Positions 1 through 64,000 of a DNA stretch of 64,000 nucleotides are shown here, piece after piece; within the stretch, counting starts at the first letter, position 1, and each line of letters begins with the position of its first letter. A program made the translations under genes and the position numbers. The stretch is from contig NZ_FXAN01000046.1 in NCBI RefSeq assembly GCF_900176645.1, positions 1-64,000 on the forward strand, given 5' to 3'. The DNA is from Burkholderia singularis (GTDB lineage: Bacteria; Pseudomonadota; Gammaproteobacteria; Burkholderiales; Burkholderiaceae). Below the pieces are notes generated by a model, which saw only the letters and a list, made by a program, of their open reading frames with translations, was not told where the DNA came from and ran no database searches.

Positions 1-149
1 AGCGACGCGTCGAACTGATCCCACGGAATGTCCTTCTCCATGTCCCAGCGGACCGCTTCGAGCGACTTGTAAAGCTCCGGATAAAGCATCATCGCGCGCT
101 TCGTCGAATGGAATGGATATGCGGCGCGCGCACCACGCCGCGCCGGCAT
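1..149 (-). CDS. Ferritin-like diiron-type protein, N-terminal fragment (cut by window edge)
   Basis: Only the first ~49 codons are inside the window; the frame is open to base 1. The reading frame contains MMLYPELYKSLEAVRWD followed by a D-I-P-W motif. This closely parallels the N-terminus of the diiron ferritin-like protein encoded at 10362-11345 (a LY...W-D-x3-D-x2-W pattern), so I read it as a paralogue in the same helical diiron family. The start is uncertain: ATG at 149 lies 8 bp after the desaturase stop and has no clear ribosome binding site, and the paired ATGs at 92 and 89 are alternatives. It lies directly downstream of the desaturase on the same strand and is probably co-transcribed. 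Metal ligands lie outside the window, so the enzymatic role is inference. Confidence 0.6.
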   Translation of the reverse strand, partial: MPARRGARAAYPFHSTKRAMMLYPELYKSLEAVRWDMEKDIPWDQFDAS

Positions 150-156
150 CGCTCAG

Positions 157-1185
157 TCATGCCGACTGTGCGGCGGCGGGCGCAGCCGCGCCGTCCGCGG
201 CCGGGGCGTCATGCGCCTCACTGCCCGCGCTGCCGTGCGCGTTGTCGGGCATATCGTCGATCACGCGCGGCGCGAGCGTGCCGCACAGCAGCGCACGATA
301 AAACTCGCGGTAAGTCGCGTGATAGTGACGAATATGCGGCGCGATCGCGCCATGCAGATCGTGCAGACGCTCGATCGGCAGATTCGGCATCAGGTGATGC
401 TCGACATGATAGTTGTTGCCGTTCGTCAACCACGTCATGAATGCGTTGCTGACGATGGTGCGGGTGTTGACGAAAGCATCGGTGCTGGTCAGATCGCAGC
501 GGTAGTGCTCGGGCATCTCGATCAACGCATGCACGGGCGCCGCAACGAACACGAGCGGCACGAGCCATGCCCAGACGACGAACGCATCGTGTAACGCGAT
601 CGACACGCCCGCCAATATGGCAATCGCGGCTGCCATCAATAGGTAATCCCGACGAATCGCCCGCGACACCAGCGGATTGTCGTTGAAGCGCGCGCCCGGC
701 ACGAACAGCTTGGCGATCTGCTTGACGAACTGCAGATAATGCGCGGCCATCGACAGCCGCCACAGCCACCGCCCCACCGATACGACCGGATTCGCGCCGT
801 ACTGATCGCCGTAATCGAAGAATTCTTTATTGTCGGGGGTGCCGAGCAGACGATGGTGACGCAGATGGCTGTCCTGATACGCGTGAAACGAAACCAGCAT
901 CGGCAGCCCGAGCAGCACGCCAGACACGATATTGAAGCGTTTGTTTCGGAAGCCTTGATAATGCAACGCCTGATGCTGAAGCTCGACGCCATGCGCAAAC
1001 ATCACACCGAGCAGGACGACGCCGAGCACCTTCAGCACGACATGCGGCGACAGCGCGAGCATCGCGCCGTGCACGATCAACGTGGCATAAACGGCAAGCT
1101 TGAGCCCAAAGGCAATGCCGCTCGGCCGACTCTTCAAGTCGACGGACGATTTGAGTCGAGCGGCAAGCGATGACGTGACGGACAA
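157..1185 (-). CDS. Membrane fatty acid desaturase
   Basis: Integral-membrane diiron fatty acid desaturase family, which introduces double bonds or hydroxyls into acyl chains. The three histidine boxes are present: HGVELQHQALH (about residues 65-75), HLRHH (107-111) and HVEHH (260-264), separated by hydrophobic segments. I chose the TTG at 1185 (342 aa) because AAGGAG lies 6 bp upstream of it; the longer frame reaching 1392 has no such site and its extra N-terminus looks non-coding. The gene diverges from the fatty-acyl-AMP ligase operon and precedes a ferritin-like gene. In this context it probably desaturates the acyl chain built by the neighbouring cluster, by analogy with AMP ligase/desaturase/ACP trios of alkyne and polyyne pathways. 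Substrate unknown. Confidence 0.85.
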   Translation of the reverse strand: MSVTSSLAARLKSSVDLKSRPSGIAFGLKLAVYATLIVHGAMLALSPHVVLKVLGVVLLGVMFAHGVELQHQALHYQGFRNKRFNIVSGVLLGLPMLVSFHAYQDSHLRHHRLLGTPDNKEFFDYGDQYGANPVVSVGRWLWRLSMAAHYLQFVKQIAKLFVPGARFNDNPLVSRAIRRDYLLMAAAIAILAGVSIALHDAFVVWAWLVPLVFVAAPVHALIEMPEHYRCDLTSTDAFVNTRTIVSNAFMTWLTNGNNYHVEHHLMPNLPIERLHDLHGAIAPHIRHYHATYREFYRALLCGTLAPRVIDDMPDNAHGSAGSEAHDAPAADGAAAPAAAQSA

Positions 1186-1537
1186 AGCGATCTCCTTGAC
1201 CAGACAGGTCTGGCGCATTTGATACGGCGGCTCGCGCACGACACGGCACGATGTGTCGACGCCCGGATGCGGCCGCGTGTCGGGGTGCATTGTTCTGGGA
1301 GTCGCCCGGCCGTACAAACGAATTTTCCGAACGCATTGCATGACGCCCATGCATGATGCGCACGCCGTCCGTTCACGTAAGCGCACCGTCATCCCGCGTG
1401 GATGCGCTCAACTCATGCATTGATTGCAAAGATTGCGTTTGTCGCGTGCCCGAGATTTGACAAGAATGCCCGTCATTCGCCACACCGCGCCGCCGGTGCC
1501 AGCGTATTGCCGACGTATTCATCAAGGGGGATTCCTC
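1186..1537. promoter_or_regulatory. Divergent intergenic region between desaturase and biosynthetic operon
   Basis: About 350 bp separate the TTG start of the desaturase from the GTG start of the acyl-AMP ligase. Promoters for both directions must lie here. I see no convincing regulator operator, lux box or FNR box, and no pathway-specific regulator gene is present anywhere in the cluster. Confidence 0.5.
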
Positions 1538-3355
1538 GTGACGAAGTGCGCATCCACCATTCATCGCCTGATCGAAGCGCTCGAGAACGTGCGTGGCGCG
1601 CAGCACCAGATGACGTTCGTCGACGAATCGGGCAACGATGCGTCGATTACCTACCGGCAATTTGCGCAACAGGTGTGCCGCCATGCATGCGCATTGCACG
1701 AGCTGGGCGTGCGCGACAACGATATCGTGCTGCTTGCGCTGCCCGCGTCCATCGGGCATGCGGTCGCGATGATGGCGTGCGTGATGACGGGCGCGCTGCC
1801 GTGCACGGTGCCGCCTGCAACGAAGCGCGCGACGGCGTCGCGCCAGGTGGTCGACGTCGCGTGCGAGCTGTACCGCCCCCGCCTCGTGATCGCCGCCGAC
1901 GCCACCGCGCCCGCGTGGCGCGAAGGCGCGTTCGCCGCGACGCGCACGCGCGTCATCGACCCCGCGACACTGGAGGCCGCCGCCGCCTCGGGCGCGCATG
2001 CGCCGATCAGCGCGAAGGCCGGCCGCGATCCGCATCATATCCAGCTCACGTCCGGCTCGACGTCGTATCCGAAAGCCGCGGTGCTGAGCCACGAGAACGT
2101 GATCTCGAACGTACTGGGCATCGGTAGCTCAGTGCGTTTCGACATCGAGCGCGGCGACGGCACCGTGTCGTGGCTGCCGCTCTATCACGACATGGGGCTG
2201 CTGACGCTGCTGTCGAACATGCATTACCGCGCGCCGCTCGTCATGATGCAGCCCAACAGCTTCATCCGCAATCCGCTCGGCTGGCTGAAGAGAATCGCCG
2301 CGGCGCGCGCGACCACCACGTCGGCGCCGACCTTCGCGCTGCGCTATTGCGTGCGGCGCTTCAACGAGACCGCGATGCAAGACGTGGATCTGTCGGCGTG
2401 CCGCAATATCTTCATCGGCGGCGAACGCGTCGATCACTCGACGCTGTGCGACTTCGCCGCGACGTTCGCGCGGTACGGCCTCGACGCGTCCGCGCTGCAG
2501 CCTTGCTACGGCATGGCCGAATCGACGCTCGCGGTTTCGATGCACCGCGCGTGGCATGAGTCGCGCATCGACGGCGCGCCCTACGTGATCGCCGATTCGA
2601 TCGACAAGCGCGCGATGCTCGAGCGGCAAATCGCGCGGCGCGTCGAAATCGACGCCGGTGACGACGCGGCTCAACGCGCGCTCGCGGACCACGAAACGGT
2701 GCTGGCAATGGGCACGCCGATCGACGGCATGGCCATACGCATCGTCGGCCCCGACGGCGTCGCGCGCCCCGAGCGCAGCATTGGCGAAGTGGCGATTCGC
2801 GGCACGTCGCTGATGCTCGGCTATCTGAAGCCGGGCGACGGGACGATCGACGCGCCGCTCACCGCGGACGGCTGGTTTGCGACGGGAGACGTCGGCTACG
2901 TGTCGGACGGCCAGCTCCATATCCTCGGCCGCAAGAAGGAAATCATCATCGTGCGCGGCAGCAACTATTTTCCGCACGAGATCGAGGACGCGATTCTCGT
3001 TCATCCGGCGCTGCGCAAAAGCACCTGCATCGCGTTCGGCGTGGCGGACGACGGGACAGGCACCGAGCGCGTGGTCGTCGTGGTCGAGGCGCGGCCGGCC
3101 GATGCAACGCTCGACACCAGGCTTGCATGCCAGCAGCTGCTCGCGGCGCGAATCGGCTTTGCCGCTCAGGATCTGTGCTTCGTCGAGCCCGGCTCGCTGC
3201 CGCGCACGACGAGCGGCAAGCTGCAACGGCTGAAGTGCCGCGACTTATACGTCGCGGGCGCGCTGCCGACGACGGGCATCTCCGCCGCCGCGGCCGATCC
3301 GCGCTTTGCGCCGCCCATGGCCGAACGCGAAGCGATGCGCGGAGCGCTCGCATGA
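1538..3355 (+). CDS. Fatty-acyl-AMP ligase (FAAL-type adenylate-forming enzyme)
   Basis: ANL-superfamily enzyme of about 605 aa that activates a fatty acid as acyl-AMP, typically for transfer to an acyl carrier protein. Visible motifs are the P-loop LTSGSTSYPKA near residue 168, YGMAEST near 323, GDVGYVSDG near 450 and GRKKEIIIVRG near 464. The early text LPLYHDMGLL and the overall order fit FAAL rather than acyl-CoA synthetase. Start: GTG at 1538, preceded by AAGGGGG; the longer frame to 1424 lacks a site. Its stop overlaps the next ATG (ATGA). As first gene of the operon, and with an ACP at 8556, it probably performs chain loading. Acyl length cannot be read from sequence. Confidence 0.85.
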   Translation: MTKCASTIHRLIEALENVRGAQHQMTFVDESGNDASITYRQFAQQVCRHACALHELGVRDNDIVLLALPASIGHAVAMMACVMTGALPCTVPPATKRATASRQVVDVACELYRPRLVIAADATAPAWREGAFAATRTRVIDPATLEAAAASGAHAPISAKAGRDPHHIQLTSGSTSYPKAAVLSHENVISNVLGIGSSVRFDIERGDGTVSWLPLYHDMGLLTLLSNMHYRAPLVMMQPNSFIRNPLGWLKRIAAARATTTSAPTFALRYCVRRFNETAMQDVDLSACRNIFIGGERVDHSTLCDFAATFARYGLDASALQPCYGMAESTLAVSMHRAWHESRIDGAPYVIADSIDKRAMLERQIARRVEIDAGDDAAQRALADHETVLAMGTPIDGMAIRIVGPDGVARPERSIGEVAIRGTSLMLGYLKPGDGTIDAPLTADGWFATGDVGYVSDGQLHILGRKKEIIIVRGSNYFPHEIEDAILVHPALRKSTCIAFGVADDGTGTERVVVVVEARPADATLDTRLACQQLLAARIGFAAQDLCFVEPGSLPRTTSGKLQRLKCRDLYVAGALPTTGISAAAADPRFAPPMAEREAMRGALA

Positions 3356-4089
3356 CGCAGCCCGGCCTGAGCATGCCCCAAGCGGCGACGGGTGCCGCCC
3401 CCGTGCTCGAGCTGCGCGACGTGTCGCGCGAATACGCGGGCGCGGCGCGCGTGGTCGCCGTGCGCAGCGCTACGCTGTCGATCGGGCGCGGCGACGTCGT
3501 CGCGCTGGTCGGCCCGTCGGGCAGCGGCAAAAGCACGCTGCTCAATCTCGCAGGCTTTCTCGACGTGCCGACGTCCGGCACGCGCTGGCTCGAAGGCCGG
3601 CAGATCGACGATGCGCCGGCCACGCTCGAAGCCGTGCGCCGCGAGCGGATCGGTTTCGTGTTCCAGCATTTCAACCTGATTCCCGTGCTGTCGGCCATCG
3701 AGAACGTCGAACTTGGCTGCTTCGCGCAAGGCACGCCGCGCACGCGCCGCGAACGCGCACGCGCGATGCTCGACGCACTCGGCCTGGCGGCGCGCGAGCG
3801 GCACCGGCCAACCGAATTGTCGGGCGGCGAGCAGCAGCGCGTCGCGCTTGCGCGCGCGCTCGTGAAGGAGCCGGCGATCGTGATCGCCGACGAGCCCACC
3901 GCGAGCCTCGACAGCGCGAACGCGCATGCCGTGGCCGAACTCGTGCTGACGATCAACCGCACGTTCGGCACGGCCTTTCTGATCGCGTCGCACGACGAAC
4001 GTCTGTGCGCGCGCCTGCCGCAACGCATCGAGATGCGCGACGGCATACCGGGAGCAAACCGTGAACTGGTCGATGTTTGCGTGGCGTAA
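3352..4089 (+). CDS. ABC transporter ATPase, LolD/MacB family
   Basis: 245-aa ATP-binding subunit. Walker A GPSGSGKST lies near residue 54, the Q-loop in FVFQHFNLIP, the signature LSGGEQQR near 155 and the Walker B IVIADEP with the following TASLD. These are hallmarks of the LolD/MacB/FtsE branch, which works with FtsX-fold permeases to move lipids, lipoproteins or hydrophobic compounds out of the inner membrane. It overlaps the ligase by ATGA and the permease by 29 bp. It probably forms an export machine with the next three genes, carrying the cluster product rather than serving housekeeping lipoprotein sorting (inference from context). Confidence 0.9.
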   Translation: MTQPGLSMPQAATGAAPVLELRDVSREYAGAARVVAVRSATLSIGRGDVVALVGPSGSGKSTLLNLAGFLDVPTSGTRWLEGRQIDDAPATLEAVRRERIGFVFQHFNLIPVLSAIENVELGCFAQGTPRTRRERARAMLDALGLAARERHRPTELSGGEQQRVALARALVKEPAIVIADEPTASLDSANAHAVAELVLTINRTFGTAFLIASHDERLCARLPQRIEMRDGIPGANRELVDVCVA

Positions 4090-5278
4090 TCTCTGGCGCA
4101 ACTCGCGCCGCACCGTGCTGACGATGGCGATGATCGGCGTGGCCGCGTTCGCCGCGAGCATCGCGCTCGGCTATGTGATCGCGACGTTCGACGCGGTACG
4201 CGAAGGCTCGATCGACAGCGGCGTCGGGCACGTGCAGGTGATGCATCGCGGCTATCTCGATCTGATCGGCGAGCGGCCGCTGCAATACGGGCTCACCGCC
4301 GACGAGCAGGCCGCCGCGCGGCGCGCGCTCGCCTCGCTGCCGGGCGTGGCGACCACGGCCCGCGAAATCGACTTCGACGGCCTGATCTCGAACGGCGATC
4401 TGAGCTACGGCTTCGTCGGCGTCGGCGTCGAGCCGCAGCGCGAGCCGCCGGGCTATTTCGATTACCACGCGGTGCAAGCCGGCCGCTATCTCGCGCCCGC
4501 GGGCGCGGGCACCGAACTGGTCGTCGGCGCGGAGTTGGCGCGCAAGCTCGGCGTGCACGTCGGCTCGGTCGTGCAGCTGATGGCATCGACCGCGCACGGC
4601 GGCATCAACGCGACGGATGCGCAGATCGTCGGCGTGATGAGCACCGGCAACAAGGATGTCGACGAACGGATCGTCAACGTGACGCTGCCGGCCGCGCAAG
4701 CGCTGCTGCGCACCGACCGGATCTCGCGCGTGGCCGTGTTCCTCGATCGCACCCGCGCGACGCCCGCCGCGGCGGCCACGCTGCGCGGCGCGCTGCCCGC
4801 GCTCGACGTGCGCACCTGGGATCAGCTCGTATCGCTGTACCACCAGGTGGTCTCGCTGTACCGCAACCAGTTTTCCGTATTCGGCGCGATTCTGTCGGTG
4901 ACGATTCTGCTGTCGATGAGCAACTGGATTCTGATGAGCATCGTCGAGCGGCGCCGTGAGATTTCGACGCTGCGCGCGCTCGGCGTGCCCGCCGGCACCG
5001 TGCGCGGCGTGCTGATCCGAGAAACCGCCCTGCTCGGCTTGCTCGGCGCGGCAACCGGCATCGCAGCCGCGCTGCTCGCAATGCTCGCGCTGAACCACGC
5101 GCAAATCCATCTGCCGCCGCCTCCCGGCCGCGTCAAGCCGATCCTGCTCGAATTCGCGGTGTCGCCGGCGGCGCTCGCGATCGTCGAGGGCGCGTTCATC
5201 GCGCTCGGCGTCGCGGCCGCCGGCCTCGCCACCGCCGGGCTCGCCAAGCGAAACATCCTCGAAGGACTCGCGTCATGA
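4061..5278 (+). CDS. FtsX-family ABC permease (LolC/E, MacB-like)
   Basis: 405 aa. One N-terminal membrane helix (about residues 20-40) follows the basic WRNLWRNSRRT start, then comes a long periplasmic domain, then three C-terminal helices starting at about residue 265. This is the four-helix FtsX/MacB fold. The segment VERRREISTLRALG after the second helix is typical of this permease family. Start: GTG at 4061 with a GGGAG site upstream, inside the end of the ATPase gene. It probably dimerises and extracts a lipid substrate from the inner membrane for hand-off to the LolA-like protein encoded next. Confidence 0.88.
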   Translation: MNWSMFAWRNLWRNSRRTVLTMAMIGVAAFAASIALGYVIATFDAVREGSIDSGVGHVQVMHRGYLDLIGERPLQYGLTADEQAAARRALASLPGVATTAREIDFDGLISNGDLSYGFVGVGVEPQREPPGYFDYHAVQAGRYLAPAGAGTELVVGAELARKLGVHVGSVVQLMASTAHGGINATDAQIVGVMSTGNKDVDERIVNVTLPAAQALLRTDRISRVAVFLDRTRATPAAAATLRGALPALDVRTWDQLVSLYHQVVSLYRNQFSVFGAILSVTILLSMSNWILMSIVERRREISTLRALGVPAGTVRGVLIRETALLGLLGAATGIAAALLAMLALNHAQIHLPPPPGRVKPILLEFAVSPAALAIVEGAFIALGVAAAGLATAGLAKRNILEGLAS

Positions 5279-6036
5279 TCTACCCCCGTATTACGCCGCG
5301 CTCGGCCGCCTTCGCCGTTGCCTTCGCGCTCGCCGTCAGCACGGCCGCCCACGCGTCCGAGCCGCCCAGCGCCCAGGCGCTGCTGGCGCGCGCGGATGCG
5401 TACCGGAGCACCTCGTCCGATACGCAAACCCAGATCCGGATCACCAATCTCGTAAGCGGCCAGCCCAACGACGCGACGCGCTATCTCGTCTACACACGCG
5501 GCAACGGCGATACGCTCGCGCTGACGAAGAGCGGCGAAAACAGCGGCCAGAAATATCTGGCGACCACGCTGGGCCACTGGTTCTACGTGCCGAACACCCG
5601 CAGCGCCGTGCGCATCAACGGCATGCAGCGGCTGCAAGGCGAAGTCGTGATCAGCGACATCACGCGCACGCACTGGGCCGACAGCTACCGGGCAACGGCC
5701 GCGCCGGGCACGACGACGATCGGCGGCAAGAGCGCCACCGAACTCGATTTGAGCGCGGCCGATCCGGACAACGTGTATCCGACGATCAAGCTGTGGATCG
5801 CGGCGGATTCCGACGCGCCCGTGCGCGCGCAATTCTTCCTGGCGAGCGGGCTGCTGTTTCGCAGCGCGGATTTTTCCGCGCCGGTCGTCGTCAACGGCCG
5901 CCAGGTGATCCGCCAGATCACGTACCGCAATGAAGTCGAGAAGCAGCGCGCGAGCGTCGTCGATATCCTCGACGGCGAGCCGCACCGGATTCCGTCGGGC
6001 TGGTTCAACCCCGACACGCTCGCCGATGGCCATTGA
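5275..6036 (+). CDS. LolA-like periplasmic outer-membrane lipoprotein-sorting protein
   Basis: 253 aa with an N-terminal signal peptide (hydrophobic stretch ending in A-H-A-S near residue 28). The mature part has the alternating beta-strand pattern and the GHWFYVPNTRSAVRI / GEVVISDITRTHW segments of the COG2834 'outer membrane lipoprotein-sorting protein' family, which shares the LolA half-barrel fold. Its ATG overlaps the permease stop. Proteins of this family commonly sit next to FtsX- or MMPL-type exporters and ferry hydrophobic cargo through the periplasm. Here it links the inner-membrane ABC unit to the outer-membrane barrel that follows. Cargo is inferred to be the cluster product. Confidence 0.82.
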   Translation: MIYPRITPRSAAFAVAFALAVSTAAHASEPPSAQALLARADAYRSTSSDTQTQIRITNLVSGQPNDATRYLVYTRGNGDTLALTKSGENSGQKYLATTLGHWFYVPNTRSAVRINGMQRLQGEVVISDITRTHWADSYRATAAPGTTTIGGKSATELDLSAADPDNVYPTIKLWIAADSDAPVRAQFFLASGLLFRSADFSAPVVVNGRQVIRQITYRNEVEKQRASVVDILDGEPHRIPSGWFNPDTLADGH

Positions 6037-7360
6037 GGCAAACCGCGATGCAAAGCGCGCTCGTTCATCCTCCCCGCCGGTCGCCGCGACACGCCGTCCG
6101 TGGCGACGTTGCGCTGCGCTCTGGCTGCCAGTTGCGCTTGCGTGCCACTGCGGCATCGCGCAAGCAGACACGTTGATGGATCAGCTCGCGACCCTCAACG
6201 GCATCGGCTACGCCCGCTCGGTCGACTTTACGGGCGGCCGCGCGCTGCTGTCGAACCTGCTCGGCAGCGAGCCGCGCGCGCATCAGGAAATCGGCGCGAT
6301 CGTGCGGATCGACGGCGATAACCTGTTCGTGAACGCGCGCGCCGTCGCGAGCGACCACTCGCTCGGCGCTCAGGCGTCGCGCTTGAACGAAGCCGGCGTG
6401 CGCTACGCGTTCGACGACGGCTTCACCGTCACGGCCGGCAAGCGGATCGACACGCTAGACACGTCGCAGGCGTTCTTTCCGCTTGGCTTCTTCCAGAAGC
6501 GCCCGTCGACGGCCGATATCTACGACCGCTACGGCGACGTGGAAGGCACGCCGCTCGTCGAGGCCAAATGGGTCGGCGAGCGCGCGACGCTGCAATTGAT
6601 TGCCGGCCAGAACCGCACGTTGAGGCGCGACGTCGACAATCGCGAGGTCAGCGGCGCGACGCAGATCCTGCGCGGCGCGACCCAGTGGCCGGGCGGCTCC
6701 GCCGCGCTGCTGTTCGGCCGCCACGCCGGCCGCGGCGGCGCGGGCGCGACGCTGTCGTTCGACGTCGGCGCATCCAGCACGGTGTACGCGAGCAGTTGGA
6801 TCGAGCGCGGCTCCACTCGGCCGGTGCCCGCGTTCATCACGCACGGCACGCCGTTCGATGCGCAACACGCATACGACGCCGTCGATCGCCGCGGCGATCG
6901 CCAATACATGTGGCGCAGCGCGCTCGGCATGCAAAGCGCGCTGCCCGGCAATCTGTCGCTGATCGTCGAATGGTCGCACGACGAGGCGCGCTTCGACGCG
7001 AGCCAGTGGCGCCAGCTCACCGCCGCGATCCGCGCGAACAACGCGCGGCTGGCCGCCGCGCCGGGCGCGGCGCTGGCCGGGCTCGGCGCGACGGCGAACT
7101 ACGTCAGCGTCGACGGCAGCCTGCGCGACTACTTTTTCGCGCGGCTCGGCAAGAAGATCGGGCGCGTCGAGTACTCGGTGCGCGGCGTCTACTCGCCGCA
7201 GGACAAAGGCTTGCTCGCGATCGCGCAGGCCGTCGCCGATATCGGCAAGCGCACAAGCGTCGACATCGCCGTCACCCATGCATTCGCCAGCGCCGGCTCC
7301 GAATACCGGGCAATCGGCCTTAGCACCGAAATCGACGCCGCCCTGCGCGTGCGCTTCTGA
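6026..7360 (+). CDS. Outer-membrane beta-barrel protein of the export module
   Basis: About 444 aa. A basic N-terminus and hydrophobic stretch end in GIAQADT, consistent with secretion. The rest shows amphipathic alternation and ends in ALRVRF, with the terminal Phe typical of outer-membrane barrels. I do not recognise a named family with certainty; it resembles DUF-type porin-like proteins found next to COG2834 proteins. The ATG at 6026 overlaps the LolA-like stop. With the three preceding genes it completes an inner membrane-periplasm-outer membrane route. Alternative: an ordinary porin-like protein recruited to the locus. Confidence 0.72.
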   Translation: MAIEANRDAKRARSSSPPVAATRRPWRRCAALWLPVALACHCGIAQADTLMDQLATLNGIGYARSVDFTGGRALLSNLLGSEPRAHQEIGAIVRIDGDNLFVNARAVASDHSLGAQASRLNEAGVRYAFDDGFTVTAGKRIDTLDTSQAFFPLGFFQKRPSTADIYDRYGDVEGTPLVEAKWVGERATLQLIAGQNRTLRRDVDNREVSGATQILRGATQWPGGSAALLFGRHAGRGGAGATLSFDVGASSTVYASSWIERGSTRPVPAFITHGTPFDAQHAYDAVDRRGDRQYMWRSALGMQSALPGNLSLIVEWSHDEARFDASQWRQLTAAIRANNARLAAAPGAALAGLGATANYVSVDGSLRDYFFARLGKKIGRVEYSVRGVYSPQDKGLLAIAQAVADIGKRTSVDIAVTHAFASAGSEYRAIGLSTEIDAALRVRF

Positions 7361-7373
7361 CAGGAAACCGCTC

Positions 7374-8462
7374 ATGTCCACACTTTCGCTCGCCCCCGCA
7401 CGCCCGACGCCGACGGCAGTGCCGCGCGTGGCCGAACGCGCCGCTTATCCGGTGCTGCGCCATCTCGGCATGCTCGGCGATACGCCCCGCCAAGCCGTCG
7501 AGCTGATCGAAGCCGCCGCCGTGCGTCTGCTCGACAGCGAGATGGTGATCGCGCTCGATGCAGCGCTTGCCCAGGCGCTGCCGGACTCGGGCGCGTCGAC
7601 GCCGCTTCGCCACGACGAGGCGCCGCTCACCGAGGCCCTGCTCGAGCGAATCGAACACGAAGGGTTGCACGCGCTTTTCAAGCCGTTCATGCGCGCGTTC
7701 ATCCGGATCATGTTCGGACTGTTCTTCTCGGAAGACCAAAACCGCCGCGCGTGCGACTGCATCGACTCGGGCCATCAGTTCGCGTTCCTGATGAGCGACG
7801 GCGGCGGCCCGACGCTCGCCGCATGGCGCACGCTCGCGCGCAGCGATGCCAGCGGCCTCTCGCTGAGCGTCGACAAGGTCTGGGGCATCGAGGCGCAGCG
7901 CGACTGCATGGCCGTGATCGCCGCGCGGCTGCCCGGCGTGATGTTTCCGGCCGCGTATCTGGTATGGCCGGACGAATACCGCAAGCTCGCCCGGCAGACG
8001 TTCGGCGCGCCGTTTCTCGCCGGCCATCTACAACTCGCGAACGTGAGTGGCACGGTGCGCGTGTTCGCCGACGATCGGCTGCGCATCGGCGGGCCGACCG
8101 TGTTCAATAAGTATCTGACGGTCGTGCGCCCGTATTTCGTCCGCGCGCTAATGGCGCACGTCGGCTGGCTCGAACGAAGCGCTCGCGTGTCGCTCGACGC
8201 CGACGCGCGCGCGCTGCATCGCTTCATCGCCGAGGCCGCGCGCAGCCAGACGGAACTCGAGCACTACAGCTTCGGCAAGGTGCAGCGCGTGCTGGCGATC
8301 AAGCTGCTGTCCAACGAGTTTCTGGGCGCGCTCGTGCGCAACGGCGCCGTCGCGGCGTTCGACGATCAGCGCGATCTGCTCGCGTTCACGAAGATGGAAG
8401 GCAGCTCCTACCGCTGCTATCACGAGCTTCGCAAGAGCGTGCGCAGCGCAGCCGGCAGTTGA
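7374..8462 (+). CDS. Degenerate acyl-CoA dehydrogenase-like protein
   Basis: 362 aa, ATG preceded by AGGAAA. The segment LMSDGGGPTLAAWRTLAR followed by SLSVDKVWGIEA mimics the acyl-CoA dehydrogenase signature region (GSD...T.A...W.LNG.K.WITN), and the C-terminal helical half is compatible. Length and the missing classical catalytic Glu context suggest a diverged member. It may act on ACP-bound rather than CoA-bound chains, as seen for dehydrogenases in some polyketide and lipopeptide loci. It sits between the export module and the ACP. Assignment is by motif resemblance only; a structural prediction would settle it. Confidence 0.55.
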   Translation: MSTLSLAPARPTPTAVPRVAERAAYPVLRHLGMLGDTPRQAVELIEAAAVRLLDSEMVIALDAALAQALPDSGASTPLRHDEAPLTEALLERIEHEGLHALFKPFMRAFIRIMFGLFFSEDQNRRACDCIDSGHQFAFLMSDGGGPTLAAWRTLARSDASGLSLSVDKVWGIEAQRDCMAVIAARLPGVMFPAAYLVWPDEYRKLARQTFGAPFLAGHLQLANVSGTVRVFADDRLRIGGPTVFNKYLTVVRPYFVRALMAHVGWLERSARVSLDADARALHRFIAEAARSQTELEHYSFGKVQRVLAIKLLSNEFLGALVRNGAVAAFDDQRDLLAFTKMEGSSYRCYHELRKSVRSAAGS

Positions 8463-8474
8463 CCGGCCGTTCCC

Positions 8475-8498
8475 GATTCCGATTCCGATTCCGATTCA
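8475..8498. repeat. Hexanucleotide GATTCC microsatellite
   Basis: Three perfect GATTCC units plus a fourth ending in A, in the 93-bp gap between the dehydrogenase-like gene and the ACP gene. It lies about 60 bp upstream of the ACP start, so unit changes would alter the leader but not a reading frame. Related degenerate GATTCC units recur at 25440-25570. Confidence 0.85.
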
Positions 8499-8555
8499 CC
8501 CGTTTACCACGACGCAACCACGAAGCAACCACGACACGATATAAGGAGCCTCAAC

Positions 8556-8810
8556 ATGACGACCCAAAACGTTCCGGCCAACGCCCTCGACATCCTCGCG
8601 CGCGAAGTCGCGAAGATTCTCAACGTCGAAACCGTCGATACGCACGCCGGCATCGGCGAGCTGGGCATCGATTCGTTGAACATCGTCGAGCTGATCGTAT
8701 TCTGCGAGCAGCTTTACGGATCGATCGACCCGGAAGCGCTGAACATCACGCAGTACACGACGCTGCAGCAGCTCGACACGCAGTTGCGCCACCAGCAGCA
8801 CGCTGCCTGA
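8556..8810 (+). CDS. Acyl carrier protein
   Basis: 84 aa. The phosphopantetheine attachment motif GELGIDSLNIVEL places the modified serine at residue 40. ATG follows ATAAGGAG. A discrete ACP next to KAS III-like genes and an acyl-AMP ligase implies that the chain is built while tethered to this protein. The phosphopantetheinyl transferase and any releasing thioesterase are not in the window, so they must be supplied elsewhere, or release is by another chemistry. Confidence 0.92.
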   Translation: MTTQNVPANALDILAREVAKILNVETVDTHAGIGELGIDSLNIVELIVFCEQLYGSIDPEALNITQYTTLQQLDTQLRHQQHAA

Positions 8811-8817
8811 CGCCGCG

Positions 8818-9714
8818 ATGCTCGCCCCGACAGCCGCATCGGCGGCGGCCCCGGCCGCGCCGTCCGCCTCGATGCAGTCCAGCCCGGTGCCGTGCGCCCT
8901 GACGCTGCACGCGCTCGCATACCGGCGCGTCGATGCGCCGGTATGCGACGCCGTGGCCGATCCGCTCGACGCGGCGTGCACGCTCGGCGCGCTGGTCGCG
9001 GCCGAGCGCGAACGGCTGTGCGGCTCGGTGTGCGCGGACGATTACGTGCTCAGCTCGACGATCCTGTCGATGCTGCTGATGAACGGCTCGGCACCGCATC
9101 GCGCATTCACTGATGCGCTCGCCGGCGCGAACGAATACCGCCCCGACTGGATGACCTGCTCATACGAATGCGCGGGCTGGGGTTACGTGCTGCGCCGCGC
9201 GCTGCTGAAGGCCGCCGCCACCGGGCCGCGCACGCTGCTGCTGCAGATCGTCGACGTCGACGTGCACGGCTATACGTACTGGCTCGGCAATCCTGCCTGG
9301 GGCCACTCGGGCTTTGGCGTGTGCACGCTGCTCGTCGACATCGGCCGCGAGGAGCGGCCGACGGTGCGCACCGAGGCCGCCGCGCCCGCGACGGCAGTCG
9401 TGCAGTTGGGACGCGATCTGCGCGCTTTCTGCGCCGAGCACCCGGACGCGCGCGCGGCACTGCCGTTCTTTCCGGCCACGTCGCGGCGCGCGCTGCTCGC
9501 ATCGGTCGGCAAGACGCCGCTGCTGCCCGACGGCCACGCCGCGTTCGGGCACGCGTTCGGCAGCGATCCGTGGATCTCGCTGCTGCTCGCGCATCGCGAA
9601 GGCGATGCGCCCCGGCACGCGGTGGTCTGCTCGCTTGCGCTGAACGGCTATTACGCGATTGCCGAGCTGGCGCTCGCGCCGCACGCGACGCTTGTGCTCG
9701 ACGCGGAGCGATGA
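8818..9714 (+). CDS. KAS III/thiolase-fold-like protein, short form
   Basis: 298 aa. The segment YECAGWGYVLRRAL matches the ketosynthase III nucleophile motif (C-A-G-x-x-Y-x-L), placing the cysteine at residue 118; later GHSGFGVCTLLVD resembles the G-D-G-A-x-A-x-L-L strand. The usual C-terminal half with the His (PH.AN) and Asn catalytic residues is not seen, and the protein ends about 40 residues short of a standard enzyme. It could be a partner subunit or an acyl-transfer variant rather than a condensing enzyme. It starts 7 bp after the ACP stop and abuts the next gene. By-eye family assignment; moderate confidence. Confidence 0.55.
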   Translation: MLAPTAASAAAPAAPSASMQSSPVPCALTLHALAYRRVDAPVCDAVADPLDAACTLGALVAAERERLCGSVCADDYVLSSTILSMLLMNGSAPHRAFTDALAGANEYRPDWMTCSYECAGWGYVLRRALLKAAATGPRTLLLQIVDVDVHGYTYWLGNPAWGHSGFGVCTLLVDIGREERPTVRTEAAAPATAVVQLGRDLRAFCAEHPDARAALPFFPATSRRALLASVGKTPLLPDGHAAFGHAFGSDPWISLLLAHREGDAPRHAVVCSLALNGYYAIAELALAPHATLVLDAER

Positions 9715-9715
9715 C

Positions 9716-10360
9716 ATGACCAAGCCCGAGCACTTTTCGTATCGGATCGTCCGCGACGCGTCGCAGCCGGTGATCGTCACCGCGAACGCGTACCGGATGC
9801 CGCTCGATACGCCCGCCGACTACGCGCGCGCAACGCTTGCGGCCGCCGCCAGCGCCGCCGCGCCGGGCGGCGCGCCGCCCGGCCGCGACGGTCCTCGCCA
9901 AGGTCGCGACGACGCCCGGCGCGTGCTGCTCGACCATATTCAGTACTACGCGTTTCTCGCCGAACTGACGCAGCGCGTGCGCGCGGCCGTGCATCCCGAC
10001 ACGCGGCTTTTCTTCGAAGTGTGCGCGCCGCACTTCGCTGCGCTGCCGGCCGCGTTGCTTGCGCCGCACGTGCTGCTCGGCGTGGATTTGTACGACGAGG
10101 CGCTGCGCGACGCCGCCGACGGTGCGCCCGTCGTCTGGTTTGCCGACCGGATCGCGCGCGATCTCGATTTCGCCGGCGGCAACACGCTGCGCTGCGCGCT
10201 CTGGCCGGCCCGCATGGCGGGCGCGCTCGACGCGCTGCTGCGGCGCGCATGGCCCGCATATGGCGTGCGCATCGAAGCGGACCCGGCCGCGTCCGCCGTT
10301 TCCCGCCGTTGTTCCCATTCAGCCCAATCCGGCGCCGCCGCGCGGCCGGGGAGAAGATGA
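9716..10360 (+). CDS. Unrecognised cluster protein
   Basis: 214 aa; I do not recognise the family. It is translated from the ATG at 9716, one base after the stop of the KAS-like gene. The middle has a low-complexity Ala/Gly/Pro stretch (about residues 42-62) bounded by better-ordered segments such as FFEVCAPHFAALPAALL and DGAPVVWFADRIARDLDF. No signal peptide or membrane helix is evident. Position between the short KAS-like protein and the diiron enzyme suggests a pathway role, possibly as a partner of the KAS-like protein. Function unknown. Confidence 0.5.
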   Translation: MTKPEHFSYRIVRDASQPVIVTANAYRMPLDTPADYARATLAAAASAAAPGGAPPGRDGPRQGRDDARRVLLDHIQYYAFLAELTQRVRAAVHPDTRLFFEVCAPHFAALPAALLAPHVLLGVDLYDEALRDAADGAPVVWFADRIARDLDFAGGNTLRCALWPARMAGALDALLRRAWPAYGVRIEADPAASAVSRRCSHSAQSGAAARPGRR

Positions 10361-10361
10361 G

Positions 10362-11345
10362 ATGACCGACATGCTGACCGCTGCCCACGACACCGCCGAC
10401 ATCCGCTGGCCGATGCCCGTCGACGCGCTGATGTCGAACGATTACGAGCTGCGCGACGCCGCGCTGAACCGCCTGTACGAAAAGGCCAAGGCAGCGCAGT
10501 GGGACGTCGCGAAAGACGTCGATTGGCGCCACGAGCTGGACCCGGCGAACCCGCTCGGCATGCCCGACCCGACGCTGCTGATCTACGGCTCCGAACTGTG
10601 GAGCAAGCTGTCCGACACGGACAAGCGCGAAGTGCGCCATCACGCGCAGGGCTGGCTGCTGTCGCAAATCCTGCACGGCGAGCAGGCCGCGCTGATCTGC
10701 GCGTCGAAGCTCGCGTCGGCCGAGGACGGACTGAGCGCGCGCCTTTGCGCGGCCGCACAGATGATGGACGAGGCGCGCCACGTCGAGGCATACGCGAAGC
10801 TCGTCAACGAAAAGCTCGACGTGCGCTACCCGATGAGCCGCTCGCTCAAGGGGCTCTTGCAAGACACGATCACGAGCAGCGCGCTCGACATGACCAACCT
10901 CGGGATGCAGGTGCTCGTCGAGGGAATCGCGCTGTCGATCTTCCAGAGCGTCGTCGCGTACAGCCGCGATCCGTTCGTCAAGGATTTGTTCACGCGCATC
11001 CAGCGCGACGAATCGCGCCATTTCGCGGTCGGCCGGATCACGCTGTGCCGCGTCTATGCGGACATGGACGCGCGCGAGCTGCGCGAGCGCGAGGAATTCG
11101 TCTGCGAAGGCGCGGCCGTGCTGTACGAGCATCTGTGCGCGGACGACATCTGGGAGCCGATGGGGCTGTCCAAGCGCGAATGCGGTGCGCTGGTGCGCGA
11201 ATCGCCGGTGTCGAGTTCGATCCGCCGCTCGATCTTCCGCCGGCTCGTGCCGACGATCCGCGAAATGGGCCTGCTCACGCCCACCGTGCAGGCAAGCTTC
11301 GAAAAACTCGACGTCCTCGACTACGCGGCCATGCCGCTCAACTGA
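10362..11345 (+). CDS. Ferritin-like diiron oxygenase/desaturase-type protein
   Basis: 327 aa all-helical protein with a complete carboxylate diiron ligand set: E107 (HGEQAA), E137-x2-H140 (DEARH), E187 (LVEGIA) and E217-x2-H220 (RDESRH). This two-fold E...ExxH pattern is that of the ribonucleotide reductase R2/AurF/acyl-ACP desaturase fold. Such enzymes hydroxylate, desaturate or N-oxygenate substrates, often while bound to a carrier protein. The paralogous fragment at 1-149 shares its N-terminal pattern. The context (ACP, decarboxylase producing amines) makes N-oxygenation or C-oxidation of a tethered chain plausible, but this is inference. Confidence 0.8.
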   Translation: MTDMLTAAHDTADIRWPMPVDALMSNDYELRDAALNRLYEKAKAAQWDVAKDVDWRHELDPANPLGMPDPTLLIYGSELWSKLSDTDKREVRHHAQGWLLSQILHGEQAALICASKLASAEDGLSARLCAAAQMMDEARHVEAYAKLVNEKLDVRYPMSRSLKGLLQDTITSSALDMTNLGMQVLVEGIALSIFQSVVAYSRDPFVKDLFTRIQRDESRHFAVGRITLCRVYADMDARELREREEFVCEGAAVLYEHLCADDIWEPMGLSKRECGALVRESPVSSSIRRSIFRRLVPTIREMGLLTPTVQASFEKLDVLDYAAMPLN

Positions 11346-11347
11346 CC

Positions 11348-12337
11348 ATGACGACGACACCGACGCCCGTCACGGGCCGCGAAGATTTCTGGATCGGCAT
11401 CGATGCCGCCGCCTACGAATTGCCGGGCCTGCCCGTCGACATCGAGGCGTGGGCCGCCGAGCGCGACTACCCCGCCCAGCGCGCGGCCGCGATCGCGCGC
11501 TCCGGCAGCCGCTATTTCCACATGGCGCTCGACACGAGCGAGACCGACCTGGCAATCGCCGCGGCCGGCCGGCTGCTCGACGTCGCGCGCGTGAGCCCCG
11601 CCGACGTGGGCGCGATCGTGCACGTGCATACCCAGCCGTTCAGCGTGCCGCCCGCGCCGCGCAGCCTGCCGCACGAGCTCGCCGCGCATTGCGGAATCGA
11701 ACCGCTGTGGCTCGGCTCCATCGCGCAACTGAACTGCGTGTCGGTCGCCGCGGGCATCGAAACTGTACGCGCGCTGATGCGGCGCCACGCGCAGCTCGAC
11801 GCGGCGCTGATCGTGTCGTCCGACCGCGTATACGGCGAGGATTTCCGCATGCGCCAGATGACGGGCGTTCAGTGCGACGGCGCGGCCGCGATGCTGCTCG
11901 TGCGCAACAGCACGGCAACCCGCCTCGGCGCAATCGCGATCGAGACGCATGCGAAGTGGTATCGCGGCTCCGATACGGTCGCCGAGAACGAAGCCGACTT
12001 GATCGCGATGGAATGGCCCTATACACGCAAGGCGATCGACGCGGCGCTCGCGCTCGAGCCGCACCCGCTCGACGATTACGCGCTCGTGCTGCCGCACAAC
12101 GCGGACCTGCCCGGCTGGCGAGCGTTGTGCCGCGCGATGCGCGTGCCGCCGGAGCGGCTCTACGAGGCGAACATCCATGCGCACGGCCACGCATGCTGTT
12201 CCGATTTTCCGATCAATCTCGCGGACGTCGGCCTCGACGCCGTCGCGAAAGGCCAGCGCGTGCTCGGCGTGATGCAGTCGAACTGCGGCGCGTATGCGGC
12301 GGCCACGCTCCATCCGGTGACCCGCCATGACGCATGA
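11348..12337 (+). CDS. KAS III-type ketosynthase with intact triad
   Basis: 329 aa. AQLNCVSVAAG supplies the nucleophile C130, VLPHNAD the histidine H250, and HACCSDFPINL the asparagine N290, in the order and spacing of FabH-like enzymes. Of the three KAS III-like proteins here it is the only one with a recognisable Cys-His-Asn triad. It probably performs a decarboxylative condensation or an acyl transfer (ester or amide formation, as in CerJ/DpsC-type variants). Its end overlaps the decarboxylase start by 11 bp, indicating translational coupling. Confidence 0.8.
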   Translation: MTTTPTPVTGREDFWIGIDAAAYELPGLPVDIEAWAAERDYPAQRAAAIARSGSRYFHMALDTSETDLAIAAAGRLLDVARVSPADVGAIVHVHTQPFSVPPAPRSLPHELAAHCGIEPLWLGSIAQLNCVSVAAGIETVRALMRRHAQLDAALIVSSDRVYGEDFRMRQMTGVQCDGAAAMLLVRNSTATRLGAIAIETHAKWYRGSDTVAENEADLIAMEWPYTRKAIDAALALEPHPLDDYALVLPHNADLPGWRALCRAMRVPPERLYEANIHAHGHACCSDFPINLADVGLDAVAKGQRVLGVMQSNCGAYAAATLHPVTRHDA

Positions 12338-13508
12338 GCTTGAGCGCCCGCCGCGCGCCGACGATGATGCATGGGCCGCCGATTTGCGCACGCCGTGCTA
12401 CGTGTACGAACCCGAAATCGCGATCGAACGCTACCGGGCGCTGAAGGCACGGCTCGGCACACAGCTCATCGTGTCGCTCAAGGCCAATCCGAACCAGGAC
12501 ATGCTGGCCCGCTGCGCGCACGCATACGAGGACGGCGTGGAGCTCGCGAGCCGCGGCGAACTCGATATCGTGATCGGCCGGATCAAGGCGCCGCGCTATC
12601 TGAACAATCCATCGATGGACGAAACGTTCATGCGCGCGGGCCTCGCGTCGCGTTGCCATTTCGTGCTCGACAACCCGGACGCGGTCGCGCGCTTCGTGCC
12701 GCTCGCGAGCCACGCCGCGGCATCCGGCACGGCCCCCGGCCAAATCCTGCTCAGGCTGAATGCGGGCGCGCTCGCCGGCGAGCATGCGCGGCCGCACTGG
12801 CACGACCATTTCGGGATGACGCCGAACGAAGCCTACGCGGCCGTGCGCACGCTCGCGGCGGCGGGCCTGCAAGTGGCCGGGCTGCATGTGTTCTCCGGCC
12901 CGCACTCGTTCGTGAGGCAGGACCTGGCCGCCCCCGACACGCTCGTCCTGCCCGAGGCGCTCGCGTCGCTCGCGCGCGACCTCGCGGGCGCAAACGGCGC
13001 GCCGCTTACGTCACTGAGCCTGGGCGGCGGCTTTGCGGAAGACCCCGCCCCCGACGCCGCGTTCGAGCGCTACCGTGCCGCGCTCGCGCCGCTTGCCGCC
13101 ACGCATGCGCTCGCGCACGAGGCGGGCCGCGCGATCTTTACCGACGCGGGCACGTTCGTCACGCGGATCGTCGCCGTCAAGCACTGGCCCGAGCGCACGA
13201 TCGCCGTCTGCGACGGCGGCCTGTCGCACAGCTTCCTGCTCGCGCAAACCGAAACCGTGATGCGGCGCCTGGCCTCGCCCCGGCTCGTGCGCGCCACGCC
13301 GGCCGGCGCGTCGCGCGACGTGCCCACCGTGTTCGTCGGCAGCACATGCAGCCGCGCCGACGTGATCGGCCGCACCGACGCGCACACGCCGCCGCCGCAA
13401 CCGGGCGATCTCGCCCTGTTCCCGCGCTGCGGCGCGTATCACCGCACCTATTCGATGTCGCATTTTCTGTCGCACGAACCAGCCCATGTCTATATCCGGC
13501 CCGCGTAG
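12327..13508 (+). CDS. Group IV PLP-dependent amino acid decarboxylase
   Basis: 393 aa alanine-racemase-fold decarboxylase (diaminopimelate/ornithine decarboxylase family). The Schiff-base lysine is K52 in VSLKANPN; the H-V-F-S-G-P-H motif, a glycine-rich SLGGGF, EAGRAIF (the phosphate-binding EPGR equivalent) and GSTCSRADV (the C-x-x-x-D loop from the partner subunit) all follow in order. Members in secondary metabolism (BtrK type) decarboxylate an amino acid attached to a carrier protein. The immediate partner is an AMP ligase, a pairing also known from exosortase-A-associated loci. It likely supplies an amine unit; the amino acid is not predictable here. Confidence 0.87.
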   Translation: MTHELERPPRADDDAWAADLRTPCYVYEPEIAIERYRALKARLGTQLIVSLKANPNQDMLARCAHAYEDGVELASRGELDIVIGRIKAPRYLNNPSMDETFMRAGLASRCHFVLDNPDAVARFVPLASHAAASGTAPGQILLRLNAGALAGEHARPHWHDHFGMTPNEAYAAVRTLAAAGLQVAGLHVFSGPHSFVRQDLAAPDTLVLPEALASLARDLAGANGAPLTSLSLGGGFAEDPAPDAAFERYRAALAPLAATHALAHEAGRAIFTDAGTFVTRIVAVKHWPERTIAVCDGGLSHSFLLAQTETVMRRLASPRLVRATPAGASRDVPTVFVGSTCSRADVIGRTDAHTPPPQPGDLALFPRCGAYHRTYSMSHFLSHEPAHVYIRPA

Positions 13509-13530
13509 CCCCATCCACGAGGAGTCGACC

Positions 13531-15102
13531 ATGAATGCCTTGATCAGCCTCGCCGACGTGCTCAACGACAGCGCCCGCCGCTGGCCGAATCACACCGCCT
13601 ATGCCGACGGCAGGCAACAGGCCGATTATGCGCAGTTGGCCGGCGCGGTCGAACGCGCGGCGGCCGCGCTCGATGCGGCGGGCATCGCCCCCGGCGATCG
13701 CGTCGCGATTTATGCGCCGAAGCAATACGAAACCGTGGTCGCGATCCTGGCCGCGAACGCGCTCGGCGCGATCTTCGTGCCGATCAACCCGCAACTGAAG
13801 GAAGCGCAGATCGAACACATCGTCGCCGACAGCGGCGCGGCGCTGTTCGTCACCGGCGCGCAACGGCTCAAGCGGCTGCCGGCGCTCGCCGCGCGCGTGG
13901 CCGGGCGCACGCTGCTCATCGAGGCGCTCGGTGAGGCGATCCAGGCGTCGTCCGGCGCGCCGCGCCGCATCACGCACGGGCCGGTCGACGACGATCCCGC
14001 CGCGCTGCTCTACACGTCCGGCTCCACCGGCAAGCCCAAAGGCGTGGTGGTATCGCAACGCAATCTCGTCTCGGGCGCGTTCAGCGTCGCCGCATATCAG
14101 GGGTTGCATCCGAGCGACGTGATCCTCGGCGTGCTGCCGCTCAGCTTCGACGCGGGCCTGAGCCAATTGACCACCGCGCTCGTGTCGGGCGCGTGCTACG
14201 CGCCGCTCGATTTCCTGCAACCGTCCGAGGTGCCGCGCTACTGCGACGCGCGCGGCGTCACGTCGATTACCGGCGTGCCGCCGCTGTGGATGCAGCTCGC
14301 GTCCGTCGAATGGAGCGATACCGCGCGCTCGCGGATCCGCCGCTTCGCGAACACCGGCGGCCATCTGGCGACGCCGCTGCTCGAGCGGCTGCGCGCGCTG
14401 TACGTGAACGCCGAGCCCTACCTGATGTACGGCCTCACCGAGGCGTTCCGCTCGACCTATCTGCCGCCCGCCGACGCGCAGGTGCGCCCGAGCTCGATCG
14501 GCAAGGCCGTGCCGAACGCCGAAATTCTCGTGCTGCGCCCGGACGGCACCGAATGCGAGCCCGACGAACCGGGCGAGCTGGTGCATCGCGGCGCGTTCGT
14601 CACGCTCGGCTACTGGAACCAGCCCGAGCTGAGCGCCCAGCGCTTTAGGCCGCTGCCGCGGCGTCACGGGCAGATTCCGCGCGACGGCGTCGCCGTATGG
14701 TCCGGCGACATCGTGCGGCGCGACGCCGACGGCTACCTGTATTTCGTCGCACGCGGCGACGACATGATCAAGACATCCGGCTACCGCGTGAGCCCGACCG
14801 AAGTCGAGGACGTGCTGTTCGCGCTGCCGCACGTGCGCGAAGCCGCCGTGTTCGGCGTGCCGCACACGGCGCTCGGCGAGGCGATCGCCGCGTGCGTCGT
14901 ATCGACACTCGATGCCAATGCGTGCCACGCCGACGTCGTGCGTGCCTGCCGCGCGGCGCTGCCGACCTATATGGTGCCGCTTGTCGTCGACGTGCGAGCG
15001 GCGCTGCCGCGCAATCCGAACGGCAAGATCGACCGCCCCGCGTTAAAGGCGCTGCATCGCGACACATTCACCGGTTCGAACCTGGAGGAAACGCCCGCAT
15101 GA
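13531..15102 (+). CDS. AMP-dependent acyl/amino acid ligase
   Basis: 523 aa ANL enzyme; start chosen at the ATG after GAGGAGTCGACC. Motifs: YTSGSTGKPKGVV (P-loop), MYGLTEAFRS, SGDIVRRDADGYL, GRGDDMIKTSGYRVSPTE written here as ARGDDMIKTSGYRVSP, and the C-terminal NPNGKIDR lysine. It resembles the 'acyl-CoA ligase, exosortase A system-associated' type that pairs with a PLP decarboxylase, but no exosortase is present. It is a second, non-FAAL activating enzyme in the cluster, probably charging a different building block. Its stop overlaps the next start (ATGA). Confidence 0.85.
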   Translation: MNALISLADVLNDSARRWPNHTAYADGRQQADYAQLAGAVERAAAALDAAGIAPGDRVAIYAPKQYETVVAILAANALGAIFVPINPQLKEAQIEHIVADSGAALFVTGAQRLKRLPALAARVAGRTLLIEALGEAIQASSGAPRRITHGPVDDDPAALLYTSGSTGKPKGVVVSQRNLVSGAFSVAAYQGLHPSDVILGVLPLSFDAGLSQLTTALVSGACYAPLDFLQPSEVPRYCDARGVTSITGVPPLWMQLASVEWSDTARSRIRRFANTGGHLATPLLERLRALYVNAEPYLMYGLTEAFRSTYLPPADAQVRPSSIGKAVPNAEILVLRPDGTECEPDEPGELVHRGAFVTLGYWNQPELSAQRFRPLPRRHGQIPRDGVAVWSGDIVRRDADGYLYFVARGDDMIKTSGYRVSPTEVEDVLFALPHVREAAVFGVPHTALGEAIAACVVSTLDANACHADVVRACRAALPTYMVPLVVDVRAALPRNPNGKIDRPALKALHRDTFTGSNLEETPA

Positions 15103-16208
15103 GCCTGCCGACGCTCGACGAAGTTCGCCACGACACGCGCGGCGCCACGCGCCACGCTCCACTCGCCCGCGACGTGCTCACGCTGACTGGCGGCGTCGTA
15201 GTCTTGCCGCCCGCCGTTGCGTTCAACGCGATCCAGGCGCAGGAGCGCCATCACGGTTACCGCCATCTGCTGCTGCCGCAAGCGCGCTTCGCCCGCCCGC
15301 GCGGCCACGGCGCGCTCACGCCCGACGAGGCCGCCCGCCTCGCGCCGGGCGGCCGCCCGACGCTGCGGATCGCGCCGCCCGGACGCAGCCTCGCCGATCT
15401 CGCCGCCGACGCCGCCCTCGATCTGCGCGACCAGCTCGGCTCCGGCCAGCTCGCGCGCACGACGCACGTGCTCGTCGCGAGCTGCGCACTCAACGAGACG
15501 ATCGGCGATTCCGTCGTCGGCCGGATGCAATACGAACTCGGGCTGCAACGCGTGATGCCGCTCGCGCTCGGCCAGAACGGCACGCTCGGCTGGTATAGCG
15601 CGCTGACGCTGCTCGACGGCCTGCTCGGCCCCGACGATCAGGCGCTCGTGATCGTCAGCGACAAATGGCTGTATCCGTTCTTCCGGCAGTTCGGCGATCT
15701 CGTCGGCTACGGCGACGCCGCCGCCGCGATGCTGGTGAACCGCGCCGGCCCCGCGCCCGACGGCGCCGCGTGGGGCGGGCTGCGCGGCGTCGCGCTGGCG
15801 TTCGGCGAATCGATTGCCGAGCCCTGGGCGGCCGAGCCCGGCGCGCTGCGCGACACGCTCGCGCCGATCGCCGCGCGCGCGATCCAGCATGCGCTCGACG
15901 CCGCGGCGCTGCGCGCCGACCAGATCGACTGGTGCGCGCCGCCCGGCTTCGATCCGGAGTTCACCGCGCGCGTGGCCAATGCCGCCTCGCTGCCGCTTGG
16001 CTGCCGAATGCAGCACGACCTGGCGGGACACCTGTCGTCGGCCGATTCGGCGGCCGCGCTGATCCGCCTGGCCAGCGCGCTCGACGAAGGCGAGCGCCGC
16101 ACGGTGCTGGTTTGGGACGCGGCGCTGCACGGCGCGGCCGCCGCTGCCGTGTGCGACGTGACGGGCGGCTTCGATGCCGCACTCGACATCGACGGAGATG
16201 CGCGATGA
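15099..16208 (+). CDS. KAS III-like protein with substituted active site
   Basis: 369 aa. The fold is suggested by HVLVASCALNETIGDSVVG (the strand before the dimer loop), by GDLVGYGDAAAAMLV (the G-D-G-A-A-A strand) and by the C-terminal HLSSADSAAALIRL. At the nucleophile position the text is GQNGTLGWYSAL, aligning T162 with the usual cysteine; the region expected to carry PH.AN reads APPGFDP; and the usual GN.S reads GHLS. All three catalytic residues therefore appear replaced. It may be a chain-length or partner subunit, or use other chemistry. The alignment is by eye. Confidence 0.65.
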   Translation: MSLPTLDEVRHDTRGATRHAPLARDVLTLTGGVVVLPPAVAFNAIQAQERHHGYRHLLLPQARFARPRGHGALTPDEAARLAPGGRPTLRIAPPGRSLADLAADAALDLRDQLGSGQLARTTHVLVASCALNETIGDSVVGRMQYELGLQRVMPLALGQNGTLGWYSALTLLDGLLGPDDQALVIVSDKWLYPFFRQFGDLVGYGDAAAAMLVNRAGPAPDGAAWGGLRGVALAFGESIAEPWAAEPGALRDTLAPIAARAIQHALDAAALRADQIDWCAPPGFDPEFTARVANAASLPLGCRMQHDLAGHLSSADSAAALIRLASALDEGERRTVLVWDAALHGAAAAAVCDVTGGFDAALDIDGDAR

Positions 16209-18052
16209 GCGCCTATAAAGTCAGCCTGCGCGAACTGCGCTTCTTTCTGTGGGAACTGTTCGAGGCGGACCGCCGCTTTCTGTCCGACGGGCCTTATGCG
16301 ACGCACGATCGCACCGCGATCGACGCGCTGCTCGAACGCGCGCGCGACTTCGCGCACGATCTCGGCCTCAGCTATCAACAAGCCGACATCGAGGGCTGCA
16401 CGCTGCTCGACGATGGCCAGGTGCGGATTCCGTCGCATTTCCACGCGCTGTGGGCGCGCTTTCGCGACGAGTGGGCGAACACGCTGTTCGGCTCCGCGCA
16501 TGGGCTGCCGCCGATCGTCACGCAGATGATCTACGAAATGTTCATGGGCGCGAACCCGTCGTTCATGACCTATGGCGGCTTCACGCGGCCCGCGGTCAAG
16601 CTGCTGCAGATGCACGGCACGCCGCGCCAGAAGGCGCTGATCGCACCGCTCGAGGCATACCGTTGGGATGCGTGCTTCTGCGCGACCGAGCCGCAGGCCG
16701 GCACCGATCTGACCGCGGTCGCGCTGCGCGCGACGCCGCTCGAACACGACATCTATGCGATAACGGGCGAAAAAATCTACATCTCCGCCGGCATGCATGA
16801 GCTGACCGACAACACGCTGTATTTCGTGCTCGGGCGGATCGACACCGCGACGCCCGATTCGTTCTCGCTGTCGTGCCTCGTCGTGCCGCGTTTCTGGCCG
16901 GACGAGACGACGGGCGAATTGCTGCCGAACCATGTCGAATGCATCGGCCTGCCGCGCAAGATGGGCCTCAAGGGCTGCGCGAACACTCATCTCGTGTTCG
17001 GTGCGCGCGGCACGACCCGCGGCTGGCTGCTCGGCGGCCGCCGCAACGTCGGCCTGCTGCAACTGATGCCGCTGATGAACCAGGCGCGGATGAGCACCGG
17101 CATGTTCGGCGTCGGCGTCGCATCGAGCGCGTACCTGCACGCAGTCGACTACGCCGGGCGCCGGCTGCAAGGCCGGCCGATCGCGCACGCGTCGAACACC
17201 CACGCGGCGCGCGTGCCGATCATCGAGCACGCGGACGTGCAGCGCATGCTCATCGACATGAAAAGCCGCATCGACGGCTGCCGCGGGCTGCTCGGCAAGC
17301 TTGCCGCGACCGCGACCCGCGCGGCGATACTCGAAGCGACGCCCGGCGCGGACCCGGCCGACATCGAGCGCCACCGCAAGCTGCAACTGCTGCTCACACC
17401 GATCTGCAAGGCATTCATCTCCGATCAGGCCTGGCGGATCTGCGAAACCGCGATCCAGGTGCACGGCGGGCTCGGCTACACCGACGCCAGCCCCGTCGAG
17501 CAATGCGCTCGCGACGTGAAGATTCTGTCGATCTGGGAAGGCACGAATTACATTCAGGCGCAAGACCTCGTGCGCGACAAACTCGGCTTCGGCCGGCATT
17601 CGCGGCTGATCCAATACTACCGCGACGAGCTTGACGCGTTCGTCGCCCGCCAGCCGCATGCCGATACGCCCGCCGACCTTCGGCCGCTGTTCGACGCGCT
17701 GCGCGCGGGCGCCGAGTGCATCGGCGCCGCGCTCGACCACATCGCACGCGACGTGCAGGACGGCCACACGCATCGCAGCAGCCAGTTCTACACGCGCTTT
17801 CTGGAGATGTTCGGCATCGTCACGTCGGCCTGGGTGCTGCTCGAATCCGCATGCATCGCCGCGCGCGCGCTCGCCGGGCAAGCGCTTGCCGATGAGCCGG
17901 CCGAAGCCGCGTTTTACCGCGGCAAGCTCAAGAGCGCGCGCTATTACTTCGCGAACGTGCTGCCGCTCGTTCACCAGCATGCCGCCGTGATCGCGTCGAT
18001 GAGCGACGCCGCGATCTCGGTGAGCAGCGACGAACTCGCTCAGGTGGAATGA
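16205..18052 (+). CDS. Acyl-CoA dehydrogenase, large DmdC/AidB-like type
   Basis: 615 aa, about 200 longer than a standard acyl-CoA dehydrogenase and matching the ~600-aa DmdC-type class. Signature segments are CATEPQAGTDLTAV, ITGEKIYISAG, CLVVPRFWPDE, NQARMSTGMFGVGVAS and VHGGLGYTDASPVEQCARD, followed by ILSIWEGTNYIQAQDL. It would use FAD to introduce an alpha-beta double bond in an acyl thioester. ATG overlaps the preceding stop. It probably acts with the truncated dehydrogenase-like protein and the desaturase on the chain. Confidence 0.88.
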   Translation: MSAYKVSLRELRFFLWELFEADRRFLSDGPYATHDRTAIDALLERARDFAHDLGLSYQQADIEGCTLLDDGQVRIPSHFHALWARFRDEWANTLFGSAHGLPPIVTQMIYEMFMGANPSFMTYGGFTRPAVKLLQMHGTPRQKALIAPLEAYRWDACFCATEPQAGTDLTAVALRATPLEHDIYAITGEKIYISAGMHELTDNTLYFVLGRIDTATPDSFSLSCLVVPRFWPDETTGELLPNHVECIGLPRKMGLKGCANTHLVFGARGTTRGWLLGGRRNVGLLQLMPLMNQARMSTGMFGVGVASSAYLHAVDYAGRRLQGRPIAHASNTHAARVPIIEHADVQRMLIDMKSRIDGCRGLLGKLAATATRAAILEATPGADPADIERHRKLQLLLTPICKAFISDQAWRICETAIQVHGGLGYTDASPVEQCARDVKILSIWEGTNYIQAQDLVRDKLGFGRHSRLIQYYRDELDAFVARQPHADTPADLRPLFDALRAGAECIGAALDHIARDVQDGHTHRSSQFYTRFLEMFGIVTSAWVLLESACIAARALAGQALADEPAEAAFYRGKLKSARYYFANVLPLVHQHAAVIASMSDAAISVSSDELAQVE

Positions 18053-18053
18053 C

Positions 18054-19310
18054 ATGGACATGAACACGGACACGACCGCCCTGCGCCCGGAACCCGCCGA
18101 CGCTCCCCCTCGCAACCTGCTCGGCCGCCCTGCCACCCGCCATCGCGGCACCGACATCGACGGCGCGACGCTCGCGCCCGACGAGGCGCTGCGCGTGCGC
18201 AGCGTCGATCTGAACGCGTTGATCGGCGCGGTGACGTTCGAAGGCGCGCTCGCGCATCTGTGGTTCGACGTCGCGCCCGGCAGCAGCGCGCATACGGCGC
18301 GCGAAACCGCGATCCGCGAACGGCTCGCCGCGCACGCGGCGGCGTTCGCGCGCGGCTCGGCCGCGCAGGACGTCGCCGCCGGCATGGGCGCGGCCGGCGT
18401 CGCGCCGGTGTTTGCCGCCGCCGCCGGCCTGCTGCGCGGGCTCGACGATGCGCTTGGCCGGCTCGCCGCCGATCCGCGCTGCGACGCCGACCTCGACGCG
18501 ATGCTCGCGTGCGCGGCCGTGGCGCCGTTGCTGCTGCACGCGGCCATCGAAGGGCGGCCTTACGCCGCGGCCGCGTCCGCCGCCGGCGATACCCTGCGCG
18601 ACCCTGCCGCCACCCAGGCGCAGCGCATGCTCGCGCTGACCGGCGCGACGCGCCGCGGCCCGGCCGCCGACGCGGCCATGGACGCGTTGCTCGTCGCGTG
18701 GCACGCGGGCTTTGGCTACATCACGCCGACCGTGCTCGCGCCGCGCGTGGCGATCGGCACCGGCGTGACGCTGGTGCAGGCGGTCGCGGCGGGCTTCATG
18801 GCGAGTGGCCCGTCGCACGTCGGGGCGGCGCTCGAAGCAATGGGCTGGCTCGCGACGCTCGCTGCCGCCGCCACGTCCGAGCCCGCCGTCCCGGCCGCGC
18901 GCGAGACGCTCGAAGCGGCCGCGCGCGCGGCGATCGACGACGATCTCGACGCCAAGCGCACGCTGTACGGCTTCGGTCATCCGCTTTTCGTCGCCGATCC
19001 GCGCCCGCCGCACCTGCGCCGGCTATTCGCCGCACGCGGCTTCGACGGCCCGTATCTGACGCTGTTCGACGCGTGCTGCGCGCACGCCGACGCACGCCGC
19101 GGACTGCACCCCAACATCGATTTCCTGACCGCCGCCGCGCTGCTCGAACTCGGCGTCGCCGCGCCGTCGTGGGGCGTCGGCGTCGGCCTCGGCGCGCGCA
19201 TCGCCGCGATGTGCGCGCATGCGCTCGAGCGCCGCCAGCGGCCGGCGTTCGGCGTCAACAGCGCAACCGCGCGGCGCCTGCTCGCCGCCGTGCCGGTCGG
19301 CTGGCTCTGA
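18054..19310 (+). CDS. Citrate synthase-family protein
   Basis: 418 aa. The C-terminal two-thirds carries citrate-synthase landmarks: SGPSHVGAALEAM (first histidine region), GFGHPLFVADPRPPHL (the G-x-G-H...DPR box) and NIDFLTAAAL (the catalytic Asp box). The N-terminal part is Ala-rich and diverged. Such proteins condense acetyl- or acyl-CoA with 2-oxoacids or, in citryl-CoA-lyase-like forms, cleave them. A citrate-synthase homologue inside a biosynthetic operon suggests a Claisen step that adds a carboxylated branch. It starts 1 bp after the dehydrogenase stop. Confidence 0.75.
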   Translation: MDMNTDTTALRPEPADAPPRNLLGRPATRHRGTDIDGATLAPDEALRVRSVDLNALIGAVTFEGALAHLWFDVAPGSSAHTARETAIRERLAAHAAAFARGSAAQDVAAGMGAAGVAPVFAAAAGLLRGLDDALGRLAADPRCDADLDAMLACAAVAPLLLHAAIEGRPYAAAASAAGDTLRDPAATQAQRMLALTGATRRGPAADAAMDALLVAWHAGFGYITPTVLAPRVAIGTGVTLVQAVAAGFMASGPSHVGAALEAMGWLATLAAAATSEPAVPAARETLEAAARAAIDDDLDAKRTLYGFGHPLFVADPRPPHLRRLFAARGFDGPYLTLFDACCAHADARRGLHPNIDFLTAAALLELGVAAPSWGVGVGLGARIAAMCAHALERRQRPAFGVNSATARRLLAAVPVGWL

Positions 19311-19360
19311 CGGACGGCCCCTTTGCCCCATTCGCAATCCATCAACATGCGAGGAACGAC

Positions 19361-20023
19361 ATGCTGCTCAAGAATCTGCGTCCGGCCAACGACTACGACC
19401 GCTTCGCCACCGAAACGCTCGAACCGTGGGATCTGCTGTTCATCAGCCGCATCCGCCAGCTCGCCCGCGGGATGAACGCGGGCGTGATCGCCGATATCGG
19501 CACGGCAACGGGCGTCGTGCCGGTCCGGCTGGCGGCCGATCCGGCGATGGCCGGCTGGCGCTACGTCGGCATCGACCTCGACCCGGCCATGCTCGACGAA
19601 GGCCGCCCGCGCATCCATGCGCTCGGCCTGGACGACGTCATCGAGCTGCGGGTCGGCGACGCGCTCGCACTGCCGTTCGACGACGGCGAATTGACGATGG
19701 CGGTGGGCCGCGCGACGCTGCACCACTTGCCGGACAAAGCACTCAGCCTGACCGAGATGTTCCGCGTGCTGCAACCGGGCGGCGTCGCGCTGGTTCACGA
19801 CATGCGGCGCGATGCGCCCCAGCACCTGCTCGATCGCTTCACCGCGATGCGCGCGGCGGCCGACTATCCGCCGACTCACGTCGAGGAGAAGATCACGCTC
19901 GACGAAGCGCACGCGCTCGTCGCGCAGGCCGGCCTCGCGGCGCACGCGTCGATCTACAGCCCGAGCGCCGGGCTCGGCGCACTCGGCTTCGAAATCCTGC
20001 TGAAAAAACCCGCGCTTGCGTAA
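19361..20023 (+). CDS. SAM-dependent class I methyltransferase
   Basis: 220 aa. Motif I is VIADIGTATGVVPVRLA, followed by the acidic loop YVGIDLDPAML, then GDALALPFDDGELTMAV and the motif after strand 5, LQPGGVALVHDM. This is the UbiE/Methyltransf_11 type, methylating a small molecule at O, N or C. ATG follows GAGGAACGAC. Acceptor unknown; position between the citrate-synthase-like and TauD-like genes suggests late tailoring. Confidence 0.85.
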   Translation: MLLKNLRPANDYDRFATETLEPWDLLFISRIRQLARGMNAGVIADIGTATGVVPVRLAADPAMAGWRYVGIDLDPAMLDEGRPRIHALGLDDVIELRVGDALALPFDDGELTMAVGRATLHHLPDKALSLTEMFRVLQPGGVALVHDMRRDAPQHLLDRFTAMRAAADYPPTHVEEKITLDEAHALVAQAGLAAHASIYSPSAGLGALGFEILLKKPALA

Positions 20024-20027
20024 CGCC

Positions 20028-21098
20028 ATGCCGACTCCCGCCCCGCTTGCCGGCGGTGCCGCCGCGCTGTTCGACGACGACCGCGTCGCATGCGCGCCGC
20101 TCGTCGAGCACGCCGCGCTGCCGCTTTGCATCACGCCGCGCGATCCCGCGCTCGCGGCGTCGCCCGACGCATTCGCCGCGTGGTACGGCGCGCGGCTTGC
20201 CGACATCGACCGGCTGCTCGACGGGCGCGGCGCGCTGTTGTGGCGCGGTTTCGCCGTGCCCGACACCGCCGCGTTCGGCCGCCTCGGCGCGCTCTATCCG
20301 CCGCACGCGAACGGCTACACCGCGGGAGCCGCACCGCGCCGCCAAATCGCCGGCGAAGTATACGAATCGACGCGGATGCCCCCGCCGTTCAAGATCGGCT
20401 TGCATCAGGAGATGGCCTATATGCCGGTGTTTCCCCGGCTCGTCGCGTTCTATTGCCGGCGGCCGGCCGACGCGGGCGGCGAGACGCCGATTTGCGACAT
20501 GCGCCGCGTGACCGCGCGAATTCCGGCCGCGCTGCGCGAGCGCTTCGCCGCGCGTGGCGTGATGTATCTGCGCAACTTCGCCGCGCCGGGCGAACGGGCG
20601 GCCAGCAGCAACCGGCCGGGCATGGCGTTCGGCGAATACCACCGGCCGTGGGACGACGCATTCGGCACCGCCGAGCGCGCCGACGTCGAACGGCTGTGCG
20701 CGGCACGCGGGCTCGGCTGCCGCTGGCTCGACGACGGCAGCGTGACCGTGTCGCACGTCGGCCCCGCGCTGCGCACGCATCCGCGCACCGGCGACGTGCT
20801 GTGGTTCAACCAGGCGAGCGCGCAGCATCCGAACCCCCGCTCGATGGGCGATTTCAGCTATCGGCAATTGCAGCGCGTATTCGGCGGCCGCGCCGCGTTT
20901 CCATACGAGGTCCGCTACGGCGACGGCACGCCGATGCCGTTCGACGATCTCGTCCCCATCTACGATGCGTTCGATAGCGAGGAAATCGCGTTCCCGTGGC
21001 AGGCGGGCGACGTGCTCGTCGTCGACAACATGCTGGTCGCGCACGGCCGCAACCCGTACCGGGGCGCGCGCGACACGCAAGTGATGCTGTTCGACTGA
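20028..21098 (+). CDS. TauD/SyrP-type Fe(II)/2-oxoglutarate oxygenase
   Basis: 356 aa. The iron triad is readable as GLHQEMAY (H126, E128, an H-x-E rather than H-x-D facial pair) and a distal histidine in LVAHGRNPYRGARDTQVML, with the RGAR segment carrying the 2-oxoglutarate-binding arginine. The H-x-E variant and the phrase ETPICDMRRV are typical of the SyrP-like branch, which hydroxylates carrier-bound amino acids. ATG lies 5 bp after the methyltransferase stop. Probably a late beta- or alpha-hydroxylase. A decarboxylating, isonitrile-forming role of related enzymes is an alternative. Confidence 0.82.
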   Translation: MPTPAPLAGGAAALFDDDRVACAPLVEHAALPLCITPRDPALAASPDAFAAWYGARLADIDRLLDGRGALLWRGFAVPDTAAFGRLGALYPPHANGYTAGAAPRRQIAGEVYESTRMPPPFKIGLHQEMAYMPVFPRLVAFYCRRPADAGGETPICDMRRVTARIPAALRERFAARGVMYLRNFAAPGERAASSNRPGMAFGEYHRPWDDAFGTAERADVERLCAARGLGCRWLDDGSVTVSHVGPALRTHPRTGDVLWFNQASAQHPNPRSMGDFSYRQLQRVFGGRAAFPYEVRYGDGTPMPFDDLVPIYDAFDSEEIAFPWQAGDVLVVDNMLVAHGRNPYRGARDTQVMLFD

Positions 21099-21102
21099 GC
21101 GG

Positions 21103-22125
21103 ATGCCGCCGATGAGTGTGTCCTTTCCCGCCCTGCTGCGCGCGATACTCGATCCGCGCCACGCATTCGACTGGCCCCGGCTGTTCGGCACGCAGCAGCC
21201 GCCCGCGCGGCACGCGCCGCAAGCCGCGCTGAGCGCGGCCGCGATCGACGTCGCGGCGGGCGATTTCCGTTTCGTTGCACACGACGTGCGCTTTCGCCTG
21301 GGCGCGGTCACCGCGATCGTCGGGCCCAACGGCGCGGGCAAGAGCACGCTGCTCGAGACGCTGCTCGGCTTTCGGCGCGGCGGCCGCGACGTGCGCGTGC
21401 TCGATGCGCCCGCGCCGCGCTTCATGCGCGAACCTGCTTCGCTGCGCCGGCTCGGCGCGCAACTGCAGAAGGTCGAATATCCGGATCATGCGCGCGTCGA
21501 CGAAATCGTCGCGCTGCATCGCGCGATGTACCGCCGCGCGGACCCGGACGTCACCGCCGCGCTCGGCATCGGCGAGCTGCTCGGCAAGCCGTGCCGCGCG
21601 TTGTCGAAAGGGCAGCGCCAGCGCGTCGATCTCTACGTCGCGCTCGCGCACCGGCCCGAGCTGGCCGTGCTCGACGAGCCGTTCACCGGCCTCGACCGGC
21701 GGTATGCGGGCGCCGTCACCGGGCTGCTGCGCGCGCGCGCCGCAGCCACCAGCGTCGCGATGATCTGCCACAGCGCCGACGAGCTTGCGCTCGTCGACGA
21801 TCTCGTCTGGGTCCGCGACGGCGGCATCCGCTACCAGGGCGCCAAGGACGCGCTGATAGCGGCGAGCGTCGGCCGCGCGCGCGCCGCGCTGCACTGCCGC
21901 GACGCCGCCGAGGCCCGCGCGCTGCGCGCGCGGCTCGCCGGGTTGCCGGGCGTCGTCAACGTTCGCGCGCCGCAGCCGCTCGTTGCCGAAGCGTTCGGCG
22001 ACGCGACGCTTCACGCGCGCGTGCATGCGCTCGTCGGCGAACAGGGCATTCAGCATCTGGAACTCGCGCCCAGTACGCTCGAGGATCTGCTGCGCGTATG
22101 CACGGAGGGGCCACGCGATGCTTAA
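21103..22125 (+). CDS. ABC transporter ATPase (ABC-2 type exporter)
   Basis: 340 aa. A ~60-residue leader precedes the nucleotide-binding domain: Walker A IVGPNGAGKSTLLETLLG, signature LSKGQRQRVDLYVALA and Walker B LAVLDEPFTGLD. The C-terminal ~90 residues form an extension with alternating Ala/Arg/Leu text, typical of antibiotic and polysaccharide exporters. It starts 4 bp after the oxygenase stop and overlaps its permease by 8 bp. It is a second, distinct exporter of the cluster alongside the LolCD-like one. Confidence 0.88.
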   Translation: MPPMSVSFPALLRAILDPRHAFDWPRLFGTQQPPARHAPQAALSAAAIDVAAGDFRFVAHDVRFRLGAVTAIVGPNGAGKSTLLETLLGFRRGGRDVRVLDAPAPRFMREPASLRRLGAQLQKVEYPDHARVDEIVALHRAMYRRADPDVTAALGIGELLGKPCRALSKGQRQRVDLYVALAHRPELAVLDEPFTGLDRRYAGAVTGLLRARAAATSVAMICHSADELALVDDLVWVRDGGIRYQGAKDALIAASVGRARAALHCRDAAEARALRARLAGLPGVVNVRAPQPLVAEAFGDATLHARVHALVGEQGIQHLELAPSTLEDLLRVCTEGPRDA

Positions 22126-23203
22126 GGTATTCGCAATCCTGGTGCGCAACGAGCTGCTCGGCTTTCTGCGCAGCCGCTCGTCGCTGTTCTGGACGCTCGT
22201 CTTTCCGGTGTTCTTGCTCAGCGTGATGCTGTTCGCATTCGGCGGCTCGAACTCGCTCGGCACTGTCGACATCGCATTCGATGCGCCCGGCGGCACGACG
22301 CCGTACCGTGACGCGTGCCGTGCCGAAATCGTCGCGAGCCTGGCGCGCAGCGACGTCGTCAAGGCAACGATCGTCGCCGCGGGCGCGCGCGGCAGCGCCG
22401 AACGCGTCAACGTCGTGCTCGGCGCCGACGCGCACACGCCCGCGACGATACGCTACGACTTCAACGGCTCGCTCGCCGCGAAAGCCGCATCGCGGGTGAT
22501 CGAGATCGCGCTCGCGCGCTGCGCCGCGCAAGGGCTCGGCCTGCCCGCCGAGCCGGCGCGCTTCGAGAACGCCGCGCCCGAGCGTCGTGCATTCGACTAC
22601 GGCGCATTCTTCGCAACCGGCATTCTCGTGATGGCGTTCATGGCGATCGGCTTGAATTCCACCGCGACCGCAATCGCCGCGCTGCGCGAGCGCAACACGT
22701 TCAAGCTCTATGTCTGCTTTCCGGTGTCGCGCGGCGTGTTCCTCGGCGCGCTGATCGTCGCGCGCATGGCGATGATGGCGCTGTCCGCCGTGGTGCTGCT
22801 CGCGGTTGCGCGCTTCGCGTTCGGCATCGCATTGCCGATCGTCTCGCCTGCCGGGCTGCGCGCGCTGCCGGTCGTGCTGCTCGGCGCGGCGATGGTGCTG
22901 AGCTTCGGCGTGCTGCTCGCGAGCCGCGCGCAGTCGCTTGCCGCCGCCGAGCTTGCGTGCAACGTCACGTACTATCCGCTGCTGTTCTTCAGCGATCTGA
23001 CGATTCCCATGCACGATGCGCCGTCCTGGCTCAAGGCCGCGCTCGCGTTCCTGCCGACCAATCAGTTCGCGGTCGCGCTGCGCGGCCTGCTGCTCGACGG
23101 CGCGCAGTATGCGCAGTTCGCGCCGCAGCTTGCCGGCATGGCGGCAAGCACGCTGCTGTTCCTGTTCGTGTCCGCGCGCCTGTTCCGTTGGCACGACGCA
23201 TGA
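22118..23203 (+). CDS. ABC-2 type permease
   Basis: 361 aa. N-terminal helix SSLFWTLVFPVFLLSVMLF, a soluble ~130-residue loop, then five closely spaced hydrophobic helices from about residue 165, ending before a short basic tail. The order matches ABC-2 (DrrB/NatB-like) permeases with a long extracytoplasmic loop. It pairs with the overlapping ATPase. Likely role: efflux of the product or of a toxic intermediate. Confidence 0.87.
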   Translation: MLKVFAILVRNELLGFLRSRSSLFWTLVFPVFLLSVMLFAFGGSNSLGTVDIAFDAPGGTTPYRDACRAEIVASLARSDVVKATIVAAGARGSAERVNVVLGADAHTPATIRYDFNGSLAAKAASRVIEIALARCAAQGLGLPAEPARFENAAPERRAFDYGAFFATGILVMAFMAIGLNSTATAIAALRERNTFKLYVCFPVSRGVFLGALIVARMAMMALSAVVLLAVARFAFGIALPIVSPAGLRALPVVLLGAAMVLSFGVLLASRAQSLAAAELACNVTYYPLLFFSDLTIPMHDAPSWLKAALAFLPTNQFAVALRGLLLDGAQYAQFAPQLAGMAASTLLFLFVSARLFRWHDA

Positions 23204-23237
23204 GCATCCATTCGCTTTCCTGAAGGAGAAACGCCCG

Positions 23238-23783
23238 ATGACCCCCTCCCGCCATCCGCTCACCGACTACCTGCTGCATGCGAGCAACTTTCTGCCGGCG
23301 ATCGTGTTTCTGTTCTACGGCCGGCTCGGCCCCGGCCAGCCGGACGAGCGCTGGACCCATGCGTTCCTGATCGGCGGCGGGCTCGCGCTCGCGCATGGCG
23401 CATGGCTGCTGCGCCGCGCCGAGCGCAACAGCATCGCGATCGGCGTCGACCTGTTTCTCGTGATCGGCGCGTTGCTCGCGCTCGTGTCGCCGGCCGGCAG
23501 CCGCTTATGGGGCGAGGAACTCGGCCCGGCCGCGATGCTCGTCTGCGTGCTCGCGGTAGGCGTCGCGCTGACCGCGTGGTCCGCCGGCGGCTTCGTCGAC
23601 GGCGCATGCGCCGAGCACCAGCGCGTGCGCGCGTTGTCGTTCGTGATGATCGTCGCCACGGTCGTCGCGCTCGGCGTGTCGATCGCGATGCGCCACAGCC
23701 CGCTGTGGGGCGGCGTCGTGCCGTTGATCGCGCTCGTCGTCGTGCGCGGCCGGCTGCGCCGCCAACTCGCGCAGGTTCACTGA
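23238..23783 (+). CDS. Small polytopic membrane protein, unknown
   Basis: 181 aa, ATG preceded by AAGGAGAAA. About five hydrophobic helices are separated by short charged turns; no motif is recognisable. It directly follows the ABC-2 permease and may be an accessory subunit or an immunity-like membrane protein. I do not recognise the family. Confidence 0.7.
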   Translation: MTPSRHPLTDYLLHASNFLPAIVFLFYGRLGPGQPDERWTHAFLIGGGLALAHGAWLLRRAERNSIAIGVDLFLVIGALLALVSPAGSRLWGEELGPAAMLVCVLAVGVALTAWSAGGFVDGACAEHQRVRALSFVMIVATVVALGVSIAMRHSPLWGGVVPLIALVVVRGRLRRQLAQVH

Positions 23784-23784
23784 C

Positions 23785-25392
23785 ATGGGCGCTCCGACCG
23801 AAACGGTTGAAACGGCGCGTGTGGTTCGGCCAGCCGATGCGCACGTAACGGCGCATGTGGCCCGGCCAACCGATGCGCTTGAATCGGCGCACGCGGCCCA
23901 GCCGGCCGATACGCACGTAACTGCGCATGCGGCTCGGCAAGCCAACGCACGCGAAACGGCAAAAATGACTCAACCGCCCGATACATACCCGACAGCGCCT
24001 ACGGCACCACAAGCCGCCGCGCTCGCCGCCGCACTCGGCGACGGCTGGCTCGAGGGCAGCGCAGGCGCGCCCTATCTGACCGACATCATGCAGATCAGCG
24101 GCGCAGCGCTCGGCGTCGCGCGGCCCGCATCGACCGCCGATGCCCAGGCGCTCGTACAAGCCGCGCATACCCATCGCATCACGCTCGTCCCGCAGGGCGC
24201 GCGCACCGGGCTGGTCGGCGCGGCAGTACCCGATCGCAGCGGTGCGCAATGTGTCGTATCGTTCGACCGGATGCGTCGCATTCGCGCGCTCGACGTCGCG
24301 AACCGCAGCATCACGGTCGACGCGGGCGTGCTGCTGTCCGAGCTGAACCGCGCGGCGGCCGAGGCCGGGCTCACCCTGCCGATCGATCTCGGCAGCGATC
24401 CGAGCGCGGGCGGCCTGGTCGGCGCGAATGCGGGCGGCAGTCGGCTCATCAAATATGGCGACGTGCGCCGCAACGTGCTAGGCATCGAAGCCGTGCTCGC
24501 CGATGCGCACGGCACGGTGATCGACGCCCTCGCGCCGCTGCGCAAACGCAACGCCGGTTTCGATCTGAAGCAGTTGTTCATCGGCGCGGGCGGCGCGCTC
24601 GGGCTCGTCACCGCAGTCTCGTTCTCGCTTGCGCCGCTTGAACGCTCGTCTTACGCGGCGCTCGTCGCGTTCGCCTCCTATGACGCCGCGCTCGCGGGCC
24701 TGCTCGCGTTCGAGCGGGCGTTCGGCGAACTGCTGTGCGCATTCGAGTTCATGTCGTCCCGTGCCATCGCGCGCGCCGCCGCGGCGTTTCCCAATCTGTC
24801 GGTCCCGCTGCCGGATACGCCTGCCGCGTGCTTCGCGCTCGTCGAGATCGCCTCCGGCATGCCCGGTCTGGACGCGCTGTTGGAAACGCGCGCGCTCGAC
24901 ACGCTCGATGCGCTCGTCGGCCGCGGCGACGCGCTGGACGCCGCCTGCGCCACCGCCGAGCGTTTCTGGCGGCTGCGCGACAGCCTGCCTGCCGCCGTCG
25001 CGCAGGATGGCCTGCCGCTGTCGTTCGACGTATCGTTCGCGCGCGGCGCGCTTGCGCCGTTCATCGCCGATACCGAACGCTGGCTGGCCGACACGCATCC
25101 GGCGCTCGGTTGCTACGCGTTCGGCCATTTCGGCGACGGCGGCTGCCATCTCGTCGTATCGATTCCGCATGCATGCGCCGAGCAATACGGCGCGGTACGG
25201 CAAATCGCGCTGCGCGGCGCGCTGTACGAACGCGTCGCGCGCTTCGGCGGCTGCTTCAGCGCCGAGCACGGCGTCGGCCCCGCCAATCTCGCGTATTACC
25301 GCAAATATGTGCGCGCCGAAGAGCGGGCTGCCGCATCCGCCGTTCAATGCGCGCTCGACCCGCTGCGGCTCGTCGGACGCGTTCGCTATTGA
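23785..25392 (+). CDS. FAD-linked oxidase, GlcD/D-2-hydroxyacid dehydrogenase family, with N-terminal repeats
   Basis: 535 aa. From about residue 80 the protein follows the FAD_binding_4/FAD-oxidase C-terminal fold: ITLVPQGARTGLVGAAVP (FAD pyrophosphate loop), GLVGANAGGSRLIKYGDV, GAGGALGLVTAVSF, and the C-terminal FSAEHGVGPANL box. Relatives oxidise D-lactate, glycolate or other 2-hydroxyacids. The first ~75 residues are unusual: five 12-residue repeats (residues 12-71) of the R/H-x-A-R-P-x-D-A-H-V-T-A kind, with no counterpart in the family. The true start could be later, e.g. M61. It begins 2 bp after the membrane-protein stop, so it is probably the last enzyme of the operon. Confidence 0.85.
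   Translation: MGAPTETVETARVVRPADAHVTAHVARPTDALESAHAAQPADTHVTAHAARQANARETAKMTQPPDTYPTAPTAPQAAALAAALGDGWLEGSAGAPYLTDIMQISGAALGVARPASTADAQALVQAAHTHRITLVPQGARTGLVGAAVPDRSGAQCVVSFDRMRRIRALDVANRSITVDAGVLLSELNRAAAEAGLTLPIDLGSDPSAGGLVGANAGGSRLIKYGDVRRNVLGIEAVLADAHGTVIDALAPLRKRNAGFDLKQLFIGAGGALGLVTAVSFSLAPLERSSYAALVAFASYDAALAGLLAFERAFGELLCAFEFMSSRAIARAAAAFPNLSVPLPDTPAACFALVEIASGMPGLDALLETRALDTLDALVGRGDALDAACATAERFWRLRDSLPAAVAQDGLPLSFDVSFARGALAPFIADTERWLADTHPALGCYAFGHFGDGGCHLVVSIPHACAEQYGAVRQIALRGALYERVARFGGCFSAEHGVGPANLAYYRKYVRAEERAAASAVQCALDPLRLVGRVRY
23818..23997 (+). repeat. Five imperfect 36-bp tandem repeats inside the FAD oxidase gene
   Basis: Five consecutive units each encode 12 residues; aligned units begin CGTGTGGTTCGGCCAGCCGA, CATGTGGCCCGGCCAACCGA, CACGCGGCCCAGCCGGCCGA, CATGCGGCTCGGCAAGCCAA and AAAATGACTCAACCGCCCGA. 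Unit length is a multiple of three, so copy change would keep the frame. A minisatellite of this kind is expected to vary between strains. Confidence 0.85.
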
Positions 25393-25417
25393 CCGATACC
25401 CCTTCGATTTCGACAGG

Positions 25418-25762
25418 ATGCCGATCATGGTCCGTTTCTCCACCGATGCCGGTTCCGATGGCGGTTCCGAACCCAGCCCCGATTCCGGCATCGCTTCCAG
25501 GCCCGATCCCGGTCTCGATTCCGGTTGCGATTCCGGCTTCGATTCCCGCGCCGCTTCCGGCGTCGAAACCACTGGCTCGCCGCGAACACCCGCGCCGCTT
25601 CCGTCGCTGCCTGCCGACGATGCAACCGCCGCACTGCCGAATGCCGGCGCATTGATCAGCGTTCAAGGTATCGCTCGCATCGTGACGTTGGCGCCAAACG
25701 AGCAAGCGCGTCCGTCGCTGTGGCGGCGACTGATGCGCTGGCGCGAATGCGCGGGACGCTGA
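25418..25762 (+). CDS. Small hypothetical protein with degenerate Asp-Ser-Gly repeats
   Basis: 114 codons from the ATG at 25418 (25427 is an alternative). The first half is a degenerate run of D-S-G / D-P-G units made from GATTCC-type repeats; the second half (ISVQGIARIVTLAPNE, then RPSLWRRLMRWREC) is unrelated and better ordered, with a high G/C third position that supports coding. It lies 25 bp after the FAD oxidase and could be the last gene of the operon. No family recognised; it may instead be a non-coding repeat tract with a chance frame. Confidence 0.4.
   Translation: MPIMVRFSTDAGSDGGSEPSPDSGIASRPDPGLDSGCDSGFDSRAASGVETTGSPRTPAPLPSLPADDATAALPNAGALISVQGIARIVTLAPNEQARPSLWRRLMRWRECAGR
25440..25570. 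repeat. Degenerate GATTCC/GGT-type tandem repeat tract
   Basis: The strand reads as a run of GATTCC, GATCCC and GGTTCC units broken by GGT/GGC triplets, giving an approximate 6-9 bp periodicity across ~130 bp. It is related in unit to the perfect GATTCC array at 8475. Confidence 0.75.
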
Positions 25763-25914
25763 GCGTCAAAAGAATCGGTCGCGGCAATCTCGTGAATATC
25801 GCTTACGGGCCGCGTGCCGCCGCCGGGCAATCCAAACGACGTTCGACATGCAGCGCAAACGCAAACAAGCGCCGCCCGCCGCGGCCTGCATGCGCGTGCC
25901 CGTCGACACAAGCG

Positions 25915-26283
25915 CTAGCCTTCGGGGTGATGGCAAACCACCTCGATATTGTGTCCGTCCGGGCCAATGACGAAAGCCGCATAGTAGTTCGCGTGATAGC
26001 GCGTGCGCAGGCCGGGCGCACCATGATCCCGACCGCCCGCCTCCAGAGCCGCGCGATGGAAATCATCCACTTGCCGGCGATTCTCGGCAGTGAATGCCAA
26101 GTGAAGATGCGCCGGTTTCTCGTCGGTTTGGAACAGGCACAATGAAACCTTGCCGTCCGAGCTAAGCTCGATACCAAGAGGACCTTCCAGAACCACGGCT
26201 ATACCGAGCGGTTCGAGCGCCTTGAGGAAAAACGCCTTACTCGCCTCATAATCGCTGACTCCGAATACGACGTGATCGAACAT
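25915..26283 (-). CDS. VOC-family (glyoxalase/bleomycin-resistance fold) protein
   Basis: 122 aa from the ATG at 26283 (MFDHVVFGVSDYEASKAFF); the longer frame to 26460 adds non-homologous sequence. The start HVVFGVSDYEASKAFFLKAL, the middle HLHLAFTAENRRQVDDFHRA and the end GPDGHNIEVVCH are the standard beta-alpha-beta-beta-beta half-repeats of VOC metalloproteins, with His and Glu metal ligands. Small lactoylglutathione-lyase-like proteins of this type are common and their substrates are rarely known. It stands alone, converging on the biosynthetic operon. Confidence 0.85.
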   Translation of the reverse strand: MFDHVVFGVSDYEASKAFFLKALEPLGIAVVLEGPLGIELSSDGKVSLCLFQTDEKPAHLHLAFTAENRRQVDDFHRAALEAGGRDHGAPGLRTRYHANYYAAFVIGPDGHNIEVVCHHPEG

Positions 26284-26893
26284 GCGTGCTCCAGCAATGA
26301 GTGGACGTGCGAAAGCGTAAGCGTCTGCCAACGCGGCACCGAACGCCGCGTGCGCGATACCCGCAAAAAAAGATGCGTCGAGGACGGCCGGCAAACACGG
26401 CGCGGATCTCGACGACGAAGTATCCTCCGTCAAGGTGCGCCGGTAAAGGCGGCGGAGCACTCATCCGGTACTGCAGGAAAAGCAGCTCGAAACAGATCGC
26501 AGCCGTGCAACGCGCCCCTCTCTTGCGAGCCTCGCGGCATCGATGCGGCGACACCGGAAGCAATGCGCGTCCGCTATCGGCGGGCGGCATGGGATCGCGC
26601 ACCGCGCCGGCCATCGGCAGGCCCATATCCGCGCGACAATTCAGCACCATCAACATGCCGCTGCCGGTGAATCTCTCCGATCATCCGCGGCTGATCTGTC
26701 ACACTTTCCGACGCCGCAACGATGCTGAAAGAGGCGCGTCGCGCGGCAAGGCTTTTCGAAAAAAAACGACCCGGACTCGTCCGGGTCGTCATCGGCACCG
26801 CCAGCTTTGCGAACCTGCTCGTCAACGCGCCGCGAATAGGGATGCGATTGCTGTCATCCTTCGTTCGGCGCTTTGTCATACCGAGCGGCCGCC
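26284..26893. other. Intergenic region without a supported gene
   Basis: About 610 bp between the VOC start and the secreted-protein stop. Frames here lack ribosome sites and recognisable domains. The only clear element is the terminator hairpin at 26758-26789. Confidence 0.6.
26758..26789 (-). terminator. Rho-independent terminator
   Basis: A perfect 10-bp stem (ACGACCCGGA / TCCGGGTCGT) with a CTCG loop and, on the minus strand, a run of eight to nine Ts. It lies about 105 bp beyond the stop of the small secreted-protein gene and would end its transcript. Confidence 0.85.
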
Positions 26894-27373
26894 TCACCGC
26901 ACCCTTTTCAAAAAAACCACATTAGGCTGTGCGCCCGGAATCTGCCCGCTCGGCCAATAACCGCATTTCGACGGATCGGCGGAATATCCGATCGGTTGCC
27001 AATCGGACGGCCACGAAAAACTCCAGCATGCGGAAATGGTCGAGCCCACGGGCATATCGTGGAAATACGTCATTTCCTGCCAATTGGGACTCGGCAGCCC
27101 TCCCGGCGGCGTGCACTGCGGATTGTTACGTTGATTGGTGACAATCCACCAGGACGTGATTTGAGCCGGAAAACCCGCCACCACGCCGGTTCGGTAATTA
27201 TAAAAACAGGCCGACACGGTGGGTGCGCCGTTTTGCCCGGTGCCGGGCGTCAGCCCGACCGCGGCAGGATCGGGAATACCAGGCGTGGATTGAGCATGCA
27301 AAGGCGCGGCGTGGATAAACAACGCGGCAAGCGCCACCGTGGAACCTCGGAATGCAATGCGGCAAAATTTCAT
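26894..27373 (-). CDS. Small secreted protein, unknown
   Basis: 159 aa with a clear signal peptide (basic start, hydrophobic core VALAALFIHAAP, cleavage at HAQ-S near residue 28). The mature part is Trp-, Pro- and Tyr-rich with four cysteines, suggesting a disulphide-bonded beta fold. A good site (AAAGGGG) precedes the ATG. It stands alone and has its own terminator. Family not recognised; the composition resembles small secreted Burkholderia proteins of unknown role. Confidence 0.7.
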   Translation of the reverse strand: MKFCRIAFRGSTVALAALFIHAAPLHAQSTPGIPDPAAVGLTPGTGQNGAPTVSACFYNYRTGVVAGFPAQITSWWIVTNQRNNPQCTPPGGLPSPNWQEMTYFHDMPVGSTISACWSFSWPSDWQPIGYSADPSKCGYWPSGQIPGAQPNVVFLKRVR

Positions 27374-27621
27374 AGCCAGTCCCCTTTAATAATTAATTCG
27401 AATCAGCGACGCCCCCGATTTTTTCATCAAGGGTCAATCATTGTACTGGCTCGTTTCAATTCAATTAACCAATTTCGTCGATTGAAATAATGATTGGAAT
27501 CGCATCGCCAACGCCGTCCCAATCTAGACTCAATCAAACTGATCGATCCGGCTCCGATGGACAAAGCGCAAGCCCGCGCGTGCGCGTCCAATCGCAGCGC
27601 CGCCCGGCGCGGCTCGCCGCA

Positions 27622-29928
27622 TCACGCTTGCGTCAGCTCGACGGCGGGCGCCCGCGCGCCGGCATCGATCTTGCTCAGCCGGACCGGCACATACTTGTGA
27701 TACGGCGTGCGCGACAGCGGATCGCAATGCGCGCCCGACGTCAGGCGGTTCAGCTCGGGGCCGATCGGCGCGCCGCCTTTGTAGCGCATGCCGTAACCGT
27801 GCGGCAGCGTGACCATCCCGCGCCGCACGCTGTCGTCCAACTCGGCGACAACCTCGATACAGCCCGTCTCGGACGCGCATCCGACCTTGTCCCCATCCGT
27901 GACGCCCAGCGCCGCCGCATCGTCCGGGTGAATGCGCAGCGCACCATGCGGATCGACCTTGCGCCACGACGGATCGCGATAGATCTGGTTGGCGTTGTAC
28001 GCGCGCCGCTCGCCTGCCATCAGCACGAACGGATAGTCGGCGCCCGGCGGCGTCTCGGTTCGCAGTGCGCGCAATTCGTCGAGCATTTCCGGGATGTGCA
28101 GATGGATGCGGCCATCCTCGTGGCGAATGAAGCGCCACATCTCGTCGAATTCGTGAACGCTGATCACCGTGCCCGAGCGCCGTTCGAGAATCGCGCGAAA
28201 CAGCGCGGTGCCGAGCGTCAGCCGGTTGCCGCGATGGCCGGCCCGGCGCACCGCCGCGTAATGCCGCTGCGCATAAGCGATCGCGAGCGGCAACAGCGGC
28301 GCCACGCCGGCGGCCTGATTCGGCAGCGCACGGCCGAGCGTCCGGTAGACGACCGACGCGGCATGCCGCCGCCAACCTTTGTTCAATGCGAGCGCGGCGC
28401 CGAGCGCGCCCATATACGCCAGATGCCGGGACGCTCGCGGCTCGAGCCGCGCAATACGCGCGAGCAACGGAAAGCGGCGCGGAATCTCGCCCATGCGCTC
28501 GAGCAGGCGCGTGTAGATTTCCGGCTCCGGCAGCGCTTCGCCGAGCGGCGCGACGAGCGGATGCCGCAGGTGAAACGCATTTTCCGGAAACTCGAGGTTG
28601 AAGCCCGTCGCCTCCCATTTTTCGAATTGCGACGCAGCGGGCAGCACATAATGCGCAACGCGCGCAGTCTCCGTCATCGCGACGTCCACCACGACGAGCA
28701 ATTCGAGCTTCGCGAACGCCCGCTCGTATGCGGCGGAATCCGCGTAAGTGACGAGCGGATTCGCGCTATCGACGAACACGGCCCGCACGCGGTTGTCGCC
28801 CGCCGATTCGATCTCGTCAGGCAGGATATTCGGCGGATAAATTCCGGCGATCGGGTGCATCCGGTGATGCGCGGTGCGCTTGAGCGGCTTGCCGTGCCGG
28901 TGCGCGCGCTCGTCGGTATGGCCGAGCACGGGCAGTATGAACGTATGCAGGTTGTTGCCGCCGCGCTTGCCGAAGTGGCCGGTGACCAGAAAGAGCAGCT
29001 TCTCCAAATAGCCATTGAGCGTCGTATGCAGCGTGTGCTGGATGCCGAGATCGACGCGCACGCATGCGCTGCGCGCCGTCGCAAAGCCGCGCGCGACGCG
29101 TTCGATATCCGCGAGCGGTATGTCCGCGCGGCGCGCGTAATCTTCGAGCGGCACCTCGAGCAACGCGCGCTCGACATATTCAAAGCCGCGACAATGCCGC
29201 GCGATGAACGCGCGGTCGTGCAGCCCCTCGCGAACGATGATCGACAGCATCGCGCTCATCAGATAGGCATCCGTGCCGGGCCGAAGCTGCAAATGGATAT
29301 CGGCGAGCTTCGCCGTTTCAGAACGGCGCGGATCGATCACCACCATCGTGCGGGCCGGATTTTTCTGGATGTCGCGCAACGTATCACGCGCATTCGGGAT
29401 GCCGTGCGCCTGATACGGATTCGCCCCGATGATCAGCACGTAGTCGGCATGCTCGATATCTTCGGTCGTATGACAGGTTTGGTGTCCGAATAAACGGCCG
29501 TTGAGCCAGAAATCGCCTGTCTTCTCCTGCGCAAGCGCATTGTACGCATAGCGGCTGCGCATGGCTGCGAGCAATTGCCGGCTATATGCGCCGCCGACAT
29601 GATTGCCCTGCCCGCCGCCGCCGACCAGCGCGAACGCATTGCCGCCATGCCGCGCGCGCAGCGCGAGCAGCCGGCGCGCGATATCGTCGATCGCTTCGTC
29701 CCACGTAACGCGCACGAAGCTGCCGTCCGGCTCGCGCCGCAACGGGTGCGTCAGGCGATCATCGTGATGCTGGTAGTACGCAAGCCGCGCGGCCTTCTGG
29801 CACAGATAGCCCTTCGAAACCGGATGTTCGTCGTCGCCGCGAATCTTGCCGAGCTTGCCGCCTTCGACGTCGACGACAAGGCCGCAATTGCGCGAACAAA
29901 GAATGCAAGCGGTTTTTTCGACTGTCAT
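27622..29928 (-). CDS. Molybdopterin-dependent oxidoreductase (DMSO reductase family), stand-alone
   Basis: 768 aa; ATG at 29928 with GGAG 6 bp upstream. The N-terminus carries a [4Fe-4S] motif C-x2-C-x3-C (ACILCSRNC) with a fourth cysteine in GYLCQKA, then the molybdopterin-binding domain (VLIIGANPYQAHG, MVVIDPRRSETA, LQLRPGTDAYL) and the C-terminal dinucleotide-binding domain (HPDDAAALGVTDGD, MVTLPHGYG). No obvious Cys or Sec ligand is seen in the segment after the cluster (KTGDFWLNGRLFG), so its metal ligand may differ. No electron-transfer or membrane subunit is adjacent. Divergent TetR gene probably regulates it. Likely an uncharacterised formate-dehydrogenase-like or polysulfide/thiosulfate-type enzyme. 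Confidence 0.85.
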   Translation of the reverse strand: MTVEKTACILCSRNCGLVVDVEGGKLGKIRGDDEHPVSKGYLCQKAARLAYYQHHDDRLTHPLRREPDGSFVRVTWDEAIDDIARRLLALRARHGGNAFALVGGGGQGNHVGGAYSRQLLAAMRSRYAYNALAQEKTGDFWLNGRLFGHQTCHTTEDIEHADYVLIIGANPYQAHGIPNARDTLRDIQKNPARTMVVIDPRRSETAKLADIHLQLRPGTDAYLMSAMLSIIVREGLHDRAFIARHCRGFEYVERALLEVPLEDYARRADIPLADIERVARGFATARSACVRVDLGIQHTLHTTLNGYLEKLLFLVTGHFGKRGGNNLHTFILPVLGHTDERAHRHGKPLKRTAHHRMHPIAGIYPPNILPDEIESAGDNRVRAVFVDSANPLVTYADSAAYERAFAKLELLVVVDVAMTETARVAHYVLPAASQFEKWEATGFNLEFPENAFHLRHPLVAPLGEALPEPEIYTRLLERMGEIPRRFPLLARIARLEPRASRHLAYMGALGAALALNKGWRRHAASVVYRTLGRALPNQAAGVAPLLPLAIAYAQRHYAAVRRAGHRGNRLTLGTALFRAILERRSGTVISVHEFDEMWRFIRHEDGRIHLHIPEMLDELRALRTETPPGADYPFVLMAGERRAYNANQIYRDPSWRKVDPHGALRIHPDDAAALGVTDGDKVGCASETGCIEVVAELDDSVRRGMVTLPHGYGMRYKGGAPIGPELNRLTSGAHCDPLSRTPYHKYVPVRLSKIDAGARAPAVELTQA

Positions 29929-29980
29929 CACACACTCCGTCTGCCTGCCGCATGCGGCGGCTGAGGGACATTCTAGCGCA

Positions 29981-30017
29981 TAGAATAGCGATCGTTATGA
30001 TAACGGACGCTATTCTA
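29981..30017. promoter_or_regulatory. Palindromic operator between the oxidoreductase and tetR
   Basis: Near-perfect inverted repeat: TAGAATAGCG and CGTTAT on the left mirror ATAACG and GCTATTCTA on the right, around a central GA step. Its position in the 140-bp divergent gap and its size fit a TetR-family dimer-pair operator controlling both genes. Confidence 0.8.
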
Positions 30018-30068
30018 TACTTCGGATGAAGTCAATCGAATTACGTCTCTAACCACCGGGAAGCGGCC

Positions 30069-30632
30069 ATGCGCTACTCATCGAAACACAAGGAAGAGAG
30101 CCGGATGCGCCTCATCGAGTCAGGCGCGGCGCTCGCTAAACAAAACGGTTTTGCGAACACCGGCATGGACAAGCTCACCGCGGCAGCCGGCGTGACGACG
30201 GGCGCGTTCTACACGCAATTCCGCTCGAAGCCGGAGTTCCTGCACGCGATCATCGAGCACGAAATGTCGAAAGTGCTTTCGTCGTTCGAAGGCCGCACCA
30301 AGGCCGAACTGCTTGCCGCACTACGCAACTACCTGAGCAAGGCAAACGTCAACCATCCCGAGCTGGGCTGCCCGGTTCCGTCGCTGGGCGCGGAAGTGGC
30401 AAGGGCGGATATCGCGACCCGTAAGACGTTTGAAAAGTTGATCCTGCGCTATCAAGCAGCCATCGCCAACGAAGTGCACGACGACGCCACTGCATGGACG
30501 ATGGGATGCGCGGCTGTCGGCGCGGTGCTGATTGCGCGGGCAATGGTTACGCCCGAGCATCGCAATGAAGTGCTGCGCTCGGTGTTCGACTTTGTGGCGC
30601 GGACGCTTGACGATGGCGATACGCCCCGGTAA
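30069..30632 (+). CDS. TetR/AcrR-family transcriptional regulator
   Basis: 187 aa. The N-terminal helix-turn-helix reads RLIESGAALAKQNGFANTGM followed by LTAAAGVTTGAFYTQFRSK, the canonical TetR DNA-binding domain; the C-terminal part is a helical ligand domain. ATG follows GGGAAG. It diverges from the molybdopterin oxidoreductase across the strong palindrome at 29981-30017 and probably represses both genes until an inducer (perhaps the enzyme substrate) binds. Confidence 0.9.
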   Translation: MRYSSKHKEESRMRLIESGAALAKQNGFANTGMDKLTAAAGVTTGAFYTQFRSKPEFLHAIIEHEMSKVLSSFEGRTKAELLAALRNYLSKANVNHPELGCPVPSLGAEVARADIATRKTFEKLILRYQAAIANEVHDDATAWTMGCAAVGAVLIARAMVTPEHRNEVLRSVFDFVARTLDDGDTPR

Positions 30633-30791
30633 CGCTTCGGATGGCTGAGCAACCCAGCGCTGAAGAGGCCAACCCAACCATCGCAGTGACCACCGAAGCC
30701 GCGGTGCGTCCGGCAATCCGCGGGGGCGATCCACACGCAACACCGCGCCGGAATTTCGTCCCGCCCGGTGCGGCGTTGCGTGACGGCCTCC

Positions 30792-31871
30792 TCACTGATC
30801 GACGCCGGCAAGCCCCGCCGCGACGCTCGTCAACGTGCCGCACGCGGCGGGATCGTAGCCGTCGAGGCGTGCGACCTGTTCGTGGTAACGCACATCGCGC
30901 AGCAACTCCATGACACGTGCGAGCGGCGGTTCGTCGAGCCGCGCCCGCTCGCATGCGAAGTAGTAGTCCTCATCGACGATCGGAATGAAATCAAGCCCGA
31001 AATGACGGGCGGCCGGCTCGACACCGAAGCCCAGGTCGGCCATTGCGCTCGCGACGAACGCCGCGATCGCGGAATGGGTCAGTTCAGCCGATGCATAGCC
31101 GTTGATCCGCTCGGGATCGATGCCGAGCGCGCGAAGCGCGAGATCCAGCAGCATGCGCGTGCCCGAGCCCGGTTGGCGGTTGACAAAGCGGATGTCGTCA
31201 CGCGCGAGATCCGCCAAACCGCGAATCCGCTTGGGATTGCTGCGCGGCACGAACAGCCCCTGCTTGCGTCTTGTCAGATGAATCAGCACGTGGCGCGCAT
31301 CGTCGAGCCACGGGCGGTAGATCTGCGCGCACTGCTCGCGAAACGCGCCCAGCGGTAAATGAAATCCCGCCAGATCACATTCGCCGCGCGCGAGCGCCTT
31401 GACGGCCTCGACGCTCTCGCGATATTTGATATCGATCGCCGCCTGAGCGTCGACGAGCGATGTCACCAGCGCGGCCACCGCGTAGCCGTGTGAAGCGTGC
31501 AGACGCAAGGCGCCGTCACGCTGCGTGAGCCGGCGGTTCAGCTCGCCCGCGACCTCGGCCGCGAGCATGCGCAAATTGCCGTCGAGCCGGTTGCGCGCGA
31601 GGCGCTGCGCGTCCACCACTGCGCGCCCCAATTCGGACAGCGTCGAACCCTTGCCGCGCGCGGTTTCGATCAGCGCGCCGCCCACGCAAGCTTCCAGCGC
31701 GCGCAGCAGCCCCCATGCATGCCGGTACGACACGCCCTTCGTTTGCGCTGCCTGCGCGATGCTGCCCGTCGCAGCGACAAGTTCGAGCAACGGCGCCACG
31801 TCCGACAAGCTCGCCCCGCGTCCTGCGTTGTCGCGCACGATCAAATAGGCGTCGCATTCGACTCGAATCAA
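30792..31871 (-). CDS. ModE-type HTH/periplasmic-binding-fold regulator (FdsR-like)
   Basis: 359 aa. An N-terminal LysR/ModE winged helix (PLLELVAATGSIAQAAQTKG followed by SYRHAWGLLRALE) is fused to a substrate-binding domain of the molybdate/tungstate-binding kind (VNRQPGSGTRMLLDLALRAL, HSAIAAFVASAMADLGFGVE) instead of the ModE Mop domains. Start is a TTG at 31871 with GGGGTG upstream. It is divergent to the formate dehydrogenase operon and is probably its regulator, sensing formate or molybdate (inference). Confidence 0.82.
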   Translation of the reverse strand: MIRVECDAYLIVRDNAGRGASLSDVAPLLELVAATGSIAQAAQTKGVSYRHAWGLLRALEACVGGALIETARGKGSTLSELGRAVVDAQRLARNRLDGNLRMLAAEVAGELNRRLTQRDGALRLHASHGYAVAALVTSLVDAQAAIDIKYRESVEAVKALARGECDLAGFHLPLGAFREQCAQIYRPWLDDARHVLIHLTRRKQGLFVPRSNPKRIRGLADLARDDIRFVNRQPGSGTRMLLDLALRALGIDPERINGYASAELTHSAIAAFVASAMADLGFGVEPAARHFGLDFIPIVDEDYYFACERARLDEPPLARVMELLRDVRYHEQVARLDGYDPAACGTLTSVAAGLAGVDQ

Positions 31872-31950
31872 TTATGCACCCCGATTTCCTATTGCGACCG
31901 CCAAGGCTTGCGCTTATCGTTGCCTAAAATCCATCAAAACAAAGCCGCGA

Positions 31951-31976
31951 TGCACCATATATGAATTCATAGTGCA
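31951..31976. promoter_or_regulatory. Candidate regulator site upstream of fdsG
   Basis: Inverted half-sites TGCAC and GTGCA are separated by 16 bp with a GAATTC core in the middle, in the A+T-rich gap between the regulator and fdsG. Geometry suits a LysR/ModE-type dimer. Unproven. Confidence 0.45.
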
Positions 31977-32002
31977 TATGAGACTTTGGAGGAGCATAAC
32001 AG

Positions 32003-32518
32003 ATGTCCCCGATTTCCCCCGCGCCCGATGCGCTCGTCGAGCGCCATGCGCGCGCCGGCCGCTCGCTCGTCGCGATCCTGCACGCGATCCAGGACGATGC
32101 AGGCTACGTGCCGCCCGGCTGCGTCGCACTGCTCGCGAAAGCGCTGAATTTGTCACGCGCGGAAGTGCACGGCGTGCTGACCTATTACCACCACTTTCGC
32201 ACGGCGCCGCCCGCGCGCGTGACAATTCAGATATGCCGCGCCGAAGCATGCCGCAGCATGGGTAGCGAAACGCTCGCCGAGCATGCGCAAACGCGCACGC
32301 GCTGCCGCTTCGACGCCACGCGCGACGGCACCGCGCATCCGCACGCACATGACGCCGGTGTGCCGGCTGCCATCGCACTCGAATCGGTTTACTGCCTCGG
32401 GCTATGCGCGCAATCGCCGTCGATGACGATCAACGGAGTACTGCACGCGAAGGTCACGCCGGAAAAATTCGACACACTGCTCGAGCATGCCGTATCCCAA
32501 ACCGTGGGGGCAGCATGA
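32003..32518 (+). CDS. fdsG: NAD-dependent formate dehydrogenase gamma subunit
   Basis: 171 aa NuoE-like subunit with the thioredoxin-fold [2Fe-2S] ligands C78 and C83 (ICRAEAC) and C131 and C135 (CLGLC). It passes electrons between the FMN and iron-sulfur centres of the soluble FdsABG complex, which oxidises formate to CO2 with reduction of NAD+. ATG follows TGGAGGAGC. Its stop overlaps the fdsB ATG. Confidence 0.93.
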   Translation: MSPISPAPDALVERHARAGRSLVAILHAIQDDAGYVPPGCVALLAKALNLSRAEVHGVLTYYHHFRTAPPARVTIQICRAEACRSMGSETLAEHAQTRTRCRFDATRDGTAHPHAHDAGVPAAIALESVYCLGLCAQSPSMTINGVLHAKVTPEKFDTLLEHAVSQTVGAA

Positions 32519-34092
32519 CGACACGCATTTACGTGCCGCGCGACTCGTCCGCGCTTGCACTTGGCGCCGACGCACTCGCCGCGGCCATCGCCGAGCAAGC
32601 CGAGCGGCGCGGCGTGACGATCGAGCTGATCCGCAACGGTTCGCGCGGCCTGCTGTGGCTCGAGCCGCTCGTCGAGATCGGCACGGCCGCCGGCCGCATT
32701 GGCTATGCGAACCTGTCGGCTGCCGATGTGCCGGCGCTGTTCGACGCCGGCTGGCTAAACGGCGGCGCACATCCAAGCTGCGTCGGCCTCGTTGACGCGC
32801 TGCCGTATCTCGCGCGCCAGCAGCGTCTGACGTTCGCGCGCATCGGCCTGACCGACCCATTGTCGATTGACGATTACTTGCGGCACGACGGCCTTGCCGG
32901 TCTGAAGCACGCGCTCGCCATGAAAGGCGACGCCGCATGCGAAACGCTGATCGAATCGGGCCTGCGCGGCCGCGGCGGCGCGGCATTCCCGGCCGGCATC
33001 AAATGGCGCACGGTCCGGCACGCGAACGCGCAGCAAAAATATATCGTCTGCAATGCTGACGAAGGCGATTCGGGCACGTTTTCCGATCGTTTGATCATGG
33101 AAAGCGATCCGTACTGCCTGATCGAAGGAATGATCATCGCGGGCGTCGCGACCGGCGCAACGATCGGCCATATCTACGTGCGCAGCGAATATCCGCATGC
33201 GATCGCCACGCTCGAAGCGGCGATCGCGCGCGCGCGCGAGGCCGGCTGGCTGGGCGAACGCGTGCTCGGCTCCACGCACGCGTTCGAGCTGTATGTCGCG
33301 AAAGGCGCGGGCTCGTATGTCTGCGGCGAGGAAACGGCGCTGCTCGAATCGCTCGAAGGCAAACGCGGCGTGGTGCGCGCGAAGCCTCCGCTGCCCGCGC
33401 TTGCGGGCCTGTTCGGTCAACCCACGGTCATCAACAACGTGATCACGCTCGCAACCGCGCCCGTGATCTTCGCGCGCGGCGCCGCGTTCTATCGCGATTA
33501 CGGGATGGGCCGCTCGCGCGGCACGCTGCCGTTCCAGCTCGCGGGCAACATCAAGCAAGGCGGCCTGGTCGAGCTTGCGTTCGGCGCGACGCTGCGCGAG
33601 CTGCTGTTCGATTTCGGCGGCGGCACCGCGAGCGGGCGGCCCGCGCGCGCCGCGCAAGTCGGCGGCCCGCTCGGCACGTATCTGCCGGAGCATCAATGGG
33701 ACGTGCCGTTGGATTACGAGGCCTACGCGGCGATCGGCGCGGTCGTCGGTCACGGGGGCATCGTGCTGCATGACGACACGTCGAATCTGGCGCAGCTCGC
33801 CGAGTACGCGATGAAATTCTGCGCGATCGAATCGTGCGGCAAGTGCACGCCCTGCCGGATCGGCTCGACGCGCGGCGTCGAAACCATCGCGCGCATTCGG
33901 CAAGGCGACACCTCCGAGCGGCAAATCACGCTGCTGCGCGAGCTGTGCGACACGATGCTCGCCGGCTCGCTATGCGCGATGGGCGGGATGACGCCGTATC
34001 CGGTCCTCTCCGCGCTCGAGCATTTTCCCGAGGATTTCGGGCTCGCCGCCGGCAAAAACGCCGCGCCGAACCCGGTCAAGACCGCGGCCTGA
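32515..34092 (+). CDS. fdsB: NAD-dependent formate dehydrogenase beta subunit
   Basis: 525 aa NuoF-like diaphorase subunit. FMN/NADH site: RGRGGAAFPAGIKW, NADEGDSGTFSDR and YVCGEETALLESLEGKRG; C-terminal [4Fe-4S] ligands in ESCGKCTPCRIGSTRG. The N-terminal ~120 residues are the thioredoxin-like extension typical of FdsB. The start is the ATG overlapping the fdsG stop. It hands electrons from the iron-sulfur chain to NAD+. Confidence 0.95.
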   Translation: MTTRIYVPRDSSALALGADALAAAIAEQAERRGVTIELIRNGSRGLLWLEPLVEIGTAAGRIGYANLSAADVPALFDAGWLNGGAHPSCVGLVDALPYLARQQRLTFARIGLTDPLSIDDYLRHDGLAGLKHALAMKGDAACETLIESGLRGRGGAAFPAGIKWRTVRHANAQQKYIVCNADEGDSGTFSDRLIMESDPYCLIEGMIIAGVATGATIGHIYVRSEYPHAIATLEAAIARAREAGWLGERVLGSTHAFELYVAKGAGSYVCGEETALLESLEGKRGVVRAKPPLPALAGLFGQPTVINNVITLATAPVIFARGAAFYRDYGMGRSRGTLPFQLAGNIKQGGLVELAFGATLRELLFDFGGGTASGRPARAAQVGGPLGTYLPEHQWDVPLDYEAYAAIGAVVGHGGIVLHDDTSNLAQLAEYAMKFCAIESCGKCTPCRIGSTRGVETIARIRQGDTSERQITLLRELCDTMLAGSLCAMGGMTPYPVLSALEHFPEDFGLAAGKNAAPNPVKTAA

Positions 34093-34108
34093 TCCGCAAG
34101 GAGCCTCC

Positions 34109-37078
34109 ATGTCCACCGACACGCTCAACGGCCGCGAAAGCGGCTGTGGCTCGAGCCACTGCACATGCAAACACGCCGCGCAGGCGCGCGTGCTGGAGCC
34201 GTTCGACGATACGGATTACGGTACGCCGCGCCGCCACGCCGACACCCGCGTCACGCTCGAGATCGACGGCCGGCCTGTCACGGTGCCTGCCGGCACGTCG
34301 GTCATGCGCGCCGCGATCGAGGCGGGCATCAACGTGCCGAAGCTGTGCGCGACCGATTCGCTCGAACCGTTCGGCTCGTGCCGCCTGTGTCTCGTCGAAA
34401 TCGAAGGCCGGCGCGGCTATCCGGCCTCGTGCACGACACCGGCCGAAGCCGGCATGAAGGTGCGCACCCAATCGGAGCGCTTGCAGACGCTGCGCCGCAA
34501 CGTGATGGAGCTGTATATCTCCGATCATCCGCTCGACTGCCTGACCTGCCCCGCCAACGGCGACTGCGAGTTGCAGGACATGGCCGGCATCGTCGGCCTG
34601 CGCGAGGTGCGCTACGGCAACGGCGGTGCCAATCATCTGCACGAGCCGAAAGACGAATCCAACCCATATTTCACCTACGACCCGTCGAAATGCATCGTCT
34701 GCAGCCGCTGCGTGCGTGCGTGTGAGCAAACGCAGGGCACGTTCGCGCTGACGATCGCCGCGCGCGGCTTCGAATCGCGCGTCGCAGCCAGCGAAAGCGA
34801 ATCGTTCATGGCCTCCGAATGCGTGTCGTGCGGCGCATGCGTCGCCGCATGCCCGACCGCGACGCTTCAGGAAAAATCGGTCGTGCAGCTCGGCCAACCC
34901 GAGCATGCGATCGTCACGACGTGCGCATATTGCGGCGTCGGCTGCTCGCTGAAGGCCGAGATGAAAGGTTCGCAGGTCGTGCGCATGACGCCGCACCGCA
35001 GCGGCCGCGCCAACGAAGGCCACGCCTGCGTGAAAGGCCGCTTCGCGTGGGGCTACGCGACACACAAGGACCGCATCACGAAGCCGATGATCCGCGAGAA
35101 AATCAGCGATCCGTGGCGCGAAGTGAGTTGGGACGAAGCGCTCACTTATGCGGCAACGCGGCTGCGCAGCCTGCAGGCGAAATACGGCCGCGATTCGATC
35201 GGCGGCATCACGTCGTCGCGTTGCACGAACGAGGAAACCTACCTGGTGCAAAAGTTGGTACGCGCCGCGTTCGGCAACAATAACGTCGACACCTGCGCAC
35301 GCGTTTGCCATTCGCCGACCGGCTACGGGCTCAAGACGACGCTGGGCGAATCGGCGGGCACGCAAACCTTCGCGTCGATCGGCAACGCAGACGTGATCGT
35401 CGTGATCGGCGCGAATCCCACCGACGGCCATCCGGTTTTCGGCTCTCGCCTGAAGCGCCGCGTGCGCGAAGGCGCAAAGTTGATCGTCATCGATCCGCGC
35501 CGCATCGATCTCGTCGATGGCCCGCACGTGAAAGCCGATCATCATCTGCAACTGCGCCCCGGCACCAACGTCGCCATCATCAATGCGCTCGCCCATGTGA
35601 TCGTCACCGAAGGGCTCGTCGACGACGCCTTCGTCGCCGAACGCTGCGAAGCCCGCGCTTACGAGCAATGGCGCGAGTTCGCGGCGCGCGCCGAGAATTC
35701 GCCCGAAGCAAGCGCCGCCGTGACCGGCGTACCGGCCGAACAGGTGCGCGCCGCCGCGCGCCTGTATGCGAGCGGCGCACGCCCCGCCGGCATGGGCCGG
35801 GGGCGCTCCGCAATCTATTACGGACTCGGTGTGACCGAGCATGCGCAAGGCTCGACGATGGTGATGGGCATCGCGAATCTCGCGATGGCCACCGGCAACA
35901 TCGGCCGTGAAGGCGTCGGCGTCAATCCGCTGCGCGGTCAGAACAACGTGCAAGGCTCATGCGACATGGGTTCGTTCCCGCACGAGCTTCCCGGCTATCG
36001 GCACATCGGCGATGCGAACGTGCGTGCGCAGTTCGAAGCAGCGTGGGGCGCGACGTTGCAGCCGGAACCGGGTCTACGCATTCCGAACATGTTCGATGCG
36101 GCGCTGGACGGCAGTTTCAAGGGCCTCTATTGCCAAGGCGAGGATATCGTTCAGTCGGACCCGAATACGCAACATGTCGCGGCCGCACTGACCTCGATGG
36201 AATGCATTGTCGTGCAGGATATCTTTCTGAACGAGACGGCAAAGTATGCGCATGTGTTCCTGCCCGGCTCGTCGTTTCTCGAAAAGGACGGCACCTTCAC
36301 CAACGCCGAGCGACGCATCTCGCGCGTGCGCAAGGTCATGCCGCCGCTTGCCGGCTATGCGGACTGGGAAGTGACGCTGATGCTGTCCCGCGCGCTCGGC
36401 TACGCGATGGATTATGCGCATCCATCGGAAATCATGGACGAAATCGCGCGGCTCACGCCGACCTTCGCGGGCGTATCGTATGACAAGCTCGATGCGCTCG
36501 GCAGTATCCAATGGCCATGCAACGAACACGCGCCCAACGGCACGCCGACGATGCATGTCGACACTTTCGTGCGCGGCAAGGGACGCTTCGTGATCACGCA
36601 GTTCATCCCGTCCGCAGAAAAAATCACGCCGCGTTATCCGCTGATTTTGACGACAGGCCGCATCCTGTCACAGTACAACGTCGGCGCGCAAACGCGGCGC
36701 ACTGACAACGTGCAATGGCATCACGAGGACCGGCTCGAGATTCATCCGCACGATGCGCAGGAACGCGGCATACGAAGCGGCGACTGGGTCGGCATCGAAT
36801 CGCGTGCCGGCCAGACAGTACTGCGTGCGCTCGTGACCGAGCGGATGCAGCCGGGCGTCGTGTATACGACGTTCCACTTCCCCGAATCAGGCGCGAATGT
36901 CATCACGACAGACAACTCCGATTGGGCGACGAATTGCCCCGAATACAAGGTAACGGCCGTTCAAGTGCTCCCGGTCACCCAACGCTCCGATTGGCAAACC
37001 GCATACGCACGCTTCACCGCCGAACAGCTCGACCTGCTCGAACGCCGCGAAGCGGCAGGCGTATCGACGGGTAAGTGA
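34109..37078 (+). CDS. fdsA: NAD-dependent formate dehydrogenase catalytic alpha subunit
   Basis: 989 aa. Order of cofactor domains: Cys-rich N-terminus (SGCGSSHCTCK), plant-type [2Fe-2S] (C80...C91-C94...C108), NuoG-like His-Cys3 cluster (HPLDCLTCPANGDC, 140-153), two [4Fe-4S] (CIVCSRCVRAC and CVSCGACVAAC), a further [4Fe-4S] (CAYCGVGC) and the molybdo-bis-MGD domain. The Mo ligand is C400 in VDTCARVCHSPTGYG, a cysteine, not selenocysteine. RBS AAGGAG. It oxidises formate to CO2, providing NADH from C1 or oxalate catabolism. Confidence 0.96.
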   Translation: MSTDTLNGRESGCGSSHCTCKHAAQARVLEPFDDTDYGTPRRHADTRVTLEIDGRPVTVPAGTSVMRAAIEAGINVPKLCATDSLEPFGSCRLCLVEIEGRRGYPASCTTPAEAGMKVRTQSERLQTLRRNVMELYISDHPLDCLTCPANGDCELQDMAGIVGLREVRYGNGGANHLHEPKDESNPYFTYDPSKCIVCSRCVRACEQTQGTFALTIAARGFESRVAASESESFMASECVSCGACVAACPTATLQEKSVVQLGQPEHAIVTTCAYCGVGCSLKAEMKGSQVVRMTPHRSGRANEGHACVKGRFAWGYATHKDRITKPMIREKISDPWREVSWDEALTYAATRLRSLQAKYGRDSIGGITSSRCTNEETYLVQKLVRAAFGNNNVDTCARVCHSPTGYGLKTTLGESAGTQTFASIGNADVIVVIGANPTDGHPVFGSRLKRRVREGAKLIVIDPRRIDLVDGPHVKADHHLQLRPGTNVAIINALAHVIVTEGLVDDAFVAERCEARAYEQWREFAARAENSPEASAAVTGVPAEQVRAAARLYASGARPAGMGRGRSAIYYGLGVTEHAQGSTMVMGIANLAMATGNIGREGVGVNPLRGQNNVQGSCDMGSFPHELPGYRHIGDANVRAQFEAAWGATLQPEPGLRIPNMFDAALDGSFKGLYCQGEDIVQSDPNTQHVAAALTSMECIVVQDIFLNETAKYAHVFLPGSSFLEKDGTFTNAERRISRVRKVMPPLAGYADWEVTLMLSRALGYAMDYAHPSEIMDEIARLTPTFAGVSYDKLDALGSIQWPCNEHAPNGTPTMHVDTFVRGKGRFVITQFIPSAEKITPRYPLILTTGRILSQYNVGAQTRRTDNVQWHHEDRLEIHPHDAQERGIRSGDWVGIESRAGQTVLRALVTERMQPGVVYTTFHFPESGANVITTDNSDWATNCPEYKVTAVQVLPVTQRSDWQTAYARFTAEQLDLLERREAAGVSTGK

Positions 37079-37085
37079 GAACGCA

Positions 37086-37337
37086 ATGAATTCCGGACAC
37101 CTGATCGACATGGCCAACCAGATCGGCGCATTTTTCGCTTCGATGCCCGATCGCGATGAGGCACTGGCCGGCATTGCCGACCATATCCGACGCTTCTGGG
37201 AACCTCGGATGCGGCGCGCGCTGCTCGCCGCGCTCGACGATCCTGGATGCGAGGCGGCTCAGCGTGTCGCACCGATCGTCCGTGACGCGGTTGCAGCGTA
37301 TCGCGATACGCTGTCACCCGTCATCTCGCCCGCGTGA
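37086..37337 (+). CDS. fdsD: Formate dehydrogenase delta subunit
   Basis: 83 aa, 7 bp after fdsA. The text MANQIGAFFASMPDRDEA, then GIADHIRRFWEPRMRR, is characteristic of the small FdsD family, which is needed for full activity or maturation of the FDH complex though it is not a redox subunit. No fdsC (FdhD-like sulfurtransferase) lies between fdsA and fdsD. Confidence 0.9.
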   Translation: MNSGHLIDMANQIGAFFASMPDRDEALAGIADHIRRFWEPRMRRALLAALDDPGCEAAQRVAPIVRDAVAAYRDTLSPVISPA

Positions 37338-38023
37338 AACCGCTGCGTCGTTCGGCCTGCCACGTCAGTTATTTCGTCGCGTGATACGGTGCGGCAGCAT
37401 GGGCGTGGCATGCTGTTGCGCGACGCATGCTTATATGGCGCGCACGAGCCACTGCGCTATTTTGACGTGTGGGTGCCTGTTGTAGGATAGATGCGGGACC
37501 GGATGCCCCGTACCGCATCACTCATCCCTTCCCAGCCACTATCGAAACCTATGGAGAACGTCCACGATGATTAATCATATCTATGGCGTAACGGAAGTCT
37601 TTTCTCTGTATCTTTGCGACATCCTGATCTGGCTGACTCGGAAGGAATGCCAATAAATATTGCCGTGCATGTGCCTATCCTGCCGGATAGGCACATGCAC
37701 ACCGGTTACGTCCCTGTCCACCGCACCGGCACCGTGAGTGCTCCAAGAAACGGTAACCGCACCGGTCAATGGCGGACTCCCCGCGCGGCCTGCTCCCGGT
37801 AAACCTCCCCACGCCGGCCTGACCTGGATTTCAACTCACGGAACGCCGGCTAACGAATCTGAGCCATCTTTCCTGCATCACCGTGCGGCTTATGGCCAGT
37901 CGGCAACGGCAACCGCACGCAATCGACTCAATTGACGAATGCTTCCGATTTTTCAGACGCTGCGTATGTTGTCAAAGCAGTGTCTGTTGATTGGCGTAGC
38001 GAATAACCGAGTCCCTTCCGGCG
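37338..38023. other. Intergenic region with a long hairpin; no supported gene
   Basis: About 690 bp, less G+C-rich than the fds operon, with several short frames in conflicting directions and no good start signal. It marks the junction to the A+T-richer polysaccharide region and may contain decayed coding sequence. The notable element is the perfect hairpin at 37665-37700. Confidence 0.55.
37665..37700. repeat. Perfect 16-bp inverted repeat
   Basis: Arms GTGCATGTGCCTATCC and GGATAGGCACATGCAC with a TGCC loop, perfectly complementary. No T-run follows on either strand, so it is not a classical rho-independent terminator. It could be an RNA stem, a transposon-derived end or a protein site. Confidence 0.85.
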
Positions 38024-39127
38024 GTGGCTCATCGCAATAAGTTTTCCATCCCTGCATTACTGAAGCCGTTTGCGGTATACCTGTGCAACAACGAAAACCC
38101 GTTCGGTGAATCCCGTTTGCGGAAACTGGGGAAACAACTCCTCGAACATTGCAACATCGCTCGTTATCCGAACAATTACTATCCTGCGCTTCGATCGGCT
38201 CTTAGCCGCCTACACAGCATCGACGAAAATCAACTCTTGATTGGCAATGGTTCGTCTGAAATCCTAATGTTTCTGGCCCGGGCATTTCTCTCACGAGGCC
38301 GCACCGCGTTGTGCTCCGAATACTCGTTTTCGTTCTACTCGATTGCGAGTTCGATGACGGGCGCCGAAGTCCGTTTCGTCTCATCAAAATACTATGGTCA
38401 CGACGTCGACGCACTATTGGAAGCCGCCGCCGATGCACAGGTCATTTTTCTCGACAATCCGTGCAATCCGACGGGCCGTTATCTGAATGAAGTGACGATG
38501 CGTAGCCTGTTGCAGCACATACCGGAGTCGACGTTGCTCGTTGTCGATGAAGCCTACGCGGAATATGCGACGAGCCCGGACTTCAAGTCTTGCATCGGTT
38601 TTGTCGACCAATATCCGAATCTCGTTGTGGTTCGGACGCTATCGAAAGCCTACGGACTTGCGGGATTGCGCCTAGGCTATGGCATTTCGAATCCCATGCT
38701 GATTGGACAATTGGAGCATACGCGGCCGCCGTTCAATATCAATGCATTGACCGCCGAGCTCGCCAGAATGGCGCTCGAGGATGCCGACTTCATTGCGGCT
38801 TGCCGCTCACACAATGCAGCCGAGCGCAGGCGGCTGCAAACTCACCCAGTCATCGCTCCGTATTGTGTCGCAGCCAGCGAAGGAAACTTTCTATTACTAA
38901 AGACGCCGGATGGTTCGAACATCGTCGAACGCCTAAGAAAACATCACGTGCACGTGCGGGGATTCCGCGAATATCCCGATCATATTCGAGTGACGATCGG
39001 CACTGTTCAGGAAAACCAAGCATTTATCGATGCATTTTCAAAGGTAATAGCGTCGGTGACTGCCGAAACGCTCCACCGCGAAGTAGATCTTCCGAGTCCA
39101 AATCAGCGAGTGTGCAATACAGGTTAA
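38024..39127 (+). CDS. Histidinol-phosphate aminotransferase-like PLP enzyme
   Basis: 367 aa class I/II aminotransferase. NENPFGESRL at the N-terminus, LLIGNGSSEILMFLARAFL, DNPCNPTGRYL, VVDEAYAEYA and the lysine in RTLSKAYGLAGLRLGYG match the HisC/CobD branch; the C-terminal arginine region (FREYPDHIRVTIG) is present. Starts with GTG at 38024. It sits beside, and converges on, the polysaccharide operon, is lower in G+C than the fds genes, and is not within a his operon. A role in making an amino substituent for the polymer, or an unrelated second HisC, are both possible. Confidence 0.82.
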   Translation: MAHRNKFSIPALLKPFAVYLCNNENPFGESRLRKLGKQLLEHCNIARYPNNYYPALRSALSRLHSIDENQLLIGNGSSEILMFLARAFLSRGRTALCSEYSFSFYSIASSMTGAEVRFVSSKYYGHDVDALLEAAADAQVIFLDNPCNPTGRYLNEVTMRSLLQHIPESTLLVVDEAYAEYATSPDFKSCIGFVDQYPNLVVVRTLSKAYGLAGLRLGYGISNPMLIGQLEHTRPPFNINALTAELARMALEDADFIAACRSHNAAERRRLQTHPVIAPYCVAASEGNFLLLKTPDGSNIVERLRKHHVHVRGFREYPDHIRVTIGTVQENQAFIDAFSKVIASVTAETLHREVDLPSPNQRVCNTG

Positions 39128-39638
39128 CAGCTCGAAAGCTACTTTCTCCGACGTAGATTGCTGCAACTGCTTGCTGCCACCACGCGGATCACAGCGACAA
39201 TGTTCTTCGCTCACGGACAAGCCTACGATAAAAAGCACGCCCATCCTTTGCACTCGTCCACCTTCTTCGGTGCATATCGAAGCCGCCGTGCGGAACGCAG
39301 TTTCATCGGCATTGAGCGGCTCCCTGAACGCCGATCGTCCCCCGCTCCGCGGAAAACCTGGGTAGGCTATAAACCCGCGTGCCGGCAAACCGATATCGCG
39401 ACGCACCCACGCATCGGACTCGCTTGCAGCAAGCCGTCGAAGCATATCGATCGCTTGCTTTCCGGCGCACGGGCCGACGTGGTGCCTTAAATCATGGTAG
39501 TCCGAACAAACACTACCCAATTAGGCCGCCAGCCGTCAAAACATCGATTCAGCAAATTTGACGCTGCTAACAAATCGAGTGCGCATACCAGCCGACAACA
39601 CTCTGAATGCTACTGTTTGCGTCATGCCAGGACCGCTG
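39128..39638. other. Gene-poor region between two convergent genes
   Basis: About 510 bp. Short frames occur in both directions without ribosome sites or recognisable domains. I see no strong terminator hairpin. Composition is lower in G+C than the genome typical for this window. Confidence 0.5.
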
Positions 39639-41315
39639 TTACACCCGATGTAGCTGCCGCTTCTTGCGCAGTTCGTCCTTGAACGCCACAATCGTCTCGA
39701 CCAGCGTGGCACCATCACAAAATGGAATTTCCTTGCCAAGCGAATAAGATCGGACTCGTTCGGCAGGTGCGCCCATGTCGAAGCAGACAATCGGCAAGCC
39801 CAAATTCATGACTTCCGATACAACGAACGAAAACGTCTCCGGCCAGATCGAGGTGAACGCAATCATGTTGATCTGATGTTTGTCCACGAGATCCGACAGC
39901 TTGTCCCGCTCATACGCTCCCGTTACGTGAAGAACGCCCGACACTCGAGCCGCGTCGAGCGCGCCCAGGACGGTGATACGCTCACCCTTGTTCCTCCGCT
40001 CGAGCGCGTCGGCCATTTCCGCAACGATAGCGGCCCCCTTATGTTCGTTAATTCGACCAACCACACCGATATTGAGCGGCCTATCGAGGTCAAACGTTAT
40101 CTGCTTGACCGGAAAATCGGACATGTCATGCGGCCGGACCACCAGGCGACGATGATCGGCAAGTCCCGGATAAGCCTTCAGCAGCAGTTGAAGGCTCGCA
40201 TTCGAAAAACAGACGATTTCAGTCGTCTGCGTCAGAAAGTCGAACCAGACCTTCCGCCAAAGACCGATATCCCGCTCGGCAAACAACGACACCAGGCCAC
40301 TGCTCATCGCCGGCAGGCATTTTGCACAGCGCTGCAGATCAGGGATATTACAAAATTTCCCGTGATTATCGAGCAAAAAATGGGATGGACAAATACTGTG
40401 ATAATCGTGCAAATAAAATGTTATCGGCACCGCACGACTCGAATGAATCAATATCAATGCATGAAGCAACGACAACTGATTCGTGAAGGAAACCGAATTA
40501 TTATAATGAATCCGGTTGAGCGGCAAACGCTGTAGTTCAGTGAACAGACGCTCGCCATTCACCGCGACTCGAACCAGTTCGTCGTCTACATGCAACTCGA
40601 TCGCATAACGCAGCGACGGTAGATGAAAGGTGAGAAGCAGGACTTGCGCGTTCGACGAAACCAAATCGCGCATCAATTTCCTGCGAAACTGATTCGCGCC
40701 GCCCCCCAAATCATGATCGATAACGAGCACCGTCTCTTTTTGTTGACTCAGCCGACTCAGGATGCCGTCCAGTCCGCCTGCGACCTTGGGAGGCCGATTG
40801 CGAAGGTATCGTGCGGCAGCCGCTCCTAGATCCGTGAAGCGGCCCGATGCCGCAAAATGCCACGCGCGCCCCAGCAGATAGCGATACGCCTGAATACGCG
40901 TGCGTGTTGTAGCGCTCGAAACGCCTGACGCGGCCGCTTTTTTTTCCACCTCGCGGCCAGATGGGAGCGTGACGCTGCTGCCGTCCGCCAACGTAACCTT
41001 GAGCGATACGCTCGTCTTCCCCGAAAGCGGCAAATGTCCGAAATAATAAAACCCGCTCGTGCTTGCATGGATGACTTCCGGCATCGACCTCGCAACGTCT
41101 ACCCGTTCAGTTCCATATGTGACGGGAAAATGCAATTCTTCCCCGTCCGAGCCGTGGCAAACGACAATCAGCCGCTTGATTTCGCGCTTGACATGCAGGG
41201 CCCAACCAAATAAGAGAAGCGCGCCATCTTCATTTACGGCAAGATGATCGATCGACCACCTGAATTCGGTCAAATCGTTTTCCCGGTCCAGTATTGGGGC
41301 ATTGGATATATTCAT
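39639..41315 (-). CDS. Glycosyltransferase, GT4-like, with N-terminal extension
   Basis: 558 aa. The start is the ATG at 41315 (MNISNAPIL), because the longer frame begins with GTG inside the upstream gene. The first ~190 residues are a separate beta-rich domain (GALLLFGWALHVKREIKRLI), followed by a GT-B fold: LVIDHDLGGGANQFRRKL, a central YLHDYHSICPSHF, NIGVVGRINEHKGAAIVAEM and the donor-binding end WPETFSFVVSEVMNLGLPIV (E-x7-E type). It probably adds sugars to the polysaccharide exported by the Wzm/Wzt pair in the same operon. It is last in the operon. Confidence 0.82.
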   Translation of the reverse strand: MNISNAPILDRENDLTEFRWSIDHLAVNEDGALLLFGWALHVKREIKRLIVVCHGSDGEELHFPVTYGTERVDVARSMPEVIHASTSGFYYFGHLPLSGKTSVSLKVTLADGSSVTLPSGREVEKKAAASGVSSATTRTRIQAYRYLLGRAWHFAASGRFTDLGAAAARYLRNRPPKVAGGLDGILSRLSQQKETVLVIDHDLGGGANQFRRKLMRDLVSSNAQVLLLTFHLPSLRYAIELHVDDELVRVAVNGERLFTELQRLPLNRIHYNNSVSFTNQLSLLHALILIHSSRAVPITFYLHDYHSICPSHFLLDNHGKFCNIPDLQRCAKCLPAMSSGLVSLFAERDIGLWRKVWFDFLTQTTEIVCFSNASLQLLLKAYPGLADHRRLVVRPHDMSDFPVKQITFDLDRPLNIGVVGRINEHKGAAIVAEMADALERRNKGERITVLGALDAARVSGVLHVTGAYERDKLSDLVDKHQINMIAFTSIWPETFSFVVSEVMNLGLPIVCFDMGAPAERVRSYSLGKEIPFCDGATLVETIVAFKDELRKKRQLHRV

Positions 41316-41352
41316 ATCAGTATTTCTTAACCCGTCGACGGCATAAAGCGCG

Positions 41353-42552
41353 TCAATTTCCAGCAAAGGCGGCAATTTCCGTGAATGGCACTGCACTTGC
41401 CGCTATACCCGTTGAATCGTAGTAACCGATCGCACCATCCGCGAATGCGTGAATGACCACCGAGCGGCGCGGCAACGATTGATCAAGACGAACCGACCCC
41501 GCATGCAACAGGTTTTCATGCCAAATCAGAACAGTGCCTTTTTTCGGGCGGTAAACGAAAGGGGTATATCGCGCCGACATTTCCTGATATTTCGGCACGA
41601 TCTTGGCACCGAACTCGCTCCAGTCCGATCGGACCTTATTGCACCCCGTTCCATTTAAATAAATGCGCGGCTCGCGATGGCTGCCCGGATAAACGACAAG
41701 CTCTCCGCTATTTGCGCAGATATCCTGCAGCGCGATCCAGATGCCGCACATATAGCCTGCGGGAAACGGCGTAAGGTGCACCGTGTCCTGATGCGCATCT
41801 TGCTGACTGCCGAATACGTAAGTCAGTGTCTGACAAGGCCGGGCACGAGCATTGAATACCAGATCGGCCAGGCGAAGATGGCGCCGATCGAGCCACAACT
41901 TACGCATGTTCGGATAATGCAGATGAAGATGTTCGATTCGCTGACTCGTCCCAAACTCATAGTTTTGGTACTTACGTTCAATCGCATCTTCGATTTCCGC
42001 GTTGACGGCATCGACCAACGCGTCGTCGATCACGTCTTCGAGAATCATGAGGCCGTCTTTCACGAATTGGCGCAGCGCACTGGCCTCAGTGCCCGAAATC
42101 TCGCCCGAGCGCAGCAATGCAGCAATATGTTCATCCGCATCCGGCCGATCGAACCAAGGCGTCGCCGCGGTTTCATCATAGGGGTAGTACGACGAATCGC
42201 AGTCTCCCGCGAATACCGGAGGCGTGCCGGCTTCGGCCAGAAGAGACGAGACCTTCGCCGCCAGTCCATCGCGATGTTCGATCTTAAAAACGGTTTGTGC
42301 GTGAATCGTGTCGCCCAGCCATCCGCTCTTTGCCTTTGCTTGCAGCGTGTACGTACCGTTTTCGAACAGGTGTGTGTGAATATGAATATCGATCGGCAAG
42401 TCTGCTGCCCGCGCCGCGCTCAACTGAATGTCTTGCCTCCCGGCAACCTGGATCGATATTTCCGCGTTCGGCCTGAGCCGCCCAGTACCGTGCAAGGTGT
42501 ACGTCAAAATCCCCGCAGTGCCGTCTTCGGCAAATTTAGCTTGTAGTTTCAT
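41353..42552 (-). CDS. Phytanoyl-CoA dioxygenase (PhyH)-family oxygenase
   Basis: 399 aa, start ATG at 42552 behind AGGGAC. An N-terminal ~100-residue beta domain (Wzt C-terminal-like, HGTGRLRPNAEISIQV) precedes a cupin-type domain with the Fe ligands H-x-D in QQDAHQDTVH and a distal His in WHENLLHAGSVRL, and the co-substrate arginine region SLPRRSVVIH. PhyH enzymes are Fe(II)/2-oxoglutarate hydroxylases. In a polysaccharide operon it may hydroxylate a sugar substituent or lipid. The N-terminal domain resembles carbohydrate-binding modules, hinting at a polymer substrate. Confidence 0.8.
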   Translation of the reverse strand: MKLQAKFAEDGTAGILTYTLHGTGRLRPNAEISIQVAGRQDIQLSAARAADLPIDIHIHTHLFENGTYTLQAKAKSGWLGDTIHAQTVFKIEHRDGLAAKVSSLLAEAGTPPVFAGDCDSSYYPYDETAATPWFDRPDADEHIAALLRSGEISGTEASALRQFVKDGLMILEDVIDDALVDAVNAEIEDAIERKYQNYEFGTSQRIEHLHLHYPNMRKLWLDRRHLRLADLVFNARARPCQTLTYVFGSQQDAHQDTVHLTPFPAGYMCGIWIALQDICANSGELVVYPGSHREPRIYLNGTGCNKVRSDWSEFGAKIVPKYQEMSARYTPFVYRPKKGTVLIWHENLLHAGSVRLDQSLPRRSVVIHAFADGAIGYYDSTGIAASAVPFTEIAAFAGN

Positions 42553-42624
42553 TTTGGTCCCTAGTCGTTTTATTTTCGTCGCAACACGCTTTTCTCGCAT
42601 TGCCCCGTCCCGCTAAAACAATTT

Positions 42625-43890
42625 TCAACTCAACCGACGAGTCACTCCTTTTATGCCTTCCTGACGCAAAATCTCCCATGCACGCTTGGCATAGCGAGTC
42701 GCCTGCGACGGACGCGTCATGACGTCAGCAGCCAGATTGCGAATGCGGTTCCAATCCAGATTGTCTTCATGAGAGGGCCTGAAGCCTGGAGTTAATTGGC
42801 GCTTAAGCATATCGAGCCCGGGATCCGCTTGATCCCTCACGGCCAGGTTCGGATATTCGAGCACGCCTTGCTTGGTCACCCAGCCGAAGTACCCGCCGTT
42901 GCTTGCATCGAATGGATCGGCAAATGCTCTTTGTAAATCGACACGCTCTCGATAAATCAATCGGTGGAGCGGATCGATCTTCTCGCCATTCGAATACGCA
43001 GCGAACGCCCATTTGTATTGAGCGAGCGGATCCAATGCCAATTGAGCCGTTTCGCGCTCGTACCAATCGATCAACATACCGATTTTCGACGCCGGCCGTG
43101 CATTGATCGACGCCATTACACGATGCGCGCCGCTATCAAAACCCGTGAAGTGATAGAAACCGAGTTTCTCGCCATTAACCTGGAAACCCTCTGCAAAACT
43201 TCCCGTCACATCGCGGGTCGTAACGTTCCAAGGCGCCACGTTATGTCGCGGAGAACGAATGATGGCAACGTCCGAGAAAAAGGCCGGCACGAGGTCAATC
43301 CAGCGCTGGTCTGTAAACAAGCCGTTCGGAATATCGGCGCGGCAAAAATAGTAAATTCGCTGCTTCCACCAGTTTGCAAACCGCAATCCCTCGTCCGTCG
43401 CCGAAACACCGACGAATCCGAGGTTGTAGACCCCGTGCTTGAGGCTGCAAATTTCATTGTCGATCACCGCCGACAAGCGGCTTTCAGGCTCCGTTTGGTG
43501 CGGTGTCAAAATAACATTCGATTCTTCGAGTGCCTCGAGCAAATCATCGACCCTCGAAAATAAAACCATGTCCGGATCGAAGTAGATCACGCGCTCCGTA
43601 TCCGGGCGCAGCAGCAATTTTTCGAGCACGAACGGCTTGATCGCCGTCGACAGCTCCACGATCGAATGGCAAAACGTCCATCCTTTCCAGTCGGGAATGC
43701 CCAGTTCACTGATCGGGTGAACCTCGTCGAACGGCTCGTTGCTCAGATCGACATCTTTAGGCAGTATGTCAGACAGCGCAAGATGTAATTCGATTTCAGG
43801 ATGAAGCTCGCGCAAGGAATTGAATAACATCCGAACTTTCGGAATATAGTTAAGCGCTGCGCTGGTAAATACAATGGTCTTCGTTCTCAT
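42625..43890 (-). CDS. Glycosyltransferase with DPDMV motif
   Basis: 421 aa. The N-terminal IVFTSAALNYIPKVRMLFNSL and the YFDPDMVLFSRVDDL segment (a D-x-D nucleotide-sugar site) resemble GT-A, family-8-like enzymes found in polysaccharide loci. The end HLARQ-type region is basic. It follows the coiled-coil methyltransferase by ~10 bp on the same strand. Donor and acceptor unknown. A+T content is higher than in the flanking housekeeping genes. Confidence 0.78.
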   Translation of the reverse strand: MRTKTIVFTSAALNYIPKVRMLFNSLRELHPEIELHLALSDILPKDVDLSNEPFDEVHPISELGIPDWKGWTFCHSIVELSTAIKPFVLEKLLLRPDTERVIYFDPDMVLFSRVDDLLEALEESNVILTPHQTEPESRLSAVIDNEICSLKHGVYNLGFVGVSATDEGLRFANWWKQRIYYFCRADIPNGLFTDQRWIDLVPAFFSDVAIIRSPRHNVAPWNVTTRDVTGSFAEGFQVNGEKLGFYHFTGFDSGAHRVMASINARPASKIGMLIDWYERETAQLALDPLAQYKWAFAAYSNGEKIDPLHRLIYRERVDLQRAFADPFDASNGGYFGWVTKQGVLEYPNLAVRDQADPGLDMLKRQLTPGFRPSHEDNLDWNRIRNLAADVMTRPSQATRYAKRAWEILRQEGIKGVTRRLS

Positions 43891-43900
43891 GTTTTTTCAA

Positions 43901-46678
43901 TCAAAGTTTCTTGGCCACATCCTGACCGGTTTTGATCTCCGCGTCGGTTGAATGCTCGGCGGCATGCGCAGCCAGCTGCAACTCCAACGCACGAATCCGC
44001 TCAAGCCGCTCATCCGCAAGGGCTTTCATTTCAATGAGCGCGGCATCGGCTTGCTCAAGACGTGTTTCGTGTGCCGCAGCGGTTTCCTTTAGCTGCTCTT
44101 CGAGAAGCATGAGTTTGTCGAGTCGCTCAATTGACAGCTCCTTGACTTCGTCCAATGCTTTATTGGTCTCGGCCAGTTGCGCATCCAGTGCCATCAGTTG
44201 AGCAAGCCGCTCCTTCGACAAGCGCTTCGTTTCTTCGAGCGCCAAATCAAATGCCGTCGCTCGCTGGTCCAGCACCTGAATTTCCGACAAGCGTTCAAGC
44301 GACAACCGTTCGGCAAAGCGAAAAGCTTTGTCGGTATCCCGAAGTTGTGCCTCCAGCGTATGAATCCGCTCGAGCCGCTCGTCCGCAAGCGCTTTCATTT
44401 CATTGAGCGCGGCATCGGTCTGCTCAAGACGTGTTTCGTGTGTCGCAGCGGTTTCCTTTAGCTGCTTTTCGAGCAGCATGAGTTTGTCGAGTCGCTCAAT
44501 AGACAGCTTCTTGACTTCGTCCAATGCTTTGTTGGTCTCGGCCAGTTGTGCATCCAGCGTCATAGTCCGGGCAAGACGCTCCTGCGACAGGCGCTTAGCC
44601 TCTTCAAGCGCCAAATCAAATGCCGTCGCTCGCTGGTCCAGCGCTTGAATTTCCGACAAACGTTCGAGCGACAGCCGTTCGGCAAAGCGGAAGGCTTTGT
44701 CGGTATCCCGGAGTTGCGCCTCCAACGTATGAATCCGCTCGAGGCGCTCGAGCGTCAACTGCTCCAGATGGCCTTTGACTTCGAGAGCGGCGCGTAAATC
44801 GACTTCGAGTTGTCCTACCGCTGATCGCAGCGACTGCCTCAACACACCATACAACCGCGTGCCAACCGAAACCGATGCGCCATTCGAAATGGACAATGCC
44901 TGCGCACACGCAGAAGCCCGGTCGACAATCTCGACTGCATCATTCATCGCAAAACCCATCGGCCGCCGCGTATTGCCGTAAAACTCCATCCAATCGCATT
45001 GAAAGAGCCGGCCAGCAGCAGTCAGCCCGCTCAACCACGCGGCGCGCGCGCGCTCGGTTTCGCCGTCATGCCAGCACAACAAGCCCAAACGCAACGCCGC
45101 TTCCACCACCTTCGTTCCCAGCGTCGGCGTGATGTCCGCGACATCTGCGCTTGCAATCTGCTCAAAACCCGCTTTTGCGCGAAGGCGATCACCGCTGCGC
45201 ATGTCCAAGCGCGCACGCAGAAAAGTCAACGACACATACCAACGCCTGACATGCGGATTGGACGAGCCGATCTCGAGATAAGCACACACGTCGGCATCCC
45301 ACTGCACCAGCGCGGGTGGCCGGGTGCCGGCCGGCAGTTGCTCGAGCAAACCATAGCCCTTGACCGCGAGCGCCGCGCCGTAATCGGGTGTCTTTCTGTC
45401 ATGACGGGACAGGACGTCGTCGGCGATGTCCATCAGCCCGTCTCGGCGCTGCAGGCGATAAGGAATTTCGACCATGCCGTGAACCAGCCATGGATTCTCG
45501 TAATGCTCGGCGAAATCCACGAGATGCGTTCGGCCGTTGAACGCCTCATGCACGGTCTCCCGATACACGACGCCGTGGCCGAGTTGCGGCGCTTTCATCC
45601 CGACGGCCAGCCACCACTCCGCCTCCACAAGGCCAGCCGATTCGAGCGGGACGGACTCGAGCAACCGCGGCCTCGGCACCCATTCACATGCCACATCGAG
45701 CCGCTTGCAGCCGCTCGCGATCTGGCGTGTCGCCGATTCAACGATGAAGTGCTCGGCAATCTCGTTACGCAGCCTCTCCCACGTATACACATGAAAATGA
45801 TGCGGATTGGGATCCGCGCCCGTCTCGTCGCTCCAGTCGTTCGGCACGCTCGTCACGACCCGTCCGCCCGGCCGCAGGATTCGCGCAAATTCGCTCAGCA
45901 AGCGCCGCGGTTCAGCGACATGCTCCAATGTCTCAAACGAGACGACCACATCGAACGACGCATCGCCATAACCGCTCAAAGCGTCTGGCAAATAGCCGGC
46001 CACATAGCGCACATTGCCGCCGCCGAAACACCGGTTCGCATAATCAATCGCCCAGTCGCTGCCATCGATTCCAACGAACGTCGCTCCGAGCGACAAGTGC
46101 TGCATGACATGGGTGCCATAGCCGAGGCCGCATGCGGCATCGAGCACCGCATCGTTCGGGCGTATGAACTGCGACGCCCATTCATAGCGAATCACGTGCG
46201 CATCGGAACGGCGGCCGGCCTCGCGCAGCATGTCCATGTGGAGATCGCGCTCTTCAAGAAGCCGGGGCAGCGGATACAGCGCTGCGGCTTGCGCGTCGAG
46301 CGGCTCGAGAAGTGTCGCGAGCAACGCATCGGCCCGCTCGAGATCCGCATAGCCGAACACCCGGTGGTAGTACGGATGCTTTCGGTAATCGAGCGAAAAA
46401 CATCGCTTCTCCAGTTCGTCTCGCGTACCGATTTCGTCATCCGCCTGACGCTCGATGTAGACGCCCGCGATCCGCCCGCGCTTGACTTGCTCCAGCAGAC
46501 GCCACAGCTCGCCCTCGGCCAGACCGACACAGACGAGACAAGCCGGATCGTCATCGAGCTGCTCCCGCACTTCGCAGCCTGCGTCATACAGCATATTTCG
46601 GCTCGCGACCGGCATTTCGCCGCACACGACGAATCGCGCCACGCCGAATGCCGTCAACAGCCGGCGCGCAATATCCAT
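43901..46678 (-). CDS. Methyltransferase fused to a long coiled coil (WbdD-like chain terminator candidate)
   Basis: 925 aa; start at the ATG at 46678, 1 bp after the Wzt stop. Layout: N-terminal ~150 residues with no clear family; class I SAM methyltransferase around 170-310 (VLDAACGLGYGTHVMQ, FVGIDGSDWAIDYA, FDVVVSFETLEHV, LRPGGRVVTSVPN); a mixed middle region to ~600; then an almost uninterrupted coiled coil to the C-terminus built of 28-residue units starting E-R-L (644-925). Next to Wzt/Wzm this resembles WbdD, whose methyltransferase caps the chain and whose coiled coil measures length. No kinase domain is seen. A 123-residue block is tandemly duplicated in the coil. Confidence 0.8.
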   Translation of the reverse strand: MDIARRLLTAFGVARFVVCGEMPVASRNMLYDAGCEVREQLDDDPACLVCVGLAEGELWRLLEQVKRGRIAGVYIERQADDEIGTRDELEKRCFSLDYRKHPYYHRVFGYADLERADALLATLLEPLDAQAAALYPLPRLLEERDLHMDMLREAGRRSDAHVIRYEWASQFIRPNDAVLDAACGLGYGTHVMQHLSLGATFVGIDGSDWAIDYANRCFGGGNVRYVAGYLPDALSGYGDASFDVVVSFETLEHVAEPRRLLSEFARILRPGGRVVTSVPNDWSDETGADPNPHHFHVYTWERLRNEIAEHFIVESATRQIASGCKRLDVACEWVPRPRLLESVPLESAGLVEAEWWLAVGMKAPQLGHGVVYRETVHEAFNGRTHLVDFAEHYENPWLVHGMVEIPYRLQRRDGLMDIADDVLSRHDRKTPDYGAALAVKGYGLLEQLPAGTRPPALVQWDADVCAYLEIGSSNPHVRRWYVSLTFLRARLDMRSGDRLRAKAGFEQIASADVADITPTLGTKVVEAALRLGLLCWHDGETERARAAWLSGLTAAGRLFQCDWMEFYGNTRRPMGFAMNDAVEIVDRASACAQALSISNGASVSVGTRLYGVLRQSLRSAVGQLEVDLRAALEVKGHLEQLTLERLERIHTLEAQLRDTDKAFRFAERLSLERLSEIQALDQRATAFDLALEEAKRLSQERLARTMTLDAQLAETNKALDEVKKLSIERLDKLMLLEKQLKETAATHETRLEQTDAALNEMKALADERLERIHTLEAQLRDTDKAFRFAERLSLERLSEIQVLDQRATAFDLALEETKRLSKERLAQLMALDAQLAETNKALDEVKELSIERLDKLMLLEEQLKETAAAHETRLEQADAALIEMKALADERLERIRALELQLAAHAAEHSTDAEIKTGQDVAKKL
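44012..44749 (-). repeat. 369-bp tandem duplication in the coiled-coil coding region
   Basis: Two adjacent 123-residue blocks, residues 644-766 and 767-889, each made of three 28-residue units and one 39-residue unit starting with ERL. The sequence GAATCCGCTC recurs at 43993, 44362 and 44731, exactly 369 bp apart. A third partial copy follows to the protein end. Confidence 0.92.
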
Positions 46679-46679
46679 G

Positions 46680-48182
46680 TCACGCAACACGCTCTCCAGA
46701 CATTTGGGCCGCCCCGTTTTCCAGCACCCGCACGCTGCAAACCGGGCAAATATCCGACACGCCGCCATACCAGCGTTCGAACCGATTCATCGACACGCGG
46801 AAGAATGCACTTTCATCCATCCAGTGCAACATGCGTTGGTGGCCCGGCGTCATCACCTTTTCTTCAGCGGCATACGACTGGATTTCGTAATATCCCTCGC
46901 CCAGCCGGCATTCGAAACGTTCGGACAATTCGATGATCTCGCCTGCGTGGAATACCCGCTCCCATGTCGATTCGACTGCCGCAGCGGCATGTCGATTGAC
47001 GATATCCTGATTGAAGGTGCCGCCCGAATAGACCTTGACGCCCTCTTTGTTACGTAGGCGGATGCCAAGATTGAGGTGATTGATCGTTCGGTTGACGCGA
47101 AAACGCAATCTGACGTCGATGAGATCGCCGGGATAGAACAACTGGCACGCGGCTCCATGCTCATCCAGCGTGGCGACTTCGAGGATCTCGACATCGAGAT
47201 CGCCGAACGACATATCCGCCGTGCGATTGCGCCGCGGCATTTCGGCATCGTCGGCCGCCGCATCATCGTCCGGCACTGCTGGCTGATCGTCACCCTGCTC
47301 GGCCTCGGCAAGCGCCGGCACTTGAGCGAGCGCCATCGATTGACGCGCCGACGACAGATATTCGAGCACGTCGCGCGCCTGCGCATTTTCCGCTTCGTGT
47401 AGCAGACGGCGATATTCGAGCACCACTTCCGACGACAAGCCCGAGCATACGATGCCGCCGTCCTTCAGCAGCAGCGCGCGATCAGTGAGCGTTCGCACCG
47501 ACTCCTGATCGTGCGAAACAAATAGCAAGCTGCCGCCGTCGGAGAGGAACCGTTCGATACGCTCGTAGCAACGCTTCTGAAAAAGCGCATCGCCGACTGC
47601 CAATGCCTCGTCGACGATAAGGATGTCTGGCTCAAGTTGAACCTGAACGGCAAAGGCCAGCCGGACCATCATGCCGCTCGAATAGGTCTTGACCGGTTGA
47701 TCGATGAACGTTCCGATGCCCGCGAAACGCTCGATGCTGTCGAAGCGCTCGTTGATCTCATTTCGCGAGAAACCGAGCATCGCGGCATTGAGATAGACGT
47801 TGTCCCGCCCCGTAAACTCCGGGTTGAAGCCTGAGCCGAGTTCAAACAGGCCCGCGAGACGTCCGACGGTCTCGACCCTGCCGACAGTCGGCTTCAGAAT
47901 CTTGGCCACCACTTGAAGCAGCGTGGACTTGCCTGCGCCGTTCATCCCCAGGATGCCAACGCTCTCACCGCGCTTGAGATCGAACGAGATATCGCGCAGC
48001 GCCCAGAATTCCCGATGAAACTTGCGATCTACGATCGCATTCGGCAAACGCCGCTGCAATGCATGCGGTAACGCGCGCATCAACCAGCGTTGCCCATACT
48101 GGCGCAACCGGTCGGACGGATTGCTATAGACATTAAATTTTTTACTGACGCCGTCGACGCGCACTATGTAATCAGAGGACAT
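46680..48182 (-). CDS. wzt: Polysaccharide ABC exporter ATPase with C-terminal substrate domain
   Basis: 500 aa. Walker A GILGMNGAGKSTLLQ, signature YSSGMMVRLAFAVQV and Walker B ILIVDEALAVGD, in the order of KpsT/Wzt proteins. About 140 C-terminal residues (QLFYPGDLIDVRLRFRVN onward) form the Wzt_C-like beta domain, which in some O-antigen systems reads the terminal methyl or other cap before export. Start is the ATG at 48182 (GAGGG upstream), overlapping the permease end by 11 bp. The presence of the C-terminal domain fits a chain-cap-dependent export mechanism with the neighbouring methyltransferase. Confidence 0.92.
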   Translation of the reverse strand: MSSDYIVRVDGVSKKFNVYSNPSDRLRQYGQRWLMRALPHALQRRLPNAIVDRKFHREFWALRDISFDLKRGESVGILGMNGAGKSTLLQVVAKILKPTVGRVETVGRLAGLFELGSGFNPEFTGRDNVYLNAAMLGFSRNEINERFDSIERFAGIGTFIDQPVKTYSSGMMVRLAFAVQVQLEPDILIVDEALAVGDALFQKRCYERIERFLSDGGSLLFVSHDQESVRTLTDRALLLKDGGIVCSGLSSEVVLEYRRLLHEAENAQARDVLEYLSSARQSMALAQVPALAEAEQGDDQPAVPDDDAAADDAEMPRRNRTADMSFGDLDVEILEVATLDEHGAACQLFYPGDLIDVRLRFRVNRTINHLNLGIRLRNKEGVKVYSGGTFNQDIVNRHAAAAVESTWERVFHAGEIIELSERFECRLGEGYYEIQSYAAEEKVMTPGHQRMLHWMDESAFFRVSMNRFERWYGGVSDICPVCSVRVLENGAAQMSGERVA

Positions 48183-48975
48183 CGGCAAAACCCTCGGACG
48201 TTCTCGTGAACCAAATTAACCCCAGCCAAGCGACGAGCCAACCTACAACGATGGAGACGAAATACATGACGGGGCTTGGAACGGCTCCCCAGAGCAACAC
48301 TTCGCGCATCGACTGTACTTGCGCGGCCAACGGATTGAACTGAGATAGCGTGCGGATCGCGCCGGGAGCATTCTGAGGCGGGTAAAAAATCGGCGTCAAG
48401 AACAACAACGCGGTCGTCACCAATCCGACCAATTGTGCAATATCCCGCACGTATACGCCGAGCGACGCCAGAAACCAGCCGATGCCGAGCGCCACCAATG
48501 CAACCGGAATCAGGACCAGCGGGAACAGCACAGCAGTAGGCGGAATATGTCCAACCAGCGCCCATTCCCCGACAAGTAATATCGCGACACTGATGAACGC
48601 ATTAATGGTTGCGGTAAAAACCGCCATCCACGGCAGAATGACCAACGGAAAAATCGATTTCTTAACCAGATTCGGCGAGGCCGTCACCAGCGACGGCGCC
48701 CGATTGATGCACTCCGCCAGGAAATTAAATACGATCAAACCGGCAAACAGCACAATCGGAAACGCGACACTTTGCCGCCCTTCCGCATTCCAGCGGGATG
48801 CGAACACGACACCGAATACATAAGAATAAATTCCGAGCATTGCAAGCGGCATCAAAAACGCCCAAAATATCCCAAAATATGACCCTTTATAACGGGCCGA
48901 CAAATCACGCTTCGTCATTTCCCAGAGGAGAGAACGGTATAATCGCAACGGGGAAAAAACCTTAAATGGGCTCAT
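48172..48975 (-). CDS. wzm: Polysaccharide ABC exporter permease
   Basis: 267 aa, six hydrophobic helices, ABC-2 (KpsM/Wzm/TagG) family: FKVFSPLRLYRSLLWEMTKR start, YFGIFWAFLMPLAMLGIYSY, LVIFPLVILPWMAVF-type segments and PIFYPPQNAP near the end. It heads the operon and exports a lipid-linked polysaccharide with the Wzt ATPase. Its upstream region is A+T-rich and probably holds the promoter. Confidence 0.9.
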   Translation of the reverse strand: MSPFKVFSPLRLYRSLLWEMTKRDLSARYKGSYFGIFWAFLMPLAMLGIYSYVFGVVFASRWNAEGRQSVAFPIVLFAGLIVFNFLAECINRAPSLVTASPNLVKKSIFPLVILPWMAVFTATINAFISVAILLVGEWALVGHIPPTAVLFPLVLIPVALVALGIGWFLASLGVYVRDIAQLVGLVTTALLFLTPIFYPPQNAPGAIRTLSQFNPLAAQVQSMREVLLWGAVPSPVMYFVSIVVGWLVAWLGLIWFTRTSEGFADVL

Positions 48976-49847
48976 GAATTACCTTAATCACCGAATCTCT
49001 CACCAAGCCGAATTTATCAAAAAATATTTAATTTAATCACACAACTTTAGAATATGATTTGCCGCGACCAAACAATTATCCCTCGGGTCTGCCCCTCAAA
49101 GGATAAAACTGGCGTGTCGCGCTTATCGCCCACGCGAAGGGTAACATGGATGCGCTGTGGCGATCGAGGCCGGCGTAGGAAAGGGTTACCATGCTTAGCG
49201 GGCAAGCGCGCATGCATCTGGCAAAGTTCGTTTTCAAAGAAGAAAATAAGGCGACCAAAGTTTCATGGCCACTCACAAACCGTTTAGCTTATAGCGCCGC
49301 TCAAATCTTACGGTTAACAAGCGCCAGCTAAACCGCGCCATTGCATGAGCATACTCAATTGCCATTGAATACGCTCATGGTTGCCGCCGCCTGATTGGAT
49401 AGGCTCGCCGTTTGATTCGTTCTTTTTCAGCGCATGGAAAAATTTTCGCCGTGCATTGGCATGGTCATCACCGCGACAACGCGTACTCGGTGCCGTGCAG
49501 TGCGCCGTTATAAATGATTGACTGCCGCCGAGAGTGAAATAAATTAATAAGGACTCCCGGATTAGCGGACCGGCAGCGCCCCAGTACCGATTCGTCGAAG
49601 GTCGTATTGCGTCAGCCAGTCGAATTCCTCGTTCGCTGCTGTTTCTCTTCTCGAACGCAATCGGCAAGGATAACGGCCCAACTCGAACCGGTAACAGGCA
49701 AACGTGCAGGGCAATCACGCGCCTCGCGCATAGCACACGCCGTGAACCGCAAGGCGTCCCACTGCACGAAGCCGCCGCCGTTGGCCGCACGGGTTTCATG
49801 CGCGCCTGCGAATGCTGAAGCACGCCGCGCAATGCAACTCGGCGCGT
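48976..49847. other. Gene-poor region upstream of wzm
   Basis: About 870 bp. The ~80 bp next to wzm are strongly A+T-rich and a probable promoter zone; I cannot place -10/-35 boxes with confidence. The rest contains only unsupported frames, including a 172-codon leftward one without domain signals or a ribosome site. Confidence 0.5.
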
Positions 49848-51680
49848 TCAGCTATCGAGTACATAAACGCCCGGTGCCGCCCCCCATCCTGGGTCCGGCT
49901 CGCGTGCCCGAACCTCGCCTGTCGAATGCCCGCGCAGCCAGTCGCGCCAGCACACCCACCATGAACCCTGAACGGCCGCAACGTCCCGCACGAACTCGTG
50001 CCTGCTCCGATACGGCGCGCCCGCCTCGCGGGTCGCGCAACGATAGTAACGCCCAGGATGCCCCGGCTCGGATACGATGCCGGCATTGTGGCCGCCTGAT
50101 GTCAAAACGAAGGTCAGCGCATTGTGCGTCAGCAGGTGCAGCTTGTAGACGGAGCGCCACGGCGACACATGATCGCGCTCGGTGCCAACGACGAACATCG
50201 GCGCATTGATGTCGGACAACGCGATCGGCCGCCCGGCAACGCAGTAGCGTCCCGCCGCCAGATCGTTATCAAGAAACAAACGTCTCAGATATTCGGTGTG
50301 CATCCGATATGGCATGCGTGTCGTATCTGCGTTCCACGCCATCAGATCATTCGGCTTCGAGCGGCGACCGAGTAAATATTCGCTCATCATCCTCGACCAG
50401 ATGAGATCGCGTGCGTTCAGCAGTTGGAACGCTGCTGCCATTTGTGCCCCGTCGAGATAACCCTGCCGCCACATCAATGCATCGAGCGCGGCAATTTCGC
50501 TCGCGTCGATAAAAAGTCCCAGCTCGCCGGGCTCGCTGAAGTCCGTCAGCGCGGCGAGCAGCGTCACGGTGCGAAGCGTGTCGCCGCGGCCGTCACGCGC
50601 AAGCGCCGCCGCTCCGATCGCAAGCAGCGTGCCGCCCAGGCAATAACCAATCGTATGCACTGCTTCACCGCAACGCGTGCGCACTTCGTCGAGCGCGGCA
50701 AACAGTCCGTCGTACAGGTAATCGTCGAGCCCGAGGTCGCACGCTTCGGCACCGGGATTGCGCCATGAAATCACGAACACGGTGTGCCCCGACTCGACGA
50801 GAAAACGGATCAGCGAGTCGTGCGGCTGCAAGTCGAGGATGTAGTACTTCATGATCCACGACGGTACGATCAGCAGCGGCTCGCGCGCGACCTTGTCGGT
50901 TGCCGGCGCATATTGCAACAGTTCGCATAGCGCATTGCGCCACACGACGCGCCCCGGCGTCACGGCAACCTCCTGGCCGGGCCGATACGCGGACATGCGA
51001 TAAGTTCGCGCGCCGCGCAGGCGGTCGCAAAGCTCGCTCCAATCGTCCAGCCAGTGCAGCGCGCCCGCTGCAAAATTCGCGCCGCCGCTGTGCAACGCCG
51101 CATCGATCACGACCGGGTTGGTCGCCGCAAAATTGCCCGGCGAACACGCGTCGAGGCACTGCCGTGCAACGAAGCGCACGAGCGCTTCGTGATGACGTTC
51201 GACGCCGGGCACACCGGTCGTCGCGTCGCACCACCAGCGCTGAGCGGCGAGAAATGCATCGCGATAACAGGAGAACGGCCAATGGGCCCAGCCGGGTGCG
51301 GTAAAGCGCGGATCGCCCGGCCCTTCGTGCACGGCCATGCGCGTTTCGTCGAGGGCGTCGACATGCGGTTCGGGCGGCGCCAATCCGCAAGCCGCGCGCC
51401 CCACCTGCATCGCGAGATCGAAGCATTTTCCCGGCGAAACCGCGAGATGCATCCACCAGTCGAGCACGGCAAGCGCGAGCGACGCCGGCGATAATCCGAA
51501 TGTCATCGCCGCGACAGCGGCCCGCGTCGCGCGATTCCATTCGTCGGACGGTTGTTCGGGCAAATGCGCGCACTCGTCGGCGGCAAGCGGCGCTTCGCCG
51601 CCACGCACGGTGCGCGGCGGCAACACGCCGTCGGCGTCAACCGGCGTGCACGCGCTTCGTCTGGAACGCGGCGTCTTCAT
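49848..51680 (-). CDS. phaC: Polyhydroxyalkanoate synthase, class I
   Basis: 610 aa. Lipase-like box GYCLGGT places the catalytic cysteine in the middle third; the conserved PLLIVPSWIMKYYILDL, HDSLIRFLVESGHTVFVISWRNP, DINAPMFVVGTERDHVSPW (catalytic Asp) and FVLTSGGHNAGIV (catalytic His) segments follow. Polymerises 3-hydroxyacyl-CoA to storage polyester on granules. ATG overlaps the phaB stop. It is third in a phasin-phaB-phaC operon with an FNR-type box upstream, i.e. PHA made as an electron sink under low oxygen (inference). Confidence 0.93.
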   Translation of the reverse strand: MKTPRSRRSACTPVDADGVLPPRTVRGGEAPLAADECAHLPEQPSDEWNRATRAAVAAMTFGLSPASLALAVLDWWMHLAVSPGKCFDLAMQVGRAACGLAPPEPHVDALDETRMAVHEGPGDPRFTAPGWAHWPFSCYRDAFLAAQRWWCDATTGVPGVERHHEALVRFVARQCLDACSPGNFAATNPVVIDAALHSGGANFAAGALHWLDDWSELCDRLRGARTYRMSAYRPGQEVAVTPGRVVWRNALCELLQYAPATDKVAREPLLIVPSWIMKYYILDLQPHDSLIRFLVESGHTVFVISWRNPGAEACDLGLDDYLYDGLFAALDEVRTRCGEAVHTIGYCLGGTLLAIGAAALARDGRGDTLRTVTLLAALTDFSEPGELGLFIDASEIAALDALMWRQGYLDGAQMAAAFQLLNARDLIWSRMMSEYLLGRRSKPNDLMAWNADTTRMPYRMHTEYLRRLFLDNDLAAGRYCVAGRPIALSDINAPMFVVGTERDHVSPWRSVYKLHLLTHNALTFVLTSGGHNAGIVSEPGHPGRYYRCATREAGAPYRSRHEFVRDVAAVQGSWWVCWRDWLRGHSTGEVRAREPDPGWGAAPGVYVLDS

Positions 51681-52423
51681 TGCATATGCATGCCGCCGTT
51701 GATCGCGAAATCCGCGCCGGTCGCAAACCCGGCGTCATCGGAACAGAGATACGCAACGAGCGCGGCAATCTCGTCGGGCCGGCCGAGCCGGCCGACCGGA
51801 ATCTGCGGCAGAATGCGCTTTTCCAGTATCTCCGTCGGCACCGCCTCCACCATCGATGTCGCGAGATAGCCCGGCGACACCGTATTGACCGTCACGCCGT
51901 AACGCGCGAGTTCCCGCGCGAGCGCCATCGTGAAGCCATGCACGGCGGCCTTCGCGGCCGAGTAATTGGTCTGCCCGTAAGCTCCCTGCTCGCCGTTGAT
52001 GGAGCCGATATTGACGATACGGCCAAAACCGCGCTCGATCATTCCCGGCACGAACGGCTTGGTCATGTTGAACAATCCGTCGGTGTCGGTGCGCAACACC
52101 GTATCCCACTGACGCTTCGTCATCTTCATGAAGCTGGCGTCGGATGTCACGCCCGCATTGTTCACGAGCACGTCCACGCGCCCGAATTCGTCGAGCGCGC
52201 GCCGCGCGCATTGCGCACACGAATCGAAGTCCGACACGTCGACTTCGAGCGCGTGGAACACGCGTCCGGCGTCACGCTCGCGCGCCAGCCATGTCGCAAC
52301 ATGATCGTTGCGCTCAGTGTGGGAAACGACGACCGTCATTCCGGCCGCCAACAGCCGGCGGCTGACCGCGGTCCCGAGGCCGCCCATCCCGCCGGTCACG
52401 AAGGCCACCCGTTCAGTGTGCAT
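51677..52423 (-). CDS. phaB: Acetoacetyl-CoA reductase
   Basis: 248 aa short-chain dehydrogenase. TGGMGGLGTAVSRRL (NADP-binding), the catalytic serine in GSINGEQGAYGQTNYSAAK with the YxxxK tyrosine and lysine, and the acetoacetyl-CoA reductase text GFTMALARELARYGVTVNTV. It forms (R)-3-hydroxybutyryl-CoA for PhaC. Starts at the internal ATG at 52423, overlapping the phasin end by 11 bp; the longer frame has no matching sequence. Confidence 0.92.
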   Translation of the reverse strand: MHTERVAFVTGGMGGLGTAVSRRLLAAGMTVVVSHTERNDHVATWLARERDAGRVFHALEVDVSDFDSCAQCARRALDEFGRVDVLVNNAGVTSDASFMKMTKRQWDTVLRTDTDGLFNMTKPFVPGMIERGFGRIVNIGSINGEQGAYGQTNYSAAKAAVHGFTMALARELARYGVTVNTVSPGYLATSMVEAVPTEILEKRILPQIPVGRLGRPDEIAALVAYLCSDDAGFATGADFAINGGMHMQ

Positions 52424-52889
52424 GGGCCTCTCCTCGGCCGGCGCGCCGACCCGCCGGCGCGAGCGGCGGCAACAGCTCGGCCGGCGCGGCGTCGATCGCA
52501 ACGGCGGCCTCGGCCGCCGGACGCTCGAACGCACTGCTCCAACGGCGCAGCCCGTCGGCCTGCGCGTTCTGCGTCCAGTCGCGCACCGCAGCGGCCCAAT
52601 CGTGCTGCATGCGCACGCTCATTTCGCTCGCCTGCTGCCAAATCGCCGCGCTGGCATTCAAATAATCGTGCAGCGTCTTCTGGTTCGCTTCGACGAAAGC
52701 CCGCCAATCCGCCGCCGTCGCGAGCGCCGCGCGCACGCTACGCGTGGCCGCGCAGTCCCGCTCGATTGCGCGCGCCTGCAGCCGAAGCCATTCGAGCCTC
52801 CAATCGTGCATGCTTGATAGCATCCCCAACCCGGCATCGCAGCCGGCGCGGTAACCGTCGAGCGACACCGCAATGATGTCAGTCGTCAT
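52413..52889 (-). CDS. Phasin-like PHA granule protein
   Basis: 158 aa, helical, amphipathic, with no signal peptide. GYRAGCDAGLGMLSSMHDWRL and DWRAFVEANQKTLHDYLNAS fit the phasin/PhaP family loosely, ending in a Pro/Ala tail. Start is the ATG at 52889 behind GAGGGTGAAG. First in the operon with phaB and phaC, it would coat granules. The divergent FNR boxes (52993 and 53051) are its likely control. Confidence 0.75.
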   Translation of the reverse strand: MTTDIIAVSLDGYRAGCDAGLGMLSSMHDWRLEWLRLQARAIERDCAATRSVRAALATAADWRAFVEANQKTLHDYLNASAAIWQQASEMSVRMQHDWAAAVRDWTQNAQADGLRRWSSAFERPAAEAAVAIDAAPAELLPPLAPAGRRAGRGEAHAH

Positions 52890-52992
52890 CTTCACCCTCA
52901 TCGATCGAGGCAACGGATGCGCGATCCGCCACGCACCGCCCGGCCGCTGCCCGGCGGCCCCATCACTGTGCGGCCCGGCATGCCGGCGCCGC

Positions 52993-53006
52993 TTGACCTG
53001 CATCAA
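52993..53006. promoter_or_regulatory. FNR/Anr-type box upstream of the phasin operon
   Basis: TTGACCTGCATCAA, a match to TTGAT-N4-ATCAA with one change, in the 243-bp divergent gap. Centre is 110 bp from the phasin start. Suggests oxygen-limitation control of phasin-phaB-phaC. Confidence 0.75.
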
Positions 53007-53050
53007 GCGAACGGCAAGCGGGCGGCGGGCGGCTTCCGGCACCCATACCG

Positions 53051-53064
53051 TTGACCTGCATCAA
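53051..53064 (+). promoter_or_regulatory. FNR/Anr-type class II promoter of the stress-protein/ackA operon
   Basis: A second TTGACCTGCATCAA, identical to the first. A TAGACT -10 box at 53087-53092 puts the likely start near 53099, exactly 41.5 bp from the box centre, the classical class II spacing. Drives the universal stress protein at 53133. Confidence 0.8.
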
Positions 53065-53132
53065 GCGAAGCCGGGCGGGCGCCTCCTAGACTGAATCGCA
53101 TCGACGCTAACCCCTCTCACGGAGCATGGGCG

Positions 53133-53975
53133 ATGAGCTACAAAAGCCTGGTTGTACATCTCGACACCAGCGAACGCGCGCCCTTGCGGCTCGATCTCGC
53201 ATTGCGCATCGTCCGCCGTTTCGACGCCCATTTGACGGGCCTGTTCGCGACTTTCACGCCCGATCCCGGCTCGTTCTACGTGATGGCCGGTTCGGCCGAG
53301 TACTTCGCCGAACACGCGCGCCTGCGCAACGAGCAGCGCGGCGCGATCGAGCGGCTGTTCCATGCTGAAACACTGCGCGCTCGCGTCAGCAGCCGCTGGG
53401 TGGCGATCGGCGGGCACGCCAATCAGGCGGCACTGCCATACGTGCGCTGCGCGGATCTGACGATCATCGGCCAAAGCAACCCGGACGATCCCGAGACCTT
53501 TATCGACGAGCACTTCCCCGAGCGGTTGGTGCTGGCTGCGGGCAAGCCGGTGCTGGTCATTCCGCGCACGGGCTCGTTTCCGATTGTCGGCGAACGTGTG
53601 CTCGTCGCGTGGGACGGCAGCCGCGAGGCGACGCGCGCCGCGCACGATGCGCTGCCGTTTCTCGCGCGCGCCAAGCGCACGCTGATCGCGACGGTGGCTG
53701 ACGAAGCGCGCAGCGAGCCGTTCGGCAAACGCATACCCGGCGCGGACGCGGCGCTCATGCTTGCACGCCATGCACCGGACGTGGATGTGGTCGACATTGC
53801 CGGCGGCCCCGGCGCATCGGTTGGCGACGCGCTGCTGTCGCGCGCGTATGAATCCGGCGCAGACTTGATGGTCATGGGCGCATATGGTCACGCGCGCTGG
53901 CGCGAACTGTTGATGGGCGGCACGACCCGCACAGTGCTCGCGTCGATGACGCTTCCCGTGCTGATGTCGCATTGA
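53133..53975 (+). CDS. Tandem universal stress protein
   Basis: 280 aa with two UspA domains. The C-terminal domain keeps the ATP-binding loop (VMGAYGHARWRELLMGGTT, G-x2-G-x9-G-T); the N-terminal domain is degenerate. RBS CGGAG. UspA tandem proteins are induced by anoxia and stationary phase and bind ATP. First gene of an FNR-boxed operon with ackA and a second UspA protein. Confidence 0.9.
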   Translation: MSYKSLVVHLDTSERAPLRLDLALRIVRRFDAHLTGLFATFTPDPGSFYVMAGSAEYFAEHARLRNEQRGAIERLFHAETLRARVSSRWVAIGGHANQAALPYVRCADLTIIGQSNPDDPETFIDEHFPERLVLAAGKPVLVIPRTGSFPIVGERVLVAWDGSREATRAAHDALPFLARAKRTLIATVADEARSEPFGKRIPGADAALMLARHAPDVDVVDIAGGPGASVGDALLSRAYESGADLMVMGAYGHARWRELLMGGTTRTVLASMTLPVLMSH

Positions 53976-53983
53976 GCACGGCG

Positions 53984-55213
53984 ATGCGGATCCGCACCCT
54001 GCTCGTGCTGAATGCCGGCTCATCGAGCATCAAGTTCGCGCTGTACGCGTACCCGCCGCACGGCGATCCGGCCCGCCAGCCGCTGCACGAGGGCGAGGTG
54101 CAAGACATCGGCGGCCACGCATCGCTGCGCGTCGACAGCGAACCGCCCCGCATGCTCACGGCGGCCGCCGGCGATCCGTATCAGGCCGCACTTGCGCCGA
54201 TCATCGCGTGGCTCGACGAACGGCTGCCCAATCTGGACGTGGCTGCCGTCGCGCATCGCGTCGTGCACGGCGGCGCGCACTACGTCGCGCCGGTCATCGC
54301 CGACGACGCGACGATCGGCGCGCTACGCAAATTGATTCCGCTCGCCCCGTTGCACCAGCCGCACAATCTCGACGCAATCGACGCCTTGCAACGCGTGCTG
54401 CCTGGCGTGCCGCAAGTTGCCGTGTTCGATACGGCCTTTCATCACACGCTGCCGCGCGTCGAACAATTGTTGCCGCTCCCTCACGCATGGTTCGACAAAG
54501 GCGTGCGGCGCTATGGCTTTCATGGATTGTCCTACGAATACCTGACGGTCGCGCTCGACGAAGCCTTCGGAACGCGTGCGCGTGGCCGCGTGATCGCCGC
54601 GCATCTCGGCAGCGGCGCAAGCCTGTGCGCATTGCGCGAATTGCGCAGCGTCGCCACCACGATGGGCTTCTCCGCGCTCGACGGCTTGATGATGGGCACC
54701 CGCTGCGGTTCGCTCGATCCCGGCGCGGTGCTGCACTTGCTCGATGTCGAACAGCTGTCGCATCGCGCGCTCGGCCAGTTGCTCTATCACGACGCGGGGC
54801 TCAAGGGGCTATCCGGCTTGTCCGCCGATCCGCGCGTGCTGCTCGCGCACGAAACCGACGACGTTCGCGCGCGCGACGCGCTCGCGCTGTACGTGCATCG
54901 CATCGTTCGCGAAATCGGCGCGCTCGCGGCCGTGCTCGGCGGCCTCGACATGCTGGTGTTCACCGCCGGCGTCGGCGAGCATTGCGCGCCCGTGCGCGAG
55001 CGGGTATGCGCGGCGCTTGGTTGGCTCGGCATCGCACTCGATCCCGCGGCCAATGCAGCGAATGCACATGTCGTCTCGCGCGACGGCAGCGCCGTGACAA
55101 TCGTTGTCGAGCCGACCGACGAAGCCTGGATTGCCGCGCGCAACGCATTGCGGTTACTACGCCGCGCAGCGGGCGCTGTCACGCGAACGACTTCTGAACA
55201 GGAACTGCCATGA
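53984..55213 (+). CDS. ackA: Acetate kinase
   Basis: 409 aa, ASKHA-fold phosphotransferase. Start at ATG 53984 (the frame extends to a TTG 12 bp earlier). Motifs: LLVLNAGSSSIKFALY, VFDTAFHHTLP, RYGFHGLSYEYL, HLGSGASLCAL, MMGTRCGSLDPG and FTAGVGEH. Converts acetyl phosphate and ADP to acetate and ATP, or the reverse. Sits between two stress-protein genes; the phosphotransacylase is separate at 58447. Suits fermentative ATP gain under anoxia. Confidence 0.95.
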   Translation: MRIRTLLVLNAGSSSIKFALYAYPPHGDPARQPLHEGEVQDIGGHASLRVDSEPPRMLTAAAGDPYQAALAPIIAWLDERLPNLDVAAVAHRVVHGGAHYVAPVIADDATIGALRKLIPLAPLHQPHNLDAIDALQRVLPGVPQVAVFDTAFHHTLPRVEQLLPLPHAWFDKGVRRYGFHGLSYEYLTVALDEAFGTRARGRVIAAHLGSGASLCALRELRSVATTMGFSALDGLMMGTRCGSLDPGAVLHLLDVEQLSHRALGQLLYHDAGLKGLSGLSADPRVLLAHETDDVRARDALALYVHRIVREIGALAAVLGGLDMLVFTAGVGEHCAPVRERVCAALGWLGIALDPAANAANAHVVSRDGSAVTIVVEPTDEAWIAARNALRLLRRAAGAVTRTTSEQELP

Positions 55214-56043
55214 GCTACAAAACCTTGCTTGTTCATTTGGACAATGGCCGACACTGCGCGAGACGCGCCGCGTTCGCGCTCGAACTCGCCCAGCGTTTCG
55301 ACGCGCATCTGATCGGCTTGTATGCGGCGGGCAACAACCCGTTCGAGCTGCTGTATCGCCCCGACAAGGCGCCGCTTGCCGAGGATCAACGACAACGCGC
55401 GGCCCGGCGAGACGAGGCCAAGCACGCATTCCTGGCGGCGGCCGAACGCGCCGGCCGCAGCGTCGAATGGCACGCGCCTGTCGGGCCTATTACCGAAGTC
55501 GCACCGCTGCACGCCAGGCATGCCGACTTGCTGGTGCTCGGCCAGCCCGCCCCGGACGATCGCGCAGCCGACACCGCCCCGCACCATTTTGCAGCCGACA
55601 TGCTGATGGCGAGCGGCCGCCCCGCGATCGTGCTGCCACACGCTGCCGTGCATGCCAATTGCGGAGAAAACGTGCTGATCGGCTGGGACGGCAGCCGCGA
55701 AGCGAGCCGTGCCGTCACCGATGCGCTGCCGCTGCTGATACACGCCCGTTTCGTTACGGTCGAGACAGTGCGGCCAGGCAGGCGGCACGAGCCCGAAGCC
55801 GCGCCTGCCGGCATCGATGTCTCGGCATACCTTGCGCATCACGGCATTCGCGCGTCGTTCTCGACAACGCCATGCGATGCGGGCGGCGTCGGCGCGACGC
55901 TGCTCAATCGCGTAAGCGATTTGCATGCCGATTTGCTTGTAGCCGGCGCCTACGGCCATGCGCGTATATACGAACGCGTACTCGGAGGCGCAACGCATAC
56001 GATGCTTGAAACGATGACAGTACCGGTGCTGATGTCGCACTGA
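55210..56043 (+). CDS. Tandem universal stress protein
   Basis: 277 aa, paralogue of the protein at 53133, sharing the start MSYKxLxVHLD and the loop VAGAYGHARIYERVLGGAT. ATG overlaps the ackA stop (ATGA), so the three genes form one transcript. Probably ATP-binding stress/hypoxia protein. Confidence 0.9.
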   Translation: MSYKTLLVHLDNGRHCARRAAFALELAQRFDAHLIGLYAAGNNPFELLYRPDKAPLAEDQRQRAARRDEAKHAFLAAAERAGRSVEWHAPVGPITEVAPLHARHADLLVLGQPAPDDRAADTAPHHFAADMLMASGRPAIVLPHAAVHANCGENVLIGWDGSREASRAVTDALPLLIHARFVTVETVRPGRRHEPEAAPAGIDVSAYLAHHGIRASFSTTPCDAGGVGATLLNRVSDLHADLLVAGAYGHARIYERVLGGATHTMLETMTVPVLMSH

Positions 56044-56245
56044 TAACGGTGACAAGGGCGTGCGTTTGGCGGACGAACCGCCTGCGCCCGCCGCGCCGCC
56101 ATGCAAATCGAAAACGGGCGTCATCACGTTGACGCGAACATGCATAAAACGCCTCGCGGCCGCTCCGGATCCATCGCGCCATCCAGCATAGGCAGCACCG
56201 GGCAGCGGCACGCGCGAACATCGAATCAGCGCGACCCCGTGTGCG

Positions 56246-56731
56246 CTACCGCCGCGATGGTTTCTCGTCTGACGATTCACGCACCGATTCGCGCACCATC
56301 AGCACTGGGCGGTCGACCATCCGCAACACCGATTCGGCAACGCTGCCGACCCACATGCGCGCCATCCCGCGCCGCCCGTGCGTTCCCATGACAATCAGAT
56401 CGGCTTCGTATTGCGCCGCTGTCCGCGTCAGTACCTCGGGCACGCTGTCGCCGTCCGCGTCGATCGCGCGCACCGCGCCGCACACACTACGCTGCTGAAA
56501 CGCCAGCTTCGCCGCTTCGAGCGCCGCTGTCGCGGCCGCAACGGCGAGTGCGTCCTCGCGCGTCGGTTCGTCGACGAAACCGCTACCGACATCGACAAGC
56601 CGCGGCGCGCGCTCGACGACGCACGCAGCCATCACCGAGCCGCCCGACGCCGCAGCGATACGCACCGCTTCTTCCAACGCGAGGCTGGCGCAACGGCTGC
56701 CATCGAATGCTACAAAAATCCGCTGGTACAT
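56246..56731 (-). CDS. Single-domain universal stress protein
   Basis: 161 aa from the ATG at 56731 behind GGGGGAG (MYQRIFVAFDGSRCASLAL). Complete ATP loop VMGTHGRRGMARMWVGSVAESV and C-terminal RPVLMVRE. Separate transcript with its own FNR-type box at 56814. Confidence 0.92.
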   Translation of the reverse strand: MYQRIFVAFDGSRCASLALEEAVRIAAASGGSVMAACVVERAPRLVDVGSGFVDEPTREDALAVAAATAALEAAKLAFQQRSVCGAVRAIDADGDSVPEVLTRTAAQYEADLIVMGTHGRRGMARMWVGSVAESVLRMVDRPVLMVRESVRESSDEKPSRR

Positions 56732-57310
56732 CTCTCCTCCCCCGATCATCGATTCGTTCACAGCAGCCGCGGCATCATCCGCTGTCAGTCTGACGCTGCC
56801 ACACCATGACAGCTTGACGTCAATCAATTGCACGTGGCTTGCGGCATACGCAAACGACGCATCGCCCGATACGCCGGCGCAACGTTATTTGGAGAAATGT
56901 CTCAACCCATGCACAATCGCATAGCAACATCGAGCGTGCGCGCCTCATGCGCGGCGCTTATACACACGCCATAAAATCGGGCGAACGGCCCGAAAACACC
57001 TCATGACTGCCAGCGCGCCCTCCCCCAACGCCGCGCCGGCGCCGTGCTCCCTGCGTCAGGCAGCGCGCTGCCGATTGCGTAGCCGATTTTCCTGCCCGGC
57101 ACGACTGCGTGTGTTGCGAACGCGCGCTGCCGCGCGAAGCCGTGTGCAAGACGCCGTTCGCGCATGCGTGCGGCCCCACGTCTACCGCTTCGTCGCGTCG
57201 CCACTTCCCGCAGCAGTCACATCGACCGCCAGCGTTGCGTGCGTCAGCCCGACATGCCCGACTGCGGCCGCGCCGCAGTGGTCAGACGTCCAGCCGCAAG
57301 GACCGCTGCC
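56732..57310. other. Divergent intergenic region between stress protein and response regulator
   Basis: About 580 bp. Contains the FNR-type box at 56814. The rest shows no supported gene; short frames here have no domain match. Confidence 0.55.
56814..56827 (-). promoter_or_regulatory. FNR/Anr-type box for the leftward universal stress protein
   Basis: TTGACGTCAATCAA, close to the consensus. A CAGACT -10 at 56787-56792 on the minus strand and a start near 56779 would give class II spacing. The leader would be ~48 nt. Confidence 0.72.
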
Positions 57311-57958
57311 ATGATCAAAGTGCTCATTGCCGACGATCACACGCTGGTTCGCGACGGCCTGCGCCACATCCTGCAAAACGCCAGCGGCTTCGAAGTGGCC
57401 GGCCAGGCGTGGGATGGCGCATCGACGATCGCGCTCGTGCGCGGCACTGACGCGCAAGTGCTCGTGCTCGATCTGTCGATGCCTGGGCGAACCGGCGTCG
57501 AACTGATCAAGCAGATCAAGGACGAAAGGCCCGCGTTGCATATTCTCGTGCTCACCATGCACGCGGAACAGCAATACGCAGTGCGCGCATTCCGAGCGGG
57601 CGCATCCGGCTATATGACGAAGGAATGCGCGAGCGCCGAACTCATCGACGCGGTGACGAAGGTTGCGGCAGGCAGGGTCTACGTGAGCCTCGCGATGGCC
57701 GAGCAACTGGCGCAGAGCCTGAACGAGCCCGCCGGCATGCTGCCGCATCAGCGCTTGTCGGATCGCGAATTCGAAGTGTTCCGGCGTATCGCCGCAGGCG
57801 AGTCGATTTCCGAGATCGCGCAAGCCCTGTGTATCAGTGCGAAAACGATCAGCACCTACAAAACCCGGATTCTCGAGAAAATGCACATGCCGCACGAAGC
57901 CGCGCTCATTCGCTACGCGATACGACATAAGCTGGTCGACGATTCGGACGAGGAATAA
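57311..57958 (+). CDS. NarL/FixJ-type response regulator, orphan
   Basis: 215 aa. Start at ATG 57311 behind AAGGA (MIKVLIADDHTLVRDGL). Receiver domain with phosphoacceptor D54 (VLVLDLSMPGR) and a lysine switch region; C-terminal LuxR helix-turn-helix (LSDREFEVFRRIAAGESISE, then AQALCISAKTISTYKTRI). No histidine kinase is within the window, so its kinase must be elsewhere. Position in the hypoxia island suggests a role in that regulon. Confidence 0.92.
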   Translation: MIKVLIADDHTLVRDGLRHILQNASGFEVAGQAWDGASTIALVRGTDAQVLVLDLSMPGRTGVELIKQIKDERPALHILVLTMHAEQQYAVRAFRAGASGYMTKECASAELIDAVTKVAAGRVYVSLAMAEQLAQSLNEPAGMLPHQRLSDREFEVFRRIAAGESISEIAQALCISAKTISTYKTRILEKMHMPHEAALIRYAIRHKLVDDSDEE

Positions 57959-58035
57959 CTCGACGACAGCAACTTGCACGGGCGGTGCGTGCAAACACAA
58001 TCGCATCCATCCAACGCCCACGGCGCTCGGCACGC

Positions 58036-58164
58036 GAAAAGCGGAGTATGCAGCGGATAAATGCCAAGATCACCGCTCTCGCCCGGTACGGCGACCAGGC
58101 GTGCGTCACCCGCATAGCGCACCTGTTCGATGCTGAGGACATCGATTCGCAACGGTAAGGACAT
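58036..58164 (-). pseudogene. Remnant of an F-type ATP synthase epsilon subunit
   Basis: The frame from the ATG at 58164 reads MSLPLRIDVLSIEQVRYAGD, then VAVPGESGDLGIYPLHTPLF, which is the N-terminal beta-barrel motif (x-V-P-G-E-x-G-x-L-G-I-x-P-x-H-T-P-L) of AtpC. After ~43 residues the match stops and the rest of the frame is unrelated and overlaps the response-regulator gene. No other ATPase gene is nearby. It is probably what remains of a second ATPase operon. Confidence 0.65.
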
Positions 58165-58319
58165 CACGTCCACCAGCGAGTCGGCAAGGTGCCTGCAACG
58201 CCCCGCCCAATTGCGTTTTCCCTGCCATTTCCCGCGCCGCTCGAAACAGCGCTTCATAAACCCGACACGCGGGCGGCCCCGCCCGCCGCGTCATATCCCC
58301 CCGGTTTGCCGCTTTTCTC

Positions 58320-58352
58320 CGGATAGCCGTGCGCATGAATCCAGGCTATCCG
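58320..58352. promoter_or_regulatory. Inverted repeat upstream of the phosphotransacylase
   Basis: Perfect 9-bp arms, 15-bp spacer, 18 bp upstream of the FNR-type box. Could bind a second activator, for instance the NarL-type regulator, but no second copy was found to support this. Confidence 0.45.
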
Positions 58353-58369
58353 CACGCAAGCCGCGGCAT

Positions 58370-58383
58370 TTGATTCAAATCAC
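58370..58383 (+). promoter_or_regulatory. FNR/Anr-type class II promoter of the phosphotransacylase
   Basis: TTGATTCAAATCAC, one base from the consensus. GACAAT at 58405-58410 as -10 gives a start near 58418, 41.5 bp from the box centre. Leader ~29 nt to the ATG. Confidence 0.75.
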
Positions 58384-58446
58384 ACGGCACGCGGGGAATT
58401 TGCCGACAATCGACTCACTGTCCTGCATAGCCCCAGAGGAAACGCC

Positions 58447-59409
58447 ATGCACATTCCGTCGCAGTCCACGCGGCCCGCAGCAACCGTCCATCGCAAATAT
58501 GATGCGTTGATCGCCCGCTGCCAGGCACACCTGGCCGCGACTGTCGCCGTCGCGCATCCGTGCGATGAAACGTCGCTGCGCGCCGCGATCGACGCGGCCC
58601 GCGCCGGCCTCATCGAACCCGTACTGATTGGACCGGCCGCACGCATCGACACGCTGGCGGCCACGCTCGGCATCGATCTGTCGCGTTACCGGCGTGTCGA
58701 CGCGCCGCATAGTCACGCTGCAGCAGCGCTTGCCGTCGAGCTGGTCCGCTCGGGCGACGCGCAAGCGCTGATGAAAGGCAGCTTGCATACGGACGAGTTG
58801 CTCGCCGCCGTCGTTTCGCCCGATTCGGGTCTTCGTACCGGACGCAGGCTGAGCCATGTGTTCGTCATGGACGTGCCGACCTACCCCAAACCCCTCTTCA
58901 TCACCGACGCGGCGGTCAACATCCGTCCCACGCTGGAACACAAGGCGGAAATTGTCCAAAATGCGATCGACCTTGCGCATACGCTCGGCGTCGACACGCC
59001 GAAAGTCGCGATCCTGTCGGCAGTGGAAACCGTTACGTCGAAACTGCCGTCGACGCTCGACGCCGCGGCGCTCTGCAAGATGGCCGAACGCGGCCAGATC
59101 ACCGGCGCGCAGTTGGATGGCCCGCTCGCGTTCGACAATGCGATCAATCCGGAGGCCGCTCGCATCAAGCATCTCGGCTCGAACGTCGCCGGTCATGCCG
59201 ACATCCTGCTCACGCCCGATCTCGAAGCCGGCAACATGCTCGCGAAAGAACTGACGTTTCTCGCGAACGCCGACGCGGCGGGCGTCGTGCTCGGCGCGCG
59301 CGTGCCGATCATTCTCACCAGCCGCGCCGACAGCGAGCGCACGCGTCTGGCAAGCTGCGCGGTGGCCGCGCTGGTCGCGCATGCATCGAATGCGCGCGCC
59401 GGGGCATGA
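58447..59409 (+). CDS. Phosphate acetyl/butyryltransferase
   Basis: 320 aa PTA_PTB-family protein, RBS AGAGGAAA. Text: DAARAGLIEPVLIGPAARID, ALMKGSLHTDELLAAV, ITDAAVNIRPTLEHKAEIVQ, ITGAQLDGPLAFDNAIN and LGARVPIILTSRADS. The length and text fit the Ptb/short-Pta type rather than the long Pta of enterobacteria. Converts acyl-CoA to acyl phosphate for acetate kinase. Own FNR-type promoter. Confidence 0.9.
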   Translation: MHIPSQSTRPAATVHRKYDALIARCQAHLAATVAVAHPCDETSLRAAIDAARAGLIEPVLIGPAARIDTLAATLGIDLSRYRRVDAPHSHAAAALAVELVRSGDAQALMKGSLHTDELLAAVVSPDSGLRTGRRLSHVFVMDVPTYPKPLFITDAAVNIRPTLEHKAEIVQNAIDLAHTLGVDTPKVAILSAVETVTSKLPSTLDAAALCKMAERGQITGAQLDGPLAFDNAINPEAARIKHLGSNVAGHADILLTPDLEAGNMLAKELTFLANADAAGVVLGARVPIILTSRADSERTRLASCAVAALVAHASNARAGA

Positions 59410-59485
59410 GCGGCACTCGCGGCCTCCTGCGGCCGGAGGAAACCGCGCACGCGCGAGCGGCCGTGGCGCGCGTCCCCTGCAATCG

Positions 59486-59950
59486 CTATGACGCCGCCTC
59501 GGCGTTGAGCGGATCGTCGCACGCGTCCCTGACATCGACCGTTACGGGAATACCGCGGCGTACACTTTCGGTCACCGTGCAAAACGCCTCGAACTGAGCA
59601 AGCGCGCGCGTTGCATGGTGGAGCGCCGGCCAGCGCGCGCCCACACGCAATCGGACCGCCATCCCGGCGACGCGCAGCCGTCCCGCCGTGTCGCGGTTCA
59701 GATCGACGTCCACGCGCGCCGTAACCGGATACGGATCGTTACGGTATTGCTGCAGTGCATAGAGCAAACTGGCGGCAAGACAGTTCGCGACGCCCGCCGC
59801 CAGCAATCGGACGGGATTCGGTGCGCCGCCGTCGCCGAGCGGCGGCATCTCGTCGGTCAGAACCGGCGGTGCATCAATGCCGGGAAAATCGACCCGAAAC
59901 CGGAAATGTTCGAGCTGCACCACTTCCACGACAATCGGTTTGTCGTCCAT
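59486..59950 (-). CDS. OsmC-family protein
   Basis: 154 aa from the ATG at 59950 behind AAAGGAG. The two reactive cysteines are in AAGVANCLAASLLYALQQYR and FEAFCTVTESVRRG, the OsmC/Ohr signature. Reduces organic hydroperoxides in the known families. Convergent with the phosphotransacylase. Confidence 0.87.
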   Translation of the reverse strand: MDDKPIVVEVVQLEHFRFRVDFPGIDAPPVLTDEMPPLGDGGAPNPVRLLAAGVANCLAASLLYALQQYRNDPYPVTARVDVDLNRDTAGRLRVAGMAVRLRVGARWPALHHATRALAQFEAFCTVTESVRRGIPVTVDVRDACDDPLNAEAAS

Positions 59951-60305
59951 ACGTGCTCCTTTGTCGCGTCGATCCCATGCATCCGCAGCCCGGCACGCTC
60001 GACACCGATGAGTGTTCCTTAACGATGTTCGCGGGAGTGCGCGCAGCGACGGTAGCAGGCCGCGCCAACAGCCGCTCGAATTCAATCAGCCGGCGGCATT
60101 GCGCACACCGGCCGTATTGACCGCGACCGATCGGTGCGCAGGCCGGCCGCGCGCTTGCTGCACCTGCCCGCTCTGCATGGGCGCACACATACCGATAGCG
60201 TCGCCTTTGCGCTCTGCCGCCGAGTCGCAATGCGCGGCAACTGCAAACCAGCGCGCGCGACGGTATTCACGATAACCCGGCGGCGGCCGCCGGACTTGAT
60301 CCACG
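59951..60305. other. Intergenic region
   Basis: About 355 bp with no supported gene. A partial FNR-like site (TTGATCCACGTCAG) spans its right edge, but the half sites are imperfect. Confidence 0.45.
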
Positions 60306-60761
60306 TCAGCGGCTGAAAGACTCGCCCACCATGCGCAGCCGGCGCCACAACGTGCGCACCACAGCCGCCATCGCGATCGCGCTCAGCGTCACTGCCGAGA
60401 CCAGCACGAACACATAGCCGACGAGTTGCTCGAACTCTCGCAGCCGGCCGGCTTGCACTGCATCCTTGTAGCCGCGCTCGTCGGCGGCCTCGTTCCCGAT
60501 CGCGCCGCGATACAGGAAAAACGCCCGGCATACTCCGTCTTCCGGCTGGGCCGCGATCAACAGCGAGCCGGGCGGCATGTCGCGTACCGCTTGGCAATGC
60601 GGCGAGCGCATGCCTGCGATGACGGCCGCGTCGATCGGTTGATCGTAAGCCGCACCCAGCCACGTCACGGCAGCGGCAAGCGCGGCGCTCGCAACGAGCG
60701 CTCCCGCGACCCGCCTCCATGCGGAATAACGGTCGTTCGAGCCTGACATGATGTTCGTCAT
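60306..60761 (-). CDS. Small membrane protein, unknown
   Basis: 151 aa. Two hydrophobic helices (VAGALVASAALAAAVTWLGA and VGYVFVLVSAVTLSAIAMAA) flank a ~75-residue segment with two cysteines and text such as MPPGSLLIAAQPEDGVCRAF. No family recognised. Leftward, upstream of osmC and possibly co-transcribed. Confidence 0.6.
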   Translation of the reverse strand: MTNIMSGSNDRYSAWRRVAGALVASAALAAAVTWLGAAYDQPIDAAVIAGMRSPHCQAVRDMPPGSLLIAAQPEDGVCRAFFLYRGAIGNEAADERGYKDAVQAGRLREFEQLVGYVFVLVSAVTLSAIAMAAVVRTLWRRLRMVGESFSR

Positions 60762-60851
60762 CGCCGCCTTTTTTGATTGCCCTTTCTATCGCCTCATCTC
60801 AAGCGTGCATGGTGCCGCGATGCATGCGTCGACAAAGCTCGATGCGAAGCC

Positions 60852-61841
60852 TTAGCCACGAATCGTCAAAACGGCCGCGCCCGACACGCGCCCGGCACGC
60901 AAATCGTCAAGTGCGCGATTCGCGTCGGTCAGCGCATAGGCGCTCGTCTCGATTTCAAGCGGCATTTCGGCGGCAAGCCACATGAACGCGGCGGCGTCCG
61001 CACGCGTCAGATTCGCGACCGACTCGATCCGGCGCTCCCCCCACAGCGCTGCATAAGGGAACGACGGAATGTCGGTCATGTGTATTCCGCCGCAAACGAC
61101 GATGCCGCCTTTGTCGAGCGCCCCCAATGCGGCCGGCACCAGCGCGCCGATGGGGGCGAAGATCAGCGCGGCGTCGAGCGGCTCCGGCGCGCGTTCATCG
61201 CTGCCGCCGGCCCAGACTGCCCCAAGCCGCCGCGCGAGCTGCTGTGCCGCGGCGTCGCCCGGCCGGGTGAACGCGAAAACCGTCCGGCCTTCGCGGCGCG
61301 CGACTTGCGCGACGATGTGCGCGGCCGCGCCGAAGCCGTAGAGTCCGATCCGCCGCGCCGCGCCCGCCTTGCGCAGCGTCCGGTAACCGATCAGCCCCGC
61401 GCATAGCAGCGGCGCGGCCTGCAAATCGGTATAGCGGGCCGGAATCCGCACGCAAAAACGGCTGTCGGCAACGGTGCGCTGTGCGTAACCGCCGTCGATC
61501 GTATAGCCGGTGAATGTGGGTGCATCGCACAGGTTCTCGTGGCCGTTCGAGCAATACGTGCAATGCCCGCACGTGCCGCCGAGCCATGGCACGCCGACCC
61601 GCTCGCCTATTTCGAAGCCGGACGCCCCTTCGCCCAACGCAGCGACCGTGCCGACGATCTCGTGCCCCGGAATCAGCGGCCGCTTCAACAGCGGCAATTC
61701 GCCGTCGATGACATGCAGATCGGTCCGGCACACGCCGCACGCCTGTACGTCGATCAGCAATTGGCCGGGGCCAGGCACGGGATCTGGCAGCCGTGTGTCG
61801 CACAGCCGGTTCGTCGCGCCATCGAACACCATCGCACGCAT
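60852..61841 (-). CDS. Zinc-dependent alcohol dehydrogenase
   Basis: 329 aa MDR-family enzyme; start ATG at 61841 behind AGGAG. Catalytic zinc site CGVCRTDLHVIDGEL...GHEIVG, structural zinc CGHCTYCSNGHENLC and NAD-binding LYGFGAAAHIVAQVA. Oxidises or reduces short alcohols/aldehydes; in this hypoxia island reduction of acetaldehyde or similar is plausible. An FNR-type box lies ~280 bp upstream. Confidence 0.9.
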   Translation of the reverse strand: MRAMVFDGATNRLCDTRLPDPVPGPGQLLIDVQACGVCRTDLHVIDGELPLLKRPLIPGHEIVGTVAALGEGASGFEIGERVGVPWLGGTCGHCTYCSNGHENLCDAPTFTGYTIDGGYAQRTVADSRFCVRIPARYTDLQAAPLLCAGLIGYRTLRKAGAARRIGLYGFGAAAHIVAQVARREGRTVFAFTRPGDAAAQQLARRLGAVWAGGSDERAPEPLDAALIFAPIGALVPAALGALDKGGIVVCGGIHMTDIPSFPYAALWGERRIESVANLTRADAAAFMWLAAEMPLEIETSAYALTDANRALDDLRAGRVSGAAVLTIRG

Positions 61842-62188
61842 GCTAACGCTCCTGCGCGGCACCCGGCCGCTCGCGCAAGCCGCGCCCCGAGCGCGCGCCG
61901 ATGCCTTCGGAACCACGCGCGCATTCCTCAAAACGGCAGGCTTTCGCGCCGAGCAAACACCGCGATGCCCATTTCAGGATCGACACTGTGCAAACCGTGC
62001 CGTACAACGAGGTGCGTAATCCGTCGTGACGCATCGATCGCCTCCGCTGCGAGTTGCGGCCTTGAGTCTTCAGATTAGGCGAACGGCGAACTCGTCGCCG
62101 CACCTGACGCCGCGGCGCTTGACCTGAGTCAACCCACTATTCGCCGGCGGCGGGAAATGGCCTGCGCGGCATCGCCACGTGGCGCCGA
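61842..62188. other. Intergenic region upstream of the alcohol dehydrogenase
   Basis: About 350 bp; no gene seen. Carries the FNR-type box at 62119. Confidence 0.5.
62119..62132 (-). promoter_or_regulatory. FNR/Anr-type box upstream of the alcohol dehydrogenase
   Basis: TTGACCTGAGTCAA, a symmetric match to the half-site pattern. Far (~240-280 bp) from the ATG, so a long leader or an unseen small gene would be required. Confidence 0.55.
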
Positions 62189-62479
62189 TCATGCGTCGAG
62201 CATCGATTCCGCCGCGTCGAACGCATGGCGGATCGCCACCAGCGGATCGGCGTGCGTGCAACGTCTGACCGGCGTCAATTCGTGCTCGCGCGTCATCAGA
62301 TCGAGCCGTGCGTCATACATCACACGGCCGTCCGGCTGGCGCAACGCCTCGAGCGCGAGTTGGCAGCCGGCGAGCCGATCGTCGAAACGCCCGAGCCGCA
62401 CAAGCTGCGCACCCGCCTCCGATTCGATCCGTGCCGATCCGGCAAAACCCAAATAGGCAATCTGCATGCCCAAGCCCAT
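62189..62479 (-). CDS. RaiA/HPF-like ribosome-associated protein, short
   Basis: 96 aa from the ATG at 62479 behind a strong AAGGAGG. The order is beta-start MQIAYLGFAGSARIESEAGA, helix LVRLGRFDDRLAGCQLALEA, strand VMYDARLDLMTRE and helix DPLVAIRHAFDAAESMLD, as in the S30AE/RaiA fold; sequence identity looks low. Small RaiA-like proteins in such clusters are thought to park ribosomes in dormancy. Confidence 0.6.
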   Translation of the reverse strand: MGLGMQIAYLGFAGSARIESEAGAQLVRLGRFDDRLAGCQLALEALRQPDGRVMYDARLDLMTREHELTPVRRCTHADPLVAIRHAFDAAESMLDA

Positions 62480-63657
62480 CACGTCCTCCTTCCAATACGC
62501 ATCGCATCGGCTTGCTACGAGCGCCACTCATGTCGGCTCGGCGCATAGGTGTCGAACGCGGCTTCTTACGTCTCATGATCCCGGCAAGCGCGCACCACGC
62601 ATCTGATGCGCGTCAACCAGTGCAACGATCGCACGCCAAAGACCACGCATGCGTGGCGCGCACGCCAGCCCGGCGTTGTCCCGGCGCCATGATCGAGCGT
62701 CGAGCTTCCGCGCGGCAGCCACGGCCGCCCGTGCGATGATCGACGGCGGCGCTCCGTCGGGCCATGCATGCGTGGGCCCCGTATGCGGCGCCGCCTCGTC
62801 CAATGCGATTGCGACGGTCGCAACGATCATGCCGCTCATTCGCTTCATCGCCGCCGCCAGGTTCGCGCTCCCTGCTCGCGCTTCACGGCCGAACGCCCAA
62901 GCAATCTTCCTCGTCGGGCCTGCTTAATCGAGTCGAAAACGCGATGCCGGTCGCCGCTCGGGGTCGTCGGCATCGAAACTGCGTACATGTATGCCAGCGC
63001 GCGCTCAACGCCGAGACGCCACGGGTTGCGCGCTCGCCGCCCGGCTTCGTGTTCGCACTGTGGCTAAGCGCCGTTCCGTTGCCATCGTTCGCAATGGCAA
63101 GTCGACCCGAATTCGGCGCAACGAAGACTGCCATGACGAATCCGTCGATCGCATGTGCGCCGATCCGTTCAACCGGCTCTCCGTAGCAACGGCACATGTC
63201 GCCATCGGGCGGCGCGCGTCATCGGGCGGCGTACCGCCAGACCGGGCGCTGCTTACCGCATGGCCATGCATGATCGACCGCCTCAAGCGGCGAACGGGCG
63301 ATTCGTCGGCTTTCCGGTCAATATCGATATGGCCGGGGGGCGAAACGGTACGCCGAGTTCAACTCGTCATTCAAATGTGGCTATGGCCGCATGCGTTGCA
63401 TTTCCGTTTCGCCTCTTCCGCACTCATCTGTCGTGCGTTTTTGCTTCACACTCTCGCGGTGCCGCGCGCCACCGCATGCTGACGAGCGAGCCACCGCCGG
63501 GCAACGGGCGGCCGCGGCCCGTTTCTCATGGGCGCCAGCAACATAACGACTTGCATGGAAAAAGAAATACCCGTGGGTTCCATGTAGTAACCACGCGCGA
63601 CGCGTGACATCCTGCCCGCGCGTCGCGCAACAGCCCGGCACCGCAAGCAAGCGCCGC
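62480..63657. other. Long gene-poor region
   Basis: About 1.2 kb between the RaiA-like and BON genes. Open frames are short, overlapping and without a ribosome site or domain. It may hold decayed genes. A weak FNR-like box is at 62603. Confidence 0.5.
62603..62616 (-). promoter_or_regulatory. Weak FNR-like box upstream of the RaiA-like gene
   Basis: CTGATGCGCGTCAA, one change in each half-site. With a start near 62568 it would sit at class II spacing, and GATCAT (62575-62580, minus strand) would be the -10. Confidence 0.45.
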
Positions 63658-64000
63658 TCATCCGACGACGAGATTGTCGATCACCGCGCGCACGCCTCGC
63701 ACGGACCACGCCGCGCCGCGCGCGACTTCACGTTCCGCATAGGAATCGACCTTGCCCGACAGCGTAACCATTCCATCGCGCACGTCGACGCCGATATGCG
63801 TCGCCTCGCGCGCGGCGTGCCGCAACATCGCGCGCTTGACGTTTTCGCCGATCGCCTCGGCGTCCACGCTGCCGAGCACGTCGATATGATCCGTGACACC
63901 CGTCACGCCTCGCATCTGCGAAATCGCTCGCACCGCGACATGACGCTGATATGCCCAATCGACCTTGCCGGACAACGTGACCCAACCCCGCTCCACCTGC
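63658..64000 (-). CDS. BON-domain protein, C-terminal part (cut by window edge)
   Basis: The frame is open to base 64000. Visible are one complete BON domain (AEAIGENVKRAMLRHAAREA, then GVDVRDGMVTLSGKVDSYAER) and the tail of a preceding one (GWVTLSGKVDWAYQRHVAV). Family members have two or three such domains and are osmotic/envelope stress proteins. C-terminal end is IDNLVVG. Confidence 0.85.
   Translation of the reverse strand, partial: QVERGWVTLSGKVDWAYQRHVAVRAISQMRGVTGVTDHIDVLGSVDAEAIGENVKRAMLRHAAREATHIGVDVRDGMVTLSGKVDSYAEREVARGAAWSVRGVRAVIDNLVVG

What the first reader, a model, noticed from the sequence alone, without database searches (positions are those of the whole stretch)
1..25392. 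Unassigned acyl-carrier biosynthetic cluster with two exporters
A run of ~20 genes with overlapping or few-base spacing combines a fatty-acyl-AMP ligase, discrete ACP, three KAS III-like proteins, group IV PLP decarboxylase, second AMP ligase, two dehydrogenases, citrate-synthase-like protein, ferritin-like diiron proteins, TauD-type oxygenase, methyltransferase, desaturase and FAD oxidase. I know no published pathway with this combination. There is no modular NRPS or PKS, no thioesterase, no PPTase and no dedicated regulator. The composition points to a nitrogen-containing modified fatty acid.
Basis: partly seen in the sequence, partly recalled or inferred. Interest (0 to 1): 0.85.

Follow-up and report, generated by a model that had tools for sequence, protein, structure and literature searches.

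The report
Known antifungal lipopeptide (afc) gene cluster
The genes are the already described afc cluster, which makes the plant-fungus-killing lipopeptide AFC-BC11 without a classical assembly-line enzyme, here most likely in Burkholderia singularis; the find is real but ordinary.

Summary
It is the afc cluster of Burkholderia, whose product, the antifungal N-acyl tetrapeptide AFC-BC11, was solved and partly rebuilt in vitro in 2025 (PMC12186527). All 23 genes lie in the same order in two complete Burkholderia records at 64-94% protein identity. Published key residues are kept: AfcK Ser40; AfcL Cys111 (exactly 111 in 9 of 11 cepacia-complex orthologs); AfcQ Arg and Lys 192 apart. The genome fits B. 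singularis LMG 28154T. Small additions: compact afc-like clusters in Pseudomonas and Chromobacterium lack the first exporter; AfcE and AfcS are one protein in all six Pseudomonas loci seen; AfcJ models as an acyl-CoA/ACP dehydrogenase and is absent from a genome with a bolagladin-type cluster, which fits a role in making the dehydro-beta-alanine trimer. Status: already known, low interest.

The parts
1..95 (-). start of afcD (putative acyl-ACP desaturase, published as dispensable); cut by the contig end
   Evidence: tblastn: residues 4-34 of L048 AfcD at 95..3, 87%
157..1392 (-). afcC: membrane desaturase, published to desaturate the C-terminal Lys
   Evidence: Pfam FA_desaturase 3.1e-38; 74-78% to L049/L048; His boxes HQALH, HLRHH, HVEHH
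1466..3355 (+). afcA: fatty acyl-AMP ligase
   Evidence: Pfam AMP-binding; NCBIfam FAAL subfamily 9.8e-102, below its cut-off; 74-75%
3352..5278 (+). first exporter: ABC ATPase 3352-4089 and MacB/FtsX permease 4061-5278 (two of afcB/G/H; letters inferred)
   Evidence: Pfam ABC_tran, FtsX, MacB_PCD; 83-87%
5275..6036 (+). LolA-like outer-membrane lipoprotein-sorting protein (one of afcB/G/H; letter inferred)
   Evidence: Pfam LolA_like 2.8e-22; 85-86%
6026..7360 (+). afcI: outer-membrane protein (letter inferred from position and published role)
   Evidence: no significant Pfam hit; 73-74% ortholog in the same place
7374..8462 (+). afcJ: acyl-CoA/ACP-dehydrogenase fold
   Evidence: AlphaFold2 mean pLDDT 80; 276 PDB matches at E<=0.001, top TcsD 7.5e-08, TM-scores only 0.4-0.6 in the 50 rows shown; E342 of EGSSYR invariant in 17 of 17 rows
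8556..8810 (+). afcK: the sole carrier protein, Ser40
   Evidence: Pfam PP-binding 1e-06; S40 invariant in 24 of 24 rows
8818..9714 (+). afcL: KAS III-like peptidyl transferase; Cys118 = published Cys111
   Evidence: C118 and H245 invariant in 23 of 23 rows; the aligned Cys is residue 111 in 9 of 11 cepacia-complex orthologs, 113 and 125 in the two with other starts
9716..10360 (+). afcM: essential by published deletion, function unknown
   Evidence: 64% ortholog; model pLDDT 71, no PDB match at E<=0.001
10362..11345 (+). afcN: diiron AurF/acyl-ACP-desaturase-like protein
   Evidence: Pfam AurF 1.3e-12; DEARH and DESRH motifs; 91%
11348..12337 (+). afcO: KAS III-like, Cys130
   Evidence: Pfam ACP_syn_III_C 8.8e-05, below cut-off; C130 invariant in 23 of 23 rows; solved KAS III 4dfe 5.2e-08
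12327..13508 (+). afcP: PLP-dependent decarboxylase
   Evidence: Pfam Orn_DAP_Arg_deC 1.6e-10; 80-81%
13486..15102 (+). afcQ: VinN-type Asp-activating adenylation enzyme; R322 and K514 = published R311 and K503
   Evidence: R322 and K514 invariant in 11 of 11 usable rows, common offset of 11; solved structure 3wvn 5.3e-58 (that 3wvn is VinN is recalled)
15099..16208 (+). afcR: KAS III-like with Thr162 at the active-site place
   Evidence: T in 23 of 24 rows, Ser in L002
16205..18052 (+). afcE: acyl-CoA-dehydrogenase-type, proposed beta-Ala to dehydro-beta-Ala
   Evidence: Pfam Acyl-CoA_dh (on the longer ORF); 89-90%; EGTNYI at 445
18054..19310 (+). afcS: citrate-synthase-like, malate/citrate end of the acyl chain
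   Evidence: Pfam Citrate_synt 2.1e-23; 75-77%
19361..20023 (+). afcT: SAM O-methyltransferase
   Evidence: Pfam Methyltransf_11 2.1e-16; 91-92%
20028..21098 (+). afcU: TauD-type oxygenase
   Evidence: Pfam TauD 2.7e-35 (on the longer ORF from 20016); 79%
21103..23203 (+). second exporter: ABC ATPase 21103-22125 and ABC-2 permease 22118-23203 (two of afcV/W/X; letters inferred)
   Evidence: Pfam ABC_tran, ABC2_membrane_3 (longer ORF); 73-85%
23238..23783 (+). small membrane protein (one of afcV/W/X; letter inferred)
   Evidence: no significant Pfam hit; 81-82%
23785..25392 (+). afcF: FAD-linked oxidoreductase; last gene of the cluster
   Evidence: Pfam FAD-oxidase_C 2.7e-29; 73-75%

Best explanation
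This is the afc cluster of Burkholderia (24 genes plus the LysR regulator shvR), carried by a genome that fits B. singularis, making AFC-BC11 or a very close analogue. Steps published for orthologs (PMC12186527): AfcQ adenylates the side-chain carboxyl of L-Asp and loads it on the carrier AfcK; AfcP decarboxylates it to beta-Ala; AfcQ adds the next Asp to the free amine, so the chain grows without condensation domains; AfcA activates a C14 acyl chain and caps the trimer; [quoted passage not shown] AfcS, AfcF and AfcT are needed for the O-methyl-malate end; AfcC desaturates the Lys. Inferred, here or there: AfcE, I think with AfcJ, turns the three beta-Ala into dehydro-beta-Ala; AfcN, AfcO and AfcR, shared with the bolagladin-type cluster, act on the acyl chain or the first beta-Ala; two transporter systems carry the product across the envelope; ShvR switches the operons on (published for B. 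cenocepacia).
For: 23 of 23 genes in the same order in L048 (B. cenocepacia) and L049 (B. arboris), 64-94% identity. 20 of 20 genes within reach in L002, B. puraquae CAMPA 1040; the paper used B. puraquae DSM 103137 as an afc strain (that the two are one type strain is recalled). Counting from afcF as BCAS0201, the ABC ATPase is 4th, citrate synthase 7th, AfcE 8th and ShvR 25th, as the published BCAS0204, 0207, 0208 and 0225. Published residues kept. A ShvR ortholog at 80%, and the two ends of AfcD at the ends of contigs C66 and C122.
Against: No metabolite data for B. singularis were found: the species paper, searched by terms only, holds no 'afc'. The middle of afcD is not in either contig end read and was not sought elsewhere, so afcD could be broken; it is published as dispensable. 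AfcM is the least conserved (64%). The letters of afcB/G/H/I and V/W/X are inferred by order, since the paper's Table S2 was not seen. AfcL's profile showed no detectable match to AfcO or AfcR. AfcJ's role rests on fold (modest TM-scores) and absence only.
Confidence: 0.95

Rival explanations
1. A new, unassigned pathway for a nitrogen-containing fatty acid.
For: The enzyme set is unusual and has no NRPS/PKS modules.
Against: Same order, near-complete gene set and same key residues as the solved afc cluster.
Confidence: 0.02
2. A bolagladin-type (bol) cluster.
For: Eleven afc genes (D, E, F, N, O, P, Q, R, S, T, U) have 57-90% relatives at one locus in G024, taken here as bol.
Against: That locus holds an NRPS with 4 C and 4 A domains; the window's cluster has none and has J, L and M, which were not found in G024.
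Confidence: 0.01
3. An afc cluster that makes an altered or no product in this strain (silent or decayed).
For: The species is outside the cepacia complex; the middle of afcD is not seen; no product is reported in what was read.
Against: All 23 whole frames are open with 64-94% identity, and ShvR is kept.
Confidence: 0.12

Closest known systems
afc cluster / AFC-BC11 of the Burkholderia cepacia complex (PMC12186527; PMC6301696)
   Same: All 23 window genes, order, divergent afcC, key residues, shvR beyond afcD.
   Different: Host in the pseudomallei species group, 64-94% protein identity; the assembly is broken inside afcD.
Bolagladin (bol) cluster of B. gladioli (PMC7756342)
   Different: Has a tetramodular NRPS; AfcJ, AfcL and AfcM not found in that genome; one dehydro-beta-Ala instead of three.
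Compact afc-like clusters in Pseudomonas and Chromobacterium (L013-L022) and in unnamed Burkholderia genome G046
   Same: afcA, J-R, E, S in order in 10 of 10 loci; T and U in 9 of 10 (L018 ends before them); the same set in G046.
   Different: No MacB/LolA/OM exporter genes between afcA and afcJ; no close AfcC in the 6 genomes searched, though a distant desaturase (26-27%) lies near AfcF in two Chromobacterium; AfcE-AfcS fused in 6 of 6 Pseudomonas loci.

Membership tests
afc / AFC-BC11 cluster | 24 genes in two divergent operons next to shvR | tested here: met
   23 whole genes plus the two ends of afcD; ShvR ortholog beyond afcD on contig C122; the physical link of the two contigs is inferred
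afc / AFC-BC11 cluster | Positions of ABC (BCAS0204), citrate synthase (0207), AfcE (0208) and ShvR (0225) | tested here: met
   4th, 7th, 8th and 25th counted from afcF, if afcF is BCAS0201
afc / AFC-BC11 cluster | Sole carrier AfcK with Ser40 | tested here: met
   S40, 24 of 24 rows
afc / AFC-BC11 cluster | AfcQ Arg311 and Lys503 | tested here: met
   R322 and K514, 192 apart as published; 11 of 11 usable rows; the other loci gave no usable frame in my script
afc / AFC-BC11 cluster | AfcL catalytic Cys111 | tested here: met
   C118, 23 of 23 rows; residue 111 in 9 of 11 cepacia-complex orthologs
afc / AFC-BC11 cluster | AfcR with Thr in its triad | tested here: met
   T162 at the motif GQNGTLG; T in 23 of 24 rows, Ser in L002; its His and Glu were not mapped
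afc / AFC-BC11 cluster | No NRPS condensation domain | tested here: met
   None in Pfam scans of the 23 genes
afc / AFC-BC11 cluster | Production of AFC-BC11 | not testable with these tools
   Needs mass spectrometry
bolagladin cluster | Tetramodular NRPS BolH | tested here: not met
   Absent from the window's 23 genes; present at the G024 locus

The most novel reading that the evidence does not exclude
The afc pathway is a wider, modular family than described in what I read. A compact version without AfcC, without the first exporter and with AfcE fused to AfcS occurs in Pseudomonas and would make Lys-ended (not dehydro-Lys) analogues; an unfused version occurs in Chromobacterium, where a distant desaturase may stand in for AfcC. 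The genes missing from the bolagladin-type genome (J, L, M, and perhaps A, which was not tested genome-wide) would form a portable unit for condensation-free beta-peptide trimerisation and release, with AfcJ as a second carrier-bound beta-alanyl dehydrogenase needed beyond the single unit of bolagladin.
Probability: 0.4. Interest if true: 0.4.

Novelty: already known. Interest (0 to 1): 0.15.

Why it matters
It closes the finding: the cluster has a name, a solved product and a largely worked-out mechanism. The useful remainder is comparative: which genes the bolagladin-type locus shares and which it lacks narrows the roles of the enzymes the 2025 study left open (AfcJ, M, N, O, R), and compact relatives in environmental Pseudomonas offer other places to test them.

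Tried and rejected
Fragin reading: only a recalled lead; no fragin genes were compared, and afc matched on every gene. Distant loci (24 of the 46 hits, L023-L046) as afc relatives: rejected; profile searches found no KAS III-like, citrate synthase or carrier match at E<=0.001, only AfcN in 24 of 24, with FAAL/AMP-ligase/dehydrogenase matches in some, a distant decarboxylase in L023 and single weak hits in L043 and L045. AfcM as glycosyltransferase (the paper's label): no PDB match at E<=0.001; the 50 weak rows shown (best 0.23) are mostly aminotransferases, dihydrofolate reductases and some thiolase-fold enzymes, not enough to assign. Profile comparison inside the cluster linked AfcO with AfcR (68-72%) and gave nothing for AfcJ, AfcL or AfcM above 5%. 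Kang et al. 1998 could not be read. The 2025 supplement was not available.

Caveats: my ortholog caller missed frames in several loci (AfcQ usable in 10 of 24 loci plus the window; L017's 31-residue fragment was dropped before the count). Only 10 of the 22 core loci's genomes were searched for AfcC and AfcF. AfcA and AfcK were not searched genome-wide in G024; in the 32 kb fetched, AfcK gave no hit and AfcA only 24%.
Full report
Observation. Gene calling by codon-position composition and in-frame starts gives 23 whole open genes between 157 and 25392: 22 rightward with gaps of -29 to +93 bp and one leftward. One dehydrogenase (7374-8462) and two of three KAS III-like proteins show no significant family hit; the dehydrogenase was settled by a predicted fold and a weak profile match to solved acyl-CoA dehydrogenases, the other two by correspondence with the published AfcL and AfcR.

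Where it comes from. The window's assembly has 5,538,112 bases in 135 contigs. Burkholderia singularis LMG 28154T is published with 135 contigs and 5.54 Mb, and Burkholderia sp. TSV86 as a near relative, ANI 94.4 (PMC5592201, passages seen); TSV86 is the closest locus found (99% for AfcN). The name is therefore an inference from size, contig count and kinship. NCBI places the species in the pseudomallei group. The window begins at a contig end.

What it is. A relative search with the AfcN protein gave 46 loci; in 22 of these 46 (L001-L022) afcA, J-R, E and S are found in order. In two complete records, L048 (B. cenocepacia) and L049 (B. arboris), all 23 of 23 genes lie in one order at 64-94% identity. 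In L048 they are followed beyond afcC by AfcD (9098-9964) and a LysR regulator (7486-8478). This is the afc cluster with shvR. The 2018 study (PMC6301696, passages seen) gives BCAS0204 as ABC transporter, BCAS0207 as citrate synthase, BCAS0208 as afcE, BCAS0225 as shvR, and 24 afc genes in two divergent operons; counted from afcF, these fall 4th, 7th, 8th and 25th here. In the window's own genome the ShvR ortholog (80%) lies at C122:35460-36383. The last bases of that 37,132-base contig encode AfcD residues 249-280, and window bases 95-3 encode residues 4-34. The middle of AfcD was not sought in the rest of the genome.

Residue tests. The 2025 paper (PMC12186527, parts 1-4 of 5 read) names AfcK Ser40, AfcL Cys111, AfcQ Arg311 and Lys503, and a Thr/His/Glu triad in AfcR. 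Here: S40 (24 of 24 rows); C118 (23 of 23 rows), which is residue 111 in 9 of 11 cepacia-complex orthologs; R322 and K514, 192 apart as published (11 of 11 usable rows); T162 (T in 23 of 24 rows; Ser in B. puraquae L002).

How it works. Published for orthologs: AfcQ/AfcK load L-Asp, AfcP decarboxylates, AfcQ elongates on the amine, AfcA caps the trimer with a C14 acyl chain, AfcL passes the chain to Lys-CoA, AfcS/AfcF/AfcT are needed for the O-methyl-malate end, AfcC desaturates Lys; deletions of afcJ, L, M, N, O, P and shvR stop production while afcD and afcI are dispensable. Against one detail, the 2018 paper cites BCAS0207 (afcS) as dispensable for antifungal activity; the 2025 afcS mutant made truncated compounds, so the two can both hold. 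Added here by inference. (1) AfcJ models as an acyl-CoA/ACP dehydrogenase (pLDDT 80; 276 PDB matches at E<=0.001, among them TcsD and ColB1, the latter titled as catalysing assembly-line-tethered cysteine dehydrogenation; TM-scores 0.4-0.6 in the 50 rows shown), and the Glu of EGSSYR, like that of EGTNYI in AfcE, is kept; that this is the catalytic Glu of the family is recalled. (2) A locus in G024, taken as bol because it has a 4C/4A NRPS, carries relatives of D, E, F, N, O, P, Q, R, S, T and U at 57-90%, while AfcJ, AfcL and AfcM were not found in that whole genome at E<=0.001. Bolagladin has one dehydro-beta-Ala, attributed to BolQ, and an NRPS (PMC7756342, part 2 and passages). So J, L and M go with the trimer and the Lys release, and N, O and R with the shared acyl end or first beta-Ala. 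The 2025 paper says that a role of AfcJ in dehydrogenation cannot be excluded; this comparison leans towards it but does not show it.

Relatives outside the cepacia complex. All six Pseudomonas loci with the core (L013-L017, L019) encode AfcE and AfcS as one protein of 998-1000 aa (the two halves were checked by alignment in L014 only); in the four Chromobacterium and 14 Burkholderiaceae loci AfcE is 615-630 aa. The MacB/LolA/OM genes are missing between afcA and afcJ in all ten Pseudomonas and Chromobacterium loci. Of these, two Pseudomonas and four Chromobacterium genomes were searched: all six have an AfcF relative (E 1e-129 or better), near the cluster or on another contig, and none has an AfcC relative better than 1e-7. 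Against a simple loss of desaturation, in two Chromobacterium genomes (those of L018 and L021) the weak AfcC relative (26-27%) lies next to AfcF, and a similar distant one follows AfcF in the bol-type locus. G046 has the same compact form, without an AfcF hit in the 32 kb fetched; a shorter cluster in B. pseudomallei and B. mallei is already in print. AfcR relatives at E<=1e-20 occur in 21 of 65 Burkholderia genomes searched. The 24 more distant loci share AfcN, some also FAAL, AMP ligase or dehydrogenase, and are not afc.

In print? Paper searches found the afc and bolagladin papers; no listing described an afc-type product from Pseudomonas or Chromobacterium, but only open-licence papers are held, most listings were judged by title and abstract start, and the 2025 supplement, which tabulates afc distribution, was not seen.

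Verdict. Already known: the orthologous cluster with solved product and partial in vitro reconstitution was published in 2025. Interest is low; the comparative hints on AfcJ and the compact Pseudomonas form are modest leads.

Noticed in passing
L013-L017, L019 (Pseudomonas): AfcE and AfcS are one protein of about 1000 aa in all six Pseudomonas loci, although they are proposed to act at different ends of the product (halves aligned in L014 only).
   Followed up: partly
genome G003 (Robbsia andropogonis, holds L011), C2:271592-272683: The afcC relative beside the afc cluster (56%) carries three in-frame stops, so Lys desaturation may be lost there.
   Followed up: no
L060 5706-7307 and L061 678-2210: Similar-looking genes (by their first residues, aldehyde-dehydrogenase-like) lie within two genes of afcF in a Pseudomonas and a Chromobacterium cluster; possibly extra members of the compact form.
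   Followed up: no
genomes G007 (holds L018) C169:1546-2205 and G009 (holds L021) C105:1576-2232: A distant desaturase (26-27% to AfcC) lies within about 350 bp of AfcF in two Chromobacterium genomes.
   Followed up: no
window 38000-50000: Stretch of lower GC (53-60%; most of the window is 61-74%) with, by the look of their first residues, an ABC polysaccharide exporter pair (46680-48188, 48172-48975) and long leftward frames; looks like a surface-polysaccharide island.
   Followed up: no
window 27622-37078: Molybdopterin oxidoreductase, TetR and LysR/PBP-type regulators, then a formate-dehydrogenase-like set (2Fe-2S thioredoxin-like, Nuo51-like, large molybdopterin subunit).
   Followed up: partly
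L023, L025, L028 (Streptomyces): A different cluster with FAAL, two AMP-ligase-type hits, an AfcN relative (39%) and a dehydrogenase.
   Followed up: partly
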